A stretch of DNA of 64,000 nucleotides from Halosolutus gelatinilyticus (GTDB taxonomy: Archaea; Halobacteriota; Halobacteria; Halobacteriales; Natrialbaceae). Positions within the stretch are counted from its first letter, which is position 1, and every line of letters begins with the position of its first letter. Positions 1-64,000 of this stretch are shown here, in pieces. The notes below the pieces were generated by a model. It saw nothing but the letters and a program-made list of their open reading frames with translations, was not told the DNA's origin and did no database searches. Both the position numbers and the translations under genes were made by a program. The stretch is taken from assembly GCF_023028105.1 (NCBI RefSeq), contig NZ_CP095494.1, positions 1 through 64,000 on the forward strand. Reading direction: 5' to 3'.

Positions 1-1
1 C

Positions 2-109
2 CATGTAATGGTCGGGGGCGAGCTTGGACTCGTCGGAGATGTTGACCTAGATCCGGTGGTTGTGCAAAGGTCGACAGAGCGGATTTTGGCTGCAGTTATC
101 GGCTTGTAA
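2..109 (+). CDS. 3' end of an unidentified gene cut by the window edge
   Basis: An open frame runs from the first bases of the window to a TAA at 107-109, giving 35 residues that end in ERILAAVIGL. Composition and the lack of stops suit the tail of a real gene, but the stretch is short and I recognise no family. The reading could be accidental. Confidence 0.3.
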   Translation, partial: HVMVGGELGLVGDVDLDPVVVQRSTERILAAVIGL

Positions 110-155
110 AGCCCCGACAATATTATTAGGATTTCAAGTAACTATACAATAATAA

Positions 156-890
156 ATGGGAGGGGAAGAAGTCGTCCTCAAGGGAGAAATTCACACGAGC
201 CGAGCCGATCACACGGAAGAACGGAATCTATTGGTCGAGGGCGTCGACACGCTTGTTTTGGAAGGTCAGGCGAAGGAAGCGCAGTACGGACTCCGACACC
301 ATTGGTTCGCATATGCGATGGCTATCTTCCAGTGGGTAATTGTCCGCAATCTTTACACCGATAATCGGCTTCTCATTGACCTTGCCGACGCGCAAGGGGC
401 GGACATCGAGTTCACAAGGGAGGCCGACACCGACATCGTCACCAACAGCAGCCTCCTCGTCGAAATTTTTTCCGCCGCAGTGTTCTACATTCTTGCGTTC
501 ATCTCCATCTTATACGGCCTACTATTGGGCGACGTGGTGACTGGTGCGCTCCTCCTCCTGATGAGCGCCCTCCTACCAATTCTCATCATCCGAGTCTACG
601 AGACGATGCAAGCCGAGGAGAACCGTGACGAAATCATGGCTGACATCATTTCTGATGCCGCAGAGCGCGGTGGGCGCGTCGTCGCCATAATGGGTGGGAA
701 GCACTTCGAAGTAGTGCCCGACCATCTCCCCGATGACATCGATCCCAACCTGCGTCCGCCGCGGCATGGCGTTATCTCCCTACAGACGCTTAAGGACATC
801 GGGGTTCCGGTTTTCGAGGCGTTCAGCGACCTCTTTCTCCTATATACAATTCTCCTGCTCATCGTCAGATACGGTGTGATGGTTCTGTAG
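156..890 (+). CDS. TraB/PrgY-like membrane protein
   Basis: A 244-residue protein with the outline of the TraB/PrgY/GumN family, although shorter than usual archaeal TraB. The N-terminus has the GEIHTSR element followed by a conserved-looking acidic strand (VDTLVLEGQ). Near residues 155-185 is the second family element: NRDEIMADII, then VVAIMGGKHFEVV. Hydrophobic segments lie around residues 50-65, 100-140 and at the extreme C-terminus (about 222-242), so the protein is probably membrane-bound. In bacteria PrgY/TraB proteins limit peptide pheromone activity; the archaeal role is unknown and I do not infer one. An AT-rich TATA-like stretch (AATATTATTAGG, about 119-130) lies close upstream, consistent with a short-leader transcript. 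No operon partner is evident. Confidence 0.6.
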   Translation: MGGEEVVLKGEIHTSRADHTEERNLLVEGVDTLVLEGQAKEAQYGLRHHWFAYAMAIFQWVIVRNLYTDNRLLIDLADAQGADIEFTREADTDIVTNSSLLVEIFSAAVFYILAFISILYGLLLGDVVTGALLLLMSALLPILIIRVYETMQAEENRDEIMADIISDAAERGGRVVAIMGGKHFEVVPDHLPDDIDPNLRPPRHGVISLQTLKDIGVPVFEAFSDLFLLYTILLLIVRYGVMVL

Positions 891-1356
891 CGCCACTACA
901 CCCTGCGATAACTCCTCAGGCAGTGTATTAACCTCGATGGCTTGGAGTTCGTGGTCGCCGGTTTGCCGGTGGCCGATATGCAGACCTACGTAACGAACCA
1001 TTCAATTCAGATTCAGGATTAAACTGGACAAAGAAATCTCTTGCCGACCGTTGCTCTGGAAACGGTTGAATCGGTGGTGGGGGGCCATCGATCACCACAC
1101 TGTCAATAAAAACGTTTGAATCGGTGGTGTGTCTCAATTACGGAACGTCGATCGTAATCGCTCGCAGATCACCATCGAATAGATAACACTGATTTGTCCG
1201 TATTTAGTGACGATGCGAGAACATCGATCTAATTGTCGTGTTATCGTTCATCGCTGCTGCTGCGATCGACTGTTGCGCTATTTTCGGCCCCATTAACACA
1301 CGCCGTTCCGCTGGTCGCGATCGCGCTCCATCGGTGAGCCGTCGGGCGAATTCCGC
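891..1356. other. Intergenic region with a spaced direct repeat
   Basis: No gene is supported in these 466 bases. A minus-strand open frame at 928-1137 lacks family features and is probably spurious. The only structure I see is the spaced direct repeat annotated separately at 1061-1129. Confidence 0.5.
1061..1129. repeat. 19-bp direct repeat, 50-bp period
   Basis: AACGGTTGAATCGGTGGTG at 1061-1079 recurs with one mismatch as AACGTTTGAATCGGTGGTG at 1111-1129. The two copies start exactly 50 bp apart. This could be a pair of protein-binding sites or a scar of insertion; nothing nearby decides which. Confidence 0.5.
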
Positions 1357-1768
1357 TCATGGGCCGTACTTGTCGTGATCGAGCAGCGCCCACGGGTTCG
1401 GTGGCTCGTCGTCCCAGAACAGCAGCCCGCCGATCGGATCCTCCGGGTCGCCGTATCGCCTCGGCGGAAGCGTCGCATCGAGCAGTGCGTCGATCGCTTC
1501 GGTGAACGTCCCGTCGACGACGTCGGGCCAGGTTGCCGATTAGTGGCCCTCGTCAGTTGCGAACGACAGGCCGAGGCGATACTCGCTGTCGGTGACGACC
1601 AGGACACCGAGAGCTTCGAGTTCCGCTTGGTGGTTGTAGATCGTCTTTTTCGAGACGGCGGCCCTATCGGCGGGGTCGCCCTTCGAGAGCGATTCGTCGG
1701 CCGCCAGCAGTACCGAGACGCGAGGGTCGTCAAGGCGATCGTCGCCGATGGTCGCGAGCGGTTGACGC
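1357..1768 (-). pseudogene. Broken HTH transcriptional regulator
   Basis: Reading the minus strand, a single frame gives a convincing winged-helix segment containing DDPRVSVLLAADE and then VSKKTIYNHQAELEALGVL. A TAA at 1540-1542 interrupts it, and the same frame continues with FTEAIDALLDATLPP and FWDDEPPNPWALLDHDKYGP to a stop at 1357-1359. The part after the internal stop keeps good coding character, so this is one gene with a nonsense mutation and no clear start codon, hence a pseudogene. The helix SKKTIYNHQ is a typical HTH recognition helix. A plus-strand reading across the same bases exists but is less protein-like. Confidence 0.55.
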
Positions 1769-1878
1769 TCTCAGATCTTCACGAGCTGTATCGCGGCCAC
1801 ACGGACGTTCGATCGAAGGAAACCCTGAAAGAGCACACGAAAACGTTAACGGCGACCGATCTGTTCGAAATCAAAAAT
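1762..1878 (+). pseudogene. Possible winged-helix gene fragment
   Basis: The plus strand here reads LTLSDLHELYRGHTDVRSKETLKEHTKTL, which resembles the helix-turn-helix segments of small haloarchaeal winged-helix proteins. It has no credible start, and the upstream part of the same frame lies antisense to the broken regulator at 1357-1768. It may be a fragment fused by recombination. Chance similarity is possible. Confidence 0.2.
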
Positions 1879-2006
1879 CGGGCTCTGTTGAGACCCTCAG
1901 AATGTGTCAGGAATGTTGTGCTGAATACAAAGCGCGAATGTCGCATGAACCGAGGGTGATCAACACCAAGGGCAGATTGATCAGTACAGCCCAAATACGT
2001 AGCGGG

Positions 2007-2452
2007 TTACGTTTCACACCCGATGGCAATGACAGCTACTATCTGATAATTGTCAAAATAAATATAAACTCCGGCAGGATAATCAAGATTCTCATAGTCT
2101 GGCAATGAGTCCAATACTTCTTCGCCTTCTTCAAATTCTTCGGCGGATTTTGGATTTACAGTGAATTGTTCATATTCTCCTTTTTGTCCTATCGCTGTCC
2201 CGTGGTCTTTATCCGGGTCAGTAGCTTTCTCAAAGATCCGTCTGATAATCGCAACTTCAAATAATTGCTTTTCTTCAGCTGATACTACTGGCGCATCTTT
2301 TGGTGGGTCTTCAATTATTTCGACATGAAAAAAGCACTCCTGCCAGCCGGGTTCTTGATTATCAGCCGATGTGCCATCATTCCAAGAGCCACAACCAGTT
2401 AAAAGAGTAGAAAGGAAACCCCCTTTGTTACTATGAATGCTCGCCGGTTCAT
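2007..2452 (-). pseudogene. Secreted lipoprotein, frameshifted in its signal peptide
   Basis: The body of this small acidic protein (about 140 residues) follows a lipobox LLTGC, where a haloarchaeal lipoprotein would be lipidated. The frame containing the lipobox has only a TTG start. The ATG at 2452 (minus) instead begins MNRRAFIVTK, a good Tat-type N-region, but runs to a stop 18 codons later. Adding one G to the five-G run at 2419-2423 would join the two frames into MNRRAFIVTKGGFLSTLLTG followed by the lipobox Cys. The gene is therefore either mutated, phase variable at the homopolymer, or affected by a sequence error. Mature function is unknown. The base composition is AT-richer than most of the window. 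Confidence 0.6.
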
Positions 2453-2704
2453 ACAAATATTTCTACGAGACAACAGTTAAACCCCCTGTTAGTTGCAACA
2501 GCCGCTTTACCTACAATCATTGGTCAGTGCGCACGTGTAGTGAGCGGGTGGTTCACTACTTTCGGTGTGAAACAAACGGAATCGTCGTGCTGCACTAATA
2601 CTCTATATTCAGCATAGTCACGCAAAAATATCAGTGATTGGGGGTTTCAACAGAGCTAAAAATCGGGGGATGCGAACCACGACGTGGCGGTTTACCGGGC
2701 TTGA

Positions 2705-3394
2705 TTAGGCGTAATAGACGAATATGTCCTCGTCGACAATACCCTTGAAATTCTCCCCGTAGAGTTCTTCCAACTGCTCCCCTTGGTCGGGTGACTGTGA
2801 ACGGAATGCGACACCGACGTTTTTCAACTCGCATAGACGCGTGACTCGTGAGGGTGGGTGGTACTCAGACATCGTTCCCGTTCCGTGAGTCTGTAGCCGG
2901 CGCGGTAGATCGGTGGTCTGACCGATGTAGAAGATTCTGTCGGAGGTATACAACTCTGTCGCGAACTCGATGCACTCACCGAACAGCTCCTTTGACCGTC
3001 GCTCGAGCGATCGAATTGATTGGGCGTACAGTTCGCATTCGATGCAGTATACGACCGAGTCGTATCCCTTCGCGAGTTGTCGACCTATTTCTCGTAGTTC
3101 CATCCGTCCGTCGGTGTCCTCGAGTTCAACCCAATCGTCGGAGTCGATTTTGGGCGGTCTCGTGTCCGCGTTCCAGTCGACGAATCGGTCGTACGATTCG
3201 ACCTTGTCAGTCCGTATGCTCTGGTCGAGCACACTCTCTTTCGCTTCATCAAGTGAAACGGAGTATTCAAGGAGTTGTGCTAATTCCTGTTCAGCCTGGA
3301 ACGCATCTAAATTCGTTTTCGATTCCAATTCGCCGACTGCCGATCGGATATCGGCTTCGGGTTCGGGGAATCGGTCGTAGTCAATTCCGTTCAT
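2705..3394 (-). CDS. GIY-YIG nuclease-like protein
   Basis: A 229-residue protein with a C-terminal GIY-YIG-type core: the strand VVYCIECELY at about residue 115, then IFYIGQTTDLPRRLQTHGTG with the expected Tyr-Ile-Gly, Arg and His positions. The N-terminal half is acidic and unrecognised. The family includes UvrC, homing and restriction endonucleases, so a metal-dependent DNA nuclease is likely. I start it at the ATG at 3394 rather than a TTG three codons upstream. It begins 17 bases after the large zinc-ribbon gene ends, on the same strand, so the two are probably co-transcribed. A role in element maintenance or defence is only inferred from that pairing. Confidence 0.65.
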   Translation of the reverse strand: MNGIDYDRFPEPEADIRSAVGELESKTNLDAFQAEQELAQLLEYSVSLDEAKESVLDQSIRTDKVESYDRFVDWNADTRPPKIDSDDWVELEDTDGRMELREIGRQLAKGYDSVVYCIECELYAQSIRSLERRSKELFGECIEFATELYTSDRIFYIGQTTDLPRRLQTHGTGTMSEYHPPSRVTRLCELKNVGVAFRSQSPDQGEQLEELYGENFKGIVDEDIFVYYA

Positions 3395-3411
3395 TAATAT
3401 CAAGGTTCGTA

Positions 3412-6400
3412 TTAGTCCGCCGTCACTATTCCGGTCGCATCCGCGAGTGTCGTCTGATCCGGCTTCTCACCAATTGTCACGACGTCGTGTTCGAATCGCT
3501 GTGCTGCGCAGGGTTTGGGTTTCAGTAACGGCACGAGCACGTCGATCCAGTCGTCGATCCAGGCCCCGACCGTCGCGATGAGTGTGGCCCGATCCAACGG
3601 CTGACCGAACGCGTCGATCAACGCCGGATCGCCGAGGTCATACCCGAGTCGATCCAGTGCGTCGTACAGAACGCTGTCGACCGTACTCGAACCGATCGTG
3701 ACCGAGGCGCCAGCGTCCTTGCTCGCGTCGGTCTCGGGGACGTACCACGGAGCGATCGTTGCCGTCCACTTGCGGCCGTCAACGCGTTCGAGCAGTTCCA
3801 CCGCCTCCAACCGGTCGATGTGCTTCCGGTACGTCTCGCCCGAGCAACCGACGCGATCGAGGATTTCGGAGCGACCGATCGGGTCGTCGGCTTCGAGCAC
3901 TACTTTCAAGATCTTTCCTGGCGTCGGCGCCCTGACGTCCGGGAGCAGTCGATCCGCCGAGAGCGTCCCGAGCGCGTGTTCGATATCGCCAATCGTCACG
4001 TCGCCCGGTCGGTTCGATCTCGCGAGCGTCGTCAGCGCGTCCACGACGTCGAAGGTCGATCCGGTGTAGGCTTCGAACAACCGGACCGTTCGTCGCATGG
4101 CGTTGGATTCGCGAGCCGGTGTGAGATTCTTCTTTTCGAGGACAGTCTCGACAGCGTGGCGCATCGCGACGTAGTCGCCGGTCGTCGTCACAGGAACCTC
4201 GAGTTCGACCGGGCGGTAGTCCGTGCGATCGTCGAGGCGTTGGTCGTCTCGGGCGGCGATCGCCCTGCGGAGACGTTCGGACAGATCCGAGATTTTGGGC
4301 CCAGAGAGCACCCACGACGCCCGGAGATGACCGGACGGGTTGGACGGGTCTGTCTCGAATCCTTTTGCCGTCTTGCGTTTGTGGCTGTCTGGCTCCCAGA
4401 AATTGCGGTGCAGCGAGTGACCGTTGTACGATGACTGACGAGTGACAACCTCGGAGACGAACCGGCAGAACTCCGATTCGTTCAGGTTGTTCGGCTCCGG
4501 AATCCGGAGTTCGATCGAAATGTCGATTCCGAGAGCGTCGTAGATCGCTGTTGCGGACATAAGCAGGCCGTGGGCACGCCGCATGAGGTCCTGGCGTTCG
4601 TCGGGTTCAAGATCGCCGAGCTTGCCGAGTTTCTCGAGCAGAATCGATCGAACCGCGACGTATCGGCCCCGGAAGCGATCGTATTCGCGTTCGTCCCCCG
4701 AGAGCCAGCCGACCTGGGCCGCACGAACGAGATGATCGAACGTTTCGCGGGCGGAGAGATTGTCACCAAAGCATCCTTCCAGTTCGTCACCGACCGCCGA
4801 CGGCGTCAGGACCTTGCCCCATAGCTTATCGTCAAGTAACGCCGTTGCAAGCCGCACCAGTGTGGGTATCGGTCCGCCGTACTGCGTACTCACGGCCAGG
4901 TGGTCGTCCATACAACTCACGTAGGTCACGCGTCCATCATCCCACCGCTGTACCGGGTAGTCGTTCATGTTCACACCGTCACGGGCTGTAGCGGCTGTAA
5001 TTCGGGCATGTAGGGGCCAGCTGCTCCCGTTCAGTTTCGGTAGCCACTGTACGTAACCGTCGCGCGCGGCATCGCCTGTGGCGGCCAGCGCCTCCTCCGC
5101 TGTACAGCCGCCCTCCCCCACACCACTCTCGTCGCCGGTGCCATACACTGTACTTGCTGACTGACTTGGGGTCTCAGTAACGCCGCCGGATTCGGACTCG
5201 GATTCTTCACCGTCTGATTCCACGAACGTAGCGAAAACAGTCTCCTGACCCGGGTGAACGACTCGAAGGTCGTCCGTGATGAGACTCGCCGCGACCTCGC
5301 CACGATCGGAAAGCCCCATCGTGTTTTCGGTGCCGCGTGTGTCGACGTCGACGAACCCGTGGTCGGATTCGAGAGCCTGGATGTATGGCCGAACGGAACC
5401 GCGAGAGAGGTCGAGCTCCGGATCGTTGGCGATGTCTTTGACCGTTGCACCGGGATTGCGTTCGAGGTGCTTGAGGATCTGAAGCTTGCCCGCGCGCTTG
5501 TTCATCGCCTCGAGCGTGGCGTAGATCGCCGTCGGGTCGGCCGTGTTCGCAGGATCGTCGCTCGCGGCTTGCCGACGCCCCGGCATGTCCATTTCAGTAA
5601 CGCGATCGACGAACTCTAGGTGGCTCGATTCGAGCTTGCGCGCGACTCGTGGCGAGGTCACGATCGTGACCTCGGCGGCCATCGCCAGTTGTTCGAGCGC
5701 GGTCAGCGTCTTGCGGCGCGTCGATGCATGATCTGATTCGAGCCACATCTCGCCGTCGAACCGAACGACGAGTTCGGGGTTAACATCGGCCCCCCGGAGC
5801 ACCGGCACGATCGTGGCCGCGAGGTCATCGTGTGAAAGCCCGAGTGCGTTACGGCCGGTTCCGATATTTGTCAGTGCCGATCGGGACCACTCGCGAACCT
5901 GCTCGTGGAGCTTGCGGTTATCCTCGAGCAAGTCGGCGTTGGCGAGATCGACGTCGTGGTACTGACAGGCGTACGTCGCGAGGACCGATGCAAAGCCGGA
6001 GCGTTGGTCCGCGAGGTCGAACTCCGAGACGAGTCGACTGGCGACTGCACTCGGATCGTCATCGCTGGCAACATCACGGACGGCTTCGACGACGGCTGGC
6101 AACAGTGCCTCAAGTACGCCCGGCAGCCACGACGAGACGGCCGGCGGTACGTCGGCAGTAATCGTGTTGAGCCGCTGTTGGGCTGGTGGCGTCGGCCGAA
6201 GCGCCAGGGACTGAACGTCGAACTCGGGAGCCGGCCGTGGCTTCGGCGGCTCGGGGTCGGTAAGCGTTCGGTCGTCGTCGCCGTTGGCCTCGCCGTAGTA
6301 GGCCTTGAGCTGTTCGTCGAGCGGAACGGTTTCGCCGGTCCAATCGGACCACTCTGTGAACTGCTTGCGGAACTGTTCGAGGCGGTACTCGGCCAGCGTC

Positions 6401-6810
6401 TCGAACCGCGAACGGTTGTGCTCGAACACCGACTCGGCGTAGGTTTCGTACCGATCGCTCTCAACCGGCTTGAGGTCCATCTTGTCGACGTCGGTAACGA
6501 ACGAATCGATCTGGCGATCGACTTCGGCGGCTTGCTCCGAGTACTGCCCGCAATCGAGGGTGAAGTCATTGTACAACTGAGCCTCTCCAGCACGTTTCGC
6601 GAGATAGCGGGAACGCCATTCGGCCGCTGCCTCGCGCGTTGGGAGGCTCTTGAGATATTTCACTTTCGAGGGGGTGTATTGGGCACCGCAGTGTGGACAG
6701 TTGACTGTCGTTTGTGCGCGCCACTGCCCGTGTTCGGTCCACTCGTCGACGGGCCGAATCCAGGGAGTCTTGCACGTGGAACAGACGAGCACGTCCCACT
6801 CGTCGCTCAT
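3412..6810 (-). CDS. Large zinc-ribbon, winged-helix protein of unknown function
   Basis: A 1132-residue protein. The N-terminus carries a zinc ribbon (CSTCKTPW, then CPHCGAQY at about residues 9-45) resembling the haloarchaeal DUF5817-type ribbon, followed by a basic helix. A region around residues 450-520 reads as a winged helix (GKLQILKHLERNPGATVKDI), and a second lies near residues 970-1020 (GKILKVVLEADDPIGRSEI, then SGETYRKHIDRLEAVELLER). No Walker motif or nuclease core is visible. Large zinc-finger proteins with HTH domains occur as replication or maintenance proteins on haloarchaeal plasmids (RepH-like proteins are one possibility), but I cannot assign it. The start at 6810 is an ATG with a long gene-free region upstream. 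Confidence 0.5.
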   Translation of the reverse strand: MSDEWDVLVCSTCKTPWIRPVDEWTEHGQWRAQTTVNCPHCGAQYTPSKVKYLKSLPTREAAAEWRSRYLAKRAGEAQLYNDFTLDCGQYSEQAAEVDRQIDSFVTDVDKMDLKPVESDRYETYAESVFEHNRSRFETLAEYRLEQFRKQFTEWSDWTGETVPLDEQLKAYYGEANGDDDRTLTDPEPPKPRPAPEFDVQSLALRPTPPAQQRLNTITADVPPAVSSWLPGVLEALLPAVVEAVRDVASDDDPSAVASRLVSEFDLADQRSGFASVLATYACQYHDVDLANADLLEDNRKLHEQVREWSRSALTNIGTGRNALGLSHDDLAATIVPVLRGADVNPELVVRFDGEMWLESDHASTRRKTLTALEQLAMAAEVTIVTSPRVARKLESSHLEFVDRVTEMDMPGRRQAASDDPANTADPTAIYATLEAMNKRAGKLQILKHLERNPGATVKDIANDPELDLSRGSVRPYIQALESDHGFVDVDTRGTENTMGLSDRGEVAASLITDDLRVVHPGQETVFATFVESDGEESESESGGVTETPSQSASTVYGTGDESGVGEGGCTAEEALAATGDAARDGYVQWLPKLNGSSWPLHARITAATARDGVNMNDYPVQRWDDGRVTYVSCMDDHLAVSTQYGGPIPTLVRLATALLDDKLWGKVLTPSAVGDELEGCFGDNLSARETFDHLVRAAQVGWLSGDEREYDRFRGRYVAVRSILLEKLGKLGDLEPDERQDLMRRAHGLLMSATAIYDALGIDISIELRIPEPNNLNESEFCRFVSEVVTRQSSYNGHSLHRNFWEPDSHKRKTAKGFETDPSNPSGHLRASWVLSGPKISDLSERLRRAIAARDDQRLDDRTDYRPVELEVPVTTTGDYVAMRHAVETVLEKKNLTPARESNAMRRTVRLFEAYTGSTFDVVDALTTLARSNRPGDVTIGDIEHALGTLSADRLLPDVRAPTPGKILKVVLEADDPIGRSEILDRVGCSGETYRKHIDRLEAVELLERVDGRKWTATIAPWYVPETDASKDAGASVTIGSSTVDSVLYDALDRLGYDLGDPALIDAFGQPLDRATLIATVGAWIDDWIDVLVPLLKPKPCAAQRFEHDVVTIGEKPDQTTLADATGIVTAD

Positions 6811-7255
6811 CGGTCCCTCACCTCGGCGGATTCAGGCCATATAGCACTCTCCCCGCTCATCCAATCGTGTGCGATCATAGATGTTGAACTCCGATCGCAG
6901 AACGCACACCCTCCGCCCGCGAGTCGATAGGAGACTCATGAACGCGAGTCTCGCCAGTCGGCGTGGGGGAAAGTTTAAGGCCAAAGCCGACCAAAACCAG
7001 GGTGTTACTAGGGTCCTGGCGTGGCCGGCTTCGGCCTCGCGCCCTGCGGTCAATTTTCCTTAGCTGTGCATATCTGCAACGAACGAACTGCCGGTCCTTA
7101 AATCTAGTTTGAGCGTCTGACGTTGTATCCATCAATTTCCCAGGGGAACACTGTGGCCGTGCGTGGCCACGGGTTGGCTGCCCTACCAGCCGAAGACGTG
7201 TTTCGAGCCTGCTGCCCTAACAACAGGCCGCGCTGTCCAAGTCGCCGATCGTATT
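6811..7255. other. Gene-free region upstream of the large zinc-ribbon gene
   Basis: About 445 bases without a supportable gene. Short frames on both strands have no recognisable content. Near 7150-7235 there are small GC-rich inverted repeats (GTGGCC ... GGCCAC and GCCTG ... CAGGC) that could form hairpins. The region could hold the promoter, or an origin if the large gene is a replication protein, but I see no clear iterons. Confidence 0.35.
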
Positions 7256-7576
7256 TCATCGCGCGAGCTGCACCTCCTTGATCTCGAACTCCGCAAGCAC
7301 GCGCTCGATCCACGACGGGACCCGCTCAACGTCGGCGATCGTCTTGCCGGGCGCGCGCAGCGCGGTCACCTCTGCGGCGTTGCGGGCACCTTCGACGGTC
7401 CACGAATCGCCGCGGCGTTCGAGTTCGATCACGAAGCTCGAGCGCTCGCCATGGCAGGTCAGATCGACGGTCGTGCCGCTCGGCACGTCGAGTCCGAGTG
7501 CTGCGAGGTCGATCGTGGTCGTCGCACCGAGCGCGCCCGCGATCGCGTCGGTTGTGTCTGCGTTCGTGACTGCCAT
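7256..7576 (-). CDS. Hypothetical small protein
   Basis: A 106-residue protein from an ATG at 7576. A longer reading back to 7735 adds low-complexity sequence and is less likely. The protein is mixed strand and helix (TTIDLAALGLDVPSGTTVDL, then RSSFVIELERRGDSWTVEGA). No transmembrane segment, cysteine pair or known motif is seen. It stands alone, facing away from the winged-helix gene at 7933. Function unknown. Confidence 0.5.
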   Translation of the reverse strand: MAVTNADTTDAIAGALGATTTIDLAALGLDVPSGTTVDLTCHGERSSFVIELERRGDSWTVEGARNAAEVTALRAPGKTIADVERVPSWIERVLAEFEIKEVQLAR

Positions 7577-7932
7577 GACATCGGATAGGTCCGATCGGGA
7601 CTTAACGCTGCGGGGGGTGCTTCCACCCGTTCCACCCTCGCAGTCTTGCGATTTTCTCGAGGTCGATCGTTGTCGATCGATGAGCGAAACCGTCTCGAAG
7701 ACGGTAGTGTTTTGGGCGCGGGTTTCGTTTGCCATGATCGTAGGCGTCAGTTTGCGGCGTCTGGGCGGCGTGAGTCAGCACGTCCGCCCGGTTTTCGAAC
7801 GGATTAATCGCCCGGTGAGTCGCATTAACTGACAGTCACTACGATAATGTCGCGACTACTTATAGTTTGGCACCGATATCGATTCCATTCGGAAGTTATA
7901 ACGATATCAAAAAATTAGTATCCTGTAATACT
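7577..7932. other. Divergent intergenic region
   Basis: About 356 bases separate the divergently transcribed genes at 7576 and 7933. The right-hand 100 bases are AT-rich, with TACTTATAGTTTGG near 7857-7870 and AAAAAATTAGTA near 7911-7922, so promoter elements for the plus-strand regulator probably lie there. No other feature is seen. Confidence 0.4.
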
Positions 7933-8238
7933 ATGCCTAATCCACCCCGCGATTCGGGCGACGAAATGCACCATCAAGTCGCCTGGATGAAGCCCTCAGA
8001 CCGCCCTATTGTACGGGAAATAGCAAATTATGGAGGGTGGATGAAACCGGCGACTTTGGCGCTCAATGTTCCATACACTCGAAATCATGTTGCGGCTCGA
8101 TGTCGAGTTTTATCAGATCACGGTTTGATCGAACGTCACGAAGACACGGCCGCGTACCGGATCACTTCTCTCGGAGAACGGTTTTTATCGGATGACATCG
8201 ATCCAAGCGAGTTAGAAGACGACGGCGACGGCGAGTGA
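7933..8238 (+). CDS. Winged-helix regulator, phiH1-repressor-like
   Basis: A 101-residue protein. After MHHQVAWMKPSDRPIVREI comes a winged-helix domain whose recognition segment includes NVPYTRNHVAARCRVLSDHG and the wing LIERHEDTAAYRITSLGERF. This is the outline of the small haloarchaeal repressors related to the phiH1 phage repressor, which bind DNA as dimers near their own promoter. I start at the ATG at 7933; a longer frame to 7867 adds an unrelated hydrophobic leader. The acidic C-terminus (ELEDDGDGE) is typical of haloarchaea. It lies just upstream of the first padR gene and its operator. Confidence 0.65.
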   Translation: MPNPPRDSGDEMHHQVAWMKPSDRPIVREIANYGGWMKPATLALNVPYTRNHVAARCRVLSDHGLIERHEDTAAYRITSLGERFLSDDIDPSELEDDGDGE

Positions 8239-8259
8239 CGATCGACCGTATTACCCACC

Positions 8260-8288
8260 GACAGGTACATCACACTCCCGTACCTATC
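8260..8288 (+). promoter_or_regulatory. Inverted-repeat operator of padR copy 1
   Basis: GACAGGTAC, an 11-base spacer, and GTACCTATC form an 8-of-9 inverted repeat ending 11 bases before the padR ATG at 8300. The same arrangement occurs at 11282-11310 before the second padR copy. Position and symmetry suit autoregulation by the PadR dimer, which is inferred. Confidence 0.55.
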
Positions 8289-8299
8289 TGAACCCAGAT

Positions 8300-8593
8300 A
8301 TGTACGACCTCACTGGATTCCAGCGAGATCTCCTGTACGTCATCGCCGGCCTCGACGAACCACACGGCCTCGCAATCAAAGAGGAACTCGAACAGTACTA
8401 CGAGAAAGAGGTCCACCACGGACGGTTGTATCCGAACCTCGATACGATTGTCGACAAGGGACTCGTCGAAAAAGGGGAGGTCGATCGGCGGACCAACTTC
8501 TATAGTGTGACTCGCCGTGGCCGGCGTGAGATTGAGGCGCGCCGCGAGTGGGAGGATCAGTACGTCGACGAACTACTGTCCGAATCAGCGTAG
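8300..8593 (+). CDS. PadR-family transcriptional regulator, copy 1
   Basis: A 97-residue minimal PadR winged helix. It opens with LTGFQRDLLYVIAGLDEPHG and continues with KEELEQYYEKEVHHGRLYPN, the PadR signature segment that forms the recognition helix, then the wing VDRRTNFYSVTRRGRREIEA. PadR proteins are dimeric repressors, and this short form lacks a separate effector domain. It differs from copy 2 (11322-11615) at about eight residues. A symmetric operator lies directly upstream, so it probably regulates itself and perhaps its twin. The sequence just before the start codon (TATCTGAACCCAGAT) is also identical in both copies. Confidence 0.85.
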   Translation: MYDLTGFQRDLLYVIAGLDEPHGLAIKEELEQYYEKEVHHGRLYPNLDTIVDKGLVEKGEVDRRTNFYSVTRRGRREIEARREWEDQYVDELLSESA

Positions 8594-8657
8594 CGATCGG
8601 CATGGGGAAATTAGAAGGTGACGACGGCAAGTGACGATCCGGACGAACCGGCCCCAC

Positions 8658-9230
8658 TCAGTCCTCGATCGTAGCAACGATATCGGCGAGTACGTTATCG
8701 ATCATCACCTTAAACTCCAATACTGATGACCACTCATATAGCCGATCGTTTTCATCGAGAGTGCTGAAAAGGGATGTAGTCTGCATCCAGCTATAGTTTT
8801 CATGCAAATGCGTGCCTGGATATGACCGTTTCATCATGAACGTTTTATTTTGATACTTTTCATACTCTCGAATAATTGCTTGCTCCCAAGTGACACCGCC
8901 CTCATCATCTTCGATAATGGGAACGATCGCGTCTGCATGGTCGGCAATCACTTTGAACTTACAGTGGCCACCGAGATGATCTTCAACGTTTTCTAAAAAT
9001 TGATCCATTCGAACGGCAGCGAGATCTGCACGCCCCCACTCGTGTGCTTGTTCTCTGAAGTCTGTGATTCTTTTTTCCCTTCGCCCGCGGTCATAATTAC
9101 CAAGAACGAATATGAGCCCATCATACTGGGGCCGGATTGAGTTGAGTTCAGAATCAAGCCGGTAGACATCTTGCCGCTCGCGAGGAGAAAGCCCCTCATC
9201 GCTCAACCACGAATGGTCAACCTCATTCAT
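8658..9230 (-). CDS. Hypothetical protein, possible nuclease-like or effector domain
   Basis: A 190-residue protein starting at the ATG at 9230 (MNEVDHSWLSDEGLSPRERQ). A longer frame reaching 9458 has poor protein character and is rejected. The sequence is rich in charged and aromatic residues (FVLGNYDRGRREKRITDF, then FLENVEDHLGGHCKFKV), with no transmembrane segment and one His-Cys pair. I do not recognise the family. It is divergent from the winged-helix gene at 9531 and more AT-rich than its neighbours, suggesting separate acquisition. Confidence 0.5.
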   Translation of the reverse strand: MNEVDHSWLSDEGLSPRERQDVYRLDSELNSIRPQYDGLIFVLGNYDRGRREKRITDFREQAHEWGRADLAAVRMDQFLENVEDHLGGHCKFKVIADHADAIVPIIEDDEGGVTWEQAIIREYEKYQNKTFMMKRSYPGTHLHENYSWMQTTSLFSTLDENDRLYEWSSVLEFKVMIDNVLADIVATIED

Positions 9231-9530
9231 TGTGTAACTATAGTGATTTAGTAGAACAAAAGCATTTCGACTGATGTGGTGTAGATCAATGTGGTTGCGA
9301 CCACAACGTTTTTCTTCACCGGTATTGTAGGACAAGACAGATATGCAAAACAGCAATCGTGGCTTGGCGAGAGTGGACCGACAACACGTGCGATCGAAGC
9401 CGGCTTTCAATTTGATTCGGTAGTGAAGGAAAAACAACCCCCTGATAGAATAATACAATCCAAATCGACTACGGAATCACACCAGCGATTACGCTGGGTT
9501 GGGATATCGGCGGTAACGTCGATACTTACG
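9231..9530. other. Divergent promoter region
   Basis: Three hundred bases between divergent genes, AT-richer than the flanks. It presumably carries both promoters; I could not settle on particular TATA boxes. The frame that continues the downstream gene back to 9291 has weak protein character. Confidence 0.35.
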
Positions 9531-10037
9531 ATGTACAAACAAAAGCGAAATACAGCAGAAAACAAAGCACCAGATCAGACTGAGTTCGACAGCGGTCCGA
9601 AAGGAGACCGTAGTACGGAGTTCGTGGCAGAGCGACGAGAACTACTGAACGTTATAACCCAGGAAACGAGATTTGAAATAATTCAAAATATCGTAGGTCA
9701 CCCGGATCAGTTACCGACCCTGAAAGAACTCGATTACTTCATTCCAGGGGTGTCGAAGAGCACGATTCGGAATCATCTCGACCAATTGCTTGAGAGCGGT
9801 GTCGTAGCACGCGTTGAGTTGCCTGAAGATGATCGCTCTCGTAGCTTGCCCCATGTCTTCTATGGGCTGACGAAAGAAGGTCGGGAGATTCTGGAGTCGG
9901 CAGACCTTCTCCGTGCTGAGAAGAGTCTACAGGAAACAACGATGAATACGCGACTCACTGAGGACGTGGAACGGTATTACAACGCCCCACGTCCGGATTG
10001 GGGGCCAGCCAACCCGTTGAATGTAGACGCTGAGTAG
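9531..10037 (+). CDS. Winged-helix transcriptional regulator
   Basis: A 168-residue protein from the ATG at 9531. A basic or polar N-terminal arm precedes a winged-helix domain: ERRELLNVITQETRFEIIQN, the recognition stretch VSKSTIRNHLDQLLESGVV, and the wing RSRSLPHVFYGLTKEGREIL. It resembles the ArsR-like haloarchaeal regulators. The C-terminal tail (YYNAPRPDWGPANP) may be a dimerisation or ligand segment. It converges with the orc1/cdc6 gene, whose stop lies about 50 bases downstream on the other strand. No operator is obvious. Confidence 0.65.
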   Translation: MYKQKRNTAENKAPDQTEFDSGPKGDRSTEFVAERRELLNVITQETRFEIIQNIVGHPDQLPTLKELDYFIPGVSKSTIRNHLDQLLESGVVARVELPEDDRSRSLPHVFYGLTKEGREILESADLLRAEKSLQETTMNTRLTEDVERYYNAPRPDWGPANPLNVDAE

Positions 10038-10089
10038 GTTGGTGGCTTCACGACCACAACCATTTTTTTGCGAACTGCAACTTGAGTTT

Positions 10090-11145
10090 TCACTCCACGA
10101 TCACCCGCGCCGCGTCGGTCAGGGCGTACTCCTGCGGGTTCCGATCGTCGAGTACGCGTACCAGATTGTACTGCTGGAACTTCTCGCCAAGCCACCCACG
10201 GACGGCCCGATCGCCAAACGGATCGTCGACCTTGGATGCGTAGGCGTCGTAGATCGTGGTGCTCGTCGCGGGGCCGATCTCCAACAGCACCTCAAGGACG
10301 ACGCGCTGATCGCTCGTCAACGAGGAAATCCGCGCGCGAGCGATATCCTCGCCTGCTGAGACCACCGCGTCGCCGATCACGGCGTCCGTGACGACGTCGG
10401 CCCTGCCAGTCGCAACCGTATCCAACGCGTTCCGGAGGATGGCTATCGCTTTTCGCGCGTCGCGTTCGGCGGCGTCGGCGATCGCTTCCAACGCAGCCCC
10501 CGAGACGATCTCTGATCGGACGCCGGCCGCCTGAATCCGATCTTCGAGAATCGCGACCAGCTCGTGATCGTGGTAGGGTTCGAACTCGACGCGGGTCGCC
10601 GTCCCGAGTCGGGAATACACCCGCGGCTCGAGGTCGCCAAACACCTGATGGGGGTTGTTCGCCGCGAGCACGAGTCGGACGTCACCGATCTCGTACAGAT
10701 CGCGCAGTACGAGTTCGTCGGTGAGTTTGTCCGCCTCGTCGAGAAAAATGATCGTCGGTTCGTCGATCGCGTCCTTGATTCGATACAGCAGCTCATCTAC
10801 CGCGGTCGAATCGCGCCGGGTCGTGGTCGTGCCGACAAGTTGCTCGAGGATCGTATAGAGCACGCGCGAAGGTTTGTGGTCGGTCCAGCAGTCGGCCGTG
10901 ACGGTCGTCACGCCATCAAACTCGGCGTCAACTTCGTTCAGGACGGCAGTCGTCGTGCAGGTTTTTCCCGTGCCCGGTGGACCGTGTACGAGTGCTGCTT
11001 TCGAAATACCGCCGGCGATATAGGGCGAGAGAAGCGAGGCGAGGTGATTCATCTCATCGTCGCGGTGACGGATCGTCTCCGGTGCGTGATCGTCGCGGAG
11101 AGGCGCGCGATCGCGGAGAATATCCTGGCCTGGATGTGGAAACAT
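10090..11145 (-). CDS. Orc1/Cdc6-type replication initiator
   Basis: A 351-residue AAA+ protein, within the usual length for archaeal Orc1/Cdc6. The P-loop GPPGTGKT lies at residues 55-62, Walker B is TIIFLDEAD, a sensor-1 region follows (VRLVLAANNP), then the sensor-2 or lid region (ERDARKAIAIL). A C-terminal winged helix (about 270-350) would bind origin repeats. It recognises origin DNA and loads MCM. I choose the ATG at 11145 because the upstream extension overlaps the promoter of the second padR gene. Haloarchaea have many such genes, often one per replicon, so it may mark a plasmid-type origin, but I find no clear origin repeats beside it. It lies between the two padR copies. Confidence 0.9.
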   Translation of the reverse strand: MFPHPGQDILRDRAPLRDDHAPETIRHRDDEMNHLASLLSPYIAGGISKAALVHGPPGTGKTCTTTAVLNEVDAEFDGVTTVTADCWTDHKPSRVLYTILEQLVGTTTTRRDSTAVDELLYRIKDAIDEPTIIFLDEADKLTDELVLRDLYEIGDVRLVLAANNPHQVFGDLEPRVYSRLGTATRVEFEPYHDHELVAILEDRIQAAGVRSEIVSGAALEAIADAAERDARKAIAILRNALDTVATGRADVVTDAVIGDAVVSAGEDIARARISSLTSDQRVVLEVLLEIGPATSTTIYDAYASKVDDPFGDRAVRGWLGEKFQQYNLVRVLDDRNPQEYALTDAARVIVE

Positions 11146-11281
11146 ACTGTCCTGTTCGAATGCGTGTTTCTTAAACTGAGTGGCGATTTCCGAGAGGGCG
11201 GTGGTGCTGATATTGCCCGCGTGTGGCGGACGTCCTCTCGATCGGCACGACAGCGAGTAGCGATCGGTCGTATTGCTCTCC

Positions 11282-11310
11282 GACAGGTATACCATATTTC
11301 CGTACCTATC
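11282..11310 (+). promoter_or_regulatory. Inverted-repeat operator of padR copy 2
   Basis: GACAGGTAT, 11 bases, then GTACCTATC: a 7-of-9 inverted repeat in the same position relative to its gene as the operator at 8260-8288. The right half and the sequence up to the start codon are unchanged between copies; the left half has one difference. Confidence 0.55.
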
Positions 11311-11321
11311 TGAACCCAGAT

Positions 11322-11615
11322 ATGCATGACCTCACTGGCTTCCAGCGAGACCTCCTGTACGTCGCCGCTGGCCTCGACGAACCAAACGGCCTCGCAATCA
11401 AGGACGAGCTCGAACAGTACTACGAGAAAGAGATCCACCACGGGCGGCTGTATCCGAACCTCGATACGATTGTCGACAAGGGACTCGTCGAAAAAGGGGA
11501 AATCGATCGGCGGACCAACTTCTACAGTGTGACACGTCGAGGACGCCGCGAGATCGAGGCGCGCCGCGAGTGGGAAGATCAGTACGTCGATGAACTACTG
11601 ACCGAATCAGAATAG
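11322..11615 (+). CDS. PadR-family transcriptional regulator, copy 2
   Basis: A 97-residue PadR protein nearly identical to the one at 8300-8593; visible changes include VIAG to VAAG, EPHG to EPNG and the last residue A to E. The signature segment KDELEQYYEKEIHHGRLYPN is intact. Conservation of the promoter-operator region as well as the gene points to a segmental duplication that includes regulatory DNA. It is transcribed divergently from orc1/cdc6, with about 175 bases between start codons, so this PadR could also control the initiator gene. That is inferred. Confidence 0.85.
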   Translation: MHDLTGFQRDLLYVAAGLDEPNGLAIKDELEQYYEKEIHHGRLYPNLDTIVDKGLVEKGEIDRRTNFYSVTRRGRREIEARREWEDQYVDELLTESE

Positions 11616-11745
11616 CGATCGGCGCGCTCGTCCACGAACGGTGGGCTTTTTCTATCACGCATCCGATCAGTGATTTGTGGTGTTCAACCACTCACGCAAG
11701 GTCGAATTGCGTGACTAAATAAGAAAGTCGACAGGAGGTGACATC

Positions 11746-11877
11746 GTGCCTCCAAAAGTTCGCGCGGCCTTGATTGCGGCAGGAGCGACCCTGTGGGCGC
11801 AGGGGATTCCATATGGAATCGTGTTCATTGCCGTTGGCGCAGCCGCACCATCCGACGAATCGGTGAACGACCGATAA
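11746..11877 (+). CDS. 43-residue hydrophobic peptide
   Basis: A short open frame with a GTG start at 11746, directly preceded by a strong Shine-Dalgarno sequence AGGAGGTG (11733-11740). It encodes a basic N-terminus (MPPKVR), one hydrophobic stretch containing ALIAAGATLWAQGIPYG and GIVFIAVGAAA, and an acidic tail, so it is probably a single-span membrane peptide. Strong ribosome binding sites are uncommon in haloarchaea, which makes translation here more credible. Function unknown. Confidence 0.5.
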   Translation: MPPKVRAALIAAGATLWAQGIPYGIVFIAVGAAAPSDESVNDR

Positions 11878-12306
11878 GTCTGGCCGTCACACCGGCCAGC
11901 GTATCGCCTTTTTCTTTGATTCGGCGGTGTAGGCAGGCTTGGTATTGGCGGGTGGCCTACACGTAGTGTTTGTACTGCAATGCCCAAAAGTGTTGTTATG
12001 CAACACAGTCCTGAATGTTCGAATATGGTATTATTTAGAAATGTAAATTCTTGTTGCGAGGGATAGACGGTGTCTGGCCCGTCTATTAGAGTCTGTACCG
12101 TGGGATTCACAGACCGATCAACCGATCGAGCGGCCGCTCTTGCGCGCGTATCGACTGTGCTGACCGATCAGCGTTGTGGGTCTGAAAATCATACTTTGTA
12201 TCTGGTATATTGGTCCAAAAACTGGGCACCAATAGCAGTATTAAACTATATCGAATTTCTGGTAAGAACACCAATTTTTATGGTCACGGAGCGCTAGGAT
12301 ACGCAT
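11878..12306. other. Intergenic, AT-rich toward the right
   Basis: About 430 bases with no supportable gene; a minus-strand frame at 11715-12110 runs antisense to the small hydrophobic peptide gene and looks accidental. The right part (12175-12285) is AT-rich, with TTATGG and TATATT stretches that may form the promoter for the structured leader and the gene at 12386. Confidence 0.4.
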
Positions 12307-12366
12307 AGCTCAGAGGGGTGTCGTTTCACAGAACGGCCGCGTGCTGGAACACGCGACCCCTGAGCT
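12307..12366 (+). ncRNA. Stem-loop leader element
   Basis: AGCTCAGAGGGGT (12307-12319) pairs with ACCCCTGAGCT (12356-12366, starting in the flank of the inner hairpin), with one bulged A. Inside lies a perfect hairpin, CGCGTG / loop CTGGAA / CACGCG (12338-12355). It ends 19 bases before the ATG at 12386, whose own ribosome site is TTAGGA. Likely a 5'-UTR regulatory structure or small structured RNA. No known riboswitch consensus is recognised. Confidence 0.45.
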
Positions 12367-12385
12367 TCCGAGGTATTAGGAAGCC

Positions 12386-12886
12386 ATGAGTCAATCTGAG
12401 ACCCGATCTCAAAAGCGTACCGACGACCAACCGATTCGCCACGATCGATCGTATCATACGGTCCCGGCCGACTGGATGCGTCTCGGTCGCGACGAACACG
12501 TTCTCGACGATCGCCGCCGCTTCTACGCGAGCAAAGTCTGCTACGAGTACACGATCGAATACGACAGCGCCGCGGCCGGCGGCCTCATCGAGCGTCACCG
12601 GCTGTACGTCGCCTACGTCTGCCCCGGGACCGGTGAAGCCGTCGAGCGCATCTACCGTGCGGCCGCGATCGAGACCGACACCGACGCGATCGAGGTCGCG
12701 ACGTCGGCCGCCGATGGCGAGATCGGCCCCGACGGCTGGGGGACGATCGAGTACGAGGCAATCTGCCCGACCGGTGGCGTGGCCGTGCTCCCGAAGTGCG
12801 TCCACCAGGGCGAACCGTTGAACTTCCGCGCGTCCGTGGCGCCGCACCCGGACGAACCCCGGATCGGAGAGAACCGGGACCGATGA
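12386..12886 (+). CDS. Hypothetical protein, first gene of a two-gene unit
   Basis: A 166-residue soluble protein. It has a beta-rich middle (SKVCYEYTIEYDSAAAGG, then HRLYVAYVCPGTGEAVERIY) with several Cys residues (VCYE, VCPG, ICPT, KCVH) that could bind metal, though the spacing is irregular. No known family is recognised. Its stop overlaps the ATG of the four-cysteine gene at 12883 by four bases, so the two were translated together. The stem-loop leader lies immediately upstream. The second copy of the four-cysteine gene, after the CRISPR array, lacks this partner. Confidence 0.55.
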   Translation: MSQSETRSQKRTDDQPIRHDRSYHTVPADWMRLGRDEHVLDDRRRFYASKVCYEYTIEYDSAAAGGLIERHRLYVAYVCPGTGEAVERIYRAAAIETDTDAIEVATSAADGEIGPDGWGTIEYEAICPTGGVAVLPKCVHQGEPLNFRASVAPHPDEPRIGENRDR

Positions 12887-13190
12887 CGATCGCGCTCGAG
12901 GACGCGCTCATCAGCGGGATTCCAATCGGTCCCGGTCAGCGTGCACGTTGCGATCGCTGTGGTACCTGCCCGCGACCGAACCATCGCGTCGAAGTCCTGG
13001 TGCTGATCGACGCGACCGAGGTCGACGTCGTCACGATTCGGTGCCGATCATGTCACGAGGTGAGCTCGCGCCGGAGACGGATCGGCCCTGCTGGCTCGCC
13101 CGCGGGACGATCGTGGCCTCGGTGGATGTCGCTGGCCGATCGCGGTTGATTCTAAGTGGTGCGTCAGTGATCGATCGGGCTGACAGATAA
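12883..13190 (+). pseudogene. Four-cysteine small protein, frameshifted copy 1
   Basis: The frame starting at 12883 reads ALEDALISGIPIGPG, then CDRCGTCPRPNHRVEVLVL and RCRSCH. After that it loses similarity to the intact copy at 26968-27276. One base is missing near 13060: the next frame resumes with RGELAPETDRPCWLARGTI and ends SGASVIDRADR at the TAA at 13188-13190, matching copy 2. This is therefore a one-base-deletion pseudogene unless the protein is translated by frameshifting. The two Cys-x2-Cys pairs suggest a small zinc-binding protein. It lies just upstream of the cas operon, while the intact copy lies just downstream of the array. Confidence 0.7.
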
Positions 13191-13518
13191 GGGCCGATCA
13201 GCTACTCGGTTTGTGCGATCGCGAAAGAAAGGGGTAGTCGATCCTGAGTCTGGCTCTCTAGCACCACGCCGCTGTGATCGGCTGACGGCCGTCGCACTGG
13301 ATTTAAGCAAGACTCTCGTATGATCGAAGCGTGCTAACCGGCGTCAGCACGCAGTTTCAGCTAAGATCCACGAAGGGGTTGAAGCAACAATCAGACAGCA
13401 GCGTGCTCGTCCCGATCGCGTTTGAGCACTGTGACTGGGTCGTTAAGTATATGTCATAAGCGTATAATTAACGGATCGTGCCGACACACATCAGCATTCA
13501 AGACAGTGGTGGCAGACG
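13191..13518. promoter_or_regulatory. cas operon upstream region and promoter
   Basis: About 328 bases between the frameshifted gene and cas6. A TATA-like box TATAATTAA (13463-13471) lies roughly 50 bases before the cas6 ATG and is followed by CGGATCGTG. The same 18-base string, with one change, occurs at 27941-27958 beyond the array. No gene is seen in the remainder. Confidence 0.5.
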
Positions 13519-14346
13519 ATGAGATTGCTGACGCGGTTGCAGGCGCGTGCAGACTCTTCCTACGATAATGCCTACCATCACAAGCTCAGGGGGCGGATGT
13601 GGGGGGCTCTTGGGGATACACCATTTGACGACCGTCATGACGAAGGACAACCATCCGGACTGTGTTTCTCGAACCCATTTCCTCCTCGAGATATGCGAGA
13701 AGAAGATGAACGGACATTGCTTGTCGCATCCCCAGAACGGAGGTTACTCGGAGTCATAGCTGAAAATCTGGACGAACAGCGCGAACTAAATATCGGCGAA
13801 ATGCCCTTCGAGGTAACGGATATATCGCTACTGGCACCAGACGTTGGAGAACCAGGGACACGGGGCGTCCTTGAGACCGGTACTGGCGTCCTCGTTCGGA
13901 TCCCTCCCTGGAAGTGCGAGGAGTACGGGATCGAAACCGACGGCGAGAACCCAACGTTCTGGGAACCCGAACATACCCTTGAGCCGCTGAAGACGCAACT
14001 TGAGAACAACCTGGACCAGAAACACGATCTGTTCTGTCCGGACGATCTTCCGGGACCAAGCGATCGGCCCGAGGAATTGTTCGACAGCTACGAACTCATC
14101 AAAACCTTTGCGCTACCGGTGACGGTTACGCAGGGTGTCGAGATGACCTATATCCTGAGCAAGTGGCGGTTCGGATACGAAGTTCAGGATGACCACCACC
14201 GTCGACATCTCAACCTCGCACTTGATTCCGGCATCGGCGAGCGTAATACCCTCGGATTCGGCTTCCTCAACATCGATGAGGATTCGGTGGTTCCCGCCGG
14301 AGAGGCTGCACTCGAGACGAGCGATCGGCAAGGGAAAGCGGAATGA
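13519..14346 (+). CDS. cas6: Cas6 crRNA-processing endoribonuclease (type I-B)
   Basis: A 275-residue protein, the usual length for haloarchaeal Cas6. It cuts the CRISPR transcript inside each repeat, leaving the 8-base 5' handle. A His pair near the N-terminus (YHHKLRGRMW, about residues 20-29) is positioned like the catalytic His of this family. The glycine-rich loop typical of the RAMP C-terminal domain reads GIGERNTLGFGF at about residues 240-252. It is the first gene of the cas operon, and its stop overlaps the cas8b ATG by four bases. Confidence 0.9.
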   Translation: MRLLTRLQARADSSYDNAYHHKLRGRMWGALGDTPFDDRHDEGQPSGLCFSNPFPPRDMREEDERTLLVASPERRLLGVIAENLDEQRELNIGEMPFEVTDISLLAPDVGEPGTRGVLETGTGVLVRIPPWKCEEYGIETDGENPTFWEPEHTLEPLKTQLENNLDQKHDLFCPDDLPGPSDRPEELFDSYELIKTFALPVTVTQGVEMTYILSKWRFGYEVQDDHHRRHLNLALDSGIGERNTLGFGFLNIDEDSVVPAGEAALETSDRQGKAE

Positions 14347-16523
14347 GCGGACTCGATGCGGAGACGCTTGAGCAGTATCGTCCGCCGGGCCTGATCACGT
14401 CACTCCGGCGAGTTCAGGCGCTCTACGGAGCACTAGCTGAGGCTGCGGACGGGGACACAGTTGGCGGCAAGATGGGCGAGGAGTTCGGGCTCTACTACAC
14501 GCCAGGCGAACTCGAGGGGTTCACGACGAACGACCCCGGCGAGAAGCAGCGCTACCTGATCAGCGTCGATGTCGACATGACGAGCGATACGATTACAGTT
14601 GATGATATTGATATCACTGTAGATTTCCTTACGCCAGAAAAGGTAGATCAGTTAGGATACGCATATTATCGCTGGAAAGGACCAGACAACGGTATTACAT
14701 GGAGGGGGGCTAAAGGAGGATCTGATGCCCAACAAACTGCTGGTTACTGTATCAGCTGTTTAAACCAATGGACGGACGGAACTGGAAGTGAACCAGCAGT
14801 TGGTGCTATTGCAGAAAATCACCCCGATGGTTGGGTGATTAAAATCCTGCAGGAATTAGGTGGGGATAACGACGTACAAGACCACATTCGAAAATTAGTC
14901 GAAGAACGCTACACTGACGAAGAACGAGTTGTCGTTACTGTTCGACTTAAGATCGATCCAGAAGAATTAGAGAACGAACCGGATGGGAATGAACCAGAGT
15001 GGTTCTATCCAGCAGACGTACACGTTCTCAATGCCGGGATGAAGGCTAGGAAGGATTCAAAGTTAGCGAACAAGAATTTGCCAGATGGCGTATTCTCCCG
15101 CGGAGAGAGTGCATGCATGGTGACCGGTGATCGGCAGAAGGTATTCGGAACCACCGAAGATCCCCTCGAATTGTTTACCATTCAACACGCCGAGAAGTTC
15201 GACGACATACAGCGAAAAGAATCATGGCGAGATCACCCGGTATCATCGAACGCCGCACTTCTAATCCAATCCGGTGCATCCCTCATCGATGCCTGCCGGA
15301 CTACCCGCAATGGGCTCAGAGTCTACACCCTGCCGTACTTCCTCGAGATGGATGACCGGAAAGCGGATGCGCTGTACAATGCTATCGACAGCCTAGAAGC
15401 ATCCGAATTCGAGGAATCTGACCGTCACCAGATGTACCAACTCGAGTGGAGCGTAGAGATGGCTGGCGATCCGGAACTGGCGGAGCAGCTCCGGTTTTAC
15501 GTGATCTCGTTGCGAAACGACAGCGGCGACATCAACGTCCTCCACGAGGTGCCGGACGTCTCGCTGTACTGGCCCAAGCGGATCGGGGAGGCACACGAAA
15601 CAGTTCTCCACGACACGAACGCGTTCGGAACGAACGGGCTCGGCGGCCTCGAGTTCGTGGAGAACTGGCAGCCGATCACTGAGGGGACGGGCGCGACCGA
15701 CGTGGTCAACGCTATTGTCAGTGGTCGATACGCCTGGGGAACAATGCCCAAGATGGCAGGCGACGACGGCGCGATGGCCGACGACATGGCTGAGTGGCTT
15801 ACCTACGCCCTGTTGACGGGCGAATCGGTTCCAGTCGAACGACTACTCAAGGCCTACGTTGACCGAATTGAGCAGGAGTACGAGCAGGACGACCGTCGGC
15901 TTCCGACAAAACAGATCAAAACACAGTTCGCGCAACTCGAGGCGTTAGCCCAAGCTGGGCTACTCGATGGCAGCTCCGAGTATGGCGATCTCGAAACACC
16001 ATCCAACGCAATGACAGACAAGATACCAACGAGAGACGACATCGCCGAGAACGGCGACCCGACACGCATCGACGTGAGAAGATACCGACTCGAGAACTTT
16101 ATTGAGGGCCGTGATTCGCTCGCGGCAAATCCAGACCGACAGAGCGCGTTCCTGATTGGTGTACTCGTCGGAATGGTGAGCCACCATCAGACGAACACGC
16201 GAAACATGAATCGGACAGTGGTCGATCAGTACCCGCCCGACCGGATAACACTCGACAAGCTCGTCACCGTCTGGCCCGACCTCGTTCATAAGAGCAAAGT
16301 GTACGCCAAGGACGTCGACTGGGCCACCGAGACGCTCTTCCCGGAGGTATTAGATCGAGAGACTGACGTCCTCTTACATCCAGACGACTGGGACCTCTCC
16401 CTGCGAGACGTCCGGTTCTTCTACGCGCTCGGGATCACCTACGGCCAGCGTGCCGATGCCCGGGCGTACGAACTCGGAGAGGCGATCGATGCGACCGATC
16501 CGAAACCGGCCGATGCCGCATAG
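14343..16523 (+). CDS. cas8b: Cas8b large subunit of Cascade
   Basis: A 726-residue protein between cas6 and cas7, the position and size of Cas8b (Csh1-type) in haloarchaeal I-B systems. As the large subunit it recognises the PAM and helps recruit Cas3. Candidate metal-binding residues appear in GYCISCLNQWTDG (about residue 138) and ESACMVTGDRQ (about residue 257). The C-terminal helical part (about 570-715) may correspond to the fused small-subunit region. From about 14590 to 15200 the codon use is clearly more AT-rich than on either side, which suggests that an internal segment was replaced by recombination. No frameshift is seen. Confidence 0.85.
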   Translation: MSGLDAETLEQYRPPGLITSLRRVQALYGALAEAADGDTVGGKMGEEFGLYYTPGELEGFTTNDPGEKQRYLISVDVDMTSDTITVDDIDITVDFLTPEKVDQLGYAYYRWKGPDNGITWRGAKGGSDAQQTAGYCISCLNQWTDGTGSEPAVGAIAENHPDGWVIKILQELGGDNDVQDHIRKLVEERYTDEERVVVTVRLKIDPEELENEPDGNEPEWFYPADVHVLNAGMKARKDSKLANKNLPDGVFSRGESACMVTGDRQKVFGTTEDPLELFTIQHAEKFDDIQRKESWRDHPVSSNAALLIQSGASLIDACRTTRNGLRVYTLPYFLEMDDRKADALYNAIDSLEASEFEESDRHQMYQLEWSVEMAGDPELAEQLRFYVISLRNDSGDINVLHEVPDVSLYWPKRIGEAHETVLHDTNAFGTNGLGGLEFVENWQPITEGTGATDVVNAIVSGRYAWGTMPKMAGDDGAMADDMAEWLTYALLTGESVPVERLLKAYVDRIEQEYEQDDRRLPTKQIKTQFAQLEALAQAGLLDGSSEYGDLETPSNAMTDKIPTRDDIAENGDPTRIDVRRYRLENFIEGRDSLAANPDRQSAFLIGVLVGMVSHHQTNTRNMNRTVVDQYPPDRITLDKLVTVWPDLVHKSKVYAKDVDWATETLFPEVLDRETDVLLHPDDWDLSLRDVRFFYALGITYGQRADARAYELGEAIDATDPKPADAA

Positions 16524-16560
16524 AACGCTAAACGACTACCAGCCGACCACCGATCAACCC

Positions 16561-17622
16561 ATGTCTGAAACCGACGCCGAATCCGTCACGAACCGCTCCG
16601 AAATCGTCTTCGTCACCGACGCACAGGACTGCAACCCCAACGGCAATCCGATGGGAGAGAACCGGCCGCGAATCGATCAGGTTACTCAACAGGCCGCTAT
16701 CACCGACGTTCGGCTCAAACGCTACCTGCGCGACCAACTAGAGTCTGACGAACATCCGATCTTCGTCAAAAAGACGGGAGACGGAGCCGACGTCCGTGCC
16801 GCACTGGCGATCGACCTGTTCGAGAACGTTGAGTCAGTCGACGACCTCAATGGACTCAACGACATCGAATCGGAGTTTCTCGAGCGAGCGACCGACGTTC
16901 GCTACTTCGGTGCGACGCTGTCGTTCAACAAAGACCCCGAGGATGATCTCTATCAAGCAGTCAAAGAGCAGTTTCCGAGTCAGTTCACCGGTCCCGTCCA
17001 GTTCTCGCCGGCTCGCTCGCTCAACGCCGTCGAAACCAACGAGGAGACCAGCATGCTGACCAGCGTCATCGCGACGCAGGACGACAAGGAACAGGGCGGG
17101 TTCGGGCTCGACGACCATCGGATCAAGTATGGAATCTTCCCCTTCCACGGTCTGGTCGACGAACACGGAGCGACGGACACCGCGCTGAGTAGTGCCGACG
17201 TCGAACGGCTCGATACGCTCTGCTGGCGCGCGCTGAAGAACCAGACGATCTCCCGAAGCAAGGTCGGACAGGAGCCGCGGTTGTACGTCCGCGCCGAGTA
17301 CGCGACTGATGGCTACCACGTTGGCGACCTCCACAACGACCTCAAGATCGACGACGAGAAATCGAAGCCAGACGGGGAGTTGCGGTCGGTTCGAGACGTC
17401 TGTCTCGACGTGACGAACCTCGTCGAGACGCTCGCACGCGTCGCGGCCGCCGGACACCTCGAAACGGTTCACGTTGCCGGAAGCAGCCGACTGAGCGTAA
17501 CTTGTGACGGGACCGAGATCGAAACTGCCGACGAGATTGCGCTGGCGCTCAACGAGCACGGCGTTCCCGTTCACGAAATCGACGTCTACGACGAGTTCGA
17601 CCGGACGCTTCCAGCGGAGTGA
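16561..17622 (+). CDS. cas7: Cas7 backbone subunit of Cascade
   Basis: A 353-residue protein starting at the ATG at 16561 (MSETDAESVTNRSEIVFVTD). The N-terminus holds the Cas7 signature DAQDCNPNGNPMGENRPRID, followed by the palm RRM-like fold and the thumb region around RYFGATLSFNK and FTGPVQFSPARSLN. Several copies bind the crRNA spacer along the Cascade backbone. The start is separated from cas8b by 37 bases. Another in-frame ATG upstream would overlap cas8b and lacks family similarity. Confidence 0.95.
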   Translation: MSETDAESVTNRSEIVFVTDAQDCNPNGNPMGENRPRIDQVTQQAAITDVRLKRYLRDQLESDEHPIFVKKTGDGADVRAALAIDLFENVESVDDLNGLNDIESEFLERATDVRYFGATLSFNKDPEDDLYQAVKEQFPSQFTGPVQFSPARSLNAVETNEETSMLTSVIATQDDKEQGGFGLDDHRIKYGIFPFHGLVDEHGATDTALSSADVERLDTLCWRALKNQTISRSKVGQEPRLYVRAEYATDGYHVGDLHNDLKIDDEKSKPDGELRSVRDVCLDVTNLVETLARVAAAGHLETVHVAGSSRLSVTCDGTEIETADEIALALNEHGVPVHEIDVYDEFDRTLPAE

Positions 17623-17626
17623 ACCG

Positions 17627-18478
17627 ATGGCTACACGAGACACCGAAAGCGAGGCAGCAGTTCCGGACGGACTCGAGAGAGTCGATCCGCCGACAATCGA
17701 GGAGGGAATACCGTCGAAGTGTCTCTCGTTCGTACTCCGAAGCGACTGGGGACACTTCCGGAGAATAGACAGAACGGTTACTAAACAGACCTACCGGATT
17801 CCACCTCGTACGACGGTCGCGGGAATACTGGCGGCAATCGCTGGCGTTCGACGGGACGGCTACTACGATGTCTTCGCGCCGGACAGTTCGGCGATTGCGA
17901 TCACGCCGATCGATACCGTCCGAACGGTAACGCAACCGACGCTCGGTCTCGGTACGCATCCCGGAGAGACGATGGTCGATGCCGGCGGTACCGGTCGGAA
18001 GACGATCAAAGTCAAGTATCCCGACAGCACCGACAATCGTCAGATCCACAGCTATGAACTCCTCATCGATCCAGCGTACCGCATCGACGTCGCTGTCGAA
18101 GACGAACGTTTCTACGGCGTTCTGAAACACCGTCTCGAGACTGGAACGTCGTACTATCCGCCGTCGATGGGACTCTCGGAACACCTCGCCTGGATCGAGA
18201 CCGGCGAAAACGGCGAGGTCGAATTCGAAACGGACACCGTAACGACCGACGGAACCGTGGCGGTCGACAGCGCCGTTCCGGACGGCGTCGACGATGTCGT
18301 CTTACAGCCGGACGTTCGTTGCGACGTCGAGCGCGTCCCGGCTTACATGGAGGCTTACGACGGTGGCCGCCGGACGACTGGATTTATCGACTACGCGTTT
18401 TCCGACGGGGAACTCGAACTCCGTCCGGAGTCGGTGACCCCGACCACGGTCGGCGACCGAACTGTCGTCTTCGAGTGA
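17627..18478 (+). CDS. cas5: Cas5 subunit of Cascade
   Basis: A 283-residue protein from the ATG at 17627, four bases after cas7 ends. After an acidic arm, the Cas5 core reads CLSFVLRSDWGHFRRIDRTV, with the family pattern of a first strand followed by an aromatic-basic loop, then YRIPPRTTVAGILAAIAGV. Cas5 caps the 5' handle of the crRNA in Cascade. The C-terminal part (YMEAYDGGRRTTGFIDYAF) is consistent with I-B Cas5. Length and gene order agree with haloarchaeal orthologs. Confidence 0.9.
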   Translation: MATRDTESEAAVPDGLERVDPPTIEEGIPSKCLSFVLRSDWGHFRRIDRTVTKQTYRIPPRTTVAGILAAIAGVRRDGYYDVFAPDSSAIAITPIDTVRTVTQPTLGLGTHPGETMVDAGGTGRKTIKVKYPDSTDNRQIHSYELLIDPAYRIDVAVEDERFYGVLKHRLETGTSYYPPSMGLSEHLAWIETGENGEVEFETDTVTTDGTVAVDSAVPDGVDDVVLQPDVRCDVERVPAYMEAYDGGRRTTGFIDYAFSDGELELRPESVTPTTVGDRTVVFE

Positions 18479-18501
18479 TCACTACGGACGGTTTCCGAAT
18501 C

Positions 18502-21351
18502 ATGGAATACGAAACGATTATTTCGCATCCGCGTGACGGCGACGACTTCCTCCTCGAGAACCATCTCGCAGAGGTCGCATCGCGAATGCTCCGTGTAGGG
18601 CGGTTCAGAGAGGACGGGTGCTGTTCGGAGCGGACCGTCGCTAGGGTCATCGGCCGACTTCACGACTTCGGGAAGGTAACGCCAGCGTTTCAGGATTATA
18701 TACACCCCGATCGAACACACGTTGGACCGCAACAACTCACGTATCACGCACGTTTGAGTGCGTTCGCCACTTACTGGGTCATCAACGAACTCGGCGGTGA
18801 GCAACGCGACGCTCTCGCTGCCTTCGCGACGGTCTCGAGACACCATGGTGTACTGCCGGACCTGGCTACGCATGTCATCAAAGATATCTACTACAACGAA
18901 GTCGACAGCGGCGAGCCGCCGAAAGCGTGGGCCGTTTCACAGGTTGAAACGATCGACGATGCGACACCTCACGCGCAGGCAGCGAACGAGTTTCTGACCG
19001 AAGCAGGCTCAGATCGGACGACGTGGAATCGGTTCCGAGACGAGATGCGAGACGGATCGCTCCTCGAGTCGGTCGCAGACGATGTCGCCGAGAGCGTCGG
19101 TTTCGGTCTGAATCGAAGTGCGGATCCGAACCGATTTCCCGACACGACGTACGACAGAGCGATCCGCTACTTCGGAGCGCTGACGCTCGCGGATAAAACG
19201 AGCGCAGGCGACGTTCCCAAGTCGAATCTGCGGCGAGAGCCGCTTTCTCTTAAGCCACTCGATAACTATGTTGAGCGCCTAGAGGCCGACAGCAAACTCG
19301 AACAAGAATTGAACGAGCGACGGGAAGCCGCACGCGAGGAGGCACGAACGAACACAGTCGATCGACTCCTAAGGACTGACGCGGATGTGGGGCGATTAAC
19401 TCTTCCGACCGGGCTCGGAAAGACGTTTTCGGGGATCACAACGGCGTTTACGCTTCGAGACGAAATCCAAGAGCGGCGCGGTCTAGAGGAGAAGCCGACA
19501 GTGATCTACGCGCTCCCCTTTACGTCGATCATTGAACAGACGCGAGAGCTATTCGAGGACCCGGAACTCTGGAACGCCGATCCGCATGGACACGCGTTTA
19601 CCGTCCATCACTACCTCAGCGAGACAGTAACGCAGGTTGATACCGAACGCGGCACAGACGGTGATCCCGAAACGGATCAGGGAACACGCAACGATGCGCT
19701 GCTCGGCGAGAGCTGGCGCTCGGGAACGGTCCTGACGACGTTCGTCCAATTGTTCGAGAGCCTTGCCGGCCCGACGAACAGTGCCAGCCTCAAACTCTCC
19801 GCACTGCAGGACGCGGTGATCATCCTTGACGAGCCACAGGCACTTCCAAAGCGGTGGTGGGCCGCAGTTCCGCGTCTCGCTCGGACACTATCGGACGAGT
19901 TCGATGCGACGCTCATCGCGATGACGGCCACCCAGCCAGCACTGTTCGAAGCGAGCGACGACTGTGAAACCGTCGAATTGCTCGAGGATACGAAAGCGTA
20001 CTACGAAGCGGCAAAACGGGTTCGATACACGGTCGACGATTCCGTTTGGGCACTTGGCGATCCGGAAGCCGAGACGACACCCGTCGATCACGAAACTGCT
20101 GGTAACAGGATTGTTACTGCGGTGACGACCAATGGGCTCACCGAAGACGAGCCACCACGATCCGCGCTGGCAGTCTGCAACACGATTGCCAGTTCACGGC
20201 GACTCACCGAAACTGTAACCGAGGCCGCACCCAGAAACGCCGTTCACGTCGGCAAAGTGTACGAAGAGGTCCTCGAACGCACTTCGATCGACGTTACCAG
20301 TCGCTGCAGAGGCGACGACTACGACGAGTTCAATGCCGATCCCGACACGCTCTTTACCGACCCCGACACTCTCGCACATCGAACGCTTGAGCGACTCGGA
20401 CTCACCGTGGTAGACGAGGACACTCGTGGCGAAAATGAGTCAGTCACCGACCTTCGGTGGGAGTGGGACGACCACATCCGGCCGTCGCTGGCCGTCGCAA
20501 CGTTCAACTCTCGGTACCGACCGCGCGACCGTCGTGTCCTCATTCGACTGGCCGATGTGCTAACAGCAACCAAGACGCCGTTCGTTCTCGTCTCGACCCA
20601 AGCCGTCGAAGCTGGCGTCGACCTAAGCTTCGGACAGGTCTTCAGAGATATTGCGCCGTTAGATAGCATTGTCCAGGCTGCCGGTCGCTGTAACCGTTCG
20701 TTCGAATGGGGGCTCGAAGGCGGGACAGTCACGATTTGGCTGCTGGCGGACCCAGACGCACCCAATGCTGGAATCGACCGAACCCCTGCCGCGTGTGTCT
20801 ACCAGAACGATGTCGGTGAACACCTGTCGATCGTCGCCGAAACGCTCCGTGAAGAGCTGCCGTCAAGCAGCGATATCGACGAACTGCATTTGACCCGAAA
20901 CGCAGTGCCGGCGTATTTCGATGCGCTACAGGAACAGTCTGTCGCGAGCCAGCAGTTACGGACCTACATCGACGATTTCGAGGCAATGGCGCTCGGACGG
21001 ACGTCGCTCATTCAGCAGGATTACCCGACCGTCGACGTACTCGTCGCGGTAACGGCTACCGAACGTCGGCTGCTCGAGGACATCGGTGACGCCTTTGCGG
21101 CCGGAAATACGCCCAGGGCATACGAGCTTCTACAGTCGGCTGCCGATCTGCGGTTGTCGGTGCCGGCTCGAGACGCCGACGAAGCGCTTACGAGCGTGCC
21201 ACGCGCCGATCGAAAAGACCGCGGCAATCCGGAGGGCGTACACGTCCTCGCGTTCGACGTTGCTCGAGACGGTGGTGGCTCGTACGATCTCGATGGTGGC
21301 GGATTCGTTGCCGACGATGACAGCACAGTCGGAGGGAGATTCACGATATGA
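18502..21351 (+). CDS. cas3: Cas3 helicase-nuclease
   Basis: A 949-residue protein from the ATG at 18502 (MEYETIISHPRDGDDFLLEN). The N-terminal HD nuclease domain shows His 21, the HD pair at residues 54-55 (RLHDFGK) and VSRHHGV near residue 115. The superfamily 2 helicase follows: P-loop LPTGLGKT at about 301-308, motif II LDEPQ at about 442-446, motif III AMTATQ and motif VI QAAGRCNR. It is recruited by Cascade to nick, unwind and degrade target DNA. All catalytic motifs are intact. The frame could be extended upstream, but that would overlap cas5 heavily. Its stop overlaps the start of cas4. Confidence 0.95.
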   Translation: MEYETIISHPRDGDDFLLENHLAEVASRMLRVGRFREDGCCSERTVARVIGRLHDFGKVTPAFQDYIHPDRTHVGPQQLTYHARLSAFATYWVINELGGEQRDALAAFATVSRHHGVLPDLATHVIKDIYYNEVDSGEPPKAWAVSQVETIDDATPHAQAANEFLTEAGSDRTTWNRFRDEMRDGSLLESVADDVAESVGFGLNRSADPNRFPDTTYDRAIRYFGALTLADKTSAGDVPKSNLRREPLSLKPLDNYVERLEADSKLEQELNERREAAREEARTNTVDRLLRTDADVGRLTLPTGLGKTFSGITTAFTLRDEIQERRGLEEKPTVIYALPFTSIIEQTRELFEDPELWNADPHGHAFTVHHYLSETVTQVDTERGTDGDPETDQGTRNDALLGESWRSGTVLTTFVQLFESLAGPTNSASLKLSALQDAVIILDEPQALPKRWWAAVPRLARTLSDEFDATLIAMTATQPALFEASDDCETVELLEDTKAYYEAAKRVRYTVDDSVWALGDPEAETTPVDHETAGNRIVTAVTTNGLTEDEPPRSALAVCNTIASSRRLTETVTEAAPRNAVHVGKVYEEVLERTSIDVTSRCRGDDYDEFNADPDTLFTDPDTLAHRTLERLGLTVVDEDTRGENESVTDLRWEWDDHIRPSLAVATFNSRYRPRDRRVLIRLADVLTATKTPFVLVSTQAVEAGVDLSFGQVFRDIAPLDSIVQAAGRCNRSFEWGLEGGTVTIWLLADPDAPNAGIDRTPAACVYQNDVGEHLSIVAETLREELPSSSDIDELHLTRNAVPAYFDALQEQSVASQQLRTYIDDFEAMALGRTSLIQQDYPTVDVLVAVTATERRLLEDIGDAFAAGNTPRAYELLQSAADLRLSVPARDADEALTSVPRADRKDRGNPEGVHVLAFDVARDGGGSYDLDGGGFVADDDSTVGGRFTI

Positions 21352-21917
21352 CCGATGAACTCAGTTACTCCGATTCCGAGCGGATCGACAACCTGATCGA
21401 ACGCGAACGATCGCCACATCGCGAGCCGTCAGTTCGAATTACCGGCTTGATGGTCCAGTACTATCACGTCTGTAGACGCGAACTCTGGTTCATGTCTCGC
21501 GGTATCGATATCGATCGCGGTGCAGCGAACATCCGACGCGGAAGCTATGTTGACGAACATAGCTACCGAAACAAGCGTCGCTCATTTTCCATTGACGGCC
21601 GCATCTCGCTGGATCTCCTTGACGACGGCGATGTGATGGAGGTAAAAGTCTCCTCAGCGCTCGAAGAACCGCCTCGAATGCAACTGCTGTACTACCTCTG
21701 GTATCTCGACCGGATTCACGAAGTAGAGAAATCCGGTGTATTGGCGTATCCCAAGGAGCGGTCGCGAGAATCGATCGCACTGACCGAGGACACCGCACTG
21801 GAGGTCGAGGAAACACTTCGGGGAATCATCGATACTGTCGAGGCCGATAGTCCACCGGACCTCGAAAAGAAACCGTACTGCCACTCATGTCTGTATCAGG
21901 ACATTTGCTGGCTATAA
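21348..21917 (+). CDS. cas4: Cas4 RecB-like nuclease
   Basis: A 189-residue protein with the iron-sulfur cysteines expected of Cas4: one in YYHVCRRELW and three near the C-terminus in YCHSCLYQDICW. The RecB nuclease core includes the motif GDVMEVKVSSALEEPPRMQL, with Asp, Glu and Lys in the usual order, followed by a QLLYYLWYL helix. Cas4 trims prespacers and helps choose the PAM during spacer acquisition with Cas1-Cas2. It overlaps cas3 by four bases and ends two bases before the cas1 start. Confidence 0.9.
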   Translation: MTDELSYSDSERIDNLIERERSPHREPSVRITGLMVQYYHVCRRELWFMSRGIDIDRGAANIRRGSYVDEHSYRNKRRSFSIDGRISLDLLDDGDVMEVKVSSALEEPPRMQLLYYLWYLDRIHEVEKSGVLAYPKERSRESIALTEDTALEVEETLRGIIDTVEADSPPDLEKKPYCHSCLYQDICWL

Positions 21918-21919
21918 TC

Positions 21920-22915
21920 ATGCCTCAAGATAACCACCACATCTTCGCCGATGGCAAACTGTCGCGTAGTGAAGACACTTTGCGAATCGACACTCTCGCC
22001 GGTGAGATGAAACACCTTCCAGTCGAAAGCGTTGGAACGCTATACCTCCACGGACAGATCGATTTCAACACTCGTACACTCGGTCTCCTAAACGATTACG
22101 GGACGACCGTGCACGTCTTCGGCTGGAACGACTATTATAAGGGTTCTTATCTTCCAAAACGACAACACCAGTCGGGAAACACCGTCGTCGAACAAGTCAG
22201 AGCCTACGATGATCAGGATCGACGGATGCCGATCGCCAGGTCGATGATCCAGGCCAGTATGCATAATATGCGTTCAAACCTGAAATACTACGATACGCGG
22301 GATCACGAGTTCGGCGACGCAATCGAGCGGATAGAGCAACAACAAGAACTCGTCGCAGACATCGCTGACATCCAAGAGCTCCGCGGTGCCGAGGCAACTG
22401 CCCGCAAAGCATACTACGGCTGTTTCGACGACGTTCTCCGAGACCCGTTCGAACTCTCCCGACGAGAGTATAACCCTCCGTCCAACGAAACGAACGCGCT
22501 CATTTCGTTTCTCAACGCGATGGTGTATACCACCTGTGTCTCCGCAATCAGAAAGACGGCACTGGATCCAACGATCGGTTACGTCCACGAACCCGGTGAC
22601 CGTCGGTTCACCCTCTCGCTCGACATCGCGGATATCTTCAAACCGATACTCGCTGACCGAGTCCTCTTTCGACTCGTCAACCGTCGCCAGCTCAATCTCG
22701 ACGACTTTGAACGGGAGCTTGAGGGGTGTCTCCTAAATGAAGGCGGCAGACTCACCGTGCTGGAAGCCTACGAGGAAACGCTCGACGAAACGGTCGCCCA
22801 TCCGCGCTTGAATCGAAACGTGAGCTACAAGACCCTCGTTCAGACCGACGTGTACTCGCTCAAAAAACACATCCTGACTGGAGAGCCATACCGGCCAACT
22901 GAACGGTGGTGGTAA
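21920..22915 (+). CDS. cas1: Cas1 spacer integrase
   Basis: A 331-residue protein from the ATG at 21920 (MPQDNHHIFADGKLSRSED). The metal-binding residues of Cas1 are visible: Glu in ELRGAEATARKAYY, His in GYVHEPGDRRFTLSLD and Asp in LDIADIFKP. The N-terminal beta domain (LYLHGQIDFNTRTLGLLNDY) is typical. With Cas2 it integrates new spacers at the leader end of the adjacent array. Gene order and length fit type I-B. Confidence 0.95.
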   Translation: MPQDNHHIFADGKLSRSEDTLRIDTLAGEMKHLPVESVGTLYLHGQIDFNTRTLGLLNDYGTTVHVFGWNDYYKGSYLPKRQHQSGNTVVEQVRAYDDQDRRMPIARSMIQASMHNMRSNLKYYDTRDHEFGDAIERIEQQQELVADIADIQELRGAEATARKAYYGCFDDVLRDPFELSRREYNPPSNETNALISFLNAMVYTTCVSAIRKTALDPTIGYVHEPGDRRFTLSLDIADIFKPILADRVLFRLVNRRQLNLDDFERELEGCLLNEGGRLTVLEAYEETLDETVAHPRLNRNVSYKTLVQTDVYSLKKHILTGEPYRPTERWW

Positions 22916-22917
22916 CG

Positions 22918-23178
22918 ATGTTCGTTCTCATCACCTATGACGTGCCAGCCGATCGGACCGGAATATACCGAAAACTCCTCCGAAAGCACCTCGAGCACAT
23001 CCAATATTCCGTGTTCCACGGAGATATTACCAAAGGACAACTCGTGACGATCATCCACGAAATTGAAGACCAACTCAAGTCTGACGATTCGATCTATATT
23101 TTCCAAGCTGAGGTCTCTGCAGCAGTCGAATGTACAGTTCTCGGTGATGCGGAAGAACCAGGGCAGCGATTCACCTAA
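22918..23178 (+). CDS. cas2: Cas2 adaptation protein
   Basis: An 86-residue protein from the ATG at 22918 (MFVLITYDVPADRTGIYRKL), with the usual ferredoxin-like first strand ending in Tyr-Asp, then LEHIQYSVFHGDITKGQL. It forms the central dimer of the Cas1-Cas2 integration complex. The start lies two bases after the cas1 stop. It is the last cas gene, and about 100 bases separate it from the first CRISPR repeat. Confidence 0.95.
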   Translation: MFVLITYDVPADRTGIYRKLLRKHLEHIQYSVFHGDITKGQLVTIIHEIEDQLKSDDSIYIFQAEVSAAVECTVLGDAEEPGQRFT

Positions 23179-23277
23179 TTTCGTCGATCCCCCGCCTGTC
23201 TCACACAATTGCTGGTCGACGATAGTCGGTCCTCAGAATCAGGAGTATTAAACCCTATGTGGCCGTTACTCCGGATG
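23179..23277 (+). promoter_or_regulatory. CRISPR leader
   Basis: The 99 bases between cas2 and the first repeat occupy the leader position. Repeats are perfect on this side and degenerate at the far end, which agrees with spacer addition here. An AGTATTAAACCC stretch at about 23244-23255 may be the array promoter. The leader is short for this class, so signals may extend into cas2. Confidence 0.65.
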
Positions 23278-26200
23278 GTTTCAGCAGGACCTTTGTAGGG
23301 TTGAAGCGAGTTCTCGCGTCCCGAGATCTCGCGGTACGTCGCGTTTCAGCAGGACCTTTGTAGGGTTGAAGCTGCATCCTGACCATTCGGGGGAGGGCGA
23401 ATGACGACGGTTTCAGCAGGACCTTTGTAGGGTTGAAGCGACGAGGACGCGCATGCCGCCCGTGGGCTTTACCGGGTTTCAGCAGGACCTTTGTAGGGTT
23501 GAAGCAAGCGCTCTCGCGGCCGATATCGGGCGACTCTACTGTGTTTCAGCAGGACCTTTGTAGGGTTGAAGCGTGGGATGATGATCTCGCGCTCTGGCAG
23601 TGCCGAGAGTTTCAGCAGGACCTTTGTAGGGTTGAAGCATGGATGAGTTTGACGAAACCAACGAAATGCTGGTTTCAGCAGGACCTTTGTAGGGTTGAAG
23701 CTCATCAGGGATCCCCTCCGAGTTCGTTCAGCGAGTTTCAGCAGGACCTTTGTAGGGTTGAAGCGAAGCAAGGGAGGCCATGAACCGAGCCGAAGATGAC
23801 AGTTTCAGCAGGACCTTTGTAGGGTTGAAGCGTCTTAGACCGGATTCGGTTCTCACACTCGGTACACAGGTTTCAGCAGGACCTTTGTAGGGTTGAAGCG
23901 ATAAGCGGCAACCACGTAACGGCAACAATAACGGTTTCAGCAGGACCTTTGTAGGGTTGAAGCACCATAAAGGGAGTAGAAAGGAATTGAACCCTTCTGG
24001 TTTCAGCAGGACCTTTGTAGGGTTGAAGCAAGAGCCATGGAGCGACGTGCCATCTACCCATAGAGGTTTCAGCAGGACCTTTGTAGGGTTGAAGCAAACT
24101 CTCTCGCCAGGAGACCCGCGAGGCGGTCGGTTTCAGCAGGACCTTTGTAGGGTTGAAGCTTGACTTTGATGAGGTCTCCCTCGACTCGCTCGCGAGGTTT
24201 CAGCAGGACCTTTGTAGGGTTGAAGCGAGGGCGATCAGTGTCCAGAGTGCACTGCGCCGCTCGTTTCAGCAGGACCTTTGTAGGGTTGAAGCAAGATGAG
24301 AGACGACACACGGATACAAAATTATTCGTTTCAGCAGGACCTTTGTAGGGTTGAAGCACCACGGGCGACGACGAGGAGAAGGACGTCCGAGGTTTCAGCA
24401 GGACCTTTGTAGGGTTGAAGCTCGACCCGTAGGAACAAGTGCCAACCAATTCCTTGTTTCAGCAGGACCTTTGTAGGGTTGAAGCAACGGAACGGAGTAC
24501 GAAGATGACCCACTAACGGCCGTTTCAGCAGGACCTTTGTAGGGTTGAAGCGCGTTGACAGGCGGCATCAACGGACACTTACCTAGTTTCAGCAGGACCT
24601 TTGTAGGGTTGAAGCGCCCCTTTCGACCCGGCGGACGTCAGACCGTCCCAGTTTCAGCAGGACCTTTGTAGGGTTGAAGCACCGTCGACCTGCAGACGGA
24701 GTCGTGCACCTGCCCGGTTTCAGCAGGACCTTTGTAGGGTTGAAGCGCAAATATTCTATTAATTCATCCCAAGTTTCAGGCGTTTCAGCAGGACCTTTGT
24801 AGGGTTGAAGCAAGGAGTACGCGGCGGAGAAGGCGGCTATGCTCGTCGTTTCAGCAGGACCTTTGTAGGGTTGAAGCGCTCTACTCGCAGACGGCCGGCA
24901 ACGACGGCCGGCTCGTTTCAGCAGGACCTTTGTAGGGTTGAAGCTTCGTCGAAGTCTCCGCTGTCTGGTCACATCCGACGGTTTCAGCAGGACCTTTGTA
25001 GGGTTGAAGCACGAGTGCGCGATCTCGAAGTTCCTCGATCGCCTCGTTTCAGCAGGACCTTTGTAGGGTTGAAGCGGTGGTTGTCCCGCTACCGGGGGGG
25101 CCACCCAGCATGTTTCAGCAGGACCTTTGTAGGGTTGAAGCACAAGATCCGGATGCAAAACTAGAGGCCGATCTGGTTTCAGCAGGACCTTTGTAGGGTT
25201 GAAGCAGTACCCGCAAGGCATCAGCGGACACCTCCGAAGACGGTTTCAGCAGGACCTTTGTAGGGTTGAAGCTGCCAGTTGGCCCGCACCTCGCCGTAGT
25301 CGTCGGTGTTTCAGCAGGACCTTTGTAGGGTTGAAGCGCGAGGTATCGCGACCAGTCCGTCATCTGACGCGTTTCAGCAGGACCTTTGTAGGGTTGAAGC
25401 GAAGAATTAGCAAGTAAAGCGACCCAAGCTGTAGAGAGTTTCAGCAGGACCTTTGTAGGGTTGAAGCGAAGCGAGGGAGGCCATGAACCGAGCCGAAGAT
25501 GAGTTTCAGCAGGACCTTTGTAGGGTTGAAGCATCTCCGACATATTCGTTGCCTATTGTGACATCGGAGTTTCAGCAGGACCTTTGTAGGGTTGAAGCAT
25601 CTCCGACATATTCGTTGCCTATTGTGACATCGGAGTTTCAGCAGGACCTTTGTAGGGTTGAAGCGATCCGGACGACTCGGCGCCGTGGCGATGGAACCTC
25701 GTTTCAGCAGGACCTTTGTAGGGTTGAAGCTACACGGAGGGATCGACCGGGTCATCCGGAGAGGAGAGTTTCAGCAGGACCTTTGTAGGGTTGAAGCGGT
25801 GAGGTGCCGAAGGGCAGCTCGATATTCGTCAGCGTTTCAGCAGGACCTTTGTAGGGTTGAAGCATCAAGAGGTTCGAATCATGGCTGTAGACGATCGCGT
25901 TTCAGCAGGACCTTTGTAGGGTTGAAGCAGGTTGTCTGTCAACCCGGCAATCACGGGGAGAACCGTTTCAGCAGGACCTTTGTAGGGTTGAAGCGGGCCG
26001 TAGTAGTTGTCCGCCTTCGCCTTCGCGATCGTTTCAGCAGGACCTTTGTAGGGTTGAAGCGTGTGATACGACGATCGTTACGATCGCTTCGATCCACGTT
26101 TCAGCAGGACCTTTGTAGGGTTGAAGCTCGATCGAGGACCTGCGGCGGGCGCTCGCCAACGGAGTTTCAGCAGGACCTTTGTAGGGTTGAAGCTGGCGCG

Positions 26201-26914
26201 AGATCGAGATCTGGGAGGACGACGAGGAGTTTCAGCAGGACCTCTGTAGGGTTGAAGCGTGGAACCATCAAGGCATAGAGCCTGAACCTGGGGGTTTCAG
26301 CAGGACCTTTGTAGGGTTGAAGCGGTATCGAGGTTTCGGCGGACATCGAGCAATACCCGGTTTCAGCAGGACCTTTGTAGGGTTGAAGCGCTACTGAGTT
26401 GGACCGATCGTCGCCGCGACCGCTGGTTTCAGCAGGACCTTTGTAGGGTTGAAGCACTGATCCAACTTGTGGGCCTGGCCGCACGCCCGGTTTCAGCAGG
26501 ACCTTTGTAGGGTTGAAGCGCATTTTGATGGAGATCCCCCCGCGATTCGAGATCGGTTTCAGCAGGACCTTTGTAGGGTTGAAGCAGAATGGAGGTAGAA
26601 GAGCCATGGATCTGAGTCACAGTTTCAGCAGGACCTTTGTAGGGTTGAAGCGTGAACGTCACGGACATCGGTCTCGAAGACAGTAGCGTTTCAGCAGGAC
26701 CTTTGTAGGGTTGAAGCACGGAGGATGACGACGGAACCGTTCAGCCGTGGCAGTTTCAGCAGGACCCTTGTAGGGTTGAAGCGATCTAATTGATACCTTC
26801 ATCCAACCCGAATTGGGTGTTTCAGCAGGGCCTTTGTAGGGTTGAAGCATCAAATACGTCGAGGACATCCTCGAGCACTACGGGGTTTCAGCAGGATCGT
26901 TGTAGGGTTGAAGC
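23278..26914 (+). CRISPR. Type I-B CRISPR array, 56 repeats and 55 spacers
   Basis: Repeats are 30 bases, beginning GTTTCAGCAGGACC and ending GGTTGAAGC, with internal partial dyad symmetry. I counted 56 from 23278 to 26885, with spacers of about 33-38 bases. The first 45 are identical by eye. Variants appear only toward the far end: repeat 46 at 26229, 54 at 26753, 55 at 26819 and 56 at 26885. Repeats 35-37 enclose the same spacer twice (25533-25568 and 25599-25634). The spacers at 23765-23801 and 25468-25502 match except for one base and a two-base length difference. The repeat resembles other haloarchaeal I-B repeats, and the adjacent cas operon should use it. Confidence 0.98.
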
Positions 26915-26949
26915 GTCGATCGGACGAGTTCTCCCGACGCACAGAAATG

Positions 26950-26963
26950 GTTTCAGGAGGACC
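26950..26963 (+). repeat. Degenerate terminal half repeat
   Basis: GTTTCAGGAGGACC matches the first 14 bases of the CRISPR repeat with one C-to-G change. It is spaced 65 bases from repeat 56, as expected for a 57th repeat. The change creates GGAGG, positioned as a ribosome binding site for the ATG at 26968; the rest of the repeat is lost. Confidence 0.7.
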
Positions 26964-26967
26964 CTCG

Positions 26968-27276
26968 ATGAAAATCACACTCAAGGACGCACTCGTGAGC
27001 GGAATTCTGATCGGGCCCGGCCGACTCGCGCACTGCGATCGATGTTTGGCGTGCCTGCGTCCGAACCACCGCGTCGAAGTCCTGGTGCTGATCGACGGCA
27101 CCGAGGTCGACGTCGTCACGACGCGCTGTGCGAGTTGCGCCCGCGGTGAGCTACATTCTGAGACGTCGCGCCCGTGCTGGCTCGCCCGTGGGACGATCGC
27201 GGCATCCGTCGACGGCGCCGGCCAATCGCGGTTGATTCTGAGTGGTGCGAGCGTGATCGATCGGTCGACCGATTAA
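26968..27276 (+). CDS. Four-cysteine small protein, intact copy 2
   Basis: A 102-residue protein, the intact homolog of the frameshifted gene at 12883-13190. It starts MKITLKDALVSGILIGPG and has CDRCLAC, then RPNHRVEVLVLIDGTEVDVV, RCASC, and a conserved end RPCWLARGTI ... SRLILSGASVIDR. The paired cysteines suggest a small zinc ribbon, though the function is unknown. The start follows a GGAGG ribosome site lying inside the decayed last CRISPR repeat. The two copies flank the cas-CRISPR block as direct repeats of about 300 bp. Confidence 0.7.
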   Translation: MKITLKDALVSGILIGPGRLAHCDRCLACLRPNHRVEVLVLIDGTEVDVVTTRCASCARGELHSETSRPCWLARGTIAASVDGAGQSRLILSGASVIDRSTD

Positions 27277-27342
27277 GAGCCAATCTCCTCGATTCAAAAG
27301 AATGGAACAAAAAGTCAGCTTAATTTGCCGACCTTATTGTCA

Positions 27343-27783
27343 CTACGGCGCCGTCGTATCGAAGTCAGCGATGCTGGTACTATCGGACACCTGTGAGTCA
27401 AGGGAACTCCCAGAACTGACACTTCCAGTGGTCCTATACGCATGGACAGTGTAGCTACTGTCAGTACCTGGGTTCACAGTTATCGTTGTGCCAGTTGAAG
27501 TGGCTACATCCGTGACTGCACCGGAACTGTCGACAACAGCAACACCGTCAGCGTTCCCGAGATTGTTCACGGTGACTTCGACCGTAGGAGTTCCGTCACC
27601 TTCAACAGAGACGCCTGCATTAACTGGTTCGCCGCCCATGTTGCTACCCAGATCGAGCACGAATGCGGCTATCACAGCGGCCAAAATGACAGTGATAGCT
27701 ACCATCAATATGACACCTATGACAGGTGACACTGCGCGTTCTTCCTCGTTACCGATCAGCTTCGGGCCAATTTTGTCTAGCAT
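27343..27783 (-). CDS. Archaeal type IV pilin
   Basis: A 146-residue precursor with the archaeal pilin N-terminal pattern: a short charged leader ([15 protein letters not shown]) and a long hydrophobic helix containing [17 protein letters not shown]. Processing by the PibD-type prepilin peptidase would occur just before the hydrophobic stretch. The mature part is a Thr/Ser-rich beta domain. Pilins assemble into surface fibres for adhesion. Upstream on the minus strand, GTATAAG near 27815-27821 fits a TATA box about 35 bases from the ATG, so the transcript leader would be short. No pilus ATPase is nearby. Confidence 0.85.
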
Positions 27784-28109
27784 GATTTCTCATAGCACCA
27801 CTGAACGGTAGGAAAGCTTATACCCAGGACTATGGTAGCCCGAGACGCGCACAGGAATGGGGGCTTCACACCATCCCAGAGCGCACCTTCCTGCCGTCCC
27901 GCATTTTGGTGCTGATAGCAACCAGTCTCCCGACTCCATATATAATTAAGGGATCGTGAATGTCTCGAAGACTGAAAAGGCTTTCAAACTTGATAATCAG
28001 GCCTGCATAGAAGGGTTACAGCACCCCCTTGAAGCGCCGCTGTCTATCGATTTCGAATCGGAAAGAGCAGAGCAATAACTGTTATGGCCGATGACTCATA
28101 CCTACTGCT
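27784..28109. other. Intergenic with shared promoter-like motif
   Basis: About 326 bases without a gene between the divergent pilin and the gene at 28110. TATAATTAAGGGATCGTG at 27941-27958 is a clear TATA-type box and matches the cas promoter string at 13463-13480 at 17 of 18 bases. It lies about 150 bases from the ATG at 28110, so it may serve that gene or an unannotated RNA. Confidence 0.45.
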
Positions 28110-28913
28110 ATGTCAGATTCTCCCCTTCTCGTTGCTCCGCCGGATCTGGCGCGCACCTACAGCGGCCGCGCCTACAGCGATCCGTGGGATGCGGTCGAAG
28201 ACTACCAGCGCGTCCTCGAGTACAGCGGCCGTCGGCCCAACGCGGGCGGACAGGCGATCGCCTCTGCCCTTAGTCTCCCGCGCGGTCGCGTCCGCCCGTG
28301 GCTCGATGGTTCAATCCCGCGCCCTGTCCAGGGTATCCAAACCGCAGAATCACACGGCTGGCTCCCACTTTCCGAAGATAATGAGCACTTTGAGACGATC
28401 AACCGTCTCGTCGCATGGGTATGCTCCCTCGGGACGATCAAGCCCAATTTGTTCACGCCGTACTTCCGGTACCGATCAGACGCCGATCGCGATCGCCTCG
28501 AAGCGCTCCTCGAAACCCTTGGTCTCGAACCACAACCGTTCCGAACGGATAGTGGCCCTCGAAGTGCTGAAATCTCGATCAGCGAGGACGGCGCCGTCTT
28601 CGGTCGCTTACTCGTCTGCCTCGAAGCACCGACCGACGACGAAACGATCGATATCGCACCGCAATACCTCAACGACGTCTCGAAAGCGGCCCAGAGCGAC
28701 TTCGCACGCGTGTATGTACAAAACCGAGCGGAGCACTGGGAGTGGAACGATCGGTATGTAATCGAGCACGCGAATCGCTCGGATCGCTACCGCCGAAGTC
28801 TCGCAACGTTCTTTGCGACGCTCGGGGCCGACGCTGACGTTCACGAGGACGCGATCAGTATCGATAGATGGTTTGTCGAGCAGTTGAATACTGGATCTGT
28901 AAATGCCGTCTGA
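28110..28913 (+). CDS. HTH protein, possibly LAGLIDADG-like
   Basis: A 267-residue protein. An N-terminal HTH is suggested by GGQAIASALSLPRGRVRPWL (about residues 46-65). After that, TINRLVAWVCSLGTIKPN and the later EISISEDGAVFGRLLVCLEA resemble the paired alpha-beta units of homing-endonuclease-like DNA-binding proteins, but the catalytic acidic pattern is not certain. It overlaps by 11 bases the gene at 28903, which encodes an HNH-associated repeat protein; that pairing supports a DNA-binding or homing-related function. It may equally be a non-catalytic regulator. Confidence 0.45.
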   Translation: MSDSPLLVAPPDLARTYSGRAYSDPWDAVEDYQRVLEYSGRRPNAGGQAIASALSLPRGRVRPWLDGSIPRPVQGIQTAESHGWLPLSEDNEHFETINRLVAWVCSLGTIKPNLFTPYFRYRSDADRDRLEALLETLGLEPQPFRTDSGPRSAEISISEDGAVFGRLLVCLEAPTDDETIDIAPQYLNDVSKAAQSDFARVYVQNRAEHWEWNDRYVIEHANRSDRYRRSLATFFATLGADADVHEDAISIDRWFVEQLNTGSVNAV

Positions 28914-29445
28914 CGAGGAGTATCTCGAGGACCTTCTCGAGCTCGCCGACGAGCTGGGGAAGATTCCGAGCCGCACCGAAATGAACGACGAGGGACCACA
29001 CTCGTCGACACCGTACTACAATCGGTGGGGATCGTGGAACGACGCACTCCGGGCAGCGGGTCTCGACACAAACCACGTGTATCTTTCTGAGGATGATCTC
29101 CTCTCCGATCTTAGACGGATCGCAGACGAACACGGCCAGCCGGTATTAGTCGAAGACGTCGAGGAACACGGAAAATACGACCCAGCGACGTATTTCCGAC
29201 GGTTCGAATCGTGGTTCGACGCTCGGGAGCAAGCGGGTCTGATCGCTGAGGACATCCGGCCGGCACGCCAAGTTGACGAGGACGATTTAATTGAGGCGCT
29301 TCGCGATCTCGCGATGGATCTTGGTCGGCCACCGTCGCAATCTGAAATGAACCACCGGGGCGAATATTCGATCAAACCCTACCTTCGTCGGTGGGGATCG
29401 TGGTCGAACACACTTGACGCGACGGGTCTTGGAACGCGAGAGTGA
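28903..29445 (+). CDS. HNH-associated repeat protein (three repeats)
   Basis: A 180-residue protein built of three copies of the repeat that accompanies HNH and homing endonucleases in archaea. Each has an acidic helix (LEDLLELADELGKIPS), a Met-Asn turn (TEMNDEG) and a Trp-rich end (RWGSWNDALRAAG). The middle copy is more diverged (RRFESWFDAREQAG) and the third is close to the first (RRWGSWSNTLDATG). No HNH catalytic module is attached, so it probably binds DNA only. Its start overlaps the preceding gene, indicating coupled translation. Confidence 0.75.
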   Translation: MPSDEEYLEDLLELADELGKIPSRTEMNDEGPHSSTPYYNRWGSWNDALRAAGLDTNHVYLSEDDLLSDLRRIADEHGQPVLVEDVEEHGKYDPATYFRRFESWFDAREQAGLIAEDIRPARQVDEDDLIEALRDLAMDLGRPPSQSEMNHRGEYSIKPYLRRWGSWSNTLDATGLGTRE

Positions 29446-29543
29446 TCTTGACCGATCGACAGTTGCTTGACCCAAATCCTTTTCGTCGTTGCGTAGCGTA
29501 GCCACTACCCGTCCCCCGTCCCTGCCACGGCCACGGGGAGCTT

Positions 29544-29741
29544 CTATTCGCGGTTTTTCACGACGGTGTACTCGTCGGCTTCGTCTCGCTCAATCTGGTT
29601 CCAGATCGCTCGCTTTACCGCATCTTGGATATCGTCGTCGACCGGCCCGACTTCGAGCAACCGATCGAGTGTGTTCCCTGGCATCGAGAGGCTAATTCGT
29701 CTTGATTCCGACGAATCGTCACCGTCGGGCTCGTCGCCCAT
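29544..29741 (-). CDS. Small ribbon-helix-helix-like protein
   Basis: A 65-residue protein from the ATG at 29741. After an acidic start comes SRRISLSMPGNTLDRLLEVG, a strand followed by a helix as in RHH DNA-binding proteins, then DDDIQDAVKRAIWNQIERDE as a second helix. Such proteins are often antitoxins or plasmid copy-control repressors. No toxin gene adjoins it. The frame could be read back to 29816, but that extension has poor composition. Confidence 0.5.
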   Translation of the reverse strand: MGDEPDGDDSSESRRISLSMPGNTLDRLLEVGPVDDDIQDAVKRAIWNQIERDEADEYTVVKNRE

Positions 29742-30017
29742 ACCCCCATTGTGGCACGGCCAGTCCAATAATCTATGGCATTTCAGAAGTTCGCGACACC
29801 TCGCAAATTCTCGCAAATTCTCTTAGCTACTCGCATATCTACGCGAAAACTCACGAAGTCGCGATTGTAAGGGTAACCAATAAGTAAGCGCGCGTGTAGG
29901 TACGGATAAGGACAAAACCTCACGTCAGCCACCGTTTCCCGAATAATCCTGTGAAGGAGCGTCCGGGGGTCGGGATAGCCGAGAGGCGACACGTTAGGCG
30001 TGAGTATCCGATTCTCT
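29742..30017. other. Region upstream of the long plus-strand gene run
   Basis: About 276 bases with no gene, at the start of the 25-kb co-oriented block. It should contain the operon promoter; CGAATAATCCTG near 29940 is one candidate. No tRNA or attachment repeat is recognised. Confidence 0.35.
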
Positions 30018-30683
30018 ATGAGTTCGACACAACAGTACCATGAGTCGGTAGCACAGGCTACCGAATCCTACGAGCACAACCCGGGGGAGGTGTTCGAGGA
30101 AGAGATCGAGCACGATCACACGATCTGCAATCGGTGTTTCCGCGCCCAGTTCCGGCTAGAAACGGTTGCAATCCCAGTCCGCTATGCAGAGGGCGAGTAT
30201 GGCTACGATCCTGTCGAAGAGGCTGACGTCGGGCAGGAAACCGTTCTCTGTCAAACCCAAGAGCAGACAGCGAACGTCGAGACCTGCCACCCACCGCGGA
30301 TTGAAGGCCCGATCTACGACCGATCATCGGACGATCCGATCGCGAAGGTCGAAATCCCGCTCGAATGGAAGCGAGCAAATCCGCCGGAGAAAATCTACTG
30401 TCGGTGTGGCGCTATCGACCAGGATGGGTCGCGACCACCACTCGCAAAACAAGAAGCTGTCGAGCATGCGATTCGGATCTCCAATCGACTCGAGGAGGCC
30501 GACATCGCGCACGATCGCCGGCTTCTAAAAGAACAGGTCTACCGCTGGAAAGGTGAACCGGAGCTCGCGAGCAAAGACGATACACTATTCGAACATGCTG
30601 TCCGCATGGCCGTCGAATCGGCACGTGGTCAGACGCCGATCGGAATTCGCGTTGAGGGCGGCGAGGTAGTCAGAAACGGCTGA
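30018..30683 (+). CDS. Zinc-binding protein, first gene of the surface-protein operon
   Basis: A 221-residue soluble acidic protein from the ATG at 30018. It has Cys pairs at HTICNRCFR (about residue 36) and YCRCG (about residue 128), plus a single Cys in ETVLCQTQ, so a zinc ribbon is likely. The C-terminal part is helical (VEHAIRISNRLEEADIAHD). No enzymatic motif is seen. It ends ten bases before the giant surface gene at 30694 and so probably opens the operon, perhaps as a regulator. That role is inferred from position only. Confidence 0.5.
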   Translation: MSSTQQYHESVAQATESYEHNPGEVFEEEIEHDHTICNRCFRAQFRLETVAIPVRYAEGEYGYDPVEEADVGQETVLCQTQEQTANVETCHPPRIEGPIYDRSSDDPIAKVEIPLEWKRANPPEKIYCRCGAIDQDGSRPPLAKQEAVEHAIRISNRLEEADIAHDRRLLKEQVYRWKGEPELASKDDTLFEHAVRMAVESARGQTPIGIRVEGGEVVRNG

Positions 30684-30693
30684 GAACTCGTTC

Positions 30694-33600
30694 ATGACAC
30701 GAAAATCAACTCCGAACGACGCAAATAGCCGCTGGTCTCGGCTGATCGGCGGGATCAGCTCATCCATGCCGTCTATCAACTACGAAAAGTTTCGGATGGT
30801 GTTTCTTGCGATTGTCATGGTGGCGAGCACGGTCGCGATGCCGCTCTTATTCACAGGCGGAGTCCACGGAGCCACATCAAACCATACCGGATCGGCACTC
30901 GCTCAATCTACCGATGACACAAAATACGTCTATTCAGGTGATGGATCTGGAATTGTTAAAAAGATAGACCCCAGTGACCAATCTGTAGAATGTGAATATA
31001 CGGCACCAGACCGGATTGATGCCATTTATGCCCATCCTGACGGAGAAACAATTTATATCGGTGGATATGGCGGTTATATTCAGGCAGTAAACACTATAGA
31101 TTGTACGAGACAGTGGGTATACTCTGACTATGACGGAAATGCTGTATATGATTTCGCTGTTAATGGTGATGGGACCCTTTATGCCGGTGGGCATAATGGC
31201 AATGTAATAGCTCTTGACACTTCTGATGGATCGAAACTTTGGGAATACACCGGCCACACTAGCTCAGTTTCGGGAGTCGCATACAGTAACGGAAATGTGT
31301 ATTCTGGTTCGTGGGACAACACGCTCCGTGCTATTGACGCTGACACTGGAACTAGCAAGTGGGTATACGGTGGACACTCGTATTCAGTCCGGTCCGTTGC
31401 AACTGACGGGAATGGGACGGTTTTCTCCGGCGGGATAGATGGCGAAGTCCATGCCGTCCATGCGTCTGACGGTACTAACAAATGGAAGTACAACGGTCAC
31501 GGCTCGTCTAACGTTGAGGGCCTAACTGTTGGAGGGGACGGAACAGTATACACAGCCGCGAGAAACAACGAATCTCACTCGCTAAACCCCTCTGACGGAT
31601 CACGAAATTGGATTTATGACCACGGTGACGTGGTAAGTGATGTAGCTGCAAGCGGGGATGGAAGTGTATATACTGTAGGTAACTCTGAACTCCACTCAAT
31701 TTCCACTTCCAATGGTAGCAACGAATGGGTATTCACCGGGCATGCTGGTCCTATTAACGCGGTTGAAACAGCGTATAGTCCGTCAGTTGAATTGACAGAC
31801 CCAATCACCGGCCGCGTCACCAATCAACACGGCGACCCAGTTGATAACGCGACAGTTCTGGCTCATTCGATCACTGAACCCGCACTCGACGAGTCGGACG
31901 CCCGATCGCTCGAACGGCAAGCCAAAGACCTCCGAGACGAGCTCACGAACCCGCTCCCCGAGCAGTGGGACGAGGACTATGATCTCGATGCTCACATGGA
32001 GGGCGCGAGCGGGACGTACGCACTCGTGCACGCCCAAGATGACTGGGGCATTTCGTCGTGGTCAACGTCAGCCTCGTCGAACGTCGACGAGCCGAGACTC
32101 CAGGTTGACTCGGACCAAACGGTCATCATCTCACTGTGGGACCCTGACGAGGACGGCGGCTGGTTCGACAACCAAGTCGACAATTCGTTTCCCGGCTCCA
32201 CAACTGACGGCGAGATCACCATCCGGCAACTGAGTCCGACGGGCGAGCCGATCGACTCGACCACCCATGAAACAGAGGTCATCGCGACCACGACCGGCGG
32301 CCGGGTCTTCGGCGAAAACGAACATCACGGCGTCCGCGTCGACCTCCCACCAGGAGTCTACCAGGCGGTCCCGGAGGACCATCCCGGGCGCGGCTATACG
32401 TTCGTTGTCGGCTCACCGGACGAGCTCGCCCAAGAATTCCACGACGACCTCCGGGACGAAGCTGATCGGCTCACTCGGCGTACCGAGCGAATTCAGGACT
32501 TGCTGGCCGACGACGGCCTCGTGGTCGAGACCGCGCGTACGGACGCCAACGGCGAGTTCGCGATCGAAGCGCCGTCGAACGCCGTGACCACGGATCTCAA
32601 AGCGATGAAGGCTGACGGTACGATCCTCGAGACCGACGAAAACCCCGGTCTTGATGACCTCCGGAACGCCCAACTCTCCGACTACAACGGGTCGTTCTAC
32701 CTTCCGAATCCGGTGCCGAAAACCGTCGAACCACCCGCGGAGGACGTGCAAATCACGGTCTACCGATCACCCGAAGTCCCGCTGTCGGATATGGAGTCGT
32801 TCGCCGACTTGATGGCATTCCTCGATGAACAGCGGCTCAACGAGACAATTGGAGACCTCCGAAGCGAGTACGATCAACGATTCGACGAGATGGAGCGATC
32901 GACTCTCGAACGCGTCTACGCTGACCACCGCACGCTCGTCGAGACGGTCCCCGGCGCCAAGGATCGCTATCTCGATCGATCGGACTTCGATTCGATCCAA
33001 GACGCGGAGGGCCTTTCTACGGACGAACTGAGCGAGGAGACCTCGCATATGCAGGTCGCGCTCGCGAACGTCGGTCAGATCGACCCGCCGGAGATCGACG
33101 ATCCAGAGGACCTACTCGATATCGAGGACGGCCTCCTCTCCGGTGAGCATCCAATCCCTGACGGCGTCGAAGAGGACTCGATTAGCGTCGAACTCCATCC
33201 AGTTAATGGGGAGGGCGTCGAAGTCATCGACGAAGAGTATTGGTCGGTAGAGTCGGACGGCTTCTTTGGTGGCCGATCGGTCGTCGTCGAAGACTACCCG
33301 GTCGAAGCCGAGGACGCCGCAGCCTACCAACTGCGCGTCCGTGGGGCGGGCGAGGACGGCCTACTTGACTCACCGCTTCCGATCGCGAACCCCGCGTTCG
33401 ACGGCGAGGTACCCAACATCCGCGCAGTCGATGTGTCGACGCTCTCGCCCGGCCCCGACGAGCGCGTGAGTCTGACGTTTCGGGCTGATGAAGACGCCGG
33501 AATCGGCGGGATCGAATCGATCGAGGCGATCGGCCCTGACGGCGAGCAGGTCGACACGTCGATCGACGGCGATACTGCCCGCTTTACGACCAAGGGTGCG

Positions 33601-34293
33601 GGCGAGCACTTCGTTCGTGCGACGGTCACCGACGACACGGGCTCGCAATTCGTCAAATCGTTCAGCGTGCGCGCGTTGGAGCAACCCCGATCGGACCCAC
33701 CGACGGTGCGTGCCGAACGCGGCCCGATGGGACTCTACGCGCTTGCTGGCGAGGGCGTGGACGACGCCGAGATCGCTGTCGATGGTGATAAAGTCCGCGT
33801 ACGGGCGATCGTCCCCGGCGACGAGACGCCGGGAACGATCCACGTCAAACCCGATGCTGCGCTCTCGGGATCGGCGTACGAGATCGATGTCGCCGTACTC
33901 GCAGGTCCCGAGGAACGACAGGTCTCGACCAACCTCGAGACGGTGATCCATCTGGATAGCCTCTCGGAAGAGGCCACGCTCTTCCGCGGCGAAGCAAGCA
34001 CATGGGGCGACCCAATTGAGTGGGACGGCGGCAACCGCTATGGCGAGGTTGTCGAACGAGAGAACGGCAAGATAATTCTCCGTACGTACTCGAACGACAA
34101 CGGTCAAATCACGGTCTCGATCGACGAGGACCCGGGATTCATCCGATCGAACCAGTACCGGCTTGCGCAATGGATTCCGAGCTTCTCGATTCCATTCCTT
34201 GGATCGGCGATCATCCCGGCTGCCGGTGTGGCATCGGCGATTGGCACTGTCGGTGTGGGGCTTGTGGTCGGTCGACGGCGCGTTCTTCCCTAG
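30694..34293 (+). CDS. Giant surface protein A: beta-propeller head on conserved stalk
   Basis: A 1199-residue secreted protein. A basic leader (MTRKSTPNDANSRWSRLIGG) precedes a hydrophobic signal or membrane segment (about residues 32-56). Residues about 70-365 form a PQQ/WD40-like beta-propeller, with repeats such as GTLYAGGHNGNVIALDTSDG and WEYTGHTSSVSGVAYSNGNV. From about 368 the stalk shared with the gene at 34303 begins: a carboxypeptidase-regulatory-like unit (TGRVTNQHGDPVDNATV), a helical coiled region around 700-780, Ig-like units, and a C-terminal membrane span ending VGRRRVLP. DNA for the propeller is visibly AT-richer than the stalk. Likely a cell-surface or particle-surface adhesin, inferred from architecture. 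Confidence 0.7.
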   Translation: MTRKSTPNDANSRWSRLIGGISSSMPSINYEKFRMVFLAIVMVASTVAMPLLFTGGVHGATSNHTGSALAQSTDDTKYVYSGDGSGIVKKIDPSDQSVECEYTAPDRIDAIYAHPDGETIYIGGYGGYIQAVNTIDCTRQWVYSDYDGNAVYDFAVNGDGTLYAGGHNGNVIALDTSDGSKLWEYTGHTSSVSGVAYSNGNVYSGSWDNTLRAIDADTGTSKWVYGGHSYSVRSVATDGNGTVFSGGIDGEVHAVHASDGTNKWKYNGHGSSNVEGLTVGGDGTVYTAARNNESHSLNPSDGSRNWIYDHGDVVSDVAASGDGSVYTVGNSELHSISTSNGSNEWVFTGHAGPINAVETAYSPSVELTDPITGRVTNQHGDPVDNATVLAHSITEPALDESDARSLERQAKDLRDELTNPLPEQWDEDYDLDAHMEGASGTYALVHAQDDWGISSWSTSASSNVDEPRLQVDSDQTVIISLWDPDEDGGWFDNQVDNSFPGSTTDGEITIRQLSPTGEPIDSTTHETEVIATTTGGRVFGENEHHGVRVDLPPGVYQAVPEDHPGRGYTFVVGSPDELAQEFHDDLRDEADRLTRRTERIQDLLADDGLVVETARTDANGEFAIEAPSNAVTTDLKAMKADGTILETDENPGLDDLRNAQLSDYNGSFYLPNPVPKTVEPPAEDVQITVYRSPEVPLSDMESFADLMAFLDEQRLNETIGDLRSEYDQRFDEMERSTLERVYADHRTLVETVPGAKDRYLDRSDFDSIQDAEGLSTDELSEETSHMQVALANVGQIDPPEIDDPEDLLDIEDGLLSGEHPIPDGVEEDSISVELHPVNGEGVEVIDEEYWSVESDGFFGGRSVVVEDYPVEAEDAAAYQLRVRGAGEDGLLDSPLPIANPAFDGEVPNIRAVDVSTLSPGPDERVSLTFRADEDAGIGGIESIEAIGPDGEQVDTSIDGDTARFTTKGAGEHFVRATVTDDTGSQFVKSFSVRALEQPRSDPPTVRAERGPMGLYALAGEGVDDAEIAVDGDKVRVRAIVPGDETPGTIHVKPDAALSGSAYEIDVAVLAGPEERQVSTNLETVIHLDSLSEEATLFRGEASTWGDPIEWDGGNRYGEVVERENGKIILRTYSNDNGQITVSIDEDPGFIRSNQYRLAQWIPSFSIPFLGSAIIPAAGVASAIGTVGVGLVVGRRRVLP

Positions 34294-34302
34294 GCGATCA
34301 TC

Positions 34303-37300
34303 ATGACACGGAAATCAACCCCGAGCGACGCGAACAGCCGCTGGTCTCGGTTGGCTGGCACGATCAATCTATCCATGGCGTGTAGCGGACAACTCCGAGC
34401 GATCATACTCGCGTTTTTGATGGTCGCCTCACTTCCGGTGATGTCGATCGCGTACACTGGCTTCGGGGACGGTGGGACAGCAGTTGCCGCATCTGGAAAC
34501 AGTTCCGTGACTGACGGGTTCGAGAACTATGATTCGGGCACTACCCCGGGCGGCGATTGGGAGGATACAGGAACTGCTCCTTCTGAAGTCACAATGAATC
34601 AGTCCTATGAAGGTGACAAAAGTCTGCAAGTGGGGACCTCCTCCAACAATGGTAAGGTATTTTACAGGAACCAGTCCGTTCATGCGACTGACATTGACGT
34701 TTCTGTCACTATGTATTCTCATTCTACTTCCGAGACACGATTTGCATTGCACCCGGAAGGAACAGACGATTCCCGGGTCATTGTGTCTATAGTTGGCGGA
34801 GACTTGCAGATCTATGATGGTTCATTCACTGTGATTGACAGTAATGTTAACAACAACGAATGGGTGACGGTCCAGATAAACAATGTTGATCCATCTAACG
34901 ATACCTTTTCGCTCCGCTGGGAGTCGCCAAACTCGTCAGGAGAGGCTCACGATATAGGATCTGATGGGACGATACCTGACGGAAACTTGGACCCGGAATT
35001 GTATTCTGGCGCAGAAGCTCATTTTGATCAGTTTGGATATGGTATTGGATTAGGTGGATTTTCAGAGCCGATCACCGGAACCGTCGTTGATCAACACGGC
35101 GACCCAGTTGATAACGCGACCGTCGAAGCATGGGGGATCGCCGAACCAGCACTCGACGAAAATGACGCCCGATCGCTGAAACGCCAAGCCGAGGATCTCC
35201 GCGACGAACTCGCCGATCCGATCCCCGAGCAGTGGGACGCCGACTACGATCTCGACGCCCACATGGACGCGGACGGAACGTACGCACTCGTTCACAGTGA
35301 GAGCGATTGGGGCGTCTCGAGTTGGTCGACATCGGTCTCCTCGAACGTCGACGACCCACGCCTCCAGATCGACTCGGATCAGACGGTCGTGATCTCGCTG
35401 TGGGATCCCGCCGAAGACGGCGGCTGGTTCGACAATCAGGTCGACAATTCGTTCCCGGGCTCAACCACGGACGGCGAAATCACGATCCGGCAACTCGGCC
35501 CGACGGGAGAGTCGATCGACTCGACCACGTACGAGACCGAGGTGATCGCGACCACCACGGGTGGAAGAATCACCGGCGAAAACGAACACCATGGCGTCCG
35601 CACGCGACTCCCACCGGGCGTCTATCAGGCCGTCCCCGAGGGTCACCCCGAACGTGGATATACGTTCGTTGTTGGCGATCCGGACGAGCTGTGGCAGGCG
35701 TTCGAGTCCGACCTTCGTGACGAAGCGAACCGGCTGACCGGTCGCGCCGAGCGCATCCAGTCGATGCTCCAAGAGGAGACGATCGTCCGCGAAACGGCGC
35801 GTACCGACGAAAACGGCGAGTTCGAGATCGATATTGCGTCGGATGTGGTCACCGCGGACGTCCGCGCAATGAAAGCCGACGGCACGATTCTCGACGGCCT
35901 CGAAGATCCGTCACTCGACGATCTGCGCGAGGCACAAGCGGGCAACTACAACGGATCCTTCTATCTCCCATCGCCAACGCCGAACACTGTCGAACCGCCT
36001 GCGGAGGACGTCCAGGTCACAGTCTACCGGTCGCCGGAGGTTCCACTTGGGGATATGCAGTCGCTTTCGGAGCTGCTAGCCTGGCTTGAGGACCAACGCC
36101 TCAATGAGACGATAGAGGACCTCCAGAGTGAGTATGATCAGCGGTTCGAGGAGATGGAGCGATCGACGCTCGAGCGCATCTACTCCAACCACCGCATGCT
36201 CGTCGAGACGGTCCCCGGCGCCGAAGGTCGCTACCTCGATCGATCGTCGTTCGGCGAGATCCAAGACGCCGAGAGCCTGAGTACGAACGAACTCTCGACT
36301 GAGACGACCCATATGCAGGTCGCACTCGCGAACGTCGATCAGATCGAGCCGCCCGAGCTGCCGGATTCGCCGGACAACTTGATCGATCTTGAGGACGGTC
36401 ATCTCTCCGGCGAGACACCATTACCTCCCGGCGTCGACGAGGATACGATCGCCGTCGAACTCCTTCCGGCGAACGGGCAGGGAGTCGAGACGATCCCCGA
36501 GGAGTACTGGCACGTTGAGTCGGGACTTTTCGGCGACAACACGATCGTCGTCGAAGACTACCCGGTACAGGCGACCGATGCACCGGCCTACACGCTTCGG
36601 GTCCGTGCAGGCAGTGATGAGGGCTATCTCGACGATCGAATCCCGTTCGTGAATCCTGGATTCGACGGCGAAATCCCAGGAATTCGGGCGATCGACCTGA
36701 ATACACTTTCTCCCGGTCCCAACGAGCGCGTCTCGATGACGCTCCGGACGAGTGAAGACACCAGCGTTGATGGGATCGACTCGATTGACGTCTTCGGCCC
36801 CAACGGCGAGGAGCTCAACACGACGATCGACGGCGACACCACACGATTCTCCACCAACGGAAAGGGCAAGCACTTCATTCGGTTGGCGATCACCGACGAG
36901 ACTGGATCGACGTTCGTTCGATCTTTCAGCGTGCGTGCGTTGGAACAGAGTCGGTCAGACCCTCCGACGGTTCGGGCTGAACAAAGCACGACTGGTCCGT
37001 TCGCAATCGCCGGCGAAGGACTCGATGACGCGGAGATCGCCGTCGACGGCGATGAAATCCGGGTCCGGGCGATCGTTCCGGGCGGCGAAATCCCTGGAAG
37101 CATCCACGTCAAGCCGGACGCAGTGATGGACGGCGACACGCACGAGATCGATATCGCTGTGCTCGAGGGGACCGACGAACGGCAGATATCCACGAACGTG
37201 GAGGCGGTGATCCATCTCGACTCGATCGCCGAGGACGCCGACGTGTGGCGTGGGTCGCCGAGCTTGCTTGGCCAGCCGATCAAGTGGGACGGAGGCAGCC

Positions 37301-37557
37301 GCTACGGCGAGGTCATCAAACGCGAGAACGGGAAGGCGATCGTCCGGACGTACACGAACGACGATGGCGCGACGACCATCACGATTGAGGAAGATCCCGA
37401 TACGTGGCGATCGGCGCAGTACAGCATCGCGTCGAGGATCCCGAGATTCGATATCCCGTTCATCGGATCGATCGCGACGCCATCCGCGTTCGGTGGCATG
37501 TCGATCGGGGCGATTGGGATCAGCCTGGTCGTCCACCGACGCCGCACACTTCCCTGA
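34303..37557 (+). CDS. Giant surface protein B: jelly-roll-like head on conserved stalk
   Basis: A 1084-residue paralog of the preceding gene, starting nine bases after it. The leader (MTRKSTPSDANSRWSRLAGT) and hydrophobic segment match. Residues about 55-250 are unrelated to the propeller and look like a concanavalin/LamG-type jelly roll (SVTDGFENYDSGTTPGG, then NNEWVTVQINNVDPSNDTFS). From about 255 (TGTVVDQHGDPVDNATV) it tracks protein A to the C-terminal anchor (VHRRRTLP). The head-coding DNA is again AT-richer. Two different heads on one stalk suggest alternative ligands on host or partner surfaces. Many Asn-x-Ser/Thr sites would allow glycosylation. Confidence 0.7.
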   Translation: MTRKSTPSDANSRWSRLAGTINLSMACSGQLRAIILAFLMVASLPVMSIAYTGFGDGGTAVAASGNSSVTDGFENYDSGTTPGGDWEDTGTAPSEVTMNQSYEGDKSLQVGTSSNNGKVFYRNQSVHATDIDVSVTMYSHSTSETRFALHPEGTDDSRVIVSIVGGDLQIYDGSFTVIDSNVNNNEWVTVQINNVDPSNDTFSLRWESPNSSGEAHDIGSDGTIPDGNLDPELYSGAEAHFDQFGYGIGLGGFSEPITGTVVDQHGDPVDNATVEAWGIAEPALDENDARSLKRQAEDLRDELADPIPEQWDADYDLDAHMDADGTYALVHSESDWGVSSWSTSVSSNVDDPRLQIDSDQTVVISLWDPAEDGGWFDNQVDNSFPGSTTDGEITIRQLGPTGESIDSTTYETEVIATTTGGRITGENEHHGVRTRLPPGVYQAVPEGHPERGYTFVVGDPDELWQAFESDLRDEANRLTGRAERIQSMLQEETIVRETARTDENGEFEIDIASDVVTADVRAMKADGTILDGLEDPSLDDLREAQAGNYNGSFYLPSPTPNTVEPPAEDVQVTVYRSPEVPLGDMQSLSELLAWLEDQRLNETIEDLQSEYDQRFEEMERSTLERIYSNHRMLVETVPGAEGRYLDRSSFGEIQDAESLSTNELSTETTHMQVALANVDQIEPPELPDSPDNLIDLEDGHLSGETPLPPGVDEDTIAVELLPANGQGVETIPEEYWHVESGLFGDNTIVVEDYPVQATDAPAYTLRVRAGSDEGYLDDRIPFVNPGFDGEIPGIRAIDLNTLSPGPNERVSMTLRTSEDTSVDGIDSIDVFGPNGEELNTTIDGDTTRFSTNGKGKHFIRLAITDETGSTFVRSFSVRALEQSRSDPPTVRAEQSTTGPFAIAGEGLDDAEIAVDGDEIRVRAIVPGGEIPGSIHVKPDAVMDGDTHEIDIAVLEGTDERQISTNVEAVIHLDSIAEDADVWRGSPSLLGQPIKWDGGSRYGEVIKRENGKAIVRTYTNDDGATTITIEEDPDTWRSAQYSIASRIPRFDIPFIGSIATPSAFGGMSIGAIGISLVVHRRRTLP

Positions 37558-37566
37558 GGTGATTCC

Positions 37567-39150
37567 ATGCAACGCAGACAATTCCTATCGACGATCGGAG
37601 CAACGGCAGTCGCAAGTACAACCCCATCGTTCATCGGCCCGATTCGGCTCTCGACACCCGAGGTACTGACACCGCTGGCACTCGCTGACGACGTGGATCT
37701 CGACACGTTCGGCACTGAAGGCAACCCGTCGTTCGCTCTCCGCTACGAAAGCGCCGAGGACCGCACGGACCTCCGAAAGTGGGTCGAGTCGACCGACGAG
37801 GGGCACGTGATTCGCGACCTCAAATCGGTCAATATGATCGTCGCAACGGTTCCGTGGTCCGAGGCGGGCCGATCGCGCAAGTTCGGCATCGAGACCTTCG
37901 ACGGCGGATTCGACGACCTTTCGTACCTCGAATTTGCCGACGCGAATACGTTCTTCGAGCGCCCGGAACCGATCGGTCCGGACGGCCTCGCGAGCAGTGC
38001 AGATGACGTGAGCCACGATCTTCGGCTACGTGATCGAATCTCGATCGCGGCCCGAACCGGGCGGACAAGCGTCTCGGACGGTATCGACGGCCTCGCGTTC
38101 GACGGCGACGCACCAGAAACGAATCTCCGGAACGCGCGCCGACACGTACGCGCGGGCGACGGAGTACTCGACACGGTCGATACGTCGACTGCTCGGGTGA
38201 CGATCGCTGATACCGGTGCTGACGACGGCGCACACTTCGATGCCGGTGACGGCACGCTCCGGTTTCATGACGACTCGACCGACTATACCGGCGTCGACGA
38301 TCCGACGGTCGGTGAGGATGGTGCGAGTGCGGTCGCCGACGGAGACGGCCACGGAAGTTGGGTGTCCGCGTGTATCGGCGCGAACAACGCCGACGGCCGG
38401 TACTCCGGGTTCGTTCAGGATGCCGAGTTGGTGATCGCGAAGGTACTCGGCGATGACGGTAGCGGATCGATCGGCGATATCGTCGCCGGCGTCGAGCTGG
38501 CGATCGAGACCAATTCGGACGTGCTCTGCATGTCACTCGGGTCGGCACAATGGTCCGACGCGTTGGCCGCGGCGCTGGCCGACGCGTGGGAGGCGGGCGT
38601 CTTCCCCGTGGTCGCGAGCGGCAACGATCGCTATGCGACGACGTTCGTGGCGCACCCAGCGTCGGCGGAGGACGGCTTCGCGGTCAACGCGACGAACGTC
38701 CCCGAATCAGAGGACAGGGACGACACGGAGATCGCGTACTTCGGGAACGTCGGGCCACACAGCGGCATCGGCGACCTCTCGAACGGCGAATCGGAAGGCG
38801 CGACGCCGCAACTCGCGGCACCGGGTATGAATATCAAAATCGAACCGGTCGGGACGCTGACCGGCACGAGCATGGCCGCACCGATGGTCGCCGGCGCCGC
38901 GGCCGTGCTCGCTGCCGACGGCCACGACAACGAGACGATCCTTGATCGACTCACGACGTGTGCGTACCCGATCCCGAACGCGGGCTACACCGAGACCGAA
39001 AACGGGCTGCTCGACCTTGAAGCGGCGCTCAACGGCGACGAGTACGAGGAAGAACAGGCCAACGTCCGATCGGAAGAAGCCGAGATTCGGGATACGATCA
39101 ACGAGGCCTATTCGGAGACGCGGGGCCGAAAACTCGCTGGGTTGTTCTGA
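37567..39150 (+). CDS. Subtilisin-like serine protease (S8), Tat-exported
   Basis: A 527-residue protein. It begins MQRRQFLSTIGATAVAS, a Tat-like signal with a weak twin-Arg, followed by a propeptide-like region. The S8 triad is complete: Asp about 215 (TIADTGADD), His about 262 (GDGHGSWV) and Ser about 435 (GTSMAAPMVAGAAAVL), with the oxyanion Asn in VASGND. It follows giant protein B by nine bases, so it is probably co-expressed. A role in processing the surface proteins is inferred. Halolysin-type nutrition is an alternative, but the operon context argues against it. Confidence 0.85.
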   Translation: MQRRQFLSTIGATAVASTTPSFIGPIRLSTPEVLTPLALADDVDLDTFGTEGNPSFALRYESAEDRTDLRKWVESTDEGHVIRDLKSVNMIVATVPWSEAGRSRKFGIETFDGGFDDLSYLEFADANTFFERPEPIGPDGLASSADDVSHDLRLRDRISIAARTGRTSVSDGIDGLAFDGDAPETNLRNARRHVRAGDGVLDTVDTSTARVTIADTGADDGAHFDAGDGTLRFHDDSTDYTGVDDPTVGEDGASAVADGDGHGSWVSACIGANNADGRYSGFVQDAELVIAKVLGDDGSGSIGDIVAGVELAIETNSDVLCMSLGSAQWSDALAAALADAWEAGVFPVVASGNDRYATTFVAHPASAEDGFAVNATNVPESEDRDDTEIAYFGNVGPHSGIGDLSNGESEGATPQLAAPGMNIKIEPVGTLTGTSMAAPMVAGAAAVLAADGHDNETILDRLTTCAYPIPNAGYTETENGLLDLEAALNGDEYEEEQANVRSEEAEIRDTINEAYSETRGRKLAGLF

Positions 39151-39151
39151 C

Positions 39152-39976
39152 ATGTCGATGATGACGCGTCGATCGGTGCTCCAGACGGGCGGGACGATCG
39201 CCTTCTTTGGCTGGTGGCCGTTCGGGTCGGACGAGGACGATGATGATCGCGACGACGATCTAAAGTACGACACTAACGGTATCCCTGAGTTTCCTGAGCA
39301 CATCACTGCTCGCGATGACCTCGGCGACTTGGAGAACTACCAGCCGCGACTCGTGGTCGGGTCCCAACAGGCGAGACACGATATGCAGGGGATGTACGGA
39401 TGGATCGCCGAGAGCGAGGAGCACGACGTCGACGCGTACTATTACTGGATCCGATCGAACACCCAGCGATCGATCTTTCAGCACCTCTTTGGATTGGATA
39501 TTGAGTTCAAGGATACGCATTACCTCGATCACGAGCCGATCATCGTCTTCGTCAACTCGGACGGGACAGTTGACAAGGTCGTCTACACGGCCGGCCACCA
39601 CCTCGCGGCAGAACTTGATGGCGAGTGGGGCCGGTTAATCGAGGATCGCGTTGCCGACCGACGAACACACGTCGTCCTCCGGCAAGTCCGGCCGCACAAC
39701 CACTTCATGGAGGCTTCAAGCCTGGAGGACGGTGTCTGGGTCCAGGGCTTCGCAGAGTTCGATAGTTGGCTCGATCGACGAGAAACGTGGTACCGAAACG
39801 GACGCTACGACAACACGGCCAATGTCGCCGTCATGGACCCATTCGAGTTCTACGAGAGCGACGGACGCACGTTCTGGTGGGCTGACGGGACGACCGATGC
39901 GTGGCTCGCGAAAAACGTCTACGTGCGACGGCTCACGATTGGCGATGAACGTGACGAACTTCGATTCGAGGATTGA
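39152..39976 (+). CDS. Tat-exported hypothetical protein
   Basis: A 274-residue protein from the ATG at 39152. The start MSMMTRRSVLQTGGTIAFFG fits a Tat signal, followed by an Asp-rich stretch. The mature part is rich in aromatic and His residues (QQARHDMQGMYGWIAES, then TAGHHLAAELDGEWG, then RQVRPHNHFMEA). Clustered His could bind metal, but no known enzyme motif is complete. It begins two bases after the protease ends. Function unknown; probably an extracytoplasmic component of the same system. Confidence 0.6.
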   Translation: MSMMTRRSVLQTGGTIAFFGWWPFGSDEDDDDRDDDLKYDTNGIPEFPEHITARDDLGDLENYQPRLVVGSQQARHDMQGMYGWIAESEEHDVDAYYYWIRSNTQRSIFQHLFGLDIEFKDTHYLDHEPIIVFVNSDGTVDKVVYTAGHHLAAELDGEWGRLIEDRVADRRTHVVLRQVRPHNHFMEASSLEDGVWVQGFAEFDSWLDRRETWYRNGRYDNTANVAVMDPFEFYESDGRTFWWADGTTDAWLAKNVYVRRLTIGDERDELRFED

Positions 39977-40110
39977 TACCATGACACGACACGCAATCCG
40001 CTACACAGTTGGAGGGATCCCACCACCCCCAGTGGTTCCACCGCCGATAAAACCCTACCACACGACGAGCACCAATCGCCGACCAACCCCTTCATCCGAA
40101 CCTCATTCCA

Positions 40111-41136
40111 ATGAGACCAATCATCAAGAAAGTCGCAACGCTGTTTCTCGTCCTGGCGCTCGTCACGGGCGGCATGGCAGCGTTCGCAGGCACCGCAGCC
40201 GCAGACACCACGACCCTCGCCGGCGACGGCACCGACACCGTTACCGGATTCAACGCATCGTCATCTGACTACATCGAACGCTCGATCAACGCCGACGACG
40301 GTACGAACGGCTTCGACGGCGACGGGACCGAGACGCTGTTCATGAACGTCTCATACGACGGCCACGACTACGCCGAGATCTCTGCGGCCGTCGACGACGG
40401 AACGGCGACGAGCCAGACGGTCAACATGAGCCATGACAAGCTCAAAAAGCTGCCCGGTGATGCCGGTAAAGTCACGACGGTCAACGTCACCACCTGGGGC
40501 GAGAATGCCTCGGGCGACACCACGACGGCGGCGACCGAGTTCTCGGTCGATATCACGTTCGCCGACGACCACGCCGTTCGAACGATCCACTCATCGAACA
40601 ATTCGATCGTCGAGAACATCGAATTGTCCGACGACGATGACGATGGCTGGGTAGCCTCACTGTCAAGTCTCAACCCGCTGTCGAGCAGCGACGAGCTCGT
40701 GACGATCGAGGATGACGTCGGGATCGCCGGCTCGCAGACCGACATCAAGGTCTACTCCGAGGATTCCGACGTGACCGAGGTCATCGACAACCAACTCGAA
40801 GACAGCGAGGACGGCGATCGCGTCGGGATGTTCATGACCAGCGAGGTCGGCGACGGCATCGTGTACGTCTTCGCCAACGAACCCGGTGAGACGATCACCG
40901 GCGACGAGGTCGACGAGGATAAGGATACCTACATCGTCGCCCACGAGGGCGGCCAGATGGACGTTAACCTCGGGTCGGACGACTTCGACGACACCGACGA
41001 GACGGCCTCGCTCTCGCTGACCGCGGGAGAGAAGTTCGATCGCAAAGCACTCCAAGACGATCTGGGCTACTCGTGGAGACAGGCATACGGCCTGAGCTTC
41101 GACACGTTTAGTCTGAGCGATCTCTGGCCGTTCTGA
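40111..41136 (+). CDS. Secreted acidic surface protein
   Basis: A 341-residue protein with a classical Sec signal (KKVATLFLVLALVTGGMAAF, cleaved after GTAAA). The mature chain is Asp/Thr-rich beta structure (GTDTVTGFNASSSDYIERS) with a second half around TDIKVYSEDSDVTEVIDNQL. No C-terminal membrane span is seen, though the last residues are hydrophobic (FDTFSLSDLWPF). It resembles a surface-layer or virion structural protein in composition, without a recognisable family. 134 bases precede it, the largest gap in this operon, so it may have its own promoter and high expression. Confidence 0.55.
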   Translation: MRPIIKKVATLFLVLALVTGGMAAFAGTAAADTTTLAGDGTDTVTGFNASSSDYIERSINADDGTNGFDGDGTETLFMNVSYDGHDYAEISAAVDDGTATSQTVNMSHDKLKKLPGDAGKVTTVNVTTWGENASGDTTTAATEFSVDITFADDHAVRTIHSSNNSIVENIELSDDDDDGWVASLSSLNPLSSSDELVTIEDDVGIAGSQTDIKVYSEDSDVTEVIDNQLEDSEDGDRVGMFMTSEVGDGIVYVFANEPGETITGDEVDEDKDTYIVAHEGGQMDVNLGSDDFDDTDETASLSLTAGEKFDRKALQDDLGYSWRQAYGLSFDTFSLSDLWPF

Positions 41137-41213
41137 CGCGATCGGCCATCTTCCGATCCGATACATCTTTCGCTCCGTCGGCGTACCGTGGTTCGATTCC
41201 ACGGGGAGTGCTT

Positions 41214-41621
41214 ATGGCTACGACTGACAGCTACAGCAGTGTCCAGCCGAAGACGTCTCGCGATCGATCGACTCGTCGACGACTCCGCGAGGCATGCACA
41301 ACCATCCTTGAGGCAGCCTGCCGACCGACGAGTTTCGAGCCCGCCGGCCGGGTCGACCCCGACGGCTACTTTTTCCGATCGGAGGATCACCTCTTTCGAA
41401 AAACGTGGACCCGACAAGTCGCAGACGGCGAAGAGCGCGTCCAACTCCGAACAGACGGCCCCACAAGCACGTGGGAACTTGTCTACCAGGGGCCAGATGG
41501 CCGATCGACGCCGATCGAGACCGACCTCGAACGCGATAAGGCATACACAGAGGCTGAACAGTACATGGCCGAACTCGATCAGGTTCCGATATTCTGCCGA
41601 ACGGGCCGTGCGGTGATGTGA
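41214..41621 (+). CDS. Small cytoplasmic hypothetical protein
   Basis: A 135-residue protein from the ATG at 41214, preceded by GGGGAGTG, a possible ribosome site. The N-terminus is basic (SRDRSTRRRLREACTTILEA) and the rest beta-rich (RVQLRTDGPTSTWELVYQGP), with no signal or membrane span. It is one of the few soluble proteins in the block. An overlapping frame at 41188-41616 has the composition of a shadow and is rejected. Function unknown. Confidence 0.55.
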   Translation: MATTDSYSSVQPKTSRDRSTRRRLREACTTILEAACRPTSFEPAGRVDPDGYFFRSEDHLFRKTWTRQVADGEERVQLRTDGPTSTWELVYQGPDGRSTPIETDLERDKAYTEAEQYMAELDQVPIFCRTGRAVM

Positions 41622-41657
41622 AAATACTCGCATTCCCACAATTCAATTTTCTGAACT

Positions 41658-42362
41658 ATGACACAACCAAAACCTGACCGCTATTCGAGACGGCGAGTGC
41701 TCAGAACATCGGGAATGGCGTTGACCGCGATCGGGGCGTCGGGCTTTGCAGCGACGAGTGCCGCTGCGGAGAGTTCGTCCCTCCCGCAAGGGATTCTCGC
41801 AGACGGCCTCGATGTCGAGGGCGGAGACTTCTGGGCGTTCTTCCGCGGCTTTCGGAGTGCCCGACAAATCCCGTTTTCACGGAAACCCTCGATCGAGAAC
41901 GTCGCGGACTCGATTCGCAACGAGTTCACCGCTAACGAGGAGCACTGGATCGCATACGGCAACTGGCTCATCGACAAGTACGACGTCGAACCGCTCGGGA
42001 CGACGACCGTTCAGGTCGATGTGATCGAGGTAAATCGGCTCAGTGACGATGAGCACGTTCCGACGACGATCCAATCCGAGTATGATGAAACGACCGAGCA
42101 GCTCACCGCGATCGCGTGGGAAATCGGAGAAGCGGAGGATCCTGATTATCAGGTCGGGATCGAGGACAAACACGCTCGACTCGCGACCGAGGACCTCCAG
42201 GAATTCCGGCGTCGGTACATCGACGAATCGGGTGACGGTGAGCACGAACTCCCGGACGGTGAGTACGTGGAAGAACTGAAAGGCCGCTACTGGGACGGCC
42301 TCCGCTTCGGCGAAGACAGCCAGACCGTGATCGAACTCCTGGTCGGCGAGGTGACGTCATGA
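41658..42362 (+). CDS. Tat-exported hypothetical protein
   Basis: A 234-residue protein with an unambiguous Tat signal (SRRRVLRTSGMALTAIGASG, cleavage after SAAA). The mature part contains FRGFRSARQIPFSRKPS and then VQVDVIEVNRLSDDEHVP. It shows loose similarity in layout to the next gene (signal, short amphipathic segment, central beta domain with a YDE turn). Its stop overlaps the next ATG by four bases. Probably an extracytoplasmic component; no enzyme motif is seen. Confidence 0.6.
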   Translation: MTQPKPDRYSRRRVLRTSGMALTAIGASGFAATSAAAESSSLPQGILADGLDVEGGDFWAFFRGFRSARQIPFSRKPSIENVADSIRNEFTANEEHWIAYGNWLIDKYDVEPLGTTTVQVDVIEVNRLSDDEHVPTTIQSEYDETTEQLTAIAWEIGEAEDPDYQVGIEDKHARLATEDLQEFRRRYIDESGDGEHELPDGEYVEELKGRYWDGLRFGEDSQTVIELLVGEVTS

Positions 42363-43105
42363 CGGGGCACCTCGCACGTCCGATCGCCGTCGCCGCGGTC
42401 GTGGTCGCGTTGCTCTCGGTCGCGGCAGTGTCGCCGGCGGCGGCCAGCCACAAGTCGGACTCGAACCCGATCGACGAAATACTCACCGAGGAGGATGACG
42501 AGGGCGGTGACGGGTGGGTCGACAAGGCAAAAGGATACGTCCCGACCTACATCGTCGAGGGGATGGCCATTTTTGATGGCCAGTTACAACGGTTTTACTC
42601 GGGGTTTAGCATCAACCCTCTCTCGGATGATACCCCCTCGAACGCTGAGCTCGCATCGGAGTTCTCCGCTGCGGTAGCTGAGAACAGCGCGACGTACGAG
42701 GCGTTCCTGACGGCCGAAACCGGTCCGTCGAAGGCGTACGACACCCACCGGATCACCTTCGATCATGCGGACAGCGAGGCGCAGACAGTGTATCTCGTCG
42801 GATCGGTTGACAACGGATCTTATGAGGACGTAACGGTGCTCTCGGAAGCAGAGTTCGACGAGACCGGCCGCACGGTCGACGAGGAGTGGGTCGTGGTCGG
42901 GGACGGTGCGAAAGAGTTCCCGGCGCTCACCAAGGAACTCGCAAAGCGAATCGACGACGATCGCGAGATCGATCGGACGCTGCGGGCACAACTCATCGGG
43001 CGGTACTGCGACGTCACAAACCCGATGGGCAACACCTCGCCCGACGACGGGTCCTGCGAGATCCGATCGACCCTCTGGATGGACCACGAGGCAGTTCCCA
43101 ACTGA
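42359..43105 (+). CDS. Sec-exported hypothetical protein
   Basis: A 248-residue protein with a Sec-type signal (PIAVAAVVVALLSVAAVSPA, cleaved after AAA). The mature chain is acidic. It has an amphipathic segment (VPTYIVEGMAIFDGQLQRFY) and a domain around ITFDHADSEAQTVYLVGSVD. Two Cys near the C-terminus (GRYCDVTNP and DGSCEIRS) could form a disulfide outside the cell. The start overlaps the stop of the preceding gene, suggesting an interacting pair. No known family. Confidence 0.55.
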   Translation: MTGHLARPIAVAAVVVALLSVAAVSPAAASHKSDSNPIDEILTEEDDEGGDGWVDKAKGYVPTYIVEGMAIFDGQLQRFYSGFSINPLSDDTPSNAELASEFSAAVAENSATYEAFLTAETGPSKAYDTHRITFDHADSEAQTVYLVGSVDNGSYEDVTVLSEAEFDETGRTVDEEWVVVGDGAKEFPALTKELAKRIDDDREIDRTLRAQLIGRYCDVTNPMGNTSPDDGSCEIRSTLWMDHEAVPN

Positions 43106-43115
43106 TCTGATACCC

Positions 43116-43445
43116 ATGACACGCAAACGACGCAATGGACGTCGACGACGCGTTCGGGGAAGCGACGGAAAGCTCTACGACCCAAAGAAACAGGCCGATA
43201 ACGGCTACCAGGCCCACGAGAATCGAATCCAGACCGCTGCCAGACGCACCCGATGGCGATCGACGGGTGCGATCGGGTGGCTGATCGGGCTCATCACGAG
43301 TCTCGTAAGTGGACTTCTGGGGACTACGACGTGGCTGGTTCGGACGTTGTTGGTTCGGCCGGTGAAGATGATTCTGCGCACGCCAGGATCGCTCCTTGAG
43401 GGCGGGACTACCCGAATCACAGGCCGTCGTCGACGGAGGCGATAG
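43116..43445 (+). CDS. Small basic membrane protein
   Basis: A 109-residue protein from the ATG at 43116. A very basic N-terminus (MTRKRRNGRRRRVRGSDG) and C-terminus (TRITGRRRRRR) flank one or two hydrophobic segments (IGWLIGLITSLVSGLLGTTTW and the following LVRTLLV). Strongly basic ends are unusual in a haloarchaeon and suggest binding to DNA or acidic lipid headgroups on the cytoplasmic face. It starts a cluster of small membrane proteins. Function unknown. Confidence 0.55.
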   Translation: MTRKRRNGRRRRVRGSDGKLYDPKKQADNGYQAHENRIQTAARRTRWRSTGAIGWLIGLITSLVSGLLGTTTWLVRTLLVRPVKMILRTPGSLLEGGTTRITGRRRRRR

Positions 43446-43447
43446 CG

Positions 43448-43846
43448 ATGCCTGCGATTCGCGACGTCGTTCTGTTTCCGGTAACGGTTATAAGACAGGT
43501 CGGACAGATCGCCTCCGGATTATGGTCGTTCGTCCGTACAGTTCGACTTGAGACGTTCATTCCGGAATGGCTCCTCCGACTGACGATCTATGCGATCCCA
43601 AAGGCGATCGCGGGCAAGACCCCGGAGGATCAAATCGAAGGGTCGATCATCCTGATCGGCTGGTCGATCGCCACATCGCTGTTCACGGGATTCCTCACGA
43701 TCGGTTTCGTGCTGTTCTGGGGGATCTTCCTCGGCATCGGAATCGTCCGGTTCAGCGACTGGGGGTCAGCAGCGTGGGATCGCAAACCGTCGATTTCACT
43801 GCCCGGGAAAGGAAGCGACGGGCGTTACAAAACCCGCCGGAGGTAA
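43448..43846 (+). CDS. Small membrane protein
   Basis: A 132-residue protein beginning two bases after the preceding stop. It has a hydrophobic or amphipathic N-terminal part (VVLFPVTVIRQVGQIASGLW) and a long hydrophobic pair at about residues 65-100 (IILIGWSIATSLFTGFLTIG, then FVLFWGIFLGIGIV). The tail is basic (RYKTRRR). It is part of the membrane-protein cluster. No homology is recognised. Confidence 0.55.
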   Translation: MPAIRDVVLFPVTVIRQVGQIASGLWSFVRTVRLETFIPEWLLRLTIYAIPKAIAGKTPEDQIEGSIILIGWSIATSLFTGFLTIGFVLFWGIFLGIGIVRFSDWGSAAWDRKPSISLPGKGSDGRYKTRRR

Positions 43847-43852
43847 CGCTCA

Positions 43853-44200
43853 GTGATCTTTTCCCCGCTGGGTTGGCTCATGGAGCAGCTCGGTCGCGTT
43901 CGCGTCGGCGGCCGTGAAGTTGGCAGCAGGATTCCAACCGAGCACGTCCCGAATCCGGTGCTCAAAGTCGCCTTCTGGCTGATTATCGTCGTTCTCTTCG
44001 TCGACGAGTTCCTGATCCTGGTCGCGATTCTCGGCGGCCCGATCGCGCTGCTCGTCGTGGTCGGATTTGTGGCGACGAGTCTGATCGTCACCCGGACGAA
44101 GCGAGGCTCCAGAGCAAAACGATCGGTCAAATCTCGAGTTTCGAGGTCGATTTCGGGACGCGAGAAGCGGGGGTACCGAACCCGACGCAAAAGCAAGTGA
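43853..44200 (+). CDS. Small membrane protein with basic tail
   Basis: A 115-residue protein from a GTG at 43853. GGAGGT (43839-43844), overlapping the end of the previous gene, supports this start. Two adjacent hydrophobic segments lie at about residues 38-75 (FWLIIVVLFVDEFLILVAIL and GPIALLVVVGFVATSLIV), and a strongly basic tail follows (KRGSRAKRSVKSRVSRS). The topology resembles the preceding two proteins: hairpin in the membrane, basic tail in the cytoplasm. Confidence 0.55.
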   Translation: MIFSPLGWLMEQLGRVRVGGREVGSRIPTEHVPNPVLKVAFWLIIVVLFVDEFLILVAILGGPIALLVVVGFVATSLIVTRTKRGSRAKRSVKSRVSRSISGREKRGYRTRRKSK

Positions 44201-44207
44201 TTCAATC

Positions 44208-44543
44208 ATGCCAAATTCAGGACGAAAACCTCGAGGACAGAATCGTAGTCGAACCAGTACCGGAGGTCCACGCATCGAGAACTTCGAACGGTGGCTCTTC
44301 CGGGCCACAGGAAAAGTGCTGTTCCTGTTCATTTTCTGTGCATTCATCTTCATCGGGATGACCCACGATTTGTTGTTCATCGTGGCTCTCGCGGGGATCG
44401 CCGTATTCCTCTGGGGTGCGGTGATCTTCCCGACCCAAGAGTTCAAACAGACGGGTCAGTACCTCTGGAGCGGCCGCGCCGGCGAGGATGTCCACAGCCT
44501 GTGGTGCCGGATCTTGCCGTGGCGAGGGGGTGGTCGTCGATGA
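44208..44543 (+). CDS. Small membrane protein
   Basis: A 111-residue protein. A basic N-terminus (GRKPRGQNRSRTSTGG) is followed by two spans (KVLFLFIFCAFIFIGMT and LLFIVALAGIAVFLWGAVIF) and a short tail with Trp/Cys (VHSLWCRILPWRGGGRR). Its stop overlaps the ATG at 44540. It is the fourth consecutive small basic membrane protein, which suggests a membrane scaffold or coat made from several different subunits. Confidence 0.55.
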   Translation: MPNSGRKPRGQNRSRTSTGGPRIENFERWLFRATGKVLFLFIFCAFIFIGMTHDLLFIVALAGIAVFLWGAVIFPTQEFKQTGQYLWSGRAGEDVHSLWCRILPWRGGGRR

Positions 44544-45454
44544 CGCGCTCGATCCAACTCGCGTTGGCGATCGCGCTCGTGGTCTCCGTTGTCGTGCCAA
44601 TCGGCGCGGCGGGCGTGGCGGCTGCCGAAGAGGAGCGTCAGTGTTCGACAGAGGTCTCACACGACGGGTTCCTCACCGACGAGGCCGTGCTCGAGGAGTA
44701 CAACCAAAGCGGATCAGCGTCGGATGTCGAGCACAATACGCGCCTGACAATCGAGGAAACCTCGGCGTTCTACAGGCTGCAAGCCGAGAACCCGAATTCA
44801 TACTGCGTTCACATCACTGCGGAGGTCTCGGCAGAGATCCTCCCGCCGACGAATCTTGGCACCGTCGAGTCGAACAACGGGAACACGAAAGCGGAGTGGA
44901 TCGATATCCACGACTTCGACCAACAGGAGGCCCATACCGAGATATCGTTCGTGATGCCCTCGAATTCGACCGTGCTGTTCGCTCCCTCGAAGCCGACGGT
45001 GCTCCTCCCAGCATGGCGAGATAGCCGAAAGCACGATGCAGAGGGAATCATCAAGACAGTCTCTGAGTGGCTGGGGGATGGCGATCTCGAAAAGCGCACG
45101 TACACGTTCACAGCAGACGGTTCTCCGTCGGTGACGGTCCCGCTGGTGAATGACGAGAATGACGAACAACGGATCGACGATTGGAACGCTGTCTACCGGA
45201 CGTCGAAGTCTGAGCCATGGGCGCCGGTCGATCGGAACAGCGACGATCCGGTGTTCTACCAGGAGGTCGACGATGGTGAGAAAATCCGATTCTATTTCAA
45301 CGACGAGACCGCCGAAGTTGAGTTCAAAGCCAACCCGACTGTACCGGATAAGGCGATCGCCGAGTACCGATCGTTCCGCCGATCGCTCCACGATCTCGGC
45401 GACTTCTGGCCGTTCGGAATGGTCGTCCCGATCTCCGGGGTGGTGACATGGTAA
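44540..45454 (+). CDS. Sec-exported protein, possible spike-like ectodomain
   Basis: A 304-residue protein from the ATG at 44540. A Sec signal (LALAIALVVSVVVPIGAAGV, ending AAAEEE) precedes a beta-rich ectodomain (HITAEVSAEILPPTNLGTVE, then RTYTFTADGSPSVTVPLV) with Cys at RQCSTEV and SYCVHIT. The C-terminal end is only mildly hydrophobic (FWPFGMVVPISGVVTW), so it may anchor in the membrane or be held by the next protein. Its stop overlaps the following ATG. Function unknown. Confidence 0.55.
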   Translation: MTRSIQLALAIALVVSVVVPIGAAGVAAAEEERQCSTEVSHDGFLTDEAVLEEYNQSGSASDVEHNTRLTIEETSAFYRLQAENPNSYCVHITAEVSAEILPPTNLGTVESNNGNTKAEWIDIHDFDQQEAHTEISFVMPSNSTVLFAPSKPTVLLPAWRDSRKHDAEGIIKTVSEWLGDGDLEKRTYTFTADGSPSVTVPLVNDENDEQRIDDWNAVYRTSKSEPWAPVDRNSDDPVFYQEVDDGEKIRFYFNDETAEVEFKANPTVPDKAIAEYRSFRRSLHDLGDFWPFGMVVPISGVVTW

Positions 45455-45672
45455 GCCTCCAGAATATCGCACTGGGGGTGATTATCCTCACGATATTCGC
45501 GGTGAGTATGCTGAACCCCGGTGGGTTCTACGTCGCGCTTATTCTGTCGGCCTTCATCGTCGGACTCGTACTATTCGTCCCGTTCGTACAAGAGTACGTC
45601 TTGAGCGTCAACAAGGGCAAAGCGGCCCGGAAAACGCCGGACAAAGGCAACGGAGGGAGTCAGAGAAAATGA
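45448..45672 (+). CDS. Small two-span membrane protein
   Basis: A 74-residue protein whose ATG overlaps the end of the preceding gene. Two hydrophobic segments (NIALGVIILTIFAVSML, then FYVALILSAFIVGLVLFVPF) and a basic tail (NKGKAARKTPDKGNGG). It overlaps the next gene by four bases. Probably a membrane partner of the preceding exported protein, given the coupled translation. Confidence 0.55.
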   Translation: MVSLQNIALGVIILTIFAVSMLNPGGFYVALILSAFIVGLVLFVPFVQEYVLSVNKGKAARKTPDKGNGGSQRK

Positions 45673-45959
45673 TGTTCGAACCACTGATCATAATCGCGGT
45701 CAGTATCGTCACCGGATACTACCTCTCGACTCAGTACGCTGGCCACGCAACGACTCTCCAGTGCCTCTTTCACCTACTCGTCGCAACGATGTGGCTCCTC
45801 GCGGCGATCGTGACGATATACACGGGGTTTTACTTCGCAGGTGCGGTGTTACTCATCCTGTTTTCGTTCTTCTGGCTTTCGAATTACCGGACGATTCGGG
45901 ATTCGGACCTCCGCCGGAAGACGAGTTCGTGGAACCCCTTCGGATACGAACAGAAGTGA
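45669..45959 (+). CDS. Small membrane protein
   Basis: A 96-residue protein with three possible spans (PLIIIAVSIVTGYYLS, then LFHLLVATMWLLAAIVTIYT, then FAGAVLLILFSFFWLS) and a polar tail. Its start overlaps the preceding stop. No homology is recognised. It completes the run of small membrane proteins that began at 43116. Confidence 0.5.
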   Translation: MMFEPLIIIAVSIVTGYYLSTQYAGHATTLQCLFHLLVATMWLLAAIVTIYTGFYFAGAVLLILFSFFWLSNYRTIRDSDLRRKTSSWNPFGYEQK

Positions 45960-46084
45960 CGTCTTCAAACTTCGCCTGTTGTAACGATTATAACGCCTAC
46001 GATGACCGATATGGAACGATACAACCGTAATCGACACCGCTGGTGCCGGCACCGAACACACCACACAGAGACGAGGAGAGTCCC

Positions 46085-46351
46085 GTGACACCCCCACCGC
46101 TGTTTCTGACGGGGAAGTGTCATCCGAATAAATCGGCGATGCAACTCTACGTTGCAGCCGACGTCGTCGAATCGAGCGACTTCCCCCTTGAACCAGAGGA
46201 CGACTACCGGGGCATGACCGTCCCAGGAACGGACGCGGTGCTGTTGTGGCCCAAAGGGTGTTCTCCAGAGTTCCCCCTGGAGGTCGACGACTACTCGGAT
46301 GAACTTGTCCCGTGGCCGCTGAAAGATCGAACGGCGCTCACAAACCGATAA
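46085..46351 (+). CDS. Small soluble hypothetical protein
   Basis: An 88-residue protein from a GTG at 46085, preceded by GAGGAGAG at a suitable distance; a longer GTG start at 46043 is possible. It reads PPPLFLTGKCHPNKSAMQLY and DDYRGMTVPGTDAVLLWPKG, a compact beta-type sequence with two Cys. The preceding 125 bases hold no gene. Function unknown. Confidence 0.45.
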   Translation: MTPPPLFLTGKCHPNKSAMQLYVAADVVESSDFPLEPEDDYRGMTVPGTDAVLLWPKGCSPEFPLEVDDYSDELVPWPLKDRTALTNR

Positions 46352-46360
46352 TCGAAATTC

Positions 46361-47074
46361 ATGAAATCGCACACAAATACGAACCACGAGCAACGGCGAT
46401 CGGAGCTCGCAGAGCTTCGGCGAGAACTGCGCGATAAACAGGGGTACCTGAGCGACGACAGCGAGGAGCTGTGGAAGGCGATTTCCCAGTGGATCCTCGA
46501 GTCCTACAACGTCCCCGTCGGCAGCTTACAGACGAAGGTCCAGACGGAAATGGCGGAACTACAGGACGACCCGTTGCACAAGATGTATGATCATGCCGAC
46601 GTCGACGACGGGGAAGAAGCATTCCCCAAGCGGTGTAAGGGCTGTCCCCACTACGGCGTACAGTGCCCGCCGCTGGCCCGGTACCACCCGAAGAAAACCT
46701 TCGAGCGGATCCTCGACGAATCGGAGGACGACGACGAATTGCAGGCGGAACTGTCCGCCTACGCGGCGAAACACCATTGCAGCGTCCTACAGGAGATCAT
46801 TTCAGAGTGGGAACGCGGGTACGCGAACTTCCTGAGCCGCGGTGAGCAACTCCGAACCCTCCTGAACGCGGATATCAAGGGGATTGATTTGGAGACCGTC
46901 AACGGTCTCGAACTGGAGTTCGAGAGCCCCGGTGACGCCCTCTCCAGCCCCGCGACGCCGTCGCCGTCGACGGCAGCAGGTCACGGTGATGAGCCGCCGG
47001 CGGAAGCGGCTGAACGGATCGAAACCGTTACGGAGTCGATCATGACTGAGGACGAAACCGAGGGAGAAGCATGA
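46361..47074 (+). CDS. Cysteine/histidine cluster protein
   Basis: A 237-residue soluble acidic protein. It begins with a helical region (RRSELAELRRELRDKQGYLS). Around residue 92 it has CKGCPHYGVQCPP, followed about 45 residues later by KHHCSVLQEI; four Cys and nearby His could bind zinc or an iron-sulfur cluster. The C-terminal third is low complexity (SSPATPSPSTAAG). The stop overlaps the next ATG. Function unknown. Confidence 0.5.
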   Translation: MKSHTNTNHEQRRSELAELRRELRDKQGYLSDDSEELWKAISQWILESYNVPVGSLQTKVQTEMAELQDDPLHKMYDHADVDDGEEAFPKRCKGCPHYGVQCPPLARYHPKKTFERILDESEDDDELQAELSAYAAKHHCSVLQEIISEWERGYANFLSRGEQLRTLLNADIKGIDLETVNGLELEFESPGDALSSPATPSPSTAAGHGDEPPAEAAERIETVTESIMTEDETEGEA

Positions 47075-48120
47075 TCGACGTGCGGAGTGCGATAATCGCC
47101 GCGATTGCGGTGCTGGCCGTCGTCGGGATCGGGTACCTCCTCTGGATGCGCCGATCGTCGTTGAACGGCGATCGCGAGCAGATCGAACGCACCCAAGAGG
47201 ACCTCCGGATGGAGTCCAAGAACGCACAGCGTCCCGAACGCGTCGGGTTCACGACTCGGGCGCGGGTCCAACCGACGACGACGCTGCTCTTCTTTGGTTC
47301 TGTGGCCGCGTTCCTGCTCGTCATCTTGGTCGGTGCGTATCAAATGGCGAAGTCGGGCAGTCCGTCGGAAATGGCGTACGCCGATCAGATCGAATTCGCG
47401 ATTTCGATACTGATAGCCGTCGCGGCCGGCGTCTGGTTCAAGATGCGGTTAGACAGCAAGGCCGGCGAATTGAATATCACGTACGAAGGCGAGACGTCGA
47501 ACGCGTCTGAGACGTACTACTACGATCGGAATCTCGTCCAGCCGCTGTTTGACGATAAAGGGGATCGCGACGCGCTCTTGGTACCGGTCTTCAAGAAGAA
47601 TCGGATTCTGGGGCTGTTCTGGTCGCCGAAACTGACGGCTGACGACGACAAAGCGCGCGATCTCGACAAGAACCTCCCTGGCGATCAAGTGACGTACGAA
47701 GTCCCGCTCGACCAATCGTCGACGTGGGACCAAGAAGAGGCTCGTATCACCGTTCGGGCAAAAGATGACAGTCTCATTTCGAATCCCGATCGGCGGGCAA
47801 CGTACGAGTTCGTCCCGTCTGATCGGAAATCTGGCGCCGAAATCCAGACTATGAAAGACGAGATCGAGCAGCTTCGGAAGCACCTCGATCACGAGCGCCG
47901 GCTGAACGGCACGCACACCGAGATGATCGAGGCGATGGAGGAAGCCCTGGAGAACCGCAACCACGGCAGCCTCGAACACCTCGACGACGCGAAAAAGATG
48001 TTCCTCGATATCATCGAATCGGTGAACACCGACCACGATCGGCGATCCGATCGCTCCGAGTCTCGGAACGACTCACGTGATGGAGTGCTGACCTCGCGGA
48101 GTACGGCGAAGGCCGAGTAA
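47071..48120 (+). CDS. Membrane protein with cytoplasmic coiled coil
   Basis: A 349-residue protein. Hydrophobic spans lie at about residues 5-25 (IIAAIAVLAVVGIGYLLW), 70-92 (TLLFFGSVAAFLLVILVGAY) and 107-125 (IEFAISILIAVAAGVWF). A beta-rich domain follows (YEVPLDQSSTWDQEEARIT), then a coiled coil (MKDEIEQLRKHLDHERRL, about 260-305) and a charged tail. It may link the membrane proteins to cytoplasmic partners such as the ATPase. The start overlaps the previous stop. Confidence 0.55.
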   Translation: MIDVRSAIIAAIAVLAVVGIGYLLWMRRSSLNGDREQIERTQEDLRMESKNAQRPERVGFTTRARVQPTTTLLFFGSVAAFLLVILVGAYQMAKSGSPSEMAYADQIEFAISILIAVAAGVWFKMRLDSKAGELNITYEGETSNASETYYYDRNLVQPLFDDKGDRDALLVPVFKKNRILGLFWSPKLTADDDKARDLDKNLPGDQVTYEVPLDQSSTWDQEEARITVRAKDDSLISNPDRRATYEFVPSDRKSGAEIQTMKDEIEQLRKHLDHERRLNGTHTEMIEAMEEALENRNHGSLEHLDDAKKMFLDIIESVNTDHDRRSDRSESRNDSRDGVLTSRSTAKAE

Positions 48121-48139
48121 CACCACCGATTTCACACCA

Positions 48140-49498
48140 ATGAAAACACACACCCAGAGAGTCGTACGGCTAGTCCTCGCTGCACTGCTCGTCCTGAGCG
48201 CGATCGGCGCCGCGGCGCCGGCCGTTAGCGCAGCGGGGACGTCGGCGACTCCCGACCCCGTATTGGCTGTCCAAGAGAACGGAAACGCGACTGTGAACGA
48301 TACTGCCGGCCCGACCGAGGCCTCGCAGGTCCGGCTCACACCAGATATCCCTGACGCGGACTGCGTGTCGATCGAGACGGTCGAAAGCGACGAGACGTAC
48401 AACACGAGCGGAACGTTCGCGACCTTCTCACTCTCGCAACCGGCCGAATCCGTCCGGGTAAACGAACCCGGAGCAGAGGCCACCGTCATCGGCGACGGAT
48501 CGGTTGTCCGCGTCGAGTACGGGCCCGACGCGGCGCCGAGGGATTCGGTTTCGCTGTTCTCGCTCGAGCTGTACTTCGCCGACGAGAGCACGAAGACGGT
48601 CGAACTCTACGCGACGAATACGGACGTCTCGGCGAATACAAGGATCGACCCGTCCTACCTCGGATTCATCGAGTACGTCGAAGGGAAAGCCGAAGAGGAG
48701 GGCTACGAGACCAATCCAGACGGGCTCGAAGCGTACGTCACAGACACCGAGGAACGAGCGCAATTCTTGGAGGGGCTCTGGACTGACCAGATCAACACGT
48801 TCATCAGCCTCCGTATCGCGCAGTTGTTCTCGCCTCTCGACTGGATTGCACTGATCGCGGTTATCGCGGGACTGTCGCTGTTCGCGATGCGGAAACACGA
48901 GTGGGTCCTTCGAGCACAACAGATCGCGACCTCGAAGGCAGCACTCGCTCGCGAGGCGGTTCGACAGGAACACGAGAAACAGCGGAACGCAGCGGCGAAG
49001 CACGCTCTCGAAGAGGTTGAGGGGATCGGACGGAACGACGCTCGCTACTGGAAGAACGTCGGGATCGAGACCGTCGACGACATGATACAGGTCGCCTGCC
49101 GCGGGATCGTCGCCGTCGACGAGGACGGCCATATCGTGCAGGACGAGAACGGCAACGACGTCTTCGAACATCACGGTGTGGACGACCTCAAGACACTCGA
49201 CCCAATCACCGAGAAAGGCCTGCGCGAGAAGACGTGGCTGAAGCCGCTCATCGTCGAAGGCCGGCTTCGAGCGACGACGGCACTATCGAACATCGAACGG
49301 GCGCTGTTGACAGCAGAGCGGGACTACTCCCGCGGAAACGAGGTTCGCGAAACGAGGATGCAGGTCCAAGAGATGATCGCCGAACTCCGCGGTGAGCGCG
49401 AGTTCGCGAACGCGAAGACGTCGACGTACGGACCGCGCGAACTACCGAGCGCAGACACGCCACGAGACAACGCAAGCGGTGCTACGGGGGCTGATTAG
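48140..49498 (+). CDS. Exported single-span protein with cytoplasmic HhH-like domain
   Basis: A 452-residue protein. A Sec signal (LVLAALLVLSAIGAAAPA) precedes an ectodomain with Asn-glycosylation-type sites. A membrane span lies at about residues 230-252 (LDWIALIAVIAGLSLFAM). The cytoplasmic part has a helical arm (EAVRQEHEKQRNAAAKHALE), a helix-hairpin-helix-like element (VEGIGRNDARYWKNVGIETV), and a helical tail. An HhH could contact DNA or act in protein contacts, so this protein may span the envelope and reach the DNA side. It is directly followed by the 707-residue membrane protein. Confidence 0.55.
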   Translation: MKTHTQRVVRLVLAALLVLSAIGAAAPAVSAAGTSATPDPVLAVQENGNATVNDTAGPTEASQVRLTPDIPDADCVSIETVESDETYNTSGTFATFSLSQPAESVRVNEPGAEATVIGDGSVVRVEYGPDAAPRDSVSLFSLELYFADESTKTVELYATNTDVSANTRIDPSYLGFIEYVEGKAEEEGYETNPDGLEAYVTDTEERAQFLEGLWTDQINTFISLRIAQLFSPLDWIALIAVIAGLSLFAMRKHEWVLRAQQIATSKAALAREAVRQEHEKQRNAAAKHALEEVEGIGRNDARYWKNVGIETVDDMIQVACRGIVAVDEDGHIVQDENGNDVFEHHGVDDLKTLDPITEKGLREKTWLKPLIVEGRLRATTALSNIERALLTAERDYSRGNEVRETRMQVQEMIAELRGEREFANAKTSTYGPRELPSADTPRDNASGATGAD

Positions 49499-51622
49499 AT
49501 GAGTCTCGATTTACTCGATCGCGATCCGCACGACCCGAACCCAGGTATCAAAACGCGAATCGTCCGTCGAATCCTCGGCGATCCTCGCAAGGCTCCGACC
49601 CGGCTTATCGGCGCCGCGATCTTCGTCCTGATCGGGGTTATCGTCGCCGGCGTGTGGGCAGTGATTCAAACCGAGACCACGACCTCATCATCGTCCTACT
49701 GGTTCGTCCGGCTCGTGGGGAGCATCGTCAACACAATGTGGGTGCTCGTCCCCGTCGCGATCTACCTGTTCTGGCGCTATATCGGGGTGCTTCGGAAGCG
49801 ATACGCCGAGTCGGCCGCCGAGATCACGGGATGGCTTCCGGAGTCGATCGAGCACCTGTCCGACGAAATGCGATCGACCGATCGGACGACGCGTGTCATC
49901 GCCACAACCGATCACTCGTTCGAGGAAATCAGGTCGAACGTCGACGCAGCCCTCCGCGGTGAACCCCACGAAGGCGAAGTTGTCGACTACTACGGACGGT
50001 ACGAATCGAACAACGGTGACGGTCAGCCGGAGGCCCCGGCGTCGGACGATAGCGATCTCGAGTCCCGCCTCGACGAACTCTCGGCTCGCGAGACCGAACT
50101 GATCGAGGAGTACAACCGAAAAACCGAGCGGATCGACGATCTTCTCGATGACGCCCTCGGTGCCGATCTCGACCTCAGTGATCCCTCGGCACTCGACGAT
50201 CGGGTGTCGATGTACGATCTCATGGATGGGGGCGGCCAAGACGCCGTCGACGAAGCTGACCAGCTTCTCGAGGAGTGCGAGGCGATCGAACAGGAACTCG
50301 AATCGGTCCGCGACGAACTGGCCGCCGTCCGCGCCGAGATCGAGTCGGAAATCGAACCCGAGAGCGATCTGGATGTACGGTCCCGAGGCCATGATGATGT
50401 GTACGCTCTCCCGGAACCGGAACCGGAAACGGACGACGACCACAGCACCGATCGAGTCGCATCGGATCGCCAGTCGATCGGGGACGTATGGGCCAACGCG
50501 GACGGGCTACGTGCCAAAGGTCGAGCGGTCGTCGGCCACTGCTATCGGAGGGCGGTAGACGTCGCAATCGCGTCGATCGGCTGGATTGTCGGGCTGATCG
50601 CGGGCGTTCTCGGTACGATTGCGAACCTCGTCTCGGGTAGTCCTGGCGATGAACCGGAAGACGAGGACGAGGTCCCGTGGAAGGTCCGATTTGCGGAGGA
50701 ACTCAAACACTTGGTTCTCGATCTGAACGCGGGACTGCACTCCGATGACCTGCTCTGGAAGTTCGGACTGCCGGCGTTCGTGACGTTCGTTTCGCTGCTG
50801 ATCCTCGCCCGTCTGTGGGTGCATCCGATCCTTTACATCGTCTTCATCGCGATCGCGATCCTCGTCGGCCTGTTCACGTTCTGGGTGTCGAAAAAGCGCC
50901 GATCGAGGCGGCTGCAAATCCACCGACAGCCGGAGGAGTGGAGCTACTGGGACGACGCCGCCGGCCGCGTGAAAACCGTCGAGACGGCGGACGTAGAGTG
51001 CTATATGGGCTGGCTTCCCGGTCGTCGGTACGTGTCCTACGATCGCGAGGAGTTCATCACCGAGTTCTCGCTTCGACTCTATCAGCTCACCCACGACGAA
51101 AAGGTCTCCCCGTCTGTACTGGAGCAGTACGCCCGAAACATCGCTCAGATGAAGCCGAATCTCCGGGGCCACTTGGAGCAGACCGAGAAGCCGGCAATCC
51201 AACAGGAGATCAAAACGGTCGTTGAGGACGCCCCCGAGCAGGTGATCGACAAAGCTGGCCTCGCGATGGAGGTGATCGAGCACCCGCACGAGGATAAGCG
51301 GCTGTCGTCCGATCTTGGCCACGACCCACGACTTGTCGCAGACGAATACCGCTGGCTCGTCGAAGAGGGTCACGTTCTCGAAGAGATCGACGTCGAATTT
51401 GAGGATGCGAGTGGCCGAACAACGACGAAAACGCTCGTCTACCCGGCCAAAAAGAAACGGCTTCCTGATATGGAGGCGCTGCACTCGCAGTTCTCCGATC
51501 GGTTCACCGGATCACACGGCGATCCCTACTACAACCTCCCCGAGTGCAACCCGACCGAAGATCTTCGCGGGTTCGTCCCGTCGCCGCGGGCGGCACAACT
51601 GTTCGAAACTGGGGGTGTATAA
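49499..51622 (+). CDS. Large multi-span membrane coiled-coil protein
   Basis: A 707-residue protein whose ATG abuts the preceding stop. Spans occur near residues 36-58 (LIGAAIFVLIGVIVAGVWAV), 72-95, 355-380 (ASIGWIVGLIAGVLGTIANL) and 425-470 (FVTFVSLLILARLWV and the next segment). Between them is a long acidic coiled coil (about 180-285, including LLEECEAIEQELESVRDELA). The C-terminal cytoplasmic domain (about 480-700) includes WSYWDDAAGRVKTVETADVE and a helical region. It may be the inner-membrane platform of a translocation machine, and it directly precedes the ATPase gene. Confidence 0.55.
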   Translation: MSLDLLDRDPHDPNPGIKTRIVRRILGDPRKAPTRLIGAAIFVLIGVIVAGVWAVIQTETTTSSSSYWFVRLVGSIVNTMWVLVPVAIYLFWRYIGVLRKRYAESAAEITGWLPESIEHLSDEMRSTDRTTRVIATTDHSFEEIRSNVDAALRGEPHEGEVVDYYGRYESNNGDGQPEAPASDDSDLESRLDELSARETELIEEYNRKTERIDDLLDDALGADLDLSDPSALDDRVSMYDLMDGGGQDAVDEADQLLEECEAIEQELESVRDELAAVRAEIESEIEPESDLDVRSRGHDDVYALPEPEPETDDDHSTDRVASDRQSIGDVWANADGLRAKGRAVVGHCYRRAVDVAIASIGWIVGLIAGVLGTIANLVSGSPGDEPEDEDEVPWKVRFAEELKHLVLDLNAGLHSDDLLWKFGLPAFVTFVSLLILARLWVHPILYIVFIAIAILVGLFTFWVSKKRRSRRLQIHRQPEEWSYWDDAAGRVKTVETADVECYMGWLPGRRYVSYDREEFITEFSLRLYQLTHDEKVSPSVLEQYARNIAQMKPNLRGHLEQTEKPAIQQEIKTVVEDAPEQVIDKAGLAMEVIEHPHEDKRLSSDLGHDPRLVADEYRWLVEEGHVLEEIDVEFEDASGRTTTKTLVYPAKKKRLPDMEALHSQFSDRFTGSHGDPYYNLPECNPTEDLRGFVPSPRAAQLFETGGV

Positions 51623-51624
51623 CC

Positions 51625-54078
51625 ATGTCTTCGGAACGAGAGAACCCGGCTCTTGCCCGGTATGACGAGATCCAGGCGAGAGATTCGACCGACGTCGGAA
51701 CGGCACTGAAAAACCTGAAGCGAAAGCGGATTCAGCGACGTCAGCGCCAGTCGCAGGCGGAACACGAGGCGTTCGTCCGGAAACTCGTCACGGAGGCCCG
51801 GGCCGCGATCGCCGGCGAGAGCCACTACCACATCGAGGACCTGCTGCTGACGCTCCACTGGACGATCAAGCAGTCCGAGAACCTGCCGACGGTGCTCGAT
51901 CCGTCCTACGAAGGCCTGGATGCGGAGACGAAAACTGCGTTCCACGACCACGATCACGTTCGGTCACAGGGTGGATCGCCACCAGACCCGGAGCGAGAAC
52001 TCGAGACGCTTGCAGAAATCGCGGAAGAACTCGGAATCATGAACTCGATTATCGACACGACGAGATACGCACCTGTACGATTCGCATCGATCGACGAACC
52101 CGGCGCAAAGACGACCGTCGACGAACCGACACCGGTCGGTCGGCTTCGGATCCCGAGGGACTCGGCGGTCGACCTCGATGATCGCCTCGTCGAGATTCCG
52201 CACCAATCGTGCGATCACATCGGCGCGATCGCGCTCCCGCGTCGCGGGAAGGACTCGACGCTCGTCTCACTCGGGAAGAACCTCCAGTCAGAGCACGGCT
52301 ACTCGTACATCTCGATCATGGACGACGGCCGGATGGAGACGCCGATGATCGCGATTCCGAACGACGAGCAGGTCATCCAGCAGAACCTCGATCGATTCGA
52401 GCAGGAATCCGACGCGATGGCCGCGGACGTGTTCGTGCCGGCGATGGGCGACATTCCCAACCTGCTGCCCTCGAACTTCCGGCTGTTCACGATCGGGATC
52501 GACTGTCTTACGCCGCACCTGATCCTCCGCCTCGCGGGCGTCACGAAGAGTGACGAGACGGTCGAGGCCCGGATCAAGAAGGCACTCGACGAGACGCTGA
52601 CGAACAGCGGGTCGGTGTCCGAGCTCGTCTCCCGACTCCAGGTGTACGCCCGCGAAATGGAGGCGACGATCGAGTGGACCGAGATCGAGGAAAAACGCGC
52701 TGGCGAGACCTCGACGTCGACGTACACGGCGCACTATCAGATGGACGCCGAAAGCGCCCTCGAAACGGCGGCGCAACGTCTCGGTCAACTCGCCGCGGAG
52801 GGACTGATCACGTCGCCGTCGGCCGCGACGAACCTCGATATGGTCGACGTGATCGCCAATCAAGAACGGGCTGCCGTTCTCTGCTGCAACTTCCTCGGTA
52901 GCGGCCTCGAACCGCTGAAATACGTCATCATGGACCTGTGGCTGCGGCTCATCTACAAGGCCCGTGACGAGAACCCCCGGTTGCCTCGCGTTTGTATCGA
53001 GATCCGCGAGTTGAAGAATATCGCTCCGTCGAAGATGGCCGACGTCCGGTACAAGGACGATATCAAGACGCTCCGGCAGACGATATTCTTCCTGACAACG
53101 CAGGGCGGAAGCCGGCGGATCCTTCTCCTCGGATCCACGCAGAAGTGGAACGACGTCTACAAGCCGGTTCGATCGAACATCGCGATCAAGTTCCTGTTGC
53201 AGCTCGGCGAGGACGAGATTGACACGCTCGACAGGACGCACCATTTCTCGTGGGAACAACAGCGCCAACTCTCCGAGTTCGATATCGGCTGGGGAATGAT
53301 CATCTCCGAAGGGAAGCCCGACTACCCGGTCGAACTCCGCGGGGCGCCGTGCGGCCTCGGCCTCGGCGATCGCCACTGGCGCGATCGGTACGGGATCGCG
53401 TGGGGCGCTCGCGTTCGCGAGCACGAGCACGACTCGTGGCGTGGCGACGAGGACGATCCCGAGTGGTGGGTCGACGTCGTCGACTGTGCGGTCTACGAGA
53501 TCGACGCCGACGGGCCACCGGCGATCGGCGATTGGTTCCTGCTCCGCGAAGACCTGGAGGGCGTCGATACGCGGGTCGCTGACGGGGCGCCGGTCGCGGG
53601 CCGGTTCCTCGAGACGCCGGCGGACGATCGGCGGGCGTGGGTCGACGACGCCCTGGAACAGCGCCGCGAGCTCGAGATTCCGAATGATTTGCTCCTACAA
53701 CCGAGCGGCCACCACAACAAGCAGCGAAGCGTCTCACTCGCCGCAGACGACCTCACCGCAACCGTCGAGGATGTCGCGGACGAGTACGGCGTTCCCGAGC
53801 AGATCCGGCCGTGGCTGGAGGATCCGCCGGGCAAACGCGAGAAGCTGATCGAGGCGGTGACCGCTGTCCACGAACACGACGGTCTTCGGACGACTGGCGA
53901 CGTCGCCGAACACCTCTCCTACAGCGCGTCGACGCTGCGAAACTACTGGTCGAAAGACGACGGTCTCGGGCCGTGCTGGGCGCAAAAAGGGAAGGACTAC
54001 GTGACGACGCCTATCGGCAAGCAGGCTGCGACGCTGGATTGGGAATCGATCAACGACGACCTGTCTGAGTACGAGTGA
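51625..54078 (+). CDS. FtsK/HerA/VirB4-type P-loop ATPase with atypical Walker A
   Basis: An 817-residue protein starting at the ATG at 51625. The P-loop region reads IALPRRGKDSTLVSLGKNL (about residues 202-220), where Lys is followed by Asp instead of Ser/Thr. A Walker B-like strand occurs at RVCIEIRELKNIA (about 453-466), and a sensor-like strand at RRILLLGSTQKWNDVYKPVR. The C-terminus holds a winged helix (GDVAEHLSYSASTLRNYWSK, about 755-775). The order matches HerA/FtsK-family DNA pumps and conjugative or viral packaging ATPases, so a role in moving DNA across or into a membrane structure is likely. Its stop comes two bases before the MCM-like start. Confidence 0.7.
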   Translation: MSSERENPALARYDEIQARDSTDVGTALKNLKRKRIQRRQRQSQAEHEAFVRKLVTEARAAIAGESHYHIEDLLLTLHWTIKQSENLPTVLDPSYEGLDAETKTAFHDHDHVRSQGGSPPDPERELETLAEIAEELGIMNSIIDTTRYAPVRFASIDEPGAKTTVDEPTPVGRLRIPRDSAVDLDDRLVEIPHQSCDHIGAIALPRRGKDSTLVSLGKNLQSEHGYSYISIMDDGRMETPMIAIPNDEQVIQQNLDRFEQESDAMAADVFVPAMGDIPNLLPSNFRLFTIGIDCLTPHLILRLAGVTKSDETVEARIKKALDETLTNSGSVSELVSRLQVYAREMEATIEWTEIEEKRAGETSTSTYTAHYQMDAESALETAAQRLGQLAAEGLITSPSAATNLDMVDVIANQERAAVLCCNFLGSGLEPLKYVIMDLWLRLIYKARDENPRLPRVCIEIRELKNIAPSKMADVRYKDDIKTLRQTIFFLTTQGGSRRILLLGSTQKWNDVYKPVRSNIAIKFLLQLGEDEIDTLDRTHHFSWEQQRQLSEFDIGWGMIISEGKPDYPVELRGAPCGLGLGDRHWRDRYGIAWGARVREHEHDSWRGDEDDPEWWVDVVDCAVYEIDADGPPAIGDWFLLREDLEGVDTRVADGAPVAGRFLETPADDRRAWVDDALEQRRELEIPNDLLLQPSGHHNKQRSVSLAADDLTATVEDVADEYGVPEQIRPWLEDPPGKREKLIEAVTAVHEHDGLRTTGDVAEHLSYSASTLRNYWSKDDGLGPCWAQKGKDYVTTPIGKQAATLDWESINDDLSEYE

Positions 54079-54080
54079 CC

Positions 54081-55040
54081 ATGAATCGAGACGAATCCAA
54101 GATCAAAGACGAGTACCACACGCTCGTCCGTGACGTCTTCGAGGGGGTTGTACGTGAGGTCAACAGCCACTACCCCGCGGAGCGATCGGTCCGACTCGAC
54201 TGGGAACGGATCAGAGAGTTCGACAAGACGATCGCGAAGACGTTCCTTCGGAACCCGCAGCGGGCGCGCGGCAGTACCGCGGAAGCGATCGAGTGCTGGA
54301 ACGAGGTCGATATCCCGGACTCGATCGTCCGTGTGCACAACATCCCCGACGAGTACCAGTTCCGCGTCGGGAAGCAGCGAACGATCCATCTCGGTCGGCT
54401 CATCACGATTACCGGCGAGGTCGTTGAAATGGACGGCGTCAAACCGTTCGCGAAGATGGCCGCACTCGAATGCCACCAGTGTGGGACGCTGAACTACGTT
54501 CCCCAATCGTACGGGAAGATGATCGACCCGCACGCGTGTGAGGGTTGTGAGAAAAAATCCGGTCCGTTCCTGTTCCGGCGACAGCAGTCGGAACTGCTCG
54601 ACTACCGCAAGGTGATCCTCCAGCGCGCGGATACAAATCTTGACGACGATCCGCCACAGCTCGCCGTCTATCTCACCGAGGACCTCGTCGATCGGATCGG
54701 ACCTGGAGATCACGTCTCGCTCGTCGGCTACTACGATACCGGCCGCATTCAGAAAAAATCAGTTCTCCAAACGTACCTTGAGACGTGGGATATCGAGTCT
54801 CACGAGGAAGGCGTGCTCGCCGATCGACTCTCGCCGGATGAGCTTGCCGACGCGATCTGCGAGGAAGTCGAAGCGAAACAGGACGAAGACCCGTCGTCGT
54901 TCGGCGCCGATCGCGAGGCAATCATCGAAACACTCGTCGACGAAGGTGTCCGCCGCAAGGAAGTCGAGTCACAACTGGAGGACCTCATCGATCAGAAGGA
55001 AATCAGCGAGATCGGCGGCGGCAAACTGATGGTTACGTAG
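54081..55040 (+). CDS. MCM N-terminal-domain protein without AAA+ motor
   Basis: A 319-residue protein with the layout of the archaeal MCM N-terminal region: a helical domain (FDKTIAKTFLRNPQRARG), an OB fold (RTIHLGRLITITGEVVEM) and the four-Cys zinc finger (ECHQCGTL, then ACEGCEKK, about residues 132-160), then KVILQRADTNLDDDPPQLAV. The AAA+ helicase core is absent; instead there is an acidic helical segment and a C-terminal winged helix (AIIETLVDEGVRRKEVESQL). It should bind single-stranded or melted DNA without unwinding it. It may direct element DNA to the ATPase or interfere with host MCM. It is the last gene of the run. Confidence 0.75.
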   Translation: MNRDESKIKDEYHTLVRDVFEGVVREVNSHYPAERSVRLDWERIREFDKTIAKTFLRNPQRARGSTAEAIECWNEVDIPDSIVRVHNIPDEYQFRVGKQRTIHLGRLITITGEVVEMDGVKPFAKMAALECHQCGTLNYVPQSYGKMIDPHACEGCEKKSGPFLFRRQQSELLDYRKVILQRADTNLDDDPPQLAVYLTEDLVDRIGPGDHVSLVGYYDTGRIQKKSVLQTYLETWDIESHEEGVLADRLSPDELADAICEEVEAKQDEDPSSFGADREAIIETLVDEGVRRKEVESQLEDLIDQKEISEIGGGKLMVT

Positions 55041-55421
55041 CAGCCGATCGTCCGTCCGAGATCCCACCGTCGTCCGTACGCGCGTCCATCCTCCGAGGAC
55101 AACCAGATGTGGCAGAAAAGGCGATCAGCGACCAATCTGAGCGCGTCTGAGGAAACGGTCGTCTGCGTGTCTCCGAGCGCCCGCGGCTACGCGCGTACAA
55201 TGTAGAGTCTCCGGTGGTTGAAAGACGTCCAGCAATTCAGACCGACACCGTGGTGTCCGGCGAAGTGTTCAGACGTGTCTTCCCCCGAGAACTGTGAGGA
55301 AAACGAATATGGAGACAGTATCTGGATACAGATTACCGCTGCCCGTTCTTGTGCTGCTGGACGCGAGCAACGTTTTCTGGATACGATCGATCGCTGTCGA
55401 ACAGCGGATCGTCGGGAAAGA
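55041..55421. other. Boundary between the operon and the split-integrase region
   Basis: About 380 bases after the MCM-like gene. Small frames on both strands here have poor composition. No attachment repeat or terminator stands out apart from the 41-bp repeat that begins at 55422. Confidence 0.35.
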
Positions 55422-55462
55422 CGCGATCGCGGCAGATCGCGTCAATATCACTGCCGGGTTCG
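55422..55462 (-). repeat. Left 41-bp direct repeat in integrase coding sequence
   Basis: The 41 bases starting CGCGATCGCGGCAGATCGCG recur at 62114-62154 with one mismatch. On the minus strand both copies encode PGSDIDAICRDR in the same frame. They lie exactly where the two integrase halves would join, so they are candidate attL and attR sites. Confidence 0.75.
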
Positions 55463-55645
55463 GGCCGATCGCCCGTCACCTTCTCGACGGCGTTGTACCA
55501 CGACGTCGTGTGCCCCGTCGGGAACACGGGCCACTCGTCGATCGGCGGATCCTGTACGCGCTGCAAGCGCGCGAGCGAGTCGTGAGCGGCGTCGGTCAAC
55601 CCGACGGGTTCGCGGTCGCGGGACTTGCCGAAGACGTCGTCGACG
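55463..55645 (-). pseudogene. Tyrosine recombinase, N-terminal-side fragment
   Basis: On the minus strand the frame reads VFGKSRDREPVGLTDAAHD, then RVQDPPIDEWPVFPTGHTTS, and enters the 41-bp repeat (GSDIDAICRDR). These are typical of the region before the C-terminal catalytic box of haloarchaeal integrases. The upstream part, including the first catalytic Arg, is missing because a transposase remnant begins at about 55640. The matching C-terminal half lies at 61851-62113. Joined at the repeat, the two would form one continuous reading frame. Confidence 0.7.
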
Positions 55646-56006
55646 GACTACCGGCTTCGCCTGTGTAACTTCGTGCTGTCAACTCTGATCTACAATCTGT
55701 GGCAGCTGACGGACTACTCCGGGGACTCGTCTAACAGTACTGGTACCGATGGCGTTTGAGACGGCGATCCAACAGTTGAAACGCGACTTCATTGGCCGAT
55801 GTGATTCTGATAGTCCTCGAGTCCGTGCCTTCTACTTCGGAACAGGGCAGTTGCTGTTCAACTTCTGGTTGCATTCAGCTATGAACTCTCCTTCCATTTC
55901 GATCACACCAGGGTTCGAGTGCTTGGACCCAAACTTCTCGACGAGGTTCGCGAAGCCGACTTCGAAGCGGCAAAAGCAAGGAAGTTACCTGGAATATAGC
56001 GCCTAA
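55630..56006 (+). pseudogene. Tandem transposase C-terminal remnants
   Basis: The plus strand reads KTSSTDYRLRLCNFVLSTL and IYNLWQLTDYSG, a C-terminal signature of DDE transposases of haloarchaeal IS elements, ending at a stop near 55748. Shifted in frame, 55749-56006 reads AIQQLKRDFIGRCDSDSPRV and FYFGTGQLLFNFWLHSA, a similar but different transposase tail. Both lack the catalytic domains. They look like remains of two IS insertions, the first of which removed the N-terminus of the integrase. Confidence 0.5.
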
Positions 56007-56052
56007 ATTCAAAATTACTGCTATAGAGTAAAGACCCTAACTTTGAGAGTGA

Positions 56053-56601
56053 TCATTCAGAGTATTCAATTCTATTAGTCACAACACGAGTATCGTCATC
56101 TTCAGTAGGGTCGAAATGATTTTCAACTGCTTCTACTATATTTGGAAGGGTCGATTCCAATCCTAAAGTAACGGAATACGGCTTATGATCCAAATCATCA
56201 GTACATGAGCCGGTGAACAATCCAGTCTTATTCCCCTCCTCTACCCAACCAACACTAATATGTAATGTATTTTTTTCATTCTCAAAATTAAGCTTCTCAA
56301 CTGTTATAGCATTACATGTACTTGAACCATAAGTTAGAACACCTTCGACATATACTTCGTTTTCTTCACTGTCAAAATTTATGATAGGTTTCTCAGATGG
56401 GGGTGTGTTTTCGTCAATTTCACGGGTGGGGATCTCACCCCAGTCAAACTCCGCTGAGTCTATTTCTTCCGGTAGGTTGTCTAGTGGATCTGGATCTGAT
56501 CGCAAAAATAACCACCAAGAACCAAATCCGGAAATGGGGACAACGACTCCTATTTTCATCAATCTGCGTTTTGTGATTTTTAGATTTTTATTGGTACTCA
56601 T
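56053..56601 (-). CDS. Membrane-anchored or exported hypothetical protein
   Basis: A 182-residue protein from the ATG at 56601. The N-terminus (ITKRRLMKIGVVVPISGFGS) is a Tat-like or signal-anchor sequence. The exported part is acidic, with a core such as VYVEGVLTYGSSTCNAITVE and GWVEEGNKTGLFTGSCTDD, whose two Cys could form a disulfide. It is strongly AT-rich relative to the operon on the left. It is transcribed with the protease gene upstream (57802). Function unknown. Confidence 0.55.
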   Translation of the reverse strand: MSTNKNLKITKRRLMKIGVVVPISGFGSWWLFLRSDPDPLDNLPEEIDSAEFDWGEIPTREIDENTPPSEKPIINFDSEENEVYVEGVLTYGSSTCNAITVEKLNFENEKNTLHISVGWVEEGNKTGLFTGSCTDDLDHKPYSVTLGLESTLPNIVEAVENHFDPTEDDDTRVVTNRIEYSE

Positions 56602-56686
56602 GTTACTGATTATGTGGGGTTCTGACTGTTTGTTGCTAATTGTCCCGACCGTATTAAAGATTCACCAACTCTACTTTCAGTTGACC

Positions 56687-57802
56687 TTATGACCCTAACT
56701 GGGCATTCACAGCATCTAAAGCTTCATCACCAGCAACACCGGCGTCCCATTCATCTATGATATAACCGCCTACTTCGATATAAACCCGTCCGGAATGGAA
56801 TGCAACTAGTTTCCCATCATCATCAACCCAGGGTCCTCCGGAATCGCCACCCTGTGCATTTCTAGAGTCCATATTGACTTGATGTTCAGCACGTTCGCCA
56901 CCTGCAGCCGCTCCTATTACCCTATTATCTTCAGTACAGCTGTTTTTCCCAGAGAGGGTACAGTCAATCGTGTCCCGGATTGTATTTTCAAGTATTCCAT
57001 CCCAGGTCCAGACACCAGTGACATCTGGCGCCGCACCGACAACACCCCCATGATCAGGAGAGGTTCCAGAATCTGAATTAAATTCGTATGAAGTAATATC
57101 TTCACTTTGGTCTCGTGAAGAGAAGGATCCAACAGGGTTTGAATCCACTTGATACATGCTTGAATTGCCCTCCATAACGTGATCTGCAGTGATTAGAACT
57201 GTATCGTCAGTATCAGTCCCATCTCCGTAGCAAACCAGACCGAGAGTTCCAGAAGTAGTAGAAGGAATAGTACTGATTCCAAGTCCTCCCTCCAAAGTGG
57301 TTCGATCATCACCGCGATACCCACAAGCGTCACCCTCTGATTTTATATTTTCTTGATTGATTTCAACTGGAAGCCGCTCGGGTTCATTATTTTTAACCGC
57401 TTGTTTTGCTTGTTTGTTTTTCTCTTTCACTTCCCTTGATCGGATTTCATTTTCCGGTTCTGGGACAGTAATCTCAATTTTAAGATCCGTTCTACTATCG
57501 GATTGCTGATGAAGTGTTATGCTTCTAATTTCATCTTTGTCTCTCACTTTTTCAGAAAAGTCCTTGTATGCCTGTAGTAGTTCGTACCTTTCTTCTTCAA
57601 TTATTTTGACTTTATCTGGACGTCCTTGTTTATCTTTGGTAAGGGTTAGTGGAACACCTTCAGGCTCTTCCCCATAAGCAGTTCCTAAGGCAGATTGAAG
57701 TCCGGCAATGCTAACTGTACCGGCCCCTAATAACCTGAGGAACCGACGACGGGTACTGTGATTTAGCTGAACAGTCTCTCCAATTTCAAGTTGTCTCGCC
57801 AT
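56687..57802 (-). CDS. Trypsin-like (S1-type) serine protease, Tat-exported
   Basis: A 371-residue protein. A Tat signal (STRRRFLRLLGAGTVSIAGL) is followed by a charged helical pro-region (about residues 50-150). The protease domain then shows the catalytic His in VLITADHVMEG and the Ser in GGDSGGPWVDDDGKLVAFHS. The middle Asp is not certain; DHGGVVGAAPD is one candidate. Cys pairs (DTIDCTLSGKNSC) may form a disulfide. The enzyme would act outside the cell. AT-rich composition sets it apart from neighbours in the GC-rich block and suggests recent acquisition. Confidence 0.75.
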   Translation of the reverse strand: MARQLEIGETVQLNHSTRRRFLRLLGAGTVSIAGLQSALGTAYGEEPEGVPLTLTKDKQGRPDKVKIIEEERYELLQAYKDFSEKVRDKDEIRSITLHQQSDSRTDLKIEITVPEPENEIRSREVKEKNKQAKQAVKNNEPERLPVEINQENIKSEGDACGYRGDDRTTLEGGLGISTIPSTTSGTLGLVCYGDGTDTDDTVLITADHVMEGNSSMYQVDSNPVGSFSSRDQSEDITSYEFNSDSGTSPDHGGVVGAAPDVTGVWTWDGILENTIRDTIDCTLSGKNSCTEDNRVIGAAAGGERAEHQVNMDSRNAQGGDSGGPWVDDDGKLVAFHSGRVYIEVGGYIIDEWDAGVAGDEALDAVNAQLGS

Positions 57803-58065
57803 TGGTTAACACCAACTAAATTCAGAACCGTTAAAATATTAGTATTAACTGATGGATATTTCATCAGTAGATGAATATCATCTCAGACAATGGTTAGATT
57901 TGACTATTTTTGCTCTATAGGGAATGCAGTACGGCAATACAATAACGCAAAGCAGAGTCTTGCGTTTGCTTTGTAGTCAAGTAAGACGTTCCAAGATGAG
58001 ATCACACTTATTACAGAGAAGAGTCTGGAGAGTATTCTCAAAGAGTAGTTCTGAATTTGGGAGCG
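57803..58065. other. AT-rich intergenic region left of the MITE-like element
   Basis: About 260 bases, strongly AT-rich near 57830-57920. It probably holds the promoter of the protease gene. A short plus-strand frame at 57924-58121 runs into the inverted-repeat element and has no recognisable content. Confidence 0.4.
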
Positions 58066-58296
58066 GGTACTGTCTAGTTAAGCGCTTCTGGCGTATTCCG
58101 GCGTTTCAGCAGGTGTCGTGACGCCCTGAGTGATTAGCGCAATACTCACACATTCTGTGACGTGTGTTGAAGTAGTCGAATGTTCGCTGCTCGTCGATCG
58201 AGTCCCACTTGTGTCAGCGACTAGGTGCAGTTTCGCAGGGCTCGTCACGCCTTTATCGCCACTCAGTCTTGCGGTTTCCCTTATCTAGACAGTGCC
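58066..58296. mobile_element. MITE-like element with 17-bp terminal inverted repeats
   Basis: GGTACTGTCTAGTTAAG at 58066-58082 is matched in inverted orientation by CTTATCTAGACAGTGCC at 58280-58296 (15 of 17 pairs). The 231-bp interior has no intact gene. Read on the minus strand, parts look like the tail of a transposase-like frame (VTSPAKLHLVADTSGTRS), so this may be an internally deleted IS. No clear target-site duplication is visible. Confidence 0.6.
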
Positions 58297-58492
58297 TTTT
58301 TGTTGGTTAAAATCTCTTGGTCAATCTATCGCGCTTTGTATCGGCTGTATATTACTCGAAACTTCTTTATAGACAATTTCGTACGATATTAAACTGTACA
58401 AATCACTAAACGATAGTGTAATGCTCTGTCAATCAAGGAAATAAAAGCAGAAGTCTTATATTTCCCTCGGTATTTTGCATTTCAGTCGGAAT
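58297..58492. other. Intergenic region right of the MITE-like element
   Basis: About 196 AT-rich bases with no gene between the MITE-like element and the convergent end of the regulator gene. A transcription terminator may lie here, but no strong hairpin is visible. Confidence 0.4.
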
Positions 58493-59275
58493 TCAGGAAA
58501 GTGATAGCGGTGTACTGTCGGTTTCATGTTTTGAATACCAGTCTATTCCCCACGAAACTGCGGCTCTGTTTTTAGAATCAATGACGCCGCGAACAACACC
58601 AATATCGTCGTGAATAACGATAAGAACATGTTCGACAGGTTCTGTGATCACGACAACTCCCATCGGGATTTCACCAGAGTACGAATAAGCTTCGAAATTC
58701 CCAGTGTTAAGGAGGGTTTTGAATTCGTCACTGAGTTTTGTTTGCACATGTTCAGTCGCCTCCCTCCCGAAGACAAACTCGGCATCCAGTCGGTTCTCTG
58801 TCACCTGGGTCAAATACGTATCTACCATAGCCGAGAAAACAGTCGGCACCACACCACTAATCTTGGCCGCCTCAGAGACTTGTTCTTCAAGATATTCGTA
58901 TACAAGATCTGGTCTTGTCTCCCCGATTACAAGTGTCGTTGCATCACAAGCGACGGACGGGTCAAGAACCGTTCCAATCTCCTGTCTTGTTTCGAGTAAT
59001 CGCTCTGATTCTGCAAACGTCTGGACGATTTCGTCGGTTCGCTCATACTGTGTATAGACGATTTCGCCGAACGTCGTCGTCGCATACATACCATTCTGTC
59101 TTTTGACTAGATTGTGATCTTCGAGTTGTTTGAGCCCACGGTAAACCGTCGACTGTGAAGCGTCTACCTCATTGACCAGTTGGTTTTGATAAGCCGGGTC
59201 CTCGATGAGCCGTTTGAATATAGATGATCGTTTGTGGAGGGCCATGTAGGCGGCGTGTGATTTTTCCGCGTCCAT
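58493..59275 (-). CDS. Winged-helix regulator with FilR1-like sensor domain
   Basis: A 260-residue protein from the ATG at 59275. The N-terminal winged helix reads IFKRLIEDPAYQNQLVNEVD and then ASQSTVYRGLKQLEDHNLVK. The C-terminal domain (about 95-250) contains ISGVVPTVFSAMVDTYLTQV and FEAYSYSGEIPMGVVVITEP, followed by GVVRGVIDSKN, the pattern of the FilR1/methanogen-regulator middle domain common in haloarchaeal regulators. It probably senses a small ligand and controls transcription. Upstream, TTATATTAATGGG close to the start (59297-59309) is a possible promoter. Confidence 0.75.
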   Translation of the reverse strand: MDAEKSHAAYMALHKRSSIFKRLIEDPAYQNQLVNEVDASQSTVYRGLKQLEDHNLVKRQNGMYATTTFGEIVYTQYERTDEIVQTFAESERLLETRQEIGTVLDPSVACDATTLVIGETRPDLVYEYLEEQVSEAAKISGVVPTVFSAMVDTYLTQVTENRLDAEFVFGREATEHVQTKLSDEFKTLLNTGNFEAYSYSGEIPMGVVVITEPVEHVLIVIHDDIGVVRGVIDSKNRAAVSWGIDWYSKHETDSTPLSLS

Positions 59276-59318
59276 GATTCTATGTATCACATAAAGCAAC
59301 TTATATTAATGGGAATTG

Positions 59319-59760
59319 CTATGGGTTCCAACTGGCATAGTAGTATTCGAGATATATAGAATATGACACGTGGCTGTATGCGACCAGGGCCGATACGATC
59401 AATAGGTCGTCTGCTTTCTCGCGATCGGACATGCCGCTATTGCCCGCGGCTTCGGATAAAAAGTCTCGGCTATTCAGAAGGTACCTCTCCGCAGTGTAGG
59501 TCTTACAGCCGTCGTAGTCAGCCTTCCGATCGGCACACCGGTCACAGACGCGTTCGCTCCGCTCGACCCGCTTGAGAGCAACCGTCAGGAACGGATCATC
59601 AGGACCGACCGCGCCACAGACCTGACAGTAGGTCCACTCGGGATAGCCGGCCACATCCAGCGTTGGCAGCTCGTGATGCTCGAGATTGCGCTCCGAGCGC
59701 TCGAGGACACGCGCTCGTGCCGCCTGGAACGCGCGGTAGGCGAAGCCCGCGATCGCCTGT
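59319..59760 (-). CDS. Zinc-finger hypothetical protein, 5' end apparently lost
   Basis: The well-supported part on the minus strand begins near IAGFAYRAFQAARARVLERS and has two Cys pairs, TYCQVCGAVGPDDPF and ERVCDRCADRKADY, consistent with a zinc ribbon. The C-terminus is hydrophobic-aromatic (YSHVSYSIYLEYYYASW). No start codon is found where homologous coding character begins. Further upstream the bases belong to a plus-strand SHOCT/HhH gene remnant. I read this as a gene truncated at its 5' end by recombination near 59760. The frame stays open much further, but as antisense to the remnant. Confidence 0.45.
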
Positions 59761-60043
59761 CGTCGGACCCGGACCCGATCGATGACCTCCGCGAGCGGTA
59801 CGCCGCCGGAGAAATCGACGCTACTGAGTTCGAACGCGAACTCGCGTTCTACGTCGACGATCGGAATGAGCAGATTCGAATCGTCGTCGAGATGTCCCCG
59901 GGATCGGCGAGGCGACATCGAAGGCGATCGCCTACGAGTACCAGTCGCTTGAGGACCTCCGGGGGAGCGATCGGGAGCGCCTGGAGTCTGTGCCGGGCGT
60001 CGGCGAGCAGCGGGCGGCAGATGTGCTCGATCGGGTTCGGTAA
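59755..60043 (+). pseudogene. SHOCT plus helix-hairpin-helix gene remnant, frameshifted
   Basis: The plus strand reads DPIDDLRERYAAGEIDATEF, a SHOCT domain, then ELAFYVDDRNEQIRIVVE. Near 59892 one base is missing; in the next frame the protein continues DVPGIGEATSKAIAYEYQ and ERLESVPGVGEQRAADVLDR to a TAA at 60041-60043. The last part is a double helix-hairpin-helix. The N-terminus is cut at the junction with the minus-strand zinc-finger gene. It is probably non-functional. Confidence 0.6.
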
Positions 60044-60144
60044 CTATCCCTGACAGCCTTCCAAATTCCCGATTCCGGGTTGGTTGCAGACTGTATTCCA
60101 TCAAGGTTCGCAGTACCAACTTTGATACTGAACCAGCATATTGA

Positions 60145-60813
60145 ATGATGGGAATTCTTTTTAGTTATGAAAGTGAATATGAATGTATGATAGAATTGAA
60201 TGAGTGGAGATTCAAAATTCGAACATTTTTCACGAAACTGTTCATTTGGGTTTCACAACGTACATCCATCGAGGAAATCAACGAGGTTTCACTCCTTAAC
60301 GAGAGAACCACCATCTACTCGTTTCGGAGCGACTCGGCGATTTTTGCTCAAGTGACTCCGATCGGTACTATCATTTGGAACAAATCTCGTATGGAAGGTC
60401 TTTCAACCCGGTCAAAGCAACTTATACTTCGTCATGAGTGTAGTCATCGTGACCGAAATCCAATATATAAGGGTATTCTATATGGGATGGCTGTATCGTT
60501 CGCTGCGGGTCTCCTCTTATTGCTGATCTCGTTTGCACTTTTAGCCCTTGGAGCATCACCGTCCGAACTATTAACTCCAGTTCTCATTGCTGTAGGGATG
60601 ATAGGTTCGTTCATCATTTTAGTCCGTATTGAGGAAACTCTCGCTGACTACCATGCGATTCGAGATTTGGGCGAAGAGACCTTTATCGATGCATACAACG
60701 AGATATCAAGTGAAAGTGATAATTCGCTTCATGCTCAGGGTCTACGTAAAGTGCTATACACTGATCCCTCCGATACTGTCCGTATCTATCGGTTTTTCCA
60801 GCGTATCTCTTAG
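60145..60813 (+). CDS. M48-like membrane metalloprotease
   Basis: A 222-residue protein. The zinc motif HECSH (about residue 96) lies in KQLILRHECSHRDRNPIYKG, and the third ligand is likely the Glu of EETLADYHAIRDLGEETFID. Two hydrophobic segments between them (LYGMAVSFAAGLLLLLISFA and TPVLIAVGMIGSFIILVRI) are typical of HtpX/M48 membrane proteases. It is shorter than most M48 proteins. An alternative start is the ATG at 60187. Fragments of helix-hairpin-helix genes lie on both sides, so it may have been inserted. AT-rich composition supports that. Confidence 0.65.
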   Translation: MMGILFSYESEYECMIELNEWRFKIRTFFTKLFIWVSQRTSIEEINEVSLLNERTTIYSFRSDSAIFAQVTPIGTIIWNKSRMEGLSTRSKQLILRHECSHRDRNPIYKGILYGMAVSFAAGLLLLLISFALLALGASPSELLTPVLIAVGMIGSFIILVRIEETLADYHAIRDLGEETFIDAYNEISSESDNSLHAQGLRKVLYTDPSDTVRIYRFFQRIS

Positions 60814-60861
60814 TCGTTATACAGCGTGAGATGATCCTTCAAGGGCCTTCGGCAGAGCGTT

Positions 60862-60951
60862 CGGAGGCGCCTAGAGTCCATGCCGGGTGTCGGTGAGCAG
60901 CGAGCGCAGGACGTGCTCGATCGGGTCCGTCCCACCGGAAACGCGGAGTGA
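60862..60951 (+). pseudogene. Second helix-hairpin-helix gene fragment
   Basis: The frame RRRLESMPGVGEQRAQDVLD then RVRPTGNAE to a TGA at 60949-60951 closely repeats the end of the remnant at 59755-60043. It has no start or upstream domains. It may be the tail of a paralog or a duplicated segment. Confidence 0.55.
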
Positions 60952-61018
60952 TCGGTTCGTAACCAAGATCAAGCGCGTACGAGAGGTATTTAAATCTGAG
61001 AACCATCAGTAATACTGT

Positions 61019-61267
61019 ATGACTGACTTCCAAGACCATTTCGAAGACATGGACGAAGAAATCGGAGAGTTCACTGACGACCTCACTGAACGGCTCGAAG
61101 AGGCATTCGGCTCCGAGGTCGAGATTAGTCAGGTTCAGAACGACCCGCAGAACGATCGATATACGATAGAAATCGATCCTGTTGGAGTAGAGGACATGCT
61201 CTCCGAGGAACTAGATGTGAGGGTTATGACGATCGGTGGAATCACTATTCGCATGGAAGATAGGTAG
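61019..61267 (+). CDS. Small acidic hypothetical protein
   Basis: An 82-residue protein (MTDFQDHFEDMDEEIGEFTD, then TIEIDPVGVEDMLSEELDVR). The TATA-like GTATTTAAAT at about 60986-60995 lies about 25 bases before the ATG, so the transcript is probably leaderless and the start well placed. Highly acidic, soluble, no Cys. Function unknown. Confidence 0.6.
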   Translation: MTDFQDHFEDMDEEIGEFTDDLTERLEEAFGSEVEISQVQNDPQNDRYTIEIDPVGVEDMLSEELDVRVMTIGGITIRMEDR

Positions 61268-61328
61268 GCCAGATTGATCACATCCAAACATATTTTTTGA
61301 TTGCCTTTCTTTCACTATCCGTAAAATC

Positions 61329-61847
61329 ATGCCAGCTAACGCACCCTATACAGTTACCAAGGGAGACGATGTTTTAGAGATTGAACTAATATCTGAAGAC
61401 CTTGAATCCCGACGTAACGTCTATTTCACGGATCAATCACCTGTGTTTGAAATACGAGCTGAAAATATCAGTAATAGGCCTGTGGAGGGGAGTACAACTC
61501 TGAGGTTCTCTTTTGAAGAGTCAGAGAACAAAATAGAAAATGGTGTCGCAACTAAAATTGAACTTGATCTCGAACCGGGAGAGAGCAAAACGGTTACTCA
61601 TCAAATCCGTATGCTTCCCTACCAGGGAACAGCAGCTGTGACAGTCCGCCGGTGCCGGGTCAGAGACCAAGAAGACAGGATTGAATTGCAAAGGATATCG
61701 AATCGGTATAAAAGGATATACACGTTCATGGTTTATGACCGAGACTATTATAAAGTAAATTATCTTTGGCCGAGACGCGCGCAATATATCGCAGCCTTCC
61801 TCTCTGTCCTTATCGTTTTAGTTGGTATCCTGCAACTCACAGGATAA
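61329..61847 (+). CDS. Ig-like domain protein with C-terminal membrane span
   Basis: A 172-residue protein. A beta-sandwich segment (PVFEIRAENISNRPVEGSTT, then IELDLEPGESKTVTHQIRML) resembles the CARDB/Ig-like domains of archaeal surface proteins. A span near the C-terminus (YIAAFLSVLIVLVGILQL) anchors it. There is no N-terminal signal, so the beta domain may face the cytoplasm. AT-rich. It ends three bases before the convergent integrase fragment. Confidence 0.55.
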   Translation: MPANAPYTVTKGDDVLEIELISEDLESRRNVYFTDQSPVFEIRAENISNRPVEGSTTLRFSFEESENKIENGVATKIELDLEPGESKTVTHQIRMLPYQGTAAVTVRRCRVRDQEDRIELQRISNRYKRIYTFMVYDRDYYKVNYLWPRRAQYIAAFLSVLIVLVGILQLTG

Positions 61848-61850
61848 CGA

Positions 61851-62113
61851 TCATTTCCGAACTTCGTCGATCGACTTCGCTATGTCCTCAGCCTGGATAT
61901 CGGAGTACGCGGCGTGCGTGGTCTCGATCGACTTGTGACGCAGTGCCGACTGTGCGAGTTCCGAGTGACCTTTTTCGTACAACTCCGCCCCGAGCGCCCG
62001 CCGGGCGCCATGGGGTTTCAGATACCCGCCGTCGACGTCGATCCCAGCCTCCTCGGTCAGTTGTTTCAGGATCTGTCGGCCAGCCTCTTTCGTGATCAAC
62101 GGCGGCGCAACCT
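61851..62113 (-). pseudogene. Tyrosine recombinase, C-terminal catalytic half
   Basis: From the 41-bp repeat the minus strand continues VAPPLITKEAGRQILKQLTE, DVDGGYLKPHGARRALGAEL and ALRHKSIETTHAAYSDIQAE to a stop at 61851. It has the His-x-x-Arg box (HGARR), the second His (LRHKS) and the nucleophilic Tyr (AAYSDI). The first catalytic Arg region is absent here and belongs to the other half. It would be inactive alone. Confidence 0.75.
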
Positions 62114-62154
62114 CGCGATCGCGGCAGATCGCGTCGATATCACTGCCGGGTTCG
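62114..62154 (-). repeat. Right 41-bp direct repeat in integrase coding sequence
   Basis: Matches 55422-55462 at 40 of 41 bases and encodes the same PGSDIDAICRDR frame on the minus strand. Recombination between the two copies would release a circle of about 6.69 kb and join the integrase halves in frame. Confidence 0.75.
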
Positions 62155-62267
62155 TGTCGATCGCTGAACGGCGCTGCTCATGAAACCGAGAATGATCTCT
62201 ATCTGACGACTTGTAGCATATAACTAGATTAGTTTTATATAGAATAAGGATTAATACTCAGAATGTA

Positions 62268-63056
62268 ATGGCGGATCAGAATAAATTCAGTCGACGTAAT
62301 GTTTTGAGAACAACCGCGGGCCTTGGCGCAGCTGGTTCATTCTCTACAGTTGGTTTTGCAGCCAACTCTGGGAACAGTTTCCGAGACCGCATTAGAGAAG
62401 CAAATAGAATGTTGGATGATGGAGTTTCTGATGAAGTTCGTGAAAACTATCTCAATGATCACGGAATCGTCGGAGAAGAGTCGGCCTATACGTATACAAT
62501 CGAAAGAGATGATGAGGGAGTCGGTCAGCAGAACTATGATAAAGACGAGTTAGATATTGTCTGTCGACTATGGCATGATTGTCCAGATGGGCTTTACTAC
62601 GCAGAGGTCGTTTGGGAATATGCGTGGGATGGCATAGAGGAAGGTAAGAAGCCCCATGATAGAGTTGGAATCGGCTATGAGAGGCAATGGTGGGATTATT
62701 CGTCGTATGACGTCAGCGAAACGACAGAGACAAGTTATCTCGTTGAACCGGAGCCTGACGAGTTCGGTGACGGCGCTGTGTTTAAAATGAATGATTATGA
62801 GGCCAACAAGAATAGGCAATATTGGTGTGGTCTCTATCTTGATCCCGTTGGTGATTATTCCTCTGATGAACGTCGTGTTCAGGCAGGATATGCCCATACT
62901 TGGGGTCAAACAGTCATTGAAAATGTTTCGGTTGGCTTCCCAGCGGGAATATCAATAACTGCGTCAAATGAGGATAAATATTGGGAGACAAAAACCGAAA
63001 TAGGCGGCTCGTATCTCTTACGAGTGGCCCAAAAGGATTCAGTATATTGTTCCTAG
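62268..63056 (+). CDS. Tat-exported hypothetical protein
   Basis: A 262-residue protein with a clear Tat signal (FSRRNVLRTTAGLGAAGSFS, cleaved near GFAA). The mature part is rich in Trp and Tyr (YYAEVVWEYAWDGIEEGK, then YERQWWDYSSYDVSE), with Cys at VCRLWHDCPDG and YWCGLY. A TATA box TTTTATATA near 62233-62241 lies about 30 bases from the ATG. AT-rich. Function unknown; it lies just outside the right repeat. Confidence 0.6.
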   Translation: MADQNKFSRRNVLRTTAGLGAAGSFSTVGFAANSGNSFRDRIREANRMLDDGVSDEVRENYLNDHGIVGEESAYTYTIERDDEGVGQQNYDKDELDIVCRLWHDCPDGLYYAEVVWEYAWDGIEEGKKPHDRVGIGYERQWWDYSSYDVSETTETSYLVEPEPDEFGDGAVFKMNDYEANKNRQYWCGLYLDPVGDYSSDERRVQAGYAHTWGQTVIENVSVGFPAGISITASNEDKYWETKTEIGGSYLLRVAQKDSVYCS

Positions 63057-63129
63057 TCTAAATCTATCATATATTTGTATATTATATAATTAGAAATGTT
63101 TATACTTTTCAGGATTTATTTCCAATTAA

Positions 63130-63660
63130 ATGCTGGACCGTAGATCGATAATATCCGTTATACTGGGTAGTTTTACCGGGGCGCTCTCTGGATGCTCCAA
63201 GATGATAACTAACGATGATCCGTCTTCAGGAACATCTAATGATTCAAACAATTCGAACGAGGATCACAAATCAAATAAACCAGATGATACTGACGGTATT
63301 TCTTCCGAATTTAATATTATACAGTCTAAATGCATGTCAGAAGAATCAGCAGATGAGTTAGAAGAGTACAATGATGCGGTGATTGAATTTTATGATGACC
63401 TAATCCATATCGAGGGGACAATTGCAGACGGAGAACCAAATCGTATCGCTGAGTTACGAGATTACGAAATGGACTGGTCGAATAGTTACCTTTATATCGA
63501 TGTATTCCATGTGGAAAAAGAAAATGATAATGGGAAAAATTGCCCATCAGAGACAGCCTATGAAATCGATTTCGAATATAAAATCCCACAAGACAGGGCA
63601 AAGAGAGTCAGAGTTAAACATAATGGTCGAACTGCTGGAAAAGCTGAATTTGAAGGCTAG
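63130..63660 (+). CDS. Secreted lipoprotein
   Basis: A 176-residue protein with a short signal (LDRRSIISVILGSFTGALSG) and lipobox LSGC, so lipidated at Cys 22 or thereabouts. A Ser/Asn/Asp-rich linker (SSGTSNDSNNSNEDHKSN) precedes a small domain (DDLIHIEGTIADGEPNRIAE). AT-rich. It may be co-regulated with the preceding exported protein. Function unknown. Confidence 0.6.
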   Translation: MLDRRSIISVILGSFTGALSGCSKMITNDDPSSGTSNDSNNSNEDHKSNKPDDTDGISSEFNIIQSKCMSEESADELEEYNDAVIEFYDDLIHIEGTIADGEPNRIAELRDYEMDWSNSYLYIDVFHVEKENDNGKNCPSETAYEIDFEYKIPQDRAKRVRVKHNGRTAGKAEFEG

Positions 63661-64000
63661 TTTGTAAGCGGGCATCAGTGCTCGTAATCCCCGCAACGGT
63701 AATCCTCTGTACGCCGCTCGTATCGACAGTTGCCCGTTCGCAGCCCGATTTCAGAACACTGTGGAGGCTAATTGAACAGGTCGTCGACGAATGATTCGAG
63801 CTCAGAAAGACACTCGAATTAGTTGCCCAGAAACTGTACGAGTCTCCGCGACCACGAACTCGACTACGAGACGCTCGTCACCGGACTGAAAGTCGAATAT
63901 CTAGACTGACTCGTTGACCACGTGCTCTGGATCAAACGCGAATTTAATGAAATCGGGATTCAAAACGGGAAAGCCGTGCTCATCGATTTGTGGGAGTACT
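63661..64000 (+). pseudogene. Decayed coding sequence at the window edge
   Basis: No intact gene. Plus-strand frames read FRTLWRLIEQVVDE, then after a stop and shift LRKTLELVAQKLYESP, then RDHELDYETLVTGLKVEYLD and VDHVLWIKREFNEIGIQNGK with further stops. The pieces have good protein character and follow one another, so a disabled gene is likely. I do not recognise the family. Confidence 0.35.

Follow-up and report, generated by a model that had tools for sequence, protein, structure and literature searches.

An additional member of the pR1SE-type plasmids in Halosolutus gelatinilyticus, with paired ORF6 genes and a motorless MCM beside ORF25

Plasmid pR1SE of Halorubrum lacusprofundi R1S1 moves between cells without cell contact and without lysis, in vesicles that contain its core gene products with the exception of ORF25, a protein proposed to recruit the DNA (PMC10818511). 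The stability of such plasmid vesicles depends on N-glycosylation by the host (PMC10384203). Related elements have been termed apHPVs, that is, plasmids potentially transferred in plasmid vesicles (Lucking et al. 2023, PMC10818511); they are plasmid-borne and share two conserved gene clusters separated by a variable middle region, with flanking defence genes and Orc1/Cdc6. According to the same authors, pR1SE is the only one proven to travel in vesicles (PMC10818511).

The core block of contig C4

The window analysed here comprises 64,000 nucleotides, corresponding to bases 1-64000 of contig C4, which at 88,308 bp is plasmid-sized and is one of the four contigs of the 4.76-Mb genome of its host, which belongs to the Natrialbaceae. 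One reading frame spans the joined ends of C4, and this haloarchaeal contig carries an Orc1/Cdc6-type gene and ParA. A survey of open reading frames found about 24 co-oriented, overlapping or tightly spaced genes on the + strand between positions 30018 and 55040, with every core frame intact (Table 1). Confident Pfam matches are three in number, namely the propeller head of ORF6 copy A, the S8 protease and the OB domain of the MCM protein, while Tat/Sec-exported and small basic membrane proteins were recognized by a motif and hydropathy scan. A preliminary description, made from the sequence alone, had reported the same frames, order and strand, and its two giant surface proteins, protease, exported and small basic proteins, large multi-span platform and MCM N-domain protein were all recovered. 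Pfam did not confirm the helix-hairpin-helix-like (HhH-like) character that this description had proposed for the 452-aa protein. The description had also placed a Zn protein at the head of the block: a Cys-rich gene does lie there, but outside the conserved core. This gene was rejected as a core gene, its sole relative in the set being a broken gene on one Natrinema plasmid; in other elements its position is taken by an unrelated family.

Table 1. Features of the core block and of two further C4 genes, with the evidence for each assignment
Feature	Coordinates	Strand	Evidence
1132-aa relative of a pR1SE protein, probably ORF1 (predicted replication protein)	3412..6810	-	29% identity over 1070 aa
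Orc1/Cdc6-type replication initiator	10090..11295	-	TIGR02928, E 2e-44, below curated cut-off
267-aa protein, upstream of core	28110..28913	+	relatives in 7 other loci
Cys-rich (Zn-like) protein, non-core	30018..30683	+	sole relative in set: Natrinema plasmid
ORF6 copy A, giant surface protein, beta-propeller head	30694..34293	+	28% to pR1SE ORF6, E 1e-100; head PF13570/PF13360
ORF6 copy B, same body as copy A, unrelated head	34303..37557	+	69% to copy A over ~830 aa
ORF7, S8 serine protease, Tat signal	37567..39150	+	PF00082, E 4e-30; 43% to pR1SE
ORF8, Tat-exported protein	39152..39976	+	32% to pR1SE, E 2e-20
ORF9, exported, proposed outer-coat protein	40111..41136	+	profile match to pR1SE 12795
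137-aa middle-region protein	41208..41621	+	in 6 loci
Tat-exported protein, family in every locus spanning the middle region	41658..42362	+	profile, alignment
Sec-exported protein, second member of the 41658 family	42359..43105	+	48% to Halomontanus; profile family
Small basic membrane protein	43116..43445	+	8 loci; hydropathy
Small basic membrane protein, near-universal	43448..43846	+	18/20 loci
Small basic membrane protein	43853..44200	+	4 loci
Small basic membrane protein	44208..44543	+	64% to Halomontanus
ORF17, Sec-exported protein	44540..45454	+	20/20 loci; 35% to pR1SE
ORF18-type small membrane protein	45448..45672	+	20/20 loci
ORF19-type small membrane protein	45669..45959	+	profile
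ORF20-type small protein	46043..46351	+	18/20 loci
ORF21	46361..47074	+	20/20 loci; 30% to pR1SE
ORF22, membrane protein with coiled coil	47071..48120	+	20/20 loci; three hydrophobic segments
ORF23, envelope-spanning protein, 452 aa	48140..49498	+	20/20 loci; 27% to pR1SE
ORF24, multi-span membrane platform, 707 aa	49499..51622	+	20/20 loci; 31% to pR1SE; five hydrophobic segments
ORF25, P-loop ATPase, putative DNA pump	51625..54078	+	38% to pR1SE, E 3e-180; conserved motifs
Motorless MCM, N-domain/OB + winged helix, no AAA+	54075..55040	+	PF17207, E 2e-18

Direct BLAST matched ten of the proteins (ORF6, 7, 8, 17, 18, 21, 22, 23, 24 and 25) to pR1SE, in order and at 25-43% identity. Iterated profiles added homologues of ORF9, 19 and 20 and widened the match to 20 loci; since their E-values are inflated for the sequences that built the profiles, the values from direct BLAST deserve more trust. 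Nearly all core genes have homologues by profile search, with their order kept, in 18-20 of the 20 compared loci, and collinearity of the block extends to the core of pR1SE and to 17 other haloarchaeal loci. ORF17 and ORF21-25 were found in every compared locus, and cluster 1 wherever the locus extends to it, with local swaps (S8-ORF8-ORF6 in Halorussus vallis, ORF6-ORF8-S8 in genome G060). This strong synteny, suggested as a check by the preliminary description, holds across three orders of Halobacteria for the order of the 25-kb block. All nine named apHPV core genes (ORF6-9, 17, 21, 23-25) have homologues in it in the pR1SE order. The six apHPV markers ORF6, 8, 17, 21, 23 and 24, at least five of which are required, all stand at matching positions; ORF6-9, a variable region and ORF17-25 follow one another in the conserved arrangement; ORF25 can be aligned across the entire pR1SE protein at 38% identity; and the block is located on a plasmid-sized haloarchaeal contig. 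It is an additional member of the described apHPV kind. The idea that it represents an undescribed machine is consequently refuted (PMC10818511), while that of a coat or vesicle apparatus handling DNA is well supported. We regard it as very probable that the block constitutes, on a plasmid-sized replicon, the two-cluster core of a plasmid of the pR1SE type, which would give rise to budding vesicles, although the low identity to pR1SE may weaken this reading.

ORF25 matched 14 records in a tblastn search of 72,556 plasmids, all of them haloarchaeal and including pR1SE (KX687704) and pR1SE2 (KX906370); ORF24 matched 13 of these 14. ORF25 also occurs on Halopiger, Haloterrigena and Natronorubrum plasmids, and its patchy presence (27 of 391 genomes sampled across the class) is the pattern of a mobile element. 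Although pR1SE and pR1SE2 possess the whole core (ORF6-9 and ORF17-25) in the same order, the present element differs from them in that ORF6 is doubled and its copies bear different heads, that the 41658 family has two members and that a motorless MCM, which pR1SE lacks, follows ORF25. The gene before ORF6 is also unrelated, and the RelE/ParE pair was not found beside the block. The nearest relatives are plasmids of Halomontanus rarus (NZ_CP119801) and Natronorubrum daqingense (NZ_CP019329), whose ORF25 and short MCM are ~77-78% and 68-70% identical, respectively, to those of this element. Both have a single ORF6, in contrast to the two found here, and in the N. daqingense plasmid a second, partial ORF25 adjoins the first. 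The element thus described joins, as a well-preserved case, the few plasmids that are believed to spread in vesicles which they encode themselves, and it offers new leads in the conserved versus swapped parts of ORF6, in a clade-specific putative DNA-binding partner of ORF25 and in two near-universal genes of the 'variable' region.

Surface proteins and the middle region

Of the two giant surface proteins, one has 1199 aa and the other 1084 aa; both possess signal anchors, and their genes are separated by 9 bp. Over ~830 aa their bodies share 69% identity, and in the tree the two group together as nearest relatives (100/100), which points to local duplication. The heads are unrelated to each other. 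Copy A carries a beta-propeller head of the kind also present in pR1SE, Halobiforma and others, and the head of copy B is similar to that of one near relative only, Halomontanus. The adjacent pair was seen in no other of the 26 genomes that possess ORF6, which sets this element apart from the apHPV family, and we found no published description of an ORF6 pair with a shared body and unrelated heads. On the simplest reading, ORF6 was duplicated and one head was then replaced, which would provide two surface specificities. Within the same cluster, the fold of ORF8 has been described as NEP1-like (PMC10818511).

The region between the clusters of apHPVs has been described as rarely shared (PMC10818511). 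At the level of profiles, however, it is less variable than stated there: two of its genes (41658-42362 and 43448-43846) are common to nearly all elements, which we did not find described. The products of 41658-42362 and 42359-43105 are united in a single family at the profile level only; a direct BLAST comparison gave no significant match, and we therefore do not claim a recent duplication for this pair.

ORF25 and the adjoining short MCM

In all 20 compared sequences the P-loop of ORF25 reads PRxGKD[S/A] rather than GxxxxGK[ST], and ExRE and STQ-type motifs are also kept. Sequence searches of Pfam, PHROG and PDB returned no convincing ATPase family match, so that the FtsK/HerA/VirB4 label given in the preliminary description rests on published structural similarity, ORF25 resembling VirB4/TrwB and ORF23 pilus-assembly proteins (PMC10818511). 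An AlphaFold model of ORF25 built from only two sequences reached a pLDDT of 35. Protein, pattern and alignment searches found no match for ORF25 in 50,697 phage records or in IMG/VR, in agreement with the published IMG/VR search (PMC10818511).

The protein encoded directly after ORF25 is a 321-aa MCM (relatives mostly ~313-325 aa) with four invariant zinc cysteines in its N-terminal/OB domain. In the alignment no motor region is present, and the C-terminal domain follows directly after the N-domain. Residues 253-321 are modelled as a winged helix (pLDDT ~71-88), the remaining model being of low confidence. The top structural matches of this winged helix are the MCM C-termini of Methanothermobacter (2ma3; Z 11.3, rmsd 1.8, 66 aligned) and Sulfolobus (2m45; Z 10.8), with other winged helices scoring close behind, up to Z 10.3; the sequence match to the MCM winged helix is weak. 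The short MCM adjoins ORF25 in 15 of 27 genomes and in 19 of 34 elements, and these 19 rows make up one side of a single branch in the 34-row ORF25 tree (100/100; 0/500 shuffles as low).

Four haloarchaeal MCM proteins were reported in 2014 as consisting of the N-terminal domain only (PMC3972481), and three of them belong to species with plasmids in this set. These outliers from Halobiforma, Halopiger and Haloterrigena, which have no helicase and measure 312-315 aa, are apparently the same proteins as those found here. They were described as C-terminal truncations with no known role (PMC3972481), whereas in the present analysis an MCM-like winged helix is kept and the gene lies beside ORF25 of plasmid-vesicle elements. 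The 'truncated MCM' outliers thereby gain a biological setting, and caution is advisable before they are counted as replication helicases.

Given its lack of a motor, its link to ORF25 and its two potential DNA-binding modules, we favour for the short MCM a role as DNA adaptor of ORF25, at about an even chance. Alternatively, the protein may act in replication or inhibit the host MCM ring, for which the chances fall a little short of even. Retention of both non-catalytic MCM domains could allow it to join or poison host rings, and among the replication proteins listed for apHPVs, MCM is the most frequent (20 cases; PMC10818511); yet the short MCM is without a motor, adjoins ORF25 and is co-inherited with it as one clade, and C4 has an Orc1/Cdc6-type gene of its own ~43 kb away. 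A wider proposal, which we put forward as rather doubtful, would combine the adaptor role with the ORF6 pair: the non-catalytic ends of MCM would have been recruited as the DNA-gripping adaptor of a vesicle-loading ATPase, and the dual heads of ORF6 would serve dual host recognition.

Possible mode of spread and other genes of C4

Because the same parts are intact, we infer for C4 the life cycle of pR1SE, with vesicle formation and with ORF25 as a putative pump. The glycosylatable exported proteins (both ORF6 copies, ORF8, ORF9, ORF17 and the 41658/42359 pair) and the small basic membrane proteins would collect in the cell membrane, where the S8 protease ORF7 may mature the surface coat proteins and ORF22-24 would build a membrane platform. 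ORF25 would dock on the inner face of this platform and either pump or tether the plasmid into the bud; in elements of its clade, the motorless MCM would probably bind the plasmid DNA and pass it to ORF25. Vesicles coated with plasmid proteins would then be released by budding, without lysis, and would infect cells that lack the plasmid.

Other origins of the block have to be weighed against this life cycle. It is improbable that we are dealing with a decayed remnant kept for another use, such as surface display or the carrying of a CRISPR-Cas set: one-cluster incomplete elements are indeed common (PMC10818511), and C4 exceeds the core in size and bears cargo, but the set of core genes is complete and every one of them is intact. 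That the element is an enveloped virus, whether similar to pleolipoviruses or new, in place of a plasmid is highly improbable. A spike-like coat and an ATPase would be in keeping with such a virus, as would budding from the membrane without lysis; however, besides the lack of phage and IMG/VR matches noted above for ORF25, PHROGs matched among ten block proteins only generic propeller and MCM domains, and a capsid gene was not found, as is likewise the case for pR1SE (PMC10818511). Equally remote is conjugation through cell contact, with ORF22-25 as a divergent type IV secretion/coupling apparatus and the giant proteins as adhesins, since the likeness of ORF25 to VirB4/TrwB and of ORF23 to pilus-assembly proteins is set against the typing of all 14 plasmids matched by ORF25 as non-mobilizable, the absence of the TraG-D C-terminal family from the host genome and, for pR1SE, movement without cell contact and core proteins in vesicles (PMC10818511). 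The border between plasmid and virus is here partly a matter of naming.

Outside the block, the 1132-aa protein encoded at 3412-6810 is related to a pR1SE protein of 1117 aa (pR1SE positions 80-3433). The latter is probably ORF1, a numbering that we infer, the gene being absent from the pR1SE gene table used here. ORF1 is said to have no homologue in the new apHPV elements (PMC10818511), and we did not find the C4 relative described. The cargo of C4 includes an integrase, a type I-B CRISPR-Cas set and a 56-repeat array, for whose spacers no convincing protospacer was found in the compared elements, in phages (first 27 spacers) or in plasmids (~39 spacers). C4 holds the only Cas1 found in the genome and the only copies of its CRISPR repeat seen there; the CRISPR adaptation machinery of the cell therefore appears to be carried by the putative vesicle plasmid.

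Relatives of pR1SE genes, a second ORF25 and a possible second core copy

Outside the putative plasmid-vesicle core, sequence comparison relates two proteins of the window to proteins of pR1SE, the Halorubrum lacusprofundi R1S1 plasmid (table). The pR1SE protein at 80–3433 is probably ORF1, for which a published survey (PMC10818511) found no homologue in other elements.

In Natronorubrum daqingense, an additional partial copy of ORF25, the putative DNA-pump ATPase, separates the complete ORF25 from the short MCM (plasmid locus L018, 4586–6253; 52% identity to the ORF25 of the window). The Halorussus vallis plasmid record contains two copies of the core with near-identical genes (L021, 1–26000; L060, 8700–34000); instead of a pair of elements, this may be an assembly overlap that was left untrimmed.

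Features of the window outside the core
Feature	Window positions	Remarks
Protein	2705–3403	Related to pR1SE protein at 4123–4812
Protein	3412–6810	Related to pR1SE protein at 80–3433
Type I-B CRISPR-Cas genes and array	13519–22915 and 23278–26914	Cas6, Cas8b, Cas7, Cas5, Cas3, Cas4, Cas1
Spacers 35 and 36	25503–25634	
HNH_repeat protein	28903–29445	Upstream of core; consists of three homing-endonuclease-associated repeats; ~73% identity to counterparts in two other elements

The CRISPR-Cas set

The type I-B array (56 repeats) and the Cas genes are carried by C4, the same plasmid as the putative vesicle core. The Cas1 of this set is the sole one found in the H. gelatinilyticus genome, where no copies of the repeat were found outside this array. 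The spacers tested (the first 27 against phages, about 39 against plasmids, and also against related elements) gave no convincing protospacer. Spacers 35 and 36 form identical repeat–spacer units lying side by side, and spacers 8 and 34 are near-identical despite their wide separation within the array.

Follow-up and report, generated by a model that had tools for sequence, protein, structure and literature searches.

Two genes for giant surface proteins, here called A and B, lie head to tail in Halosolutus gelatinilyticus, and they raise the question of how neighbouring proteins come to share both ends with nothing in common between, and what the differing parts might do. The first-pass annotation read them as paralogs with a common leader and stalk and swapped heads. 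Throughout, the window is the whole stretch of DNA analysed, 64,000 nucleotides long (NZ_CP095494.1, positions 1 to 64,000, forward strand); it sits on an 88,308-base contig in an assembly of 4 contigs. Both reading frames proved to be open where that annotation had placed them, 9 bases apart, and a subtilase gene begins next at 37567. The two genes, homologs of the plasmid gene ORF6 discussed below, are laid out as follows.

30694..34293, + strand: ORF6 homolog A, 1199 aa; leader, beta-propeller head, conserved stalk and C-terminal membrane anchor
30694..30864, + strand: leader of A; signal/hydrophobic segment at about residues 36-53; GC3 0.68
30865..31794, + strand: head A, a PQQ/WD40-type beta-propeller; GC3 about 0.41
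31795..34290, + strand: stalk A; transmembrane segment and RRR at the C-terminus; 72% nucleotide identity to stalk B
31823..31853, + strand: 31-bp exact match to B at the head-stalk junction; codes for QHGDPVDNAT
34303..37557, + strand: ORF6 homolog B, 1084 aa; in the canonical place directly 5′ of ORF7
34303..34458, + strand: leader of B; hydrophobic segment at about residues 33-50; GC3 0.69
34459..35061, + strand: head B, all-beta, weakly carbohydrate-binding-module-like; GC3 about 0.46
35062..37554, + strand: stalk B, with C-terminal membrane anchor
35090..35120, + strand: 31-bp exact match to A at the head-stalk junction

When A and B were compared by BLASTN, two blocks aligned and no others. 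The leader block (nucleotides 1-82, 79% identity, E 3e-15) belongs to a similarity that begins 2 bases 5′ of the ATG and ends near 30775 in A and 34384 in B; the stalk block (1092-3513 against 750-3168, 72% over 2429 bp, E 0) begins near 31785 and 35052, and the encoded stalks are 70% identical over 817 residues. The proposed correspondence of the leaders and of stalks of about 800 residues is borne out by these figures, as is the claim that unrelated heads lie between them, since the heads gave no alignment at the DNA level between flanks of 79% and 72% identity. The only repeats bordering the heads of A and B are the paralogous leader and stalk blocks themselves, and an invertible or repeat-flanked head cassette was rejected on this ground. 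The head-stalk junction had been singled out for a nearly identical stretch of about 29 bases. That identity is real and amounts to 31 bases; the coordinates originally given for B were off by 2 to 4. It is the longest exact run of the stalk alignment and mildly unusual (codon-shuffle P 0.034), and QHGDPVDNAT is a conserved motif that opens the stalk throughout the ORF6 family. Because of this P value and the family-conserved coding motif, we dropped the idea of a crossover scar and do not count junction identity as evidence of exchange.

The plasmid pR1SE is transferred in plasmid vesicles that it encodes itself. A and B match ORF6 of Halorubrum lacusprofundi pR1SE (phmmer, E 1e-74 and 8e-75) and both carry the conserved C-terminal stalk of that family; a stalk search of plasmid proteins returned 17 haloarchaeal plasmids, pR1SE among them. 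From 30694 to 54078 the window is collinear with pR1SE, with core homologs from ORF6 through ORF25 in unchanged order (numbers counted off from the pR1SE annotation). ORF6 (twice), ORF7, ORF8 and ORF9 follow in order at 30694-41136, as in cluster 1 of such elements; homologs of ORF17, 21 and 23-25, which make up cluster 2, lie downstream at 44291-54078, again collinear with pR1SE; and the region between the clusters holds variable genes at 41.2-44.5 kb. Judged by homology and gene order, A and B are two copies of ORF6, the biggest of the structural surface proteins of such elements, in a complete pR1SE-type plasmid-vesicle element (apHPV), whose further genes are these.

37567..39150, + strand: ORF7 homolog, a subtilase (S8) peptidase
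38942..39976, + strand: ORF8 homolog; true start probably 3′ of the listed TTG
40111..41136, + strand: ORF9 homolog; matches ORF9 homologs of two other elements
44291..45454, + strand: ORF17 homolog; start probably near 44537
46361..54078, + strand: cluster 2
46361-47074, + strand: ORF21
47071-48120, + strand: ORF22
48140-49498, + strand: ORF23
49499-51622, + strand: ORF24
51544-54078, + strand: ORF25
54075..55040, + strand: protein with an MCM OB domain, conserved with the Halomontanus rarus element

The ORF9 homolog gave no direct match to pR1SE ORF9 at 1e-4 and is linked to it via two intermediate elements. By synteny the nearest core is that of Halomontanus rarus plasmid NZ_CP119801. Its single ORF6 bears a head homologous to head B, so copy A, with the propeller, is probably the one that was added. 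Between the window and H. rarus, amino acid identity is 66% for the ORF17 homolog, 29% for head B and 33-42% for ORF7-9, which places the variable surface part of this pair in cluster 1 and not in ORF17.

Upstream of the vesicle core the window carries CRISPR-Cas genes (Cas6, TM1802/Cas8-type, Cas5, Cas3 and Cas1; 13519-22915) and, directly 5′ of the core, an array of 56 repeats and 55 spacers (23278-26914). Within the array, spacer 35 is identical to spacer 36 and spacer 8 nearly identical to spacer 34; the plasmid spacers gave no match to the fetched relatives. A protein of three homing-endonuclease-associated HNH repeats is encoded at 28903-29445 (Pfam E 1e-60).

If heads are exchanged, their history should part from that of the stalks, and the first-pass annotation had named co-evolution of the two as the observation to look for. 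Stalk homologs were found in 36 of the 392 genomes of the order that were searched, plasmid records were added, and 50 non-redundant ORF6 proteins were each divided into head and stalk. The head cores fell into 19 groups (phmmer E 1e-10; a few group limits, L077 included, hinge on the automatic leader trim). The stalk tree joins A and B as sisters (support 100%), though their head families differ. The propeller label changes 11 times on this tree, at least 8 of the changes being forced by well-supported branches, and its scatter resembles that of shuffled labels (104 of 500 shuffles were as low). In AU tests the head data rejected the stalk clade L035/L036/L087/L088 (p 1.3e-4), and the stalk data rejected head groups at p 3.5e-5 and 7e-9, both groups having been picked after the head results were seen; two other stalk pairs were not rejected by the head data (p 0.62 for WA+L039), and the head tree inside the propeller class is mostly unresolved. 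Across the 50 homologs, then, tree and AU tests show that heads and stalks do not evolve together. ORF6 combines a constant shaft, a variable tip and incongruent histories, the marks of an exchangeable tip.

The cleanest case is an independent pair, pR1SE ORF6 and L077, which repeats the picture of A and B with the same borders. Leader DNA is 79% identical over 555 bp and stalk DNA 81% over 2681 bp; the heads, one a propeller and the other not, show no match. With sister stalks under unrelated heads in the window and this second clean case, modular exchange of heads between conserved flanks, as first proposed, holds up. In pR1SE and its relatives the in-frame ORF6 reaches about 200 residues further 5′ and includes several hydrophobic segments (L032:5912-6600, L077 leader). 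Since this upstream in-frame part is 79% conserved in DNA, the RefSeq start of pR1SE ORF6 at 7502 probably lies too far 3′, leaving a shortened protein that lacks its head.

A second element with two ORF6 genes, about 35% identical to each other, was found on a Halorussus vallis plasmid (G102 C5, matching NZ_CP100004), where one lies 5′ of ORF7 and the other between ORF8 and ORF9 (L110:6121-9609, L070:3104-7048). The fetched loci held no further tandem ORF6 pairs, with two candidates scored per genome outside the family, so that further copies may be missed there; IMG/VR yielded no relative with the patterns used. Elsewhere, ORF6 and the ORF7 subtilase are fused in one reading frame of 2067 aa (L071:2814-9017).

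The heads of A and B had also been described as AT-richer than the stalks, and they are, at 44-54% GC against 58-67% (overall 48% against 62% in both genes). This composition step runs through the ORF6 family as a whole and is no peculiarity of A and B. Of 50 genes, 49 have a head with lower GC than the stalk (p 6e-14), and in the 42 genes outside a solitary set GC3 falls from 0.68 (leader) to 0.50 (head) and climbs to 0.76 (stalk), with leader above head in 39 of them (p 2.5e-11); the p-values overstate the evidence because related genes are not independent, and the pattern still holds across deep branches. The step sought at the head boundaries is thus present at both borders. Other long core genes of three elements, taken as a control, have no such stretch, and codon bias at 5′ ends was rejected as the source of the AT-rich heads; the cause may be either that heads are renewed from an AT-rich pool or that mutation is biased locally.

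The step is absent from the eight solitary ORF6 copies, which have no adjoining ORF7 (L040, L043, L049, L052, L056, L057, L075 and L088:16182-19103). An ORF8-like gene is present with L043. Most of the eight lack the C-terminal anchor as well as the step, and mostly they occur alongside another ORF6 in the genome or plasmid; possibly they are domesticated or exclusion copies.

As to what the heads are, a match of head A to Pfam PQQ_2 (E 2e-23) bears out the beta-propeller seen there at first. The jelly-roll-like fold suggested for head B is plausible and unproven. Weak resemblance to CBM_4_9, a sub-threshold hit (E 0.012), and to a xylanase carbohydrate-binding module in the PDB (E 0.007) speaks for it; no family was significant, and AlphaFold returned no usable model of full-length B (pLDDT 45) or of head B alone (pLDDT 36). 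The heads are rich in Y, W, G, S and N, a make-up that would be compatible with binding surfaces, and they stay acidic (D+E 16%, K+R 4%), so that their donors were probably halophiles. A protein search of the genome for silent cassettes found no second copy of head A, the best chromosomal propeller being 26% identical. A diversity-generating retroelement was ruled out by the lack of any reverse transcriptase (RVT_1) in the genome in a search whose controls were detected. No solved structure came out as significantly related to the stalk.

Part of this was on record. ORF6 has been detected in vesicles by mass spectrometry and is predicted to be glycosylated (PMC10818511, PMC10384203), and Luecking et al. 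2023 describe a conserved C-terminus and a highly diverse N-terminus, which carries WD40 in about 56% of the homologs (PMC10818511); that heads are diverse was thus already known. Searching the text of this publication for ORF6 paralogs or duplications gave nothing (PMC10818511). What is new is the tandem pair with unrelated heads within one element, the clean natural head swap between the close relatives pR1SE and L077, the scatter of head types over the stalk tree with shared history rejected by AU tests, and the drop in GC3 at both head borders in cluster ORF6 genes.

The reading that we favour, at a probability of roughly 0.6, is that ORF6 was duplicated, that a head was replaced, and that the heads are exchangeable adhesion or receptor-binding modules on an anchored stalk. 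Duplication within the element would have given A and B, to which their sister stalks attest, and at least one copy would then have had its head replaced, to which the unrelated heads between conserved leader and stalk attest. A hydrophobic leader is present at the N-terminus of nearly all ORF6 proteins, and in many of them a hydrophobic segment near the C-terminus is followed by arginines; from sequence and hydropathy, each protein is predicted to be secreted and anchored in the vesicle or cell membrane by its C-terminal end, the stalk pointing outward and the N-terminal head sitting at the tip or close to it. The most likely function of ORF6 is thus that of a surface protein anchored in the vesicle and bearing an adhesion head that can be exchanged. 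Heads would move between elements by recombination in leader and stalk. Two copies would let one element display two specificities, and with its two unrelated heads this element may make two-headed vesicles.

Given exchange, topology and residue make-up together, the most parsimonious reading, we infer, is a head that serves adhesion or receptor binding, and this suggests that vesicles of pR1SE type may change what they recognise through head exchange. The putative resemblance of head B to carbohydrate-binding modules counts weakly in its favour. Against it stands the published guess that ORF17, and not ORF6, recognises the host, made in a paper that calls the role of ORF6 unresolved (PMC10818511). 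Host N-glycosylation made no difference to how efficiently the vesicles infected (PMC10384203), an argument against N-glycans as the receptor that leaves room for a protein or lipid one. Offered more tentatively is a stronger version, in which plasmid vesicles would change target by drawing AT-rich head cassettes from a reservoir that is dedicated to this end and continually renewed, and those of this element would bear two unrelated heads at once; the composition island is found in ORF6 of full elements and is absent from solitary copies, which would tie head renewal to the vesicle life cycle.

Instead of recognising hosts, the heads could bind other vesicle or coat proteins, as WD40-type scaffolds do in eukaryotic vesicle coats, and vary as their partners vary. 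The original reading of ORF6 was that of a WD40-bearing coat protein (PMC10818511), and ORF7-9 diverge strongly between close elements (33-42% amino acid identity, where most of cluster 2 keeps 58-78%), so that co-variation may extend to the whole of cluster 1. We nevertheless consider such a scaffold unlikely: hydropathy places the head outside the membrane, the opposite of cytosolic coats; heads differ altogether between elements whose stalks are 81% identical; and the window element has two unrelated heads for one ORF7-25 set. Still less probable is a role in competition between elements, by surface or superinfection exclusion or evasion, with a second or solitary copy blocking related vesicles. 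Solitary copies, without ORF7-9 and the composition step, do reside mostly with another ORF6 or a full element, but two apHPVs can coexist in one host (PMC10818511), and A adjoins B inside the structural cluster rather than standing apart. That the heads are homologous and merely diverged very fast under diversifying selection is hardly credible and largely refuted: homologous heads do evolve faster than stalks (46% against 78% identity between the solitary copies L049 and L052), and local mutation could yield the composition bias, but the propeller and head B have no profile similarity (hhalign probability 0.1%), the heads of pR1SE and L077 show no detectable match between flanks of 79-81% DNA identity, and similar heads (49% over 224 aa) sit on stalks only 22% identical.

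The data thus point to the ORF6 head as a putative swappable specificity module, where the published candidate for target choice is ORF17. Host recognition by a virus-like plasmid becomes directly testable in laboratory haloarchaea, and the GC3 island between leader and stalk offers a sequence signature for finding such modules.

Among known systems, ORF6 of pR1SE and other apHPVs (PMC10818511) agrees with A and B in family (E 1e-74), in its order before the S8 peptidase ORF7 and in its pattern of conserved C-terminus and variable N-terminus; the window differs in having two tandem copies with unrelated heads in one element. Diversity-generating retroelements likewise target variability to the binding domain of a surface protein, binding being putative for ORF6; they mutate single positions with a reverse transcriptase, whereas in ORF6 whole domains are replaced and no reverse transcriptase is present. 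Pleolipovirus spikes are, as is predicted for ORF6, C-terminally anchored surface proteins of a membrane vesicle-like haloarchaeal particle. Tip exchange in phage tail fibres and receptor-binding proteins shares with ORF6 a conserved shaft, an exchangeable terminal domain, recombination in the flanks and mosaic composition. ORF6, however, is predicted to be membrane-anchored, belongs to a vesicle-borne plasmid with no tail, has its variable part at the N-terminus, and its receptor binding is putative. If the favoured reading is true, non-viral vesicles have evolved a modular exchange of tips like that of phage tail fibres.

Follow-up and report, generated by a model that had tools for sequence, protein, structure and literature searches.

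How did the gene of a tyrosine recombinase (integrase, int) come to lie in two pieces at opposite ends of a 6.69 kb segment of a haloarchaeal plasmid? The window, that is, the whole 64,000-nucleotide stretch of DNA analysed here, is the first 64 kb of the 88,308-bp contig C4 of a 4-contig haloarchaeal genome. A sequence-only reading had described the segment as a fusellovirus-like element, integrated through a site inside its own integrase gene and disabled by a transposase remnant. The described structure was confirmed, and the virus-like reading is corrected below in favour of recombination between plasmids.

The integrase pieces and their bounding repeat

On the minus strand, an integrase piece (IntN) is terminated by the left copy of a direct repeat, R (...DRPEPGSDIDAICRDR), and a further piece (IntC) is opened by the right copy (...DRHEPGSDIDAICRDREVAPPLITKEAG...). 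Both pieces and the identity of 40/41 over the 41-bp core of R (55422–55462 and 62114–62154, one mismatch) were as first read; the repeat extends to 51 bp, with 48/51 identical positions and a spacing of 6692 bp. The host's own genome was searched for R and no copy beyond these two was found. Intact relatives (L018–L028 and G104, ≤84% identical to the C-piece) carry GSDIDAICREKRVAPPSITKEAG or a close variant, uninterrupted through R, and the integrases of Natrinema ejinorense (84% to the C-piece), Natronococcus pandeyae, Natrialba species and G104 read unbroken across its position. Since these relatives are continuous there, the aligned sequences place IntN and IntC in one gene type, the two joining across R in frame, although not provably in one physical copy. 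An origin of the pieces in different genes, which would have undone the first description, was thus not found as far as gene type is concerned.

About 210 N-terminal residues are missing from the split integrase. The transposase remnant said to have taken their place is an IS remnant that abuts IntN, with a weaker match extending to about 56014. Profile matches of IntC and of an intact relative were to PF00589 only, and the catalytic motif HGARR (HxxR) is present in IntC and all relatives, KxxR being absent. Among 125 genomes of the family, the host's included, none gave a PF16795 match above the cut-off, the controls being positive.

The left copy of R contains GACGCGATC-TGCCGC-GATCGCGTC, which corresponds to 9-bp inverted arms with a 6-bp spacer, as found in 0.13% of random contig windows. 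In the right copy the arms around the 6-bp spacer are 7 bp long (2.7% of random contig windows), and none of the three mismatches between the copies falls within the inverted-arm core. Relatives have not kept the arms, and a self-repeat search of the R-equivalent region in the relatives' loci detected nothing att-like. By synonymous conservation, R ranks among the lowest 4% of windows across the int gene. The copy on the resident side, next to the right flank (Y), still consists of int codons, two of the three differences being silent.

Among L018–L029, synonymous codon identity peaks at the 5' end of int, in the first ~20 codons (0.62–0.70 compared to a mean of 0.55), and upstream of the int start a translated motif is conserved across subfamilies. 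This 5' end with its upstream stretch is possibly regulatory, or possibly the real attachment site.

Table 1. Coordinates of the features at the split integrase and in the neighbouring plasmid backbone.
Feature	Position	Strand	Remarks
HerA/VirB4-like backbone gene	51544..54078	+	Named by resemblance, no Pfam match; 77–78% in sister plasmids
MCM-like (MCM_OB) backbone gene	54075..55040	+	PF17207; 68–70% in sister plasmids
Topoisomerase-like tail (29 aa)	55333..55421	-	In-frame fusion after R; 82% to a 530-aa G102 protein
Left copy of R	55422..55472	-	Ends IntN; junction with topoisomerase-like tail; 48/51
IntN	55422..55638	-	Integrase residues about 211–283 of a 371-aa relative, through R; tblastn 75% to L018/G104 integrases
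IS transposase remnant	55626..56014		Cuts IntN; 87–89% DNA identity over 55626–55716 to annotated transposases, about 70% beyond
Low-GC cargo	56053..59299	-	Hypothetical protein, Tat-type trypsin-like protein, FilR1/HVO_A0261-like regulator
znr, zinc-ribbon-like gene fragment	59319..59678	-	Native upstream neighbour of int; 40–47% to sites 0.7–1.2 kb upstream of int in L104, L105, L081
SHOCT/helix-hairpin-helix (HHH) gene	59733..60042	+	Frameshifted, start lost; native downstream neighbour of int; 57–63% to L018, L086, L104, L106, L165
Second copy of HHH gene 3' end	60842..60929	+	80% identical
hyp61329	61329..61847	+	Native convergent neighbour of int; 83% to L087; 90% remnant beside intact int of pHTUR05
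IntC	61851..62164	-	C-terminal ~105 residues with HxxR...Y; 84% to L018; PF00589 E 2e-8
Right copy of R	62114..62164	-	Starts IntC; junction with unrelated flank Y; 7-bp inverted arms

Host plasmid and permuted module

No overlap was found between the ends of C4, and a 182-codon frame spans their end-to-end join. The HerA-like, MCM-like and topoisomerase-like backbone of C4 is common to several circular Natrialbaceae plasmids (Halomontanus rarus, 58.9 kb; Natronorubrum daqingense, 180.8 kb; Haloterrigena turkmenica pHTUR05, 71 kb; Halopiger xanaduensis pHALXA03, 68.8 kb). The order of this plasmid family, HerA-like, MCM-like, topoisomerase-like, HHH, hyp, int, recurs in C4 with only the tail of the topoisomerase-like gene and a permuted int. 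Past the left copy of R the minus-strand frame reads VFPDDPLFDSDRSYPENVARVQQHKNGQR*, the C-terminal tail of a 530-aa topoisomerase-like protein (full protein, phrog_6247), and homology to this protein begins immediately after R. The gene is convergent with the MCM gene in C4, as in the closest relatives; its remainder was not found in C4:54000–73000. For flank Y, no DNA relative was detected in plasmids or family genomes, only distant protein matches.

The 6.69 kb between the repeats includes plasmid-backbone genes of the hosting family. Between IntN and znr lies cargo with a GC content of 0.44 and no counterpart in the relatives' module. The similarity of znr to its counterparts is weak (E 1e-5 to 1e-9), and it has a paralogue upstream of a second C4 integrase. 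The znr and HHH genes stand back to back at 59.3–60.04 kb, each truncated at their shared junction, and hyp61329 and IntC converge at a distance of 3 bp. The pHTUR05 module runs HHH - hyp - int (C to N) - znr, and only partial order was seen in other relatives; the window has int(N) - znr - HHH - hyp - int(C). Compared by gene order, the inter-repeat segment thus reads as a circular permutation of the native module, opened inside int at R and closed between znr and HHH. Integrases of the same type (C-piece 82–84%), with HHH and hyp61329 downstream and znr upstream, occur on pHTUR05, N. daqingense unnamed3, a 72-kb contig of N. ejinorense and contig C6 of G104. Unlike here, all of these are whole genes with a single R.

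The 3' end of the HHH gene (88 bp, 80%) is duplicated at 59952–60039 and 60842–60929, flanking a 222-aa membrane-protein ORF, so another cargo gene is bounded by a duplicated gene end.

Origin of the split

We put at about 0.5 the probability that the locus is the decayed scar of a single crossover at R, inside int, between sister-plasmid DNA and this plasmid. Such a crossover with a circle or sister plasmid is favoured because the permuted order is opened at R and a copy of R stands at either end. The in-frame halves around the repeat, the cut ends of znr and HHH at their junction, the topoisomerase-like tail in its native place by the MCM gene, the int codons of R on the Y side and the position of the R mismatches were also counted for it. 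Against it, the resident int remnant would have to be only about 51 bp long, the znr similarity is weak, and the searches described below gave neither an empty site nor a circle.

For the order of events, we infer that sister-plasmid DNA bringing in HHH - hyp - int - znr underwent one crossover at R with this plasmid, where an R-like, int-derived stretch already adjoined the truncated topoisomerase-like gene. Since int codons are still readable on the partner side of R, this stretch was most likely a short int remnant of the resident plasmid. The crossover would have split int into IntN on the left and IntC on the right, with R at both ends, and the incoming backbone between znr and HHH would have been lost either before, if a small circle was involved, or after, by a later deletion in a whole-plasmid cointegrate. 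An IS would later have removed the integrase N-terminus, the second intact integrase staying on the plasmid. Host recombination over short homology is the most likely catalyst, the integrase itself being the alternative. Among the checks proposed were a search for an intact version and one for an empty site; intact int genes are present in relatives, and neither empty site nor circle was seen on comparing 62114–62270 with 125 genomes and a 28-bp core pattern with 392 genomes. The plasmid before the insertion cannot be reconstructed, because flank Y is without known relatives.

A serious rival, if a distinctly less probable one, is that IntN and IntC come from two int genes that were truncated independently, from a duplicated module or from two plasmids, which overlap by 51 bp by chance. 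In these plasmids int pseudogenes abound, truncated remnants with unrelated flanks among them, which makes separate remnants plausible. The partial HHH copies (59733–60042, 60842–60929 and 64159–64221) and the two integrase types show that more than one module decayed here, and the R copies are 6% divergent. An overlap of 51 bp between random truncations in a 1.1-kb gene would, however, be a coincidence of about 5% by our own estimate, and the permuted order would additionally require a tandem duplication from which both outer halves disappeared. Decayed cointegrates and IS-mediated remnants occur in haloarchaeal megaplasmids. The locus is like these in its truncated genes, IS remnants and partial duplications, but its ordered permutation with R at both ends exceeds random debris.

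Self-splitting (suicidal) integration, in which the integrase brought about recombination between a core site in its own gene and a genuine attB on the plasmid, SSV-like yet outside the SSV superfamily, appears improbable. It would make this a PF00589/HxxR plasmid integrase with a working core inside its own catalytic-domain coding sequence, which splits itself at plasmid fusion, and would mean that suicidal integration originated independently in haloarchaea. The split-gene geometry and the rarity of the inverted arms are consistent with it, and the breakpoints of N-truncated int remnants in other plasmids cluster near the same region, in an exploratory comparison biased by alignments that start at the edge of a conserved block. 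The low synonymous conservation of R and the loss of its arms in relatives argue otherwise, as do the int codons on its resident side and the relatives, which carry int whole on circular plasmids. Furthermore, no R-like site outside int genes was found in 392 genomes with the 28-bp core pattern (≤3 mismatches), a core over which the intact G104 gene is identical.

Suicidal integrases form one superfamily with PF16795, the SSV type having R...KxxR...Y, and self-splitting integration has been traced to a single event in one integrase superfamily (PMC8371274). The locus is like those of the SSV1, pTN3 and pT26-2 suicidal integrases (PMC8371274) in having gene halves at opposite ends of the segment and a bounding repeat inside the gene. 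Differing from all three, it has PF00589/HxxR instead of PF16795/KxxR, no tRNA target, a cut about 90 residues before the C-terminus, inside the catalytic domain, and a segment made of plasmid backbone and cargo. The likeness to SSV-type elements is one of geometry only. Of the proposed integration through a site inside the integrase, the geometry of a circle opened in int therefore stands, with added support from the permuted order; its assignment to the SSV type is not supported, PF16795 and KxxR being absent and no tRNA, nor an attB outside int genes in the genomes searched, having been found.

It is accordingly very improbable that a viral element, fusellovirus-like or otherwise, integrated here by means of an SSV-type integrase and was then disabled by an IS; only the split-gene geometry speaks for it. 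SSV-type elements target a chromosomal attB, usually at the 3' end of a tRNA gene. Here no tRNA or Rfam RNA gene was matched as a target, the left flank being the tail of the plasmid topoisomerase-like gene, and the search for an attB outside int genes (125 genomes by DNA; 392 by the 28-bp core, ≤3 mismatches) returned int genes only. A PHROG search of the segment proteins gave regulator-like HTH matches only and no fusellovirus structural, core or hallmark genes. In IMG/VR, integrase relatives were absent by protein, with four exact-pattern matches. With plasmid-backbone genes in the segment as well, the earlier claim of a fusellovirus-like element is not supported.

If the integrase did make the crossover inside its own gene, self-splitting integration would have arisen twice, and the intact relatives in cultured strains open this to testing. 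Otherwise, the locus is a well-resolved example of haloarchaeal plasmids acquiring, and then decaying, modules of sister plasmids. A literature search on the pHTUR05/pHALXA03 integrases and on haloarchaeal cointegrates found nothing useful.

Further integrase remnants and repeated genes

C-terminal int remnants of about 105–120 residues in other Natrialbaceae (L033, L041, L162 and L176) start near the first residues of IntC, each beside a different foreign sequence; this shared start may mark a breakpoint hot spot or arise from the edges of the alignments. The flanks of the C-fragments in L033, L041 and L176 were considered as a common target gene and rejected, as differing repeated or conserved sequences adjoin them and none is shared. 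Natrinema zhouii was likewise rejected as a second split int, its N-fragment lying on another replicon and lacking a repeat common to its C-fragment.

Just beyond the window, C4:64982–66136 (L015:10982–12136) encodes the second, intact tyrosine recombinase, of 384 aa and about 37% identical to the split integrase. A separate znr-like gene lies upstream of it, and an HHH remnant (64159–64221) on its downstream side. Another replicon of the strain carries a 38-codon C-terminal remnant of the same integrase type as the split one (G000:C2:211098–211211, 79%).

Within the window, a cluster of ORFs at 23433–26607 contains internally repeated, mutually similar segments. At 30694–37557, two adjacent very large ORFs (1199 and 1084 aa) share 69% identity over 830 residues and represent a tandem gene duplication.
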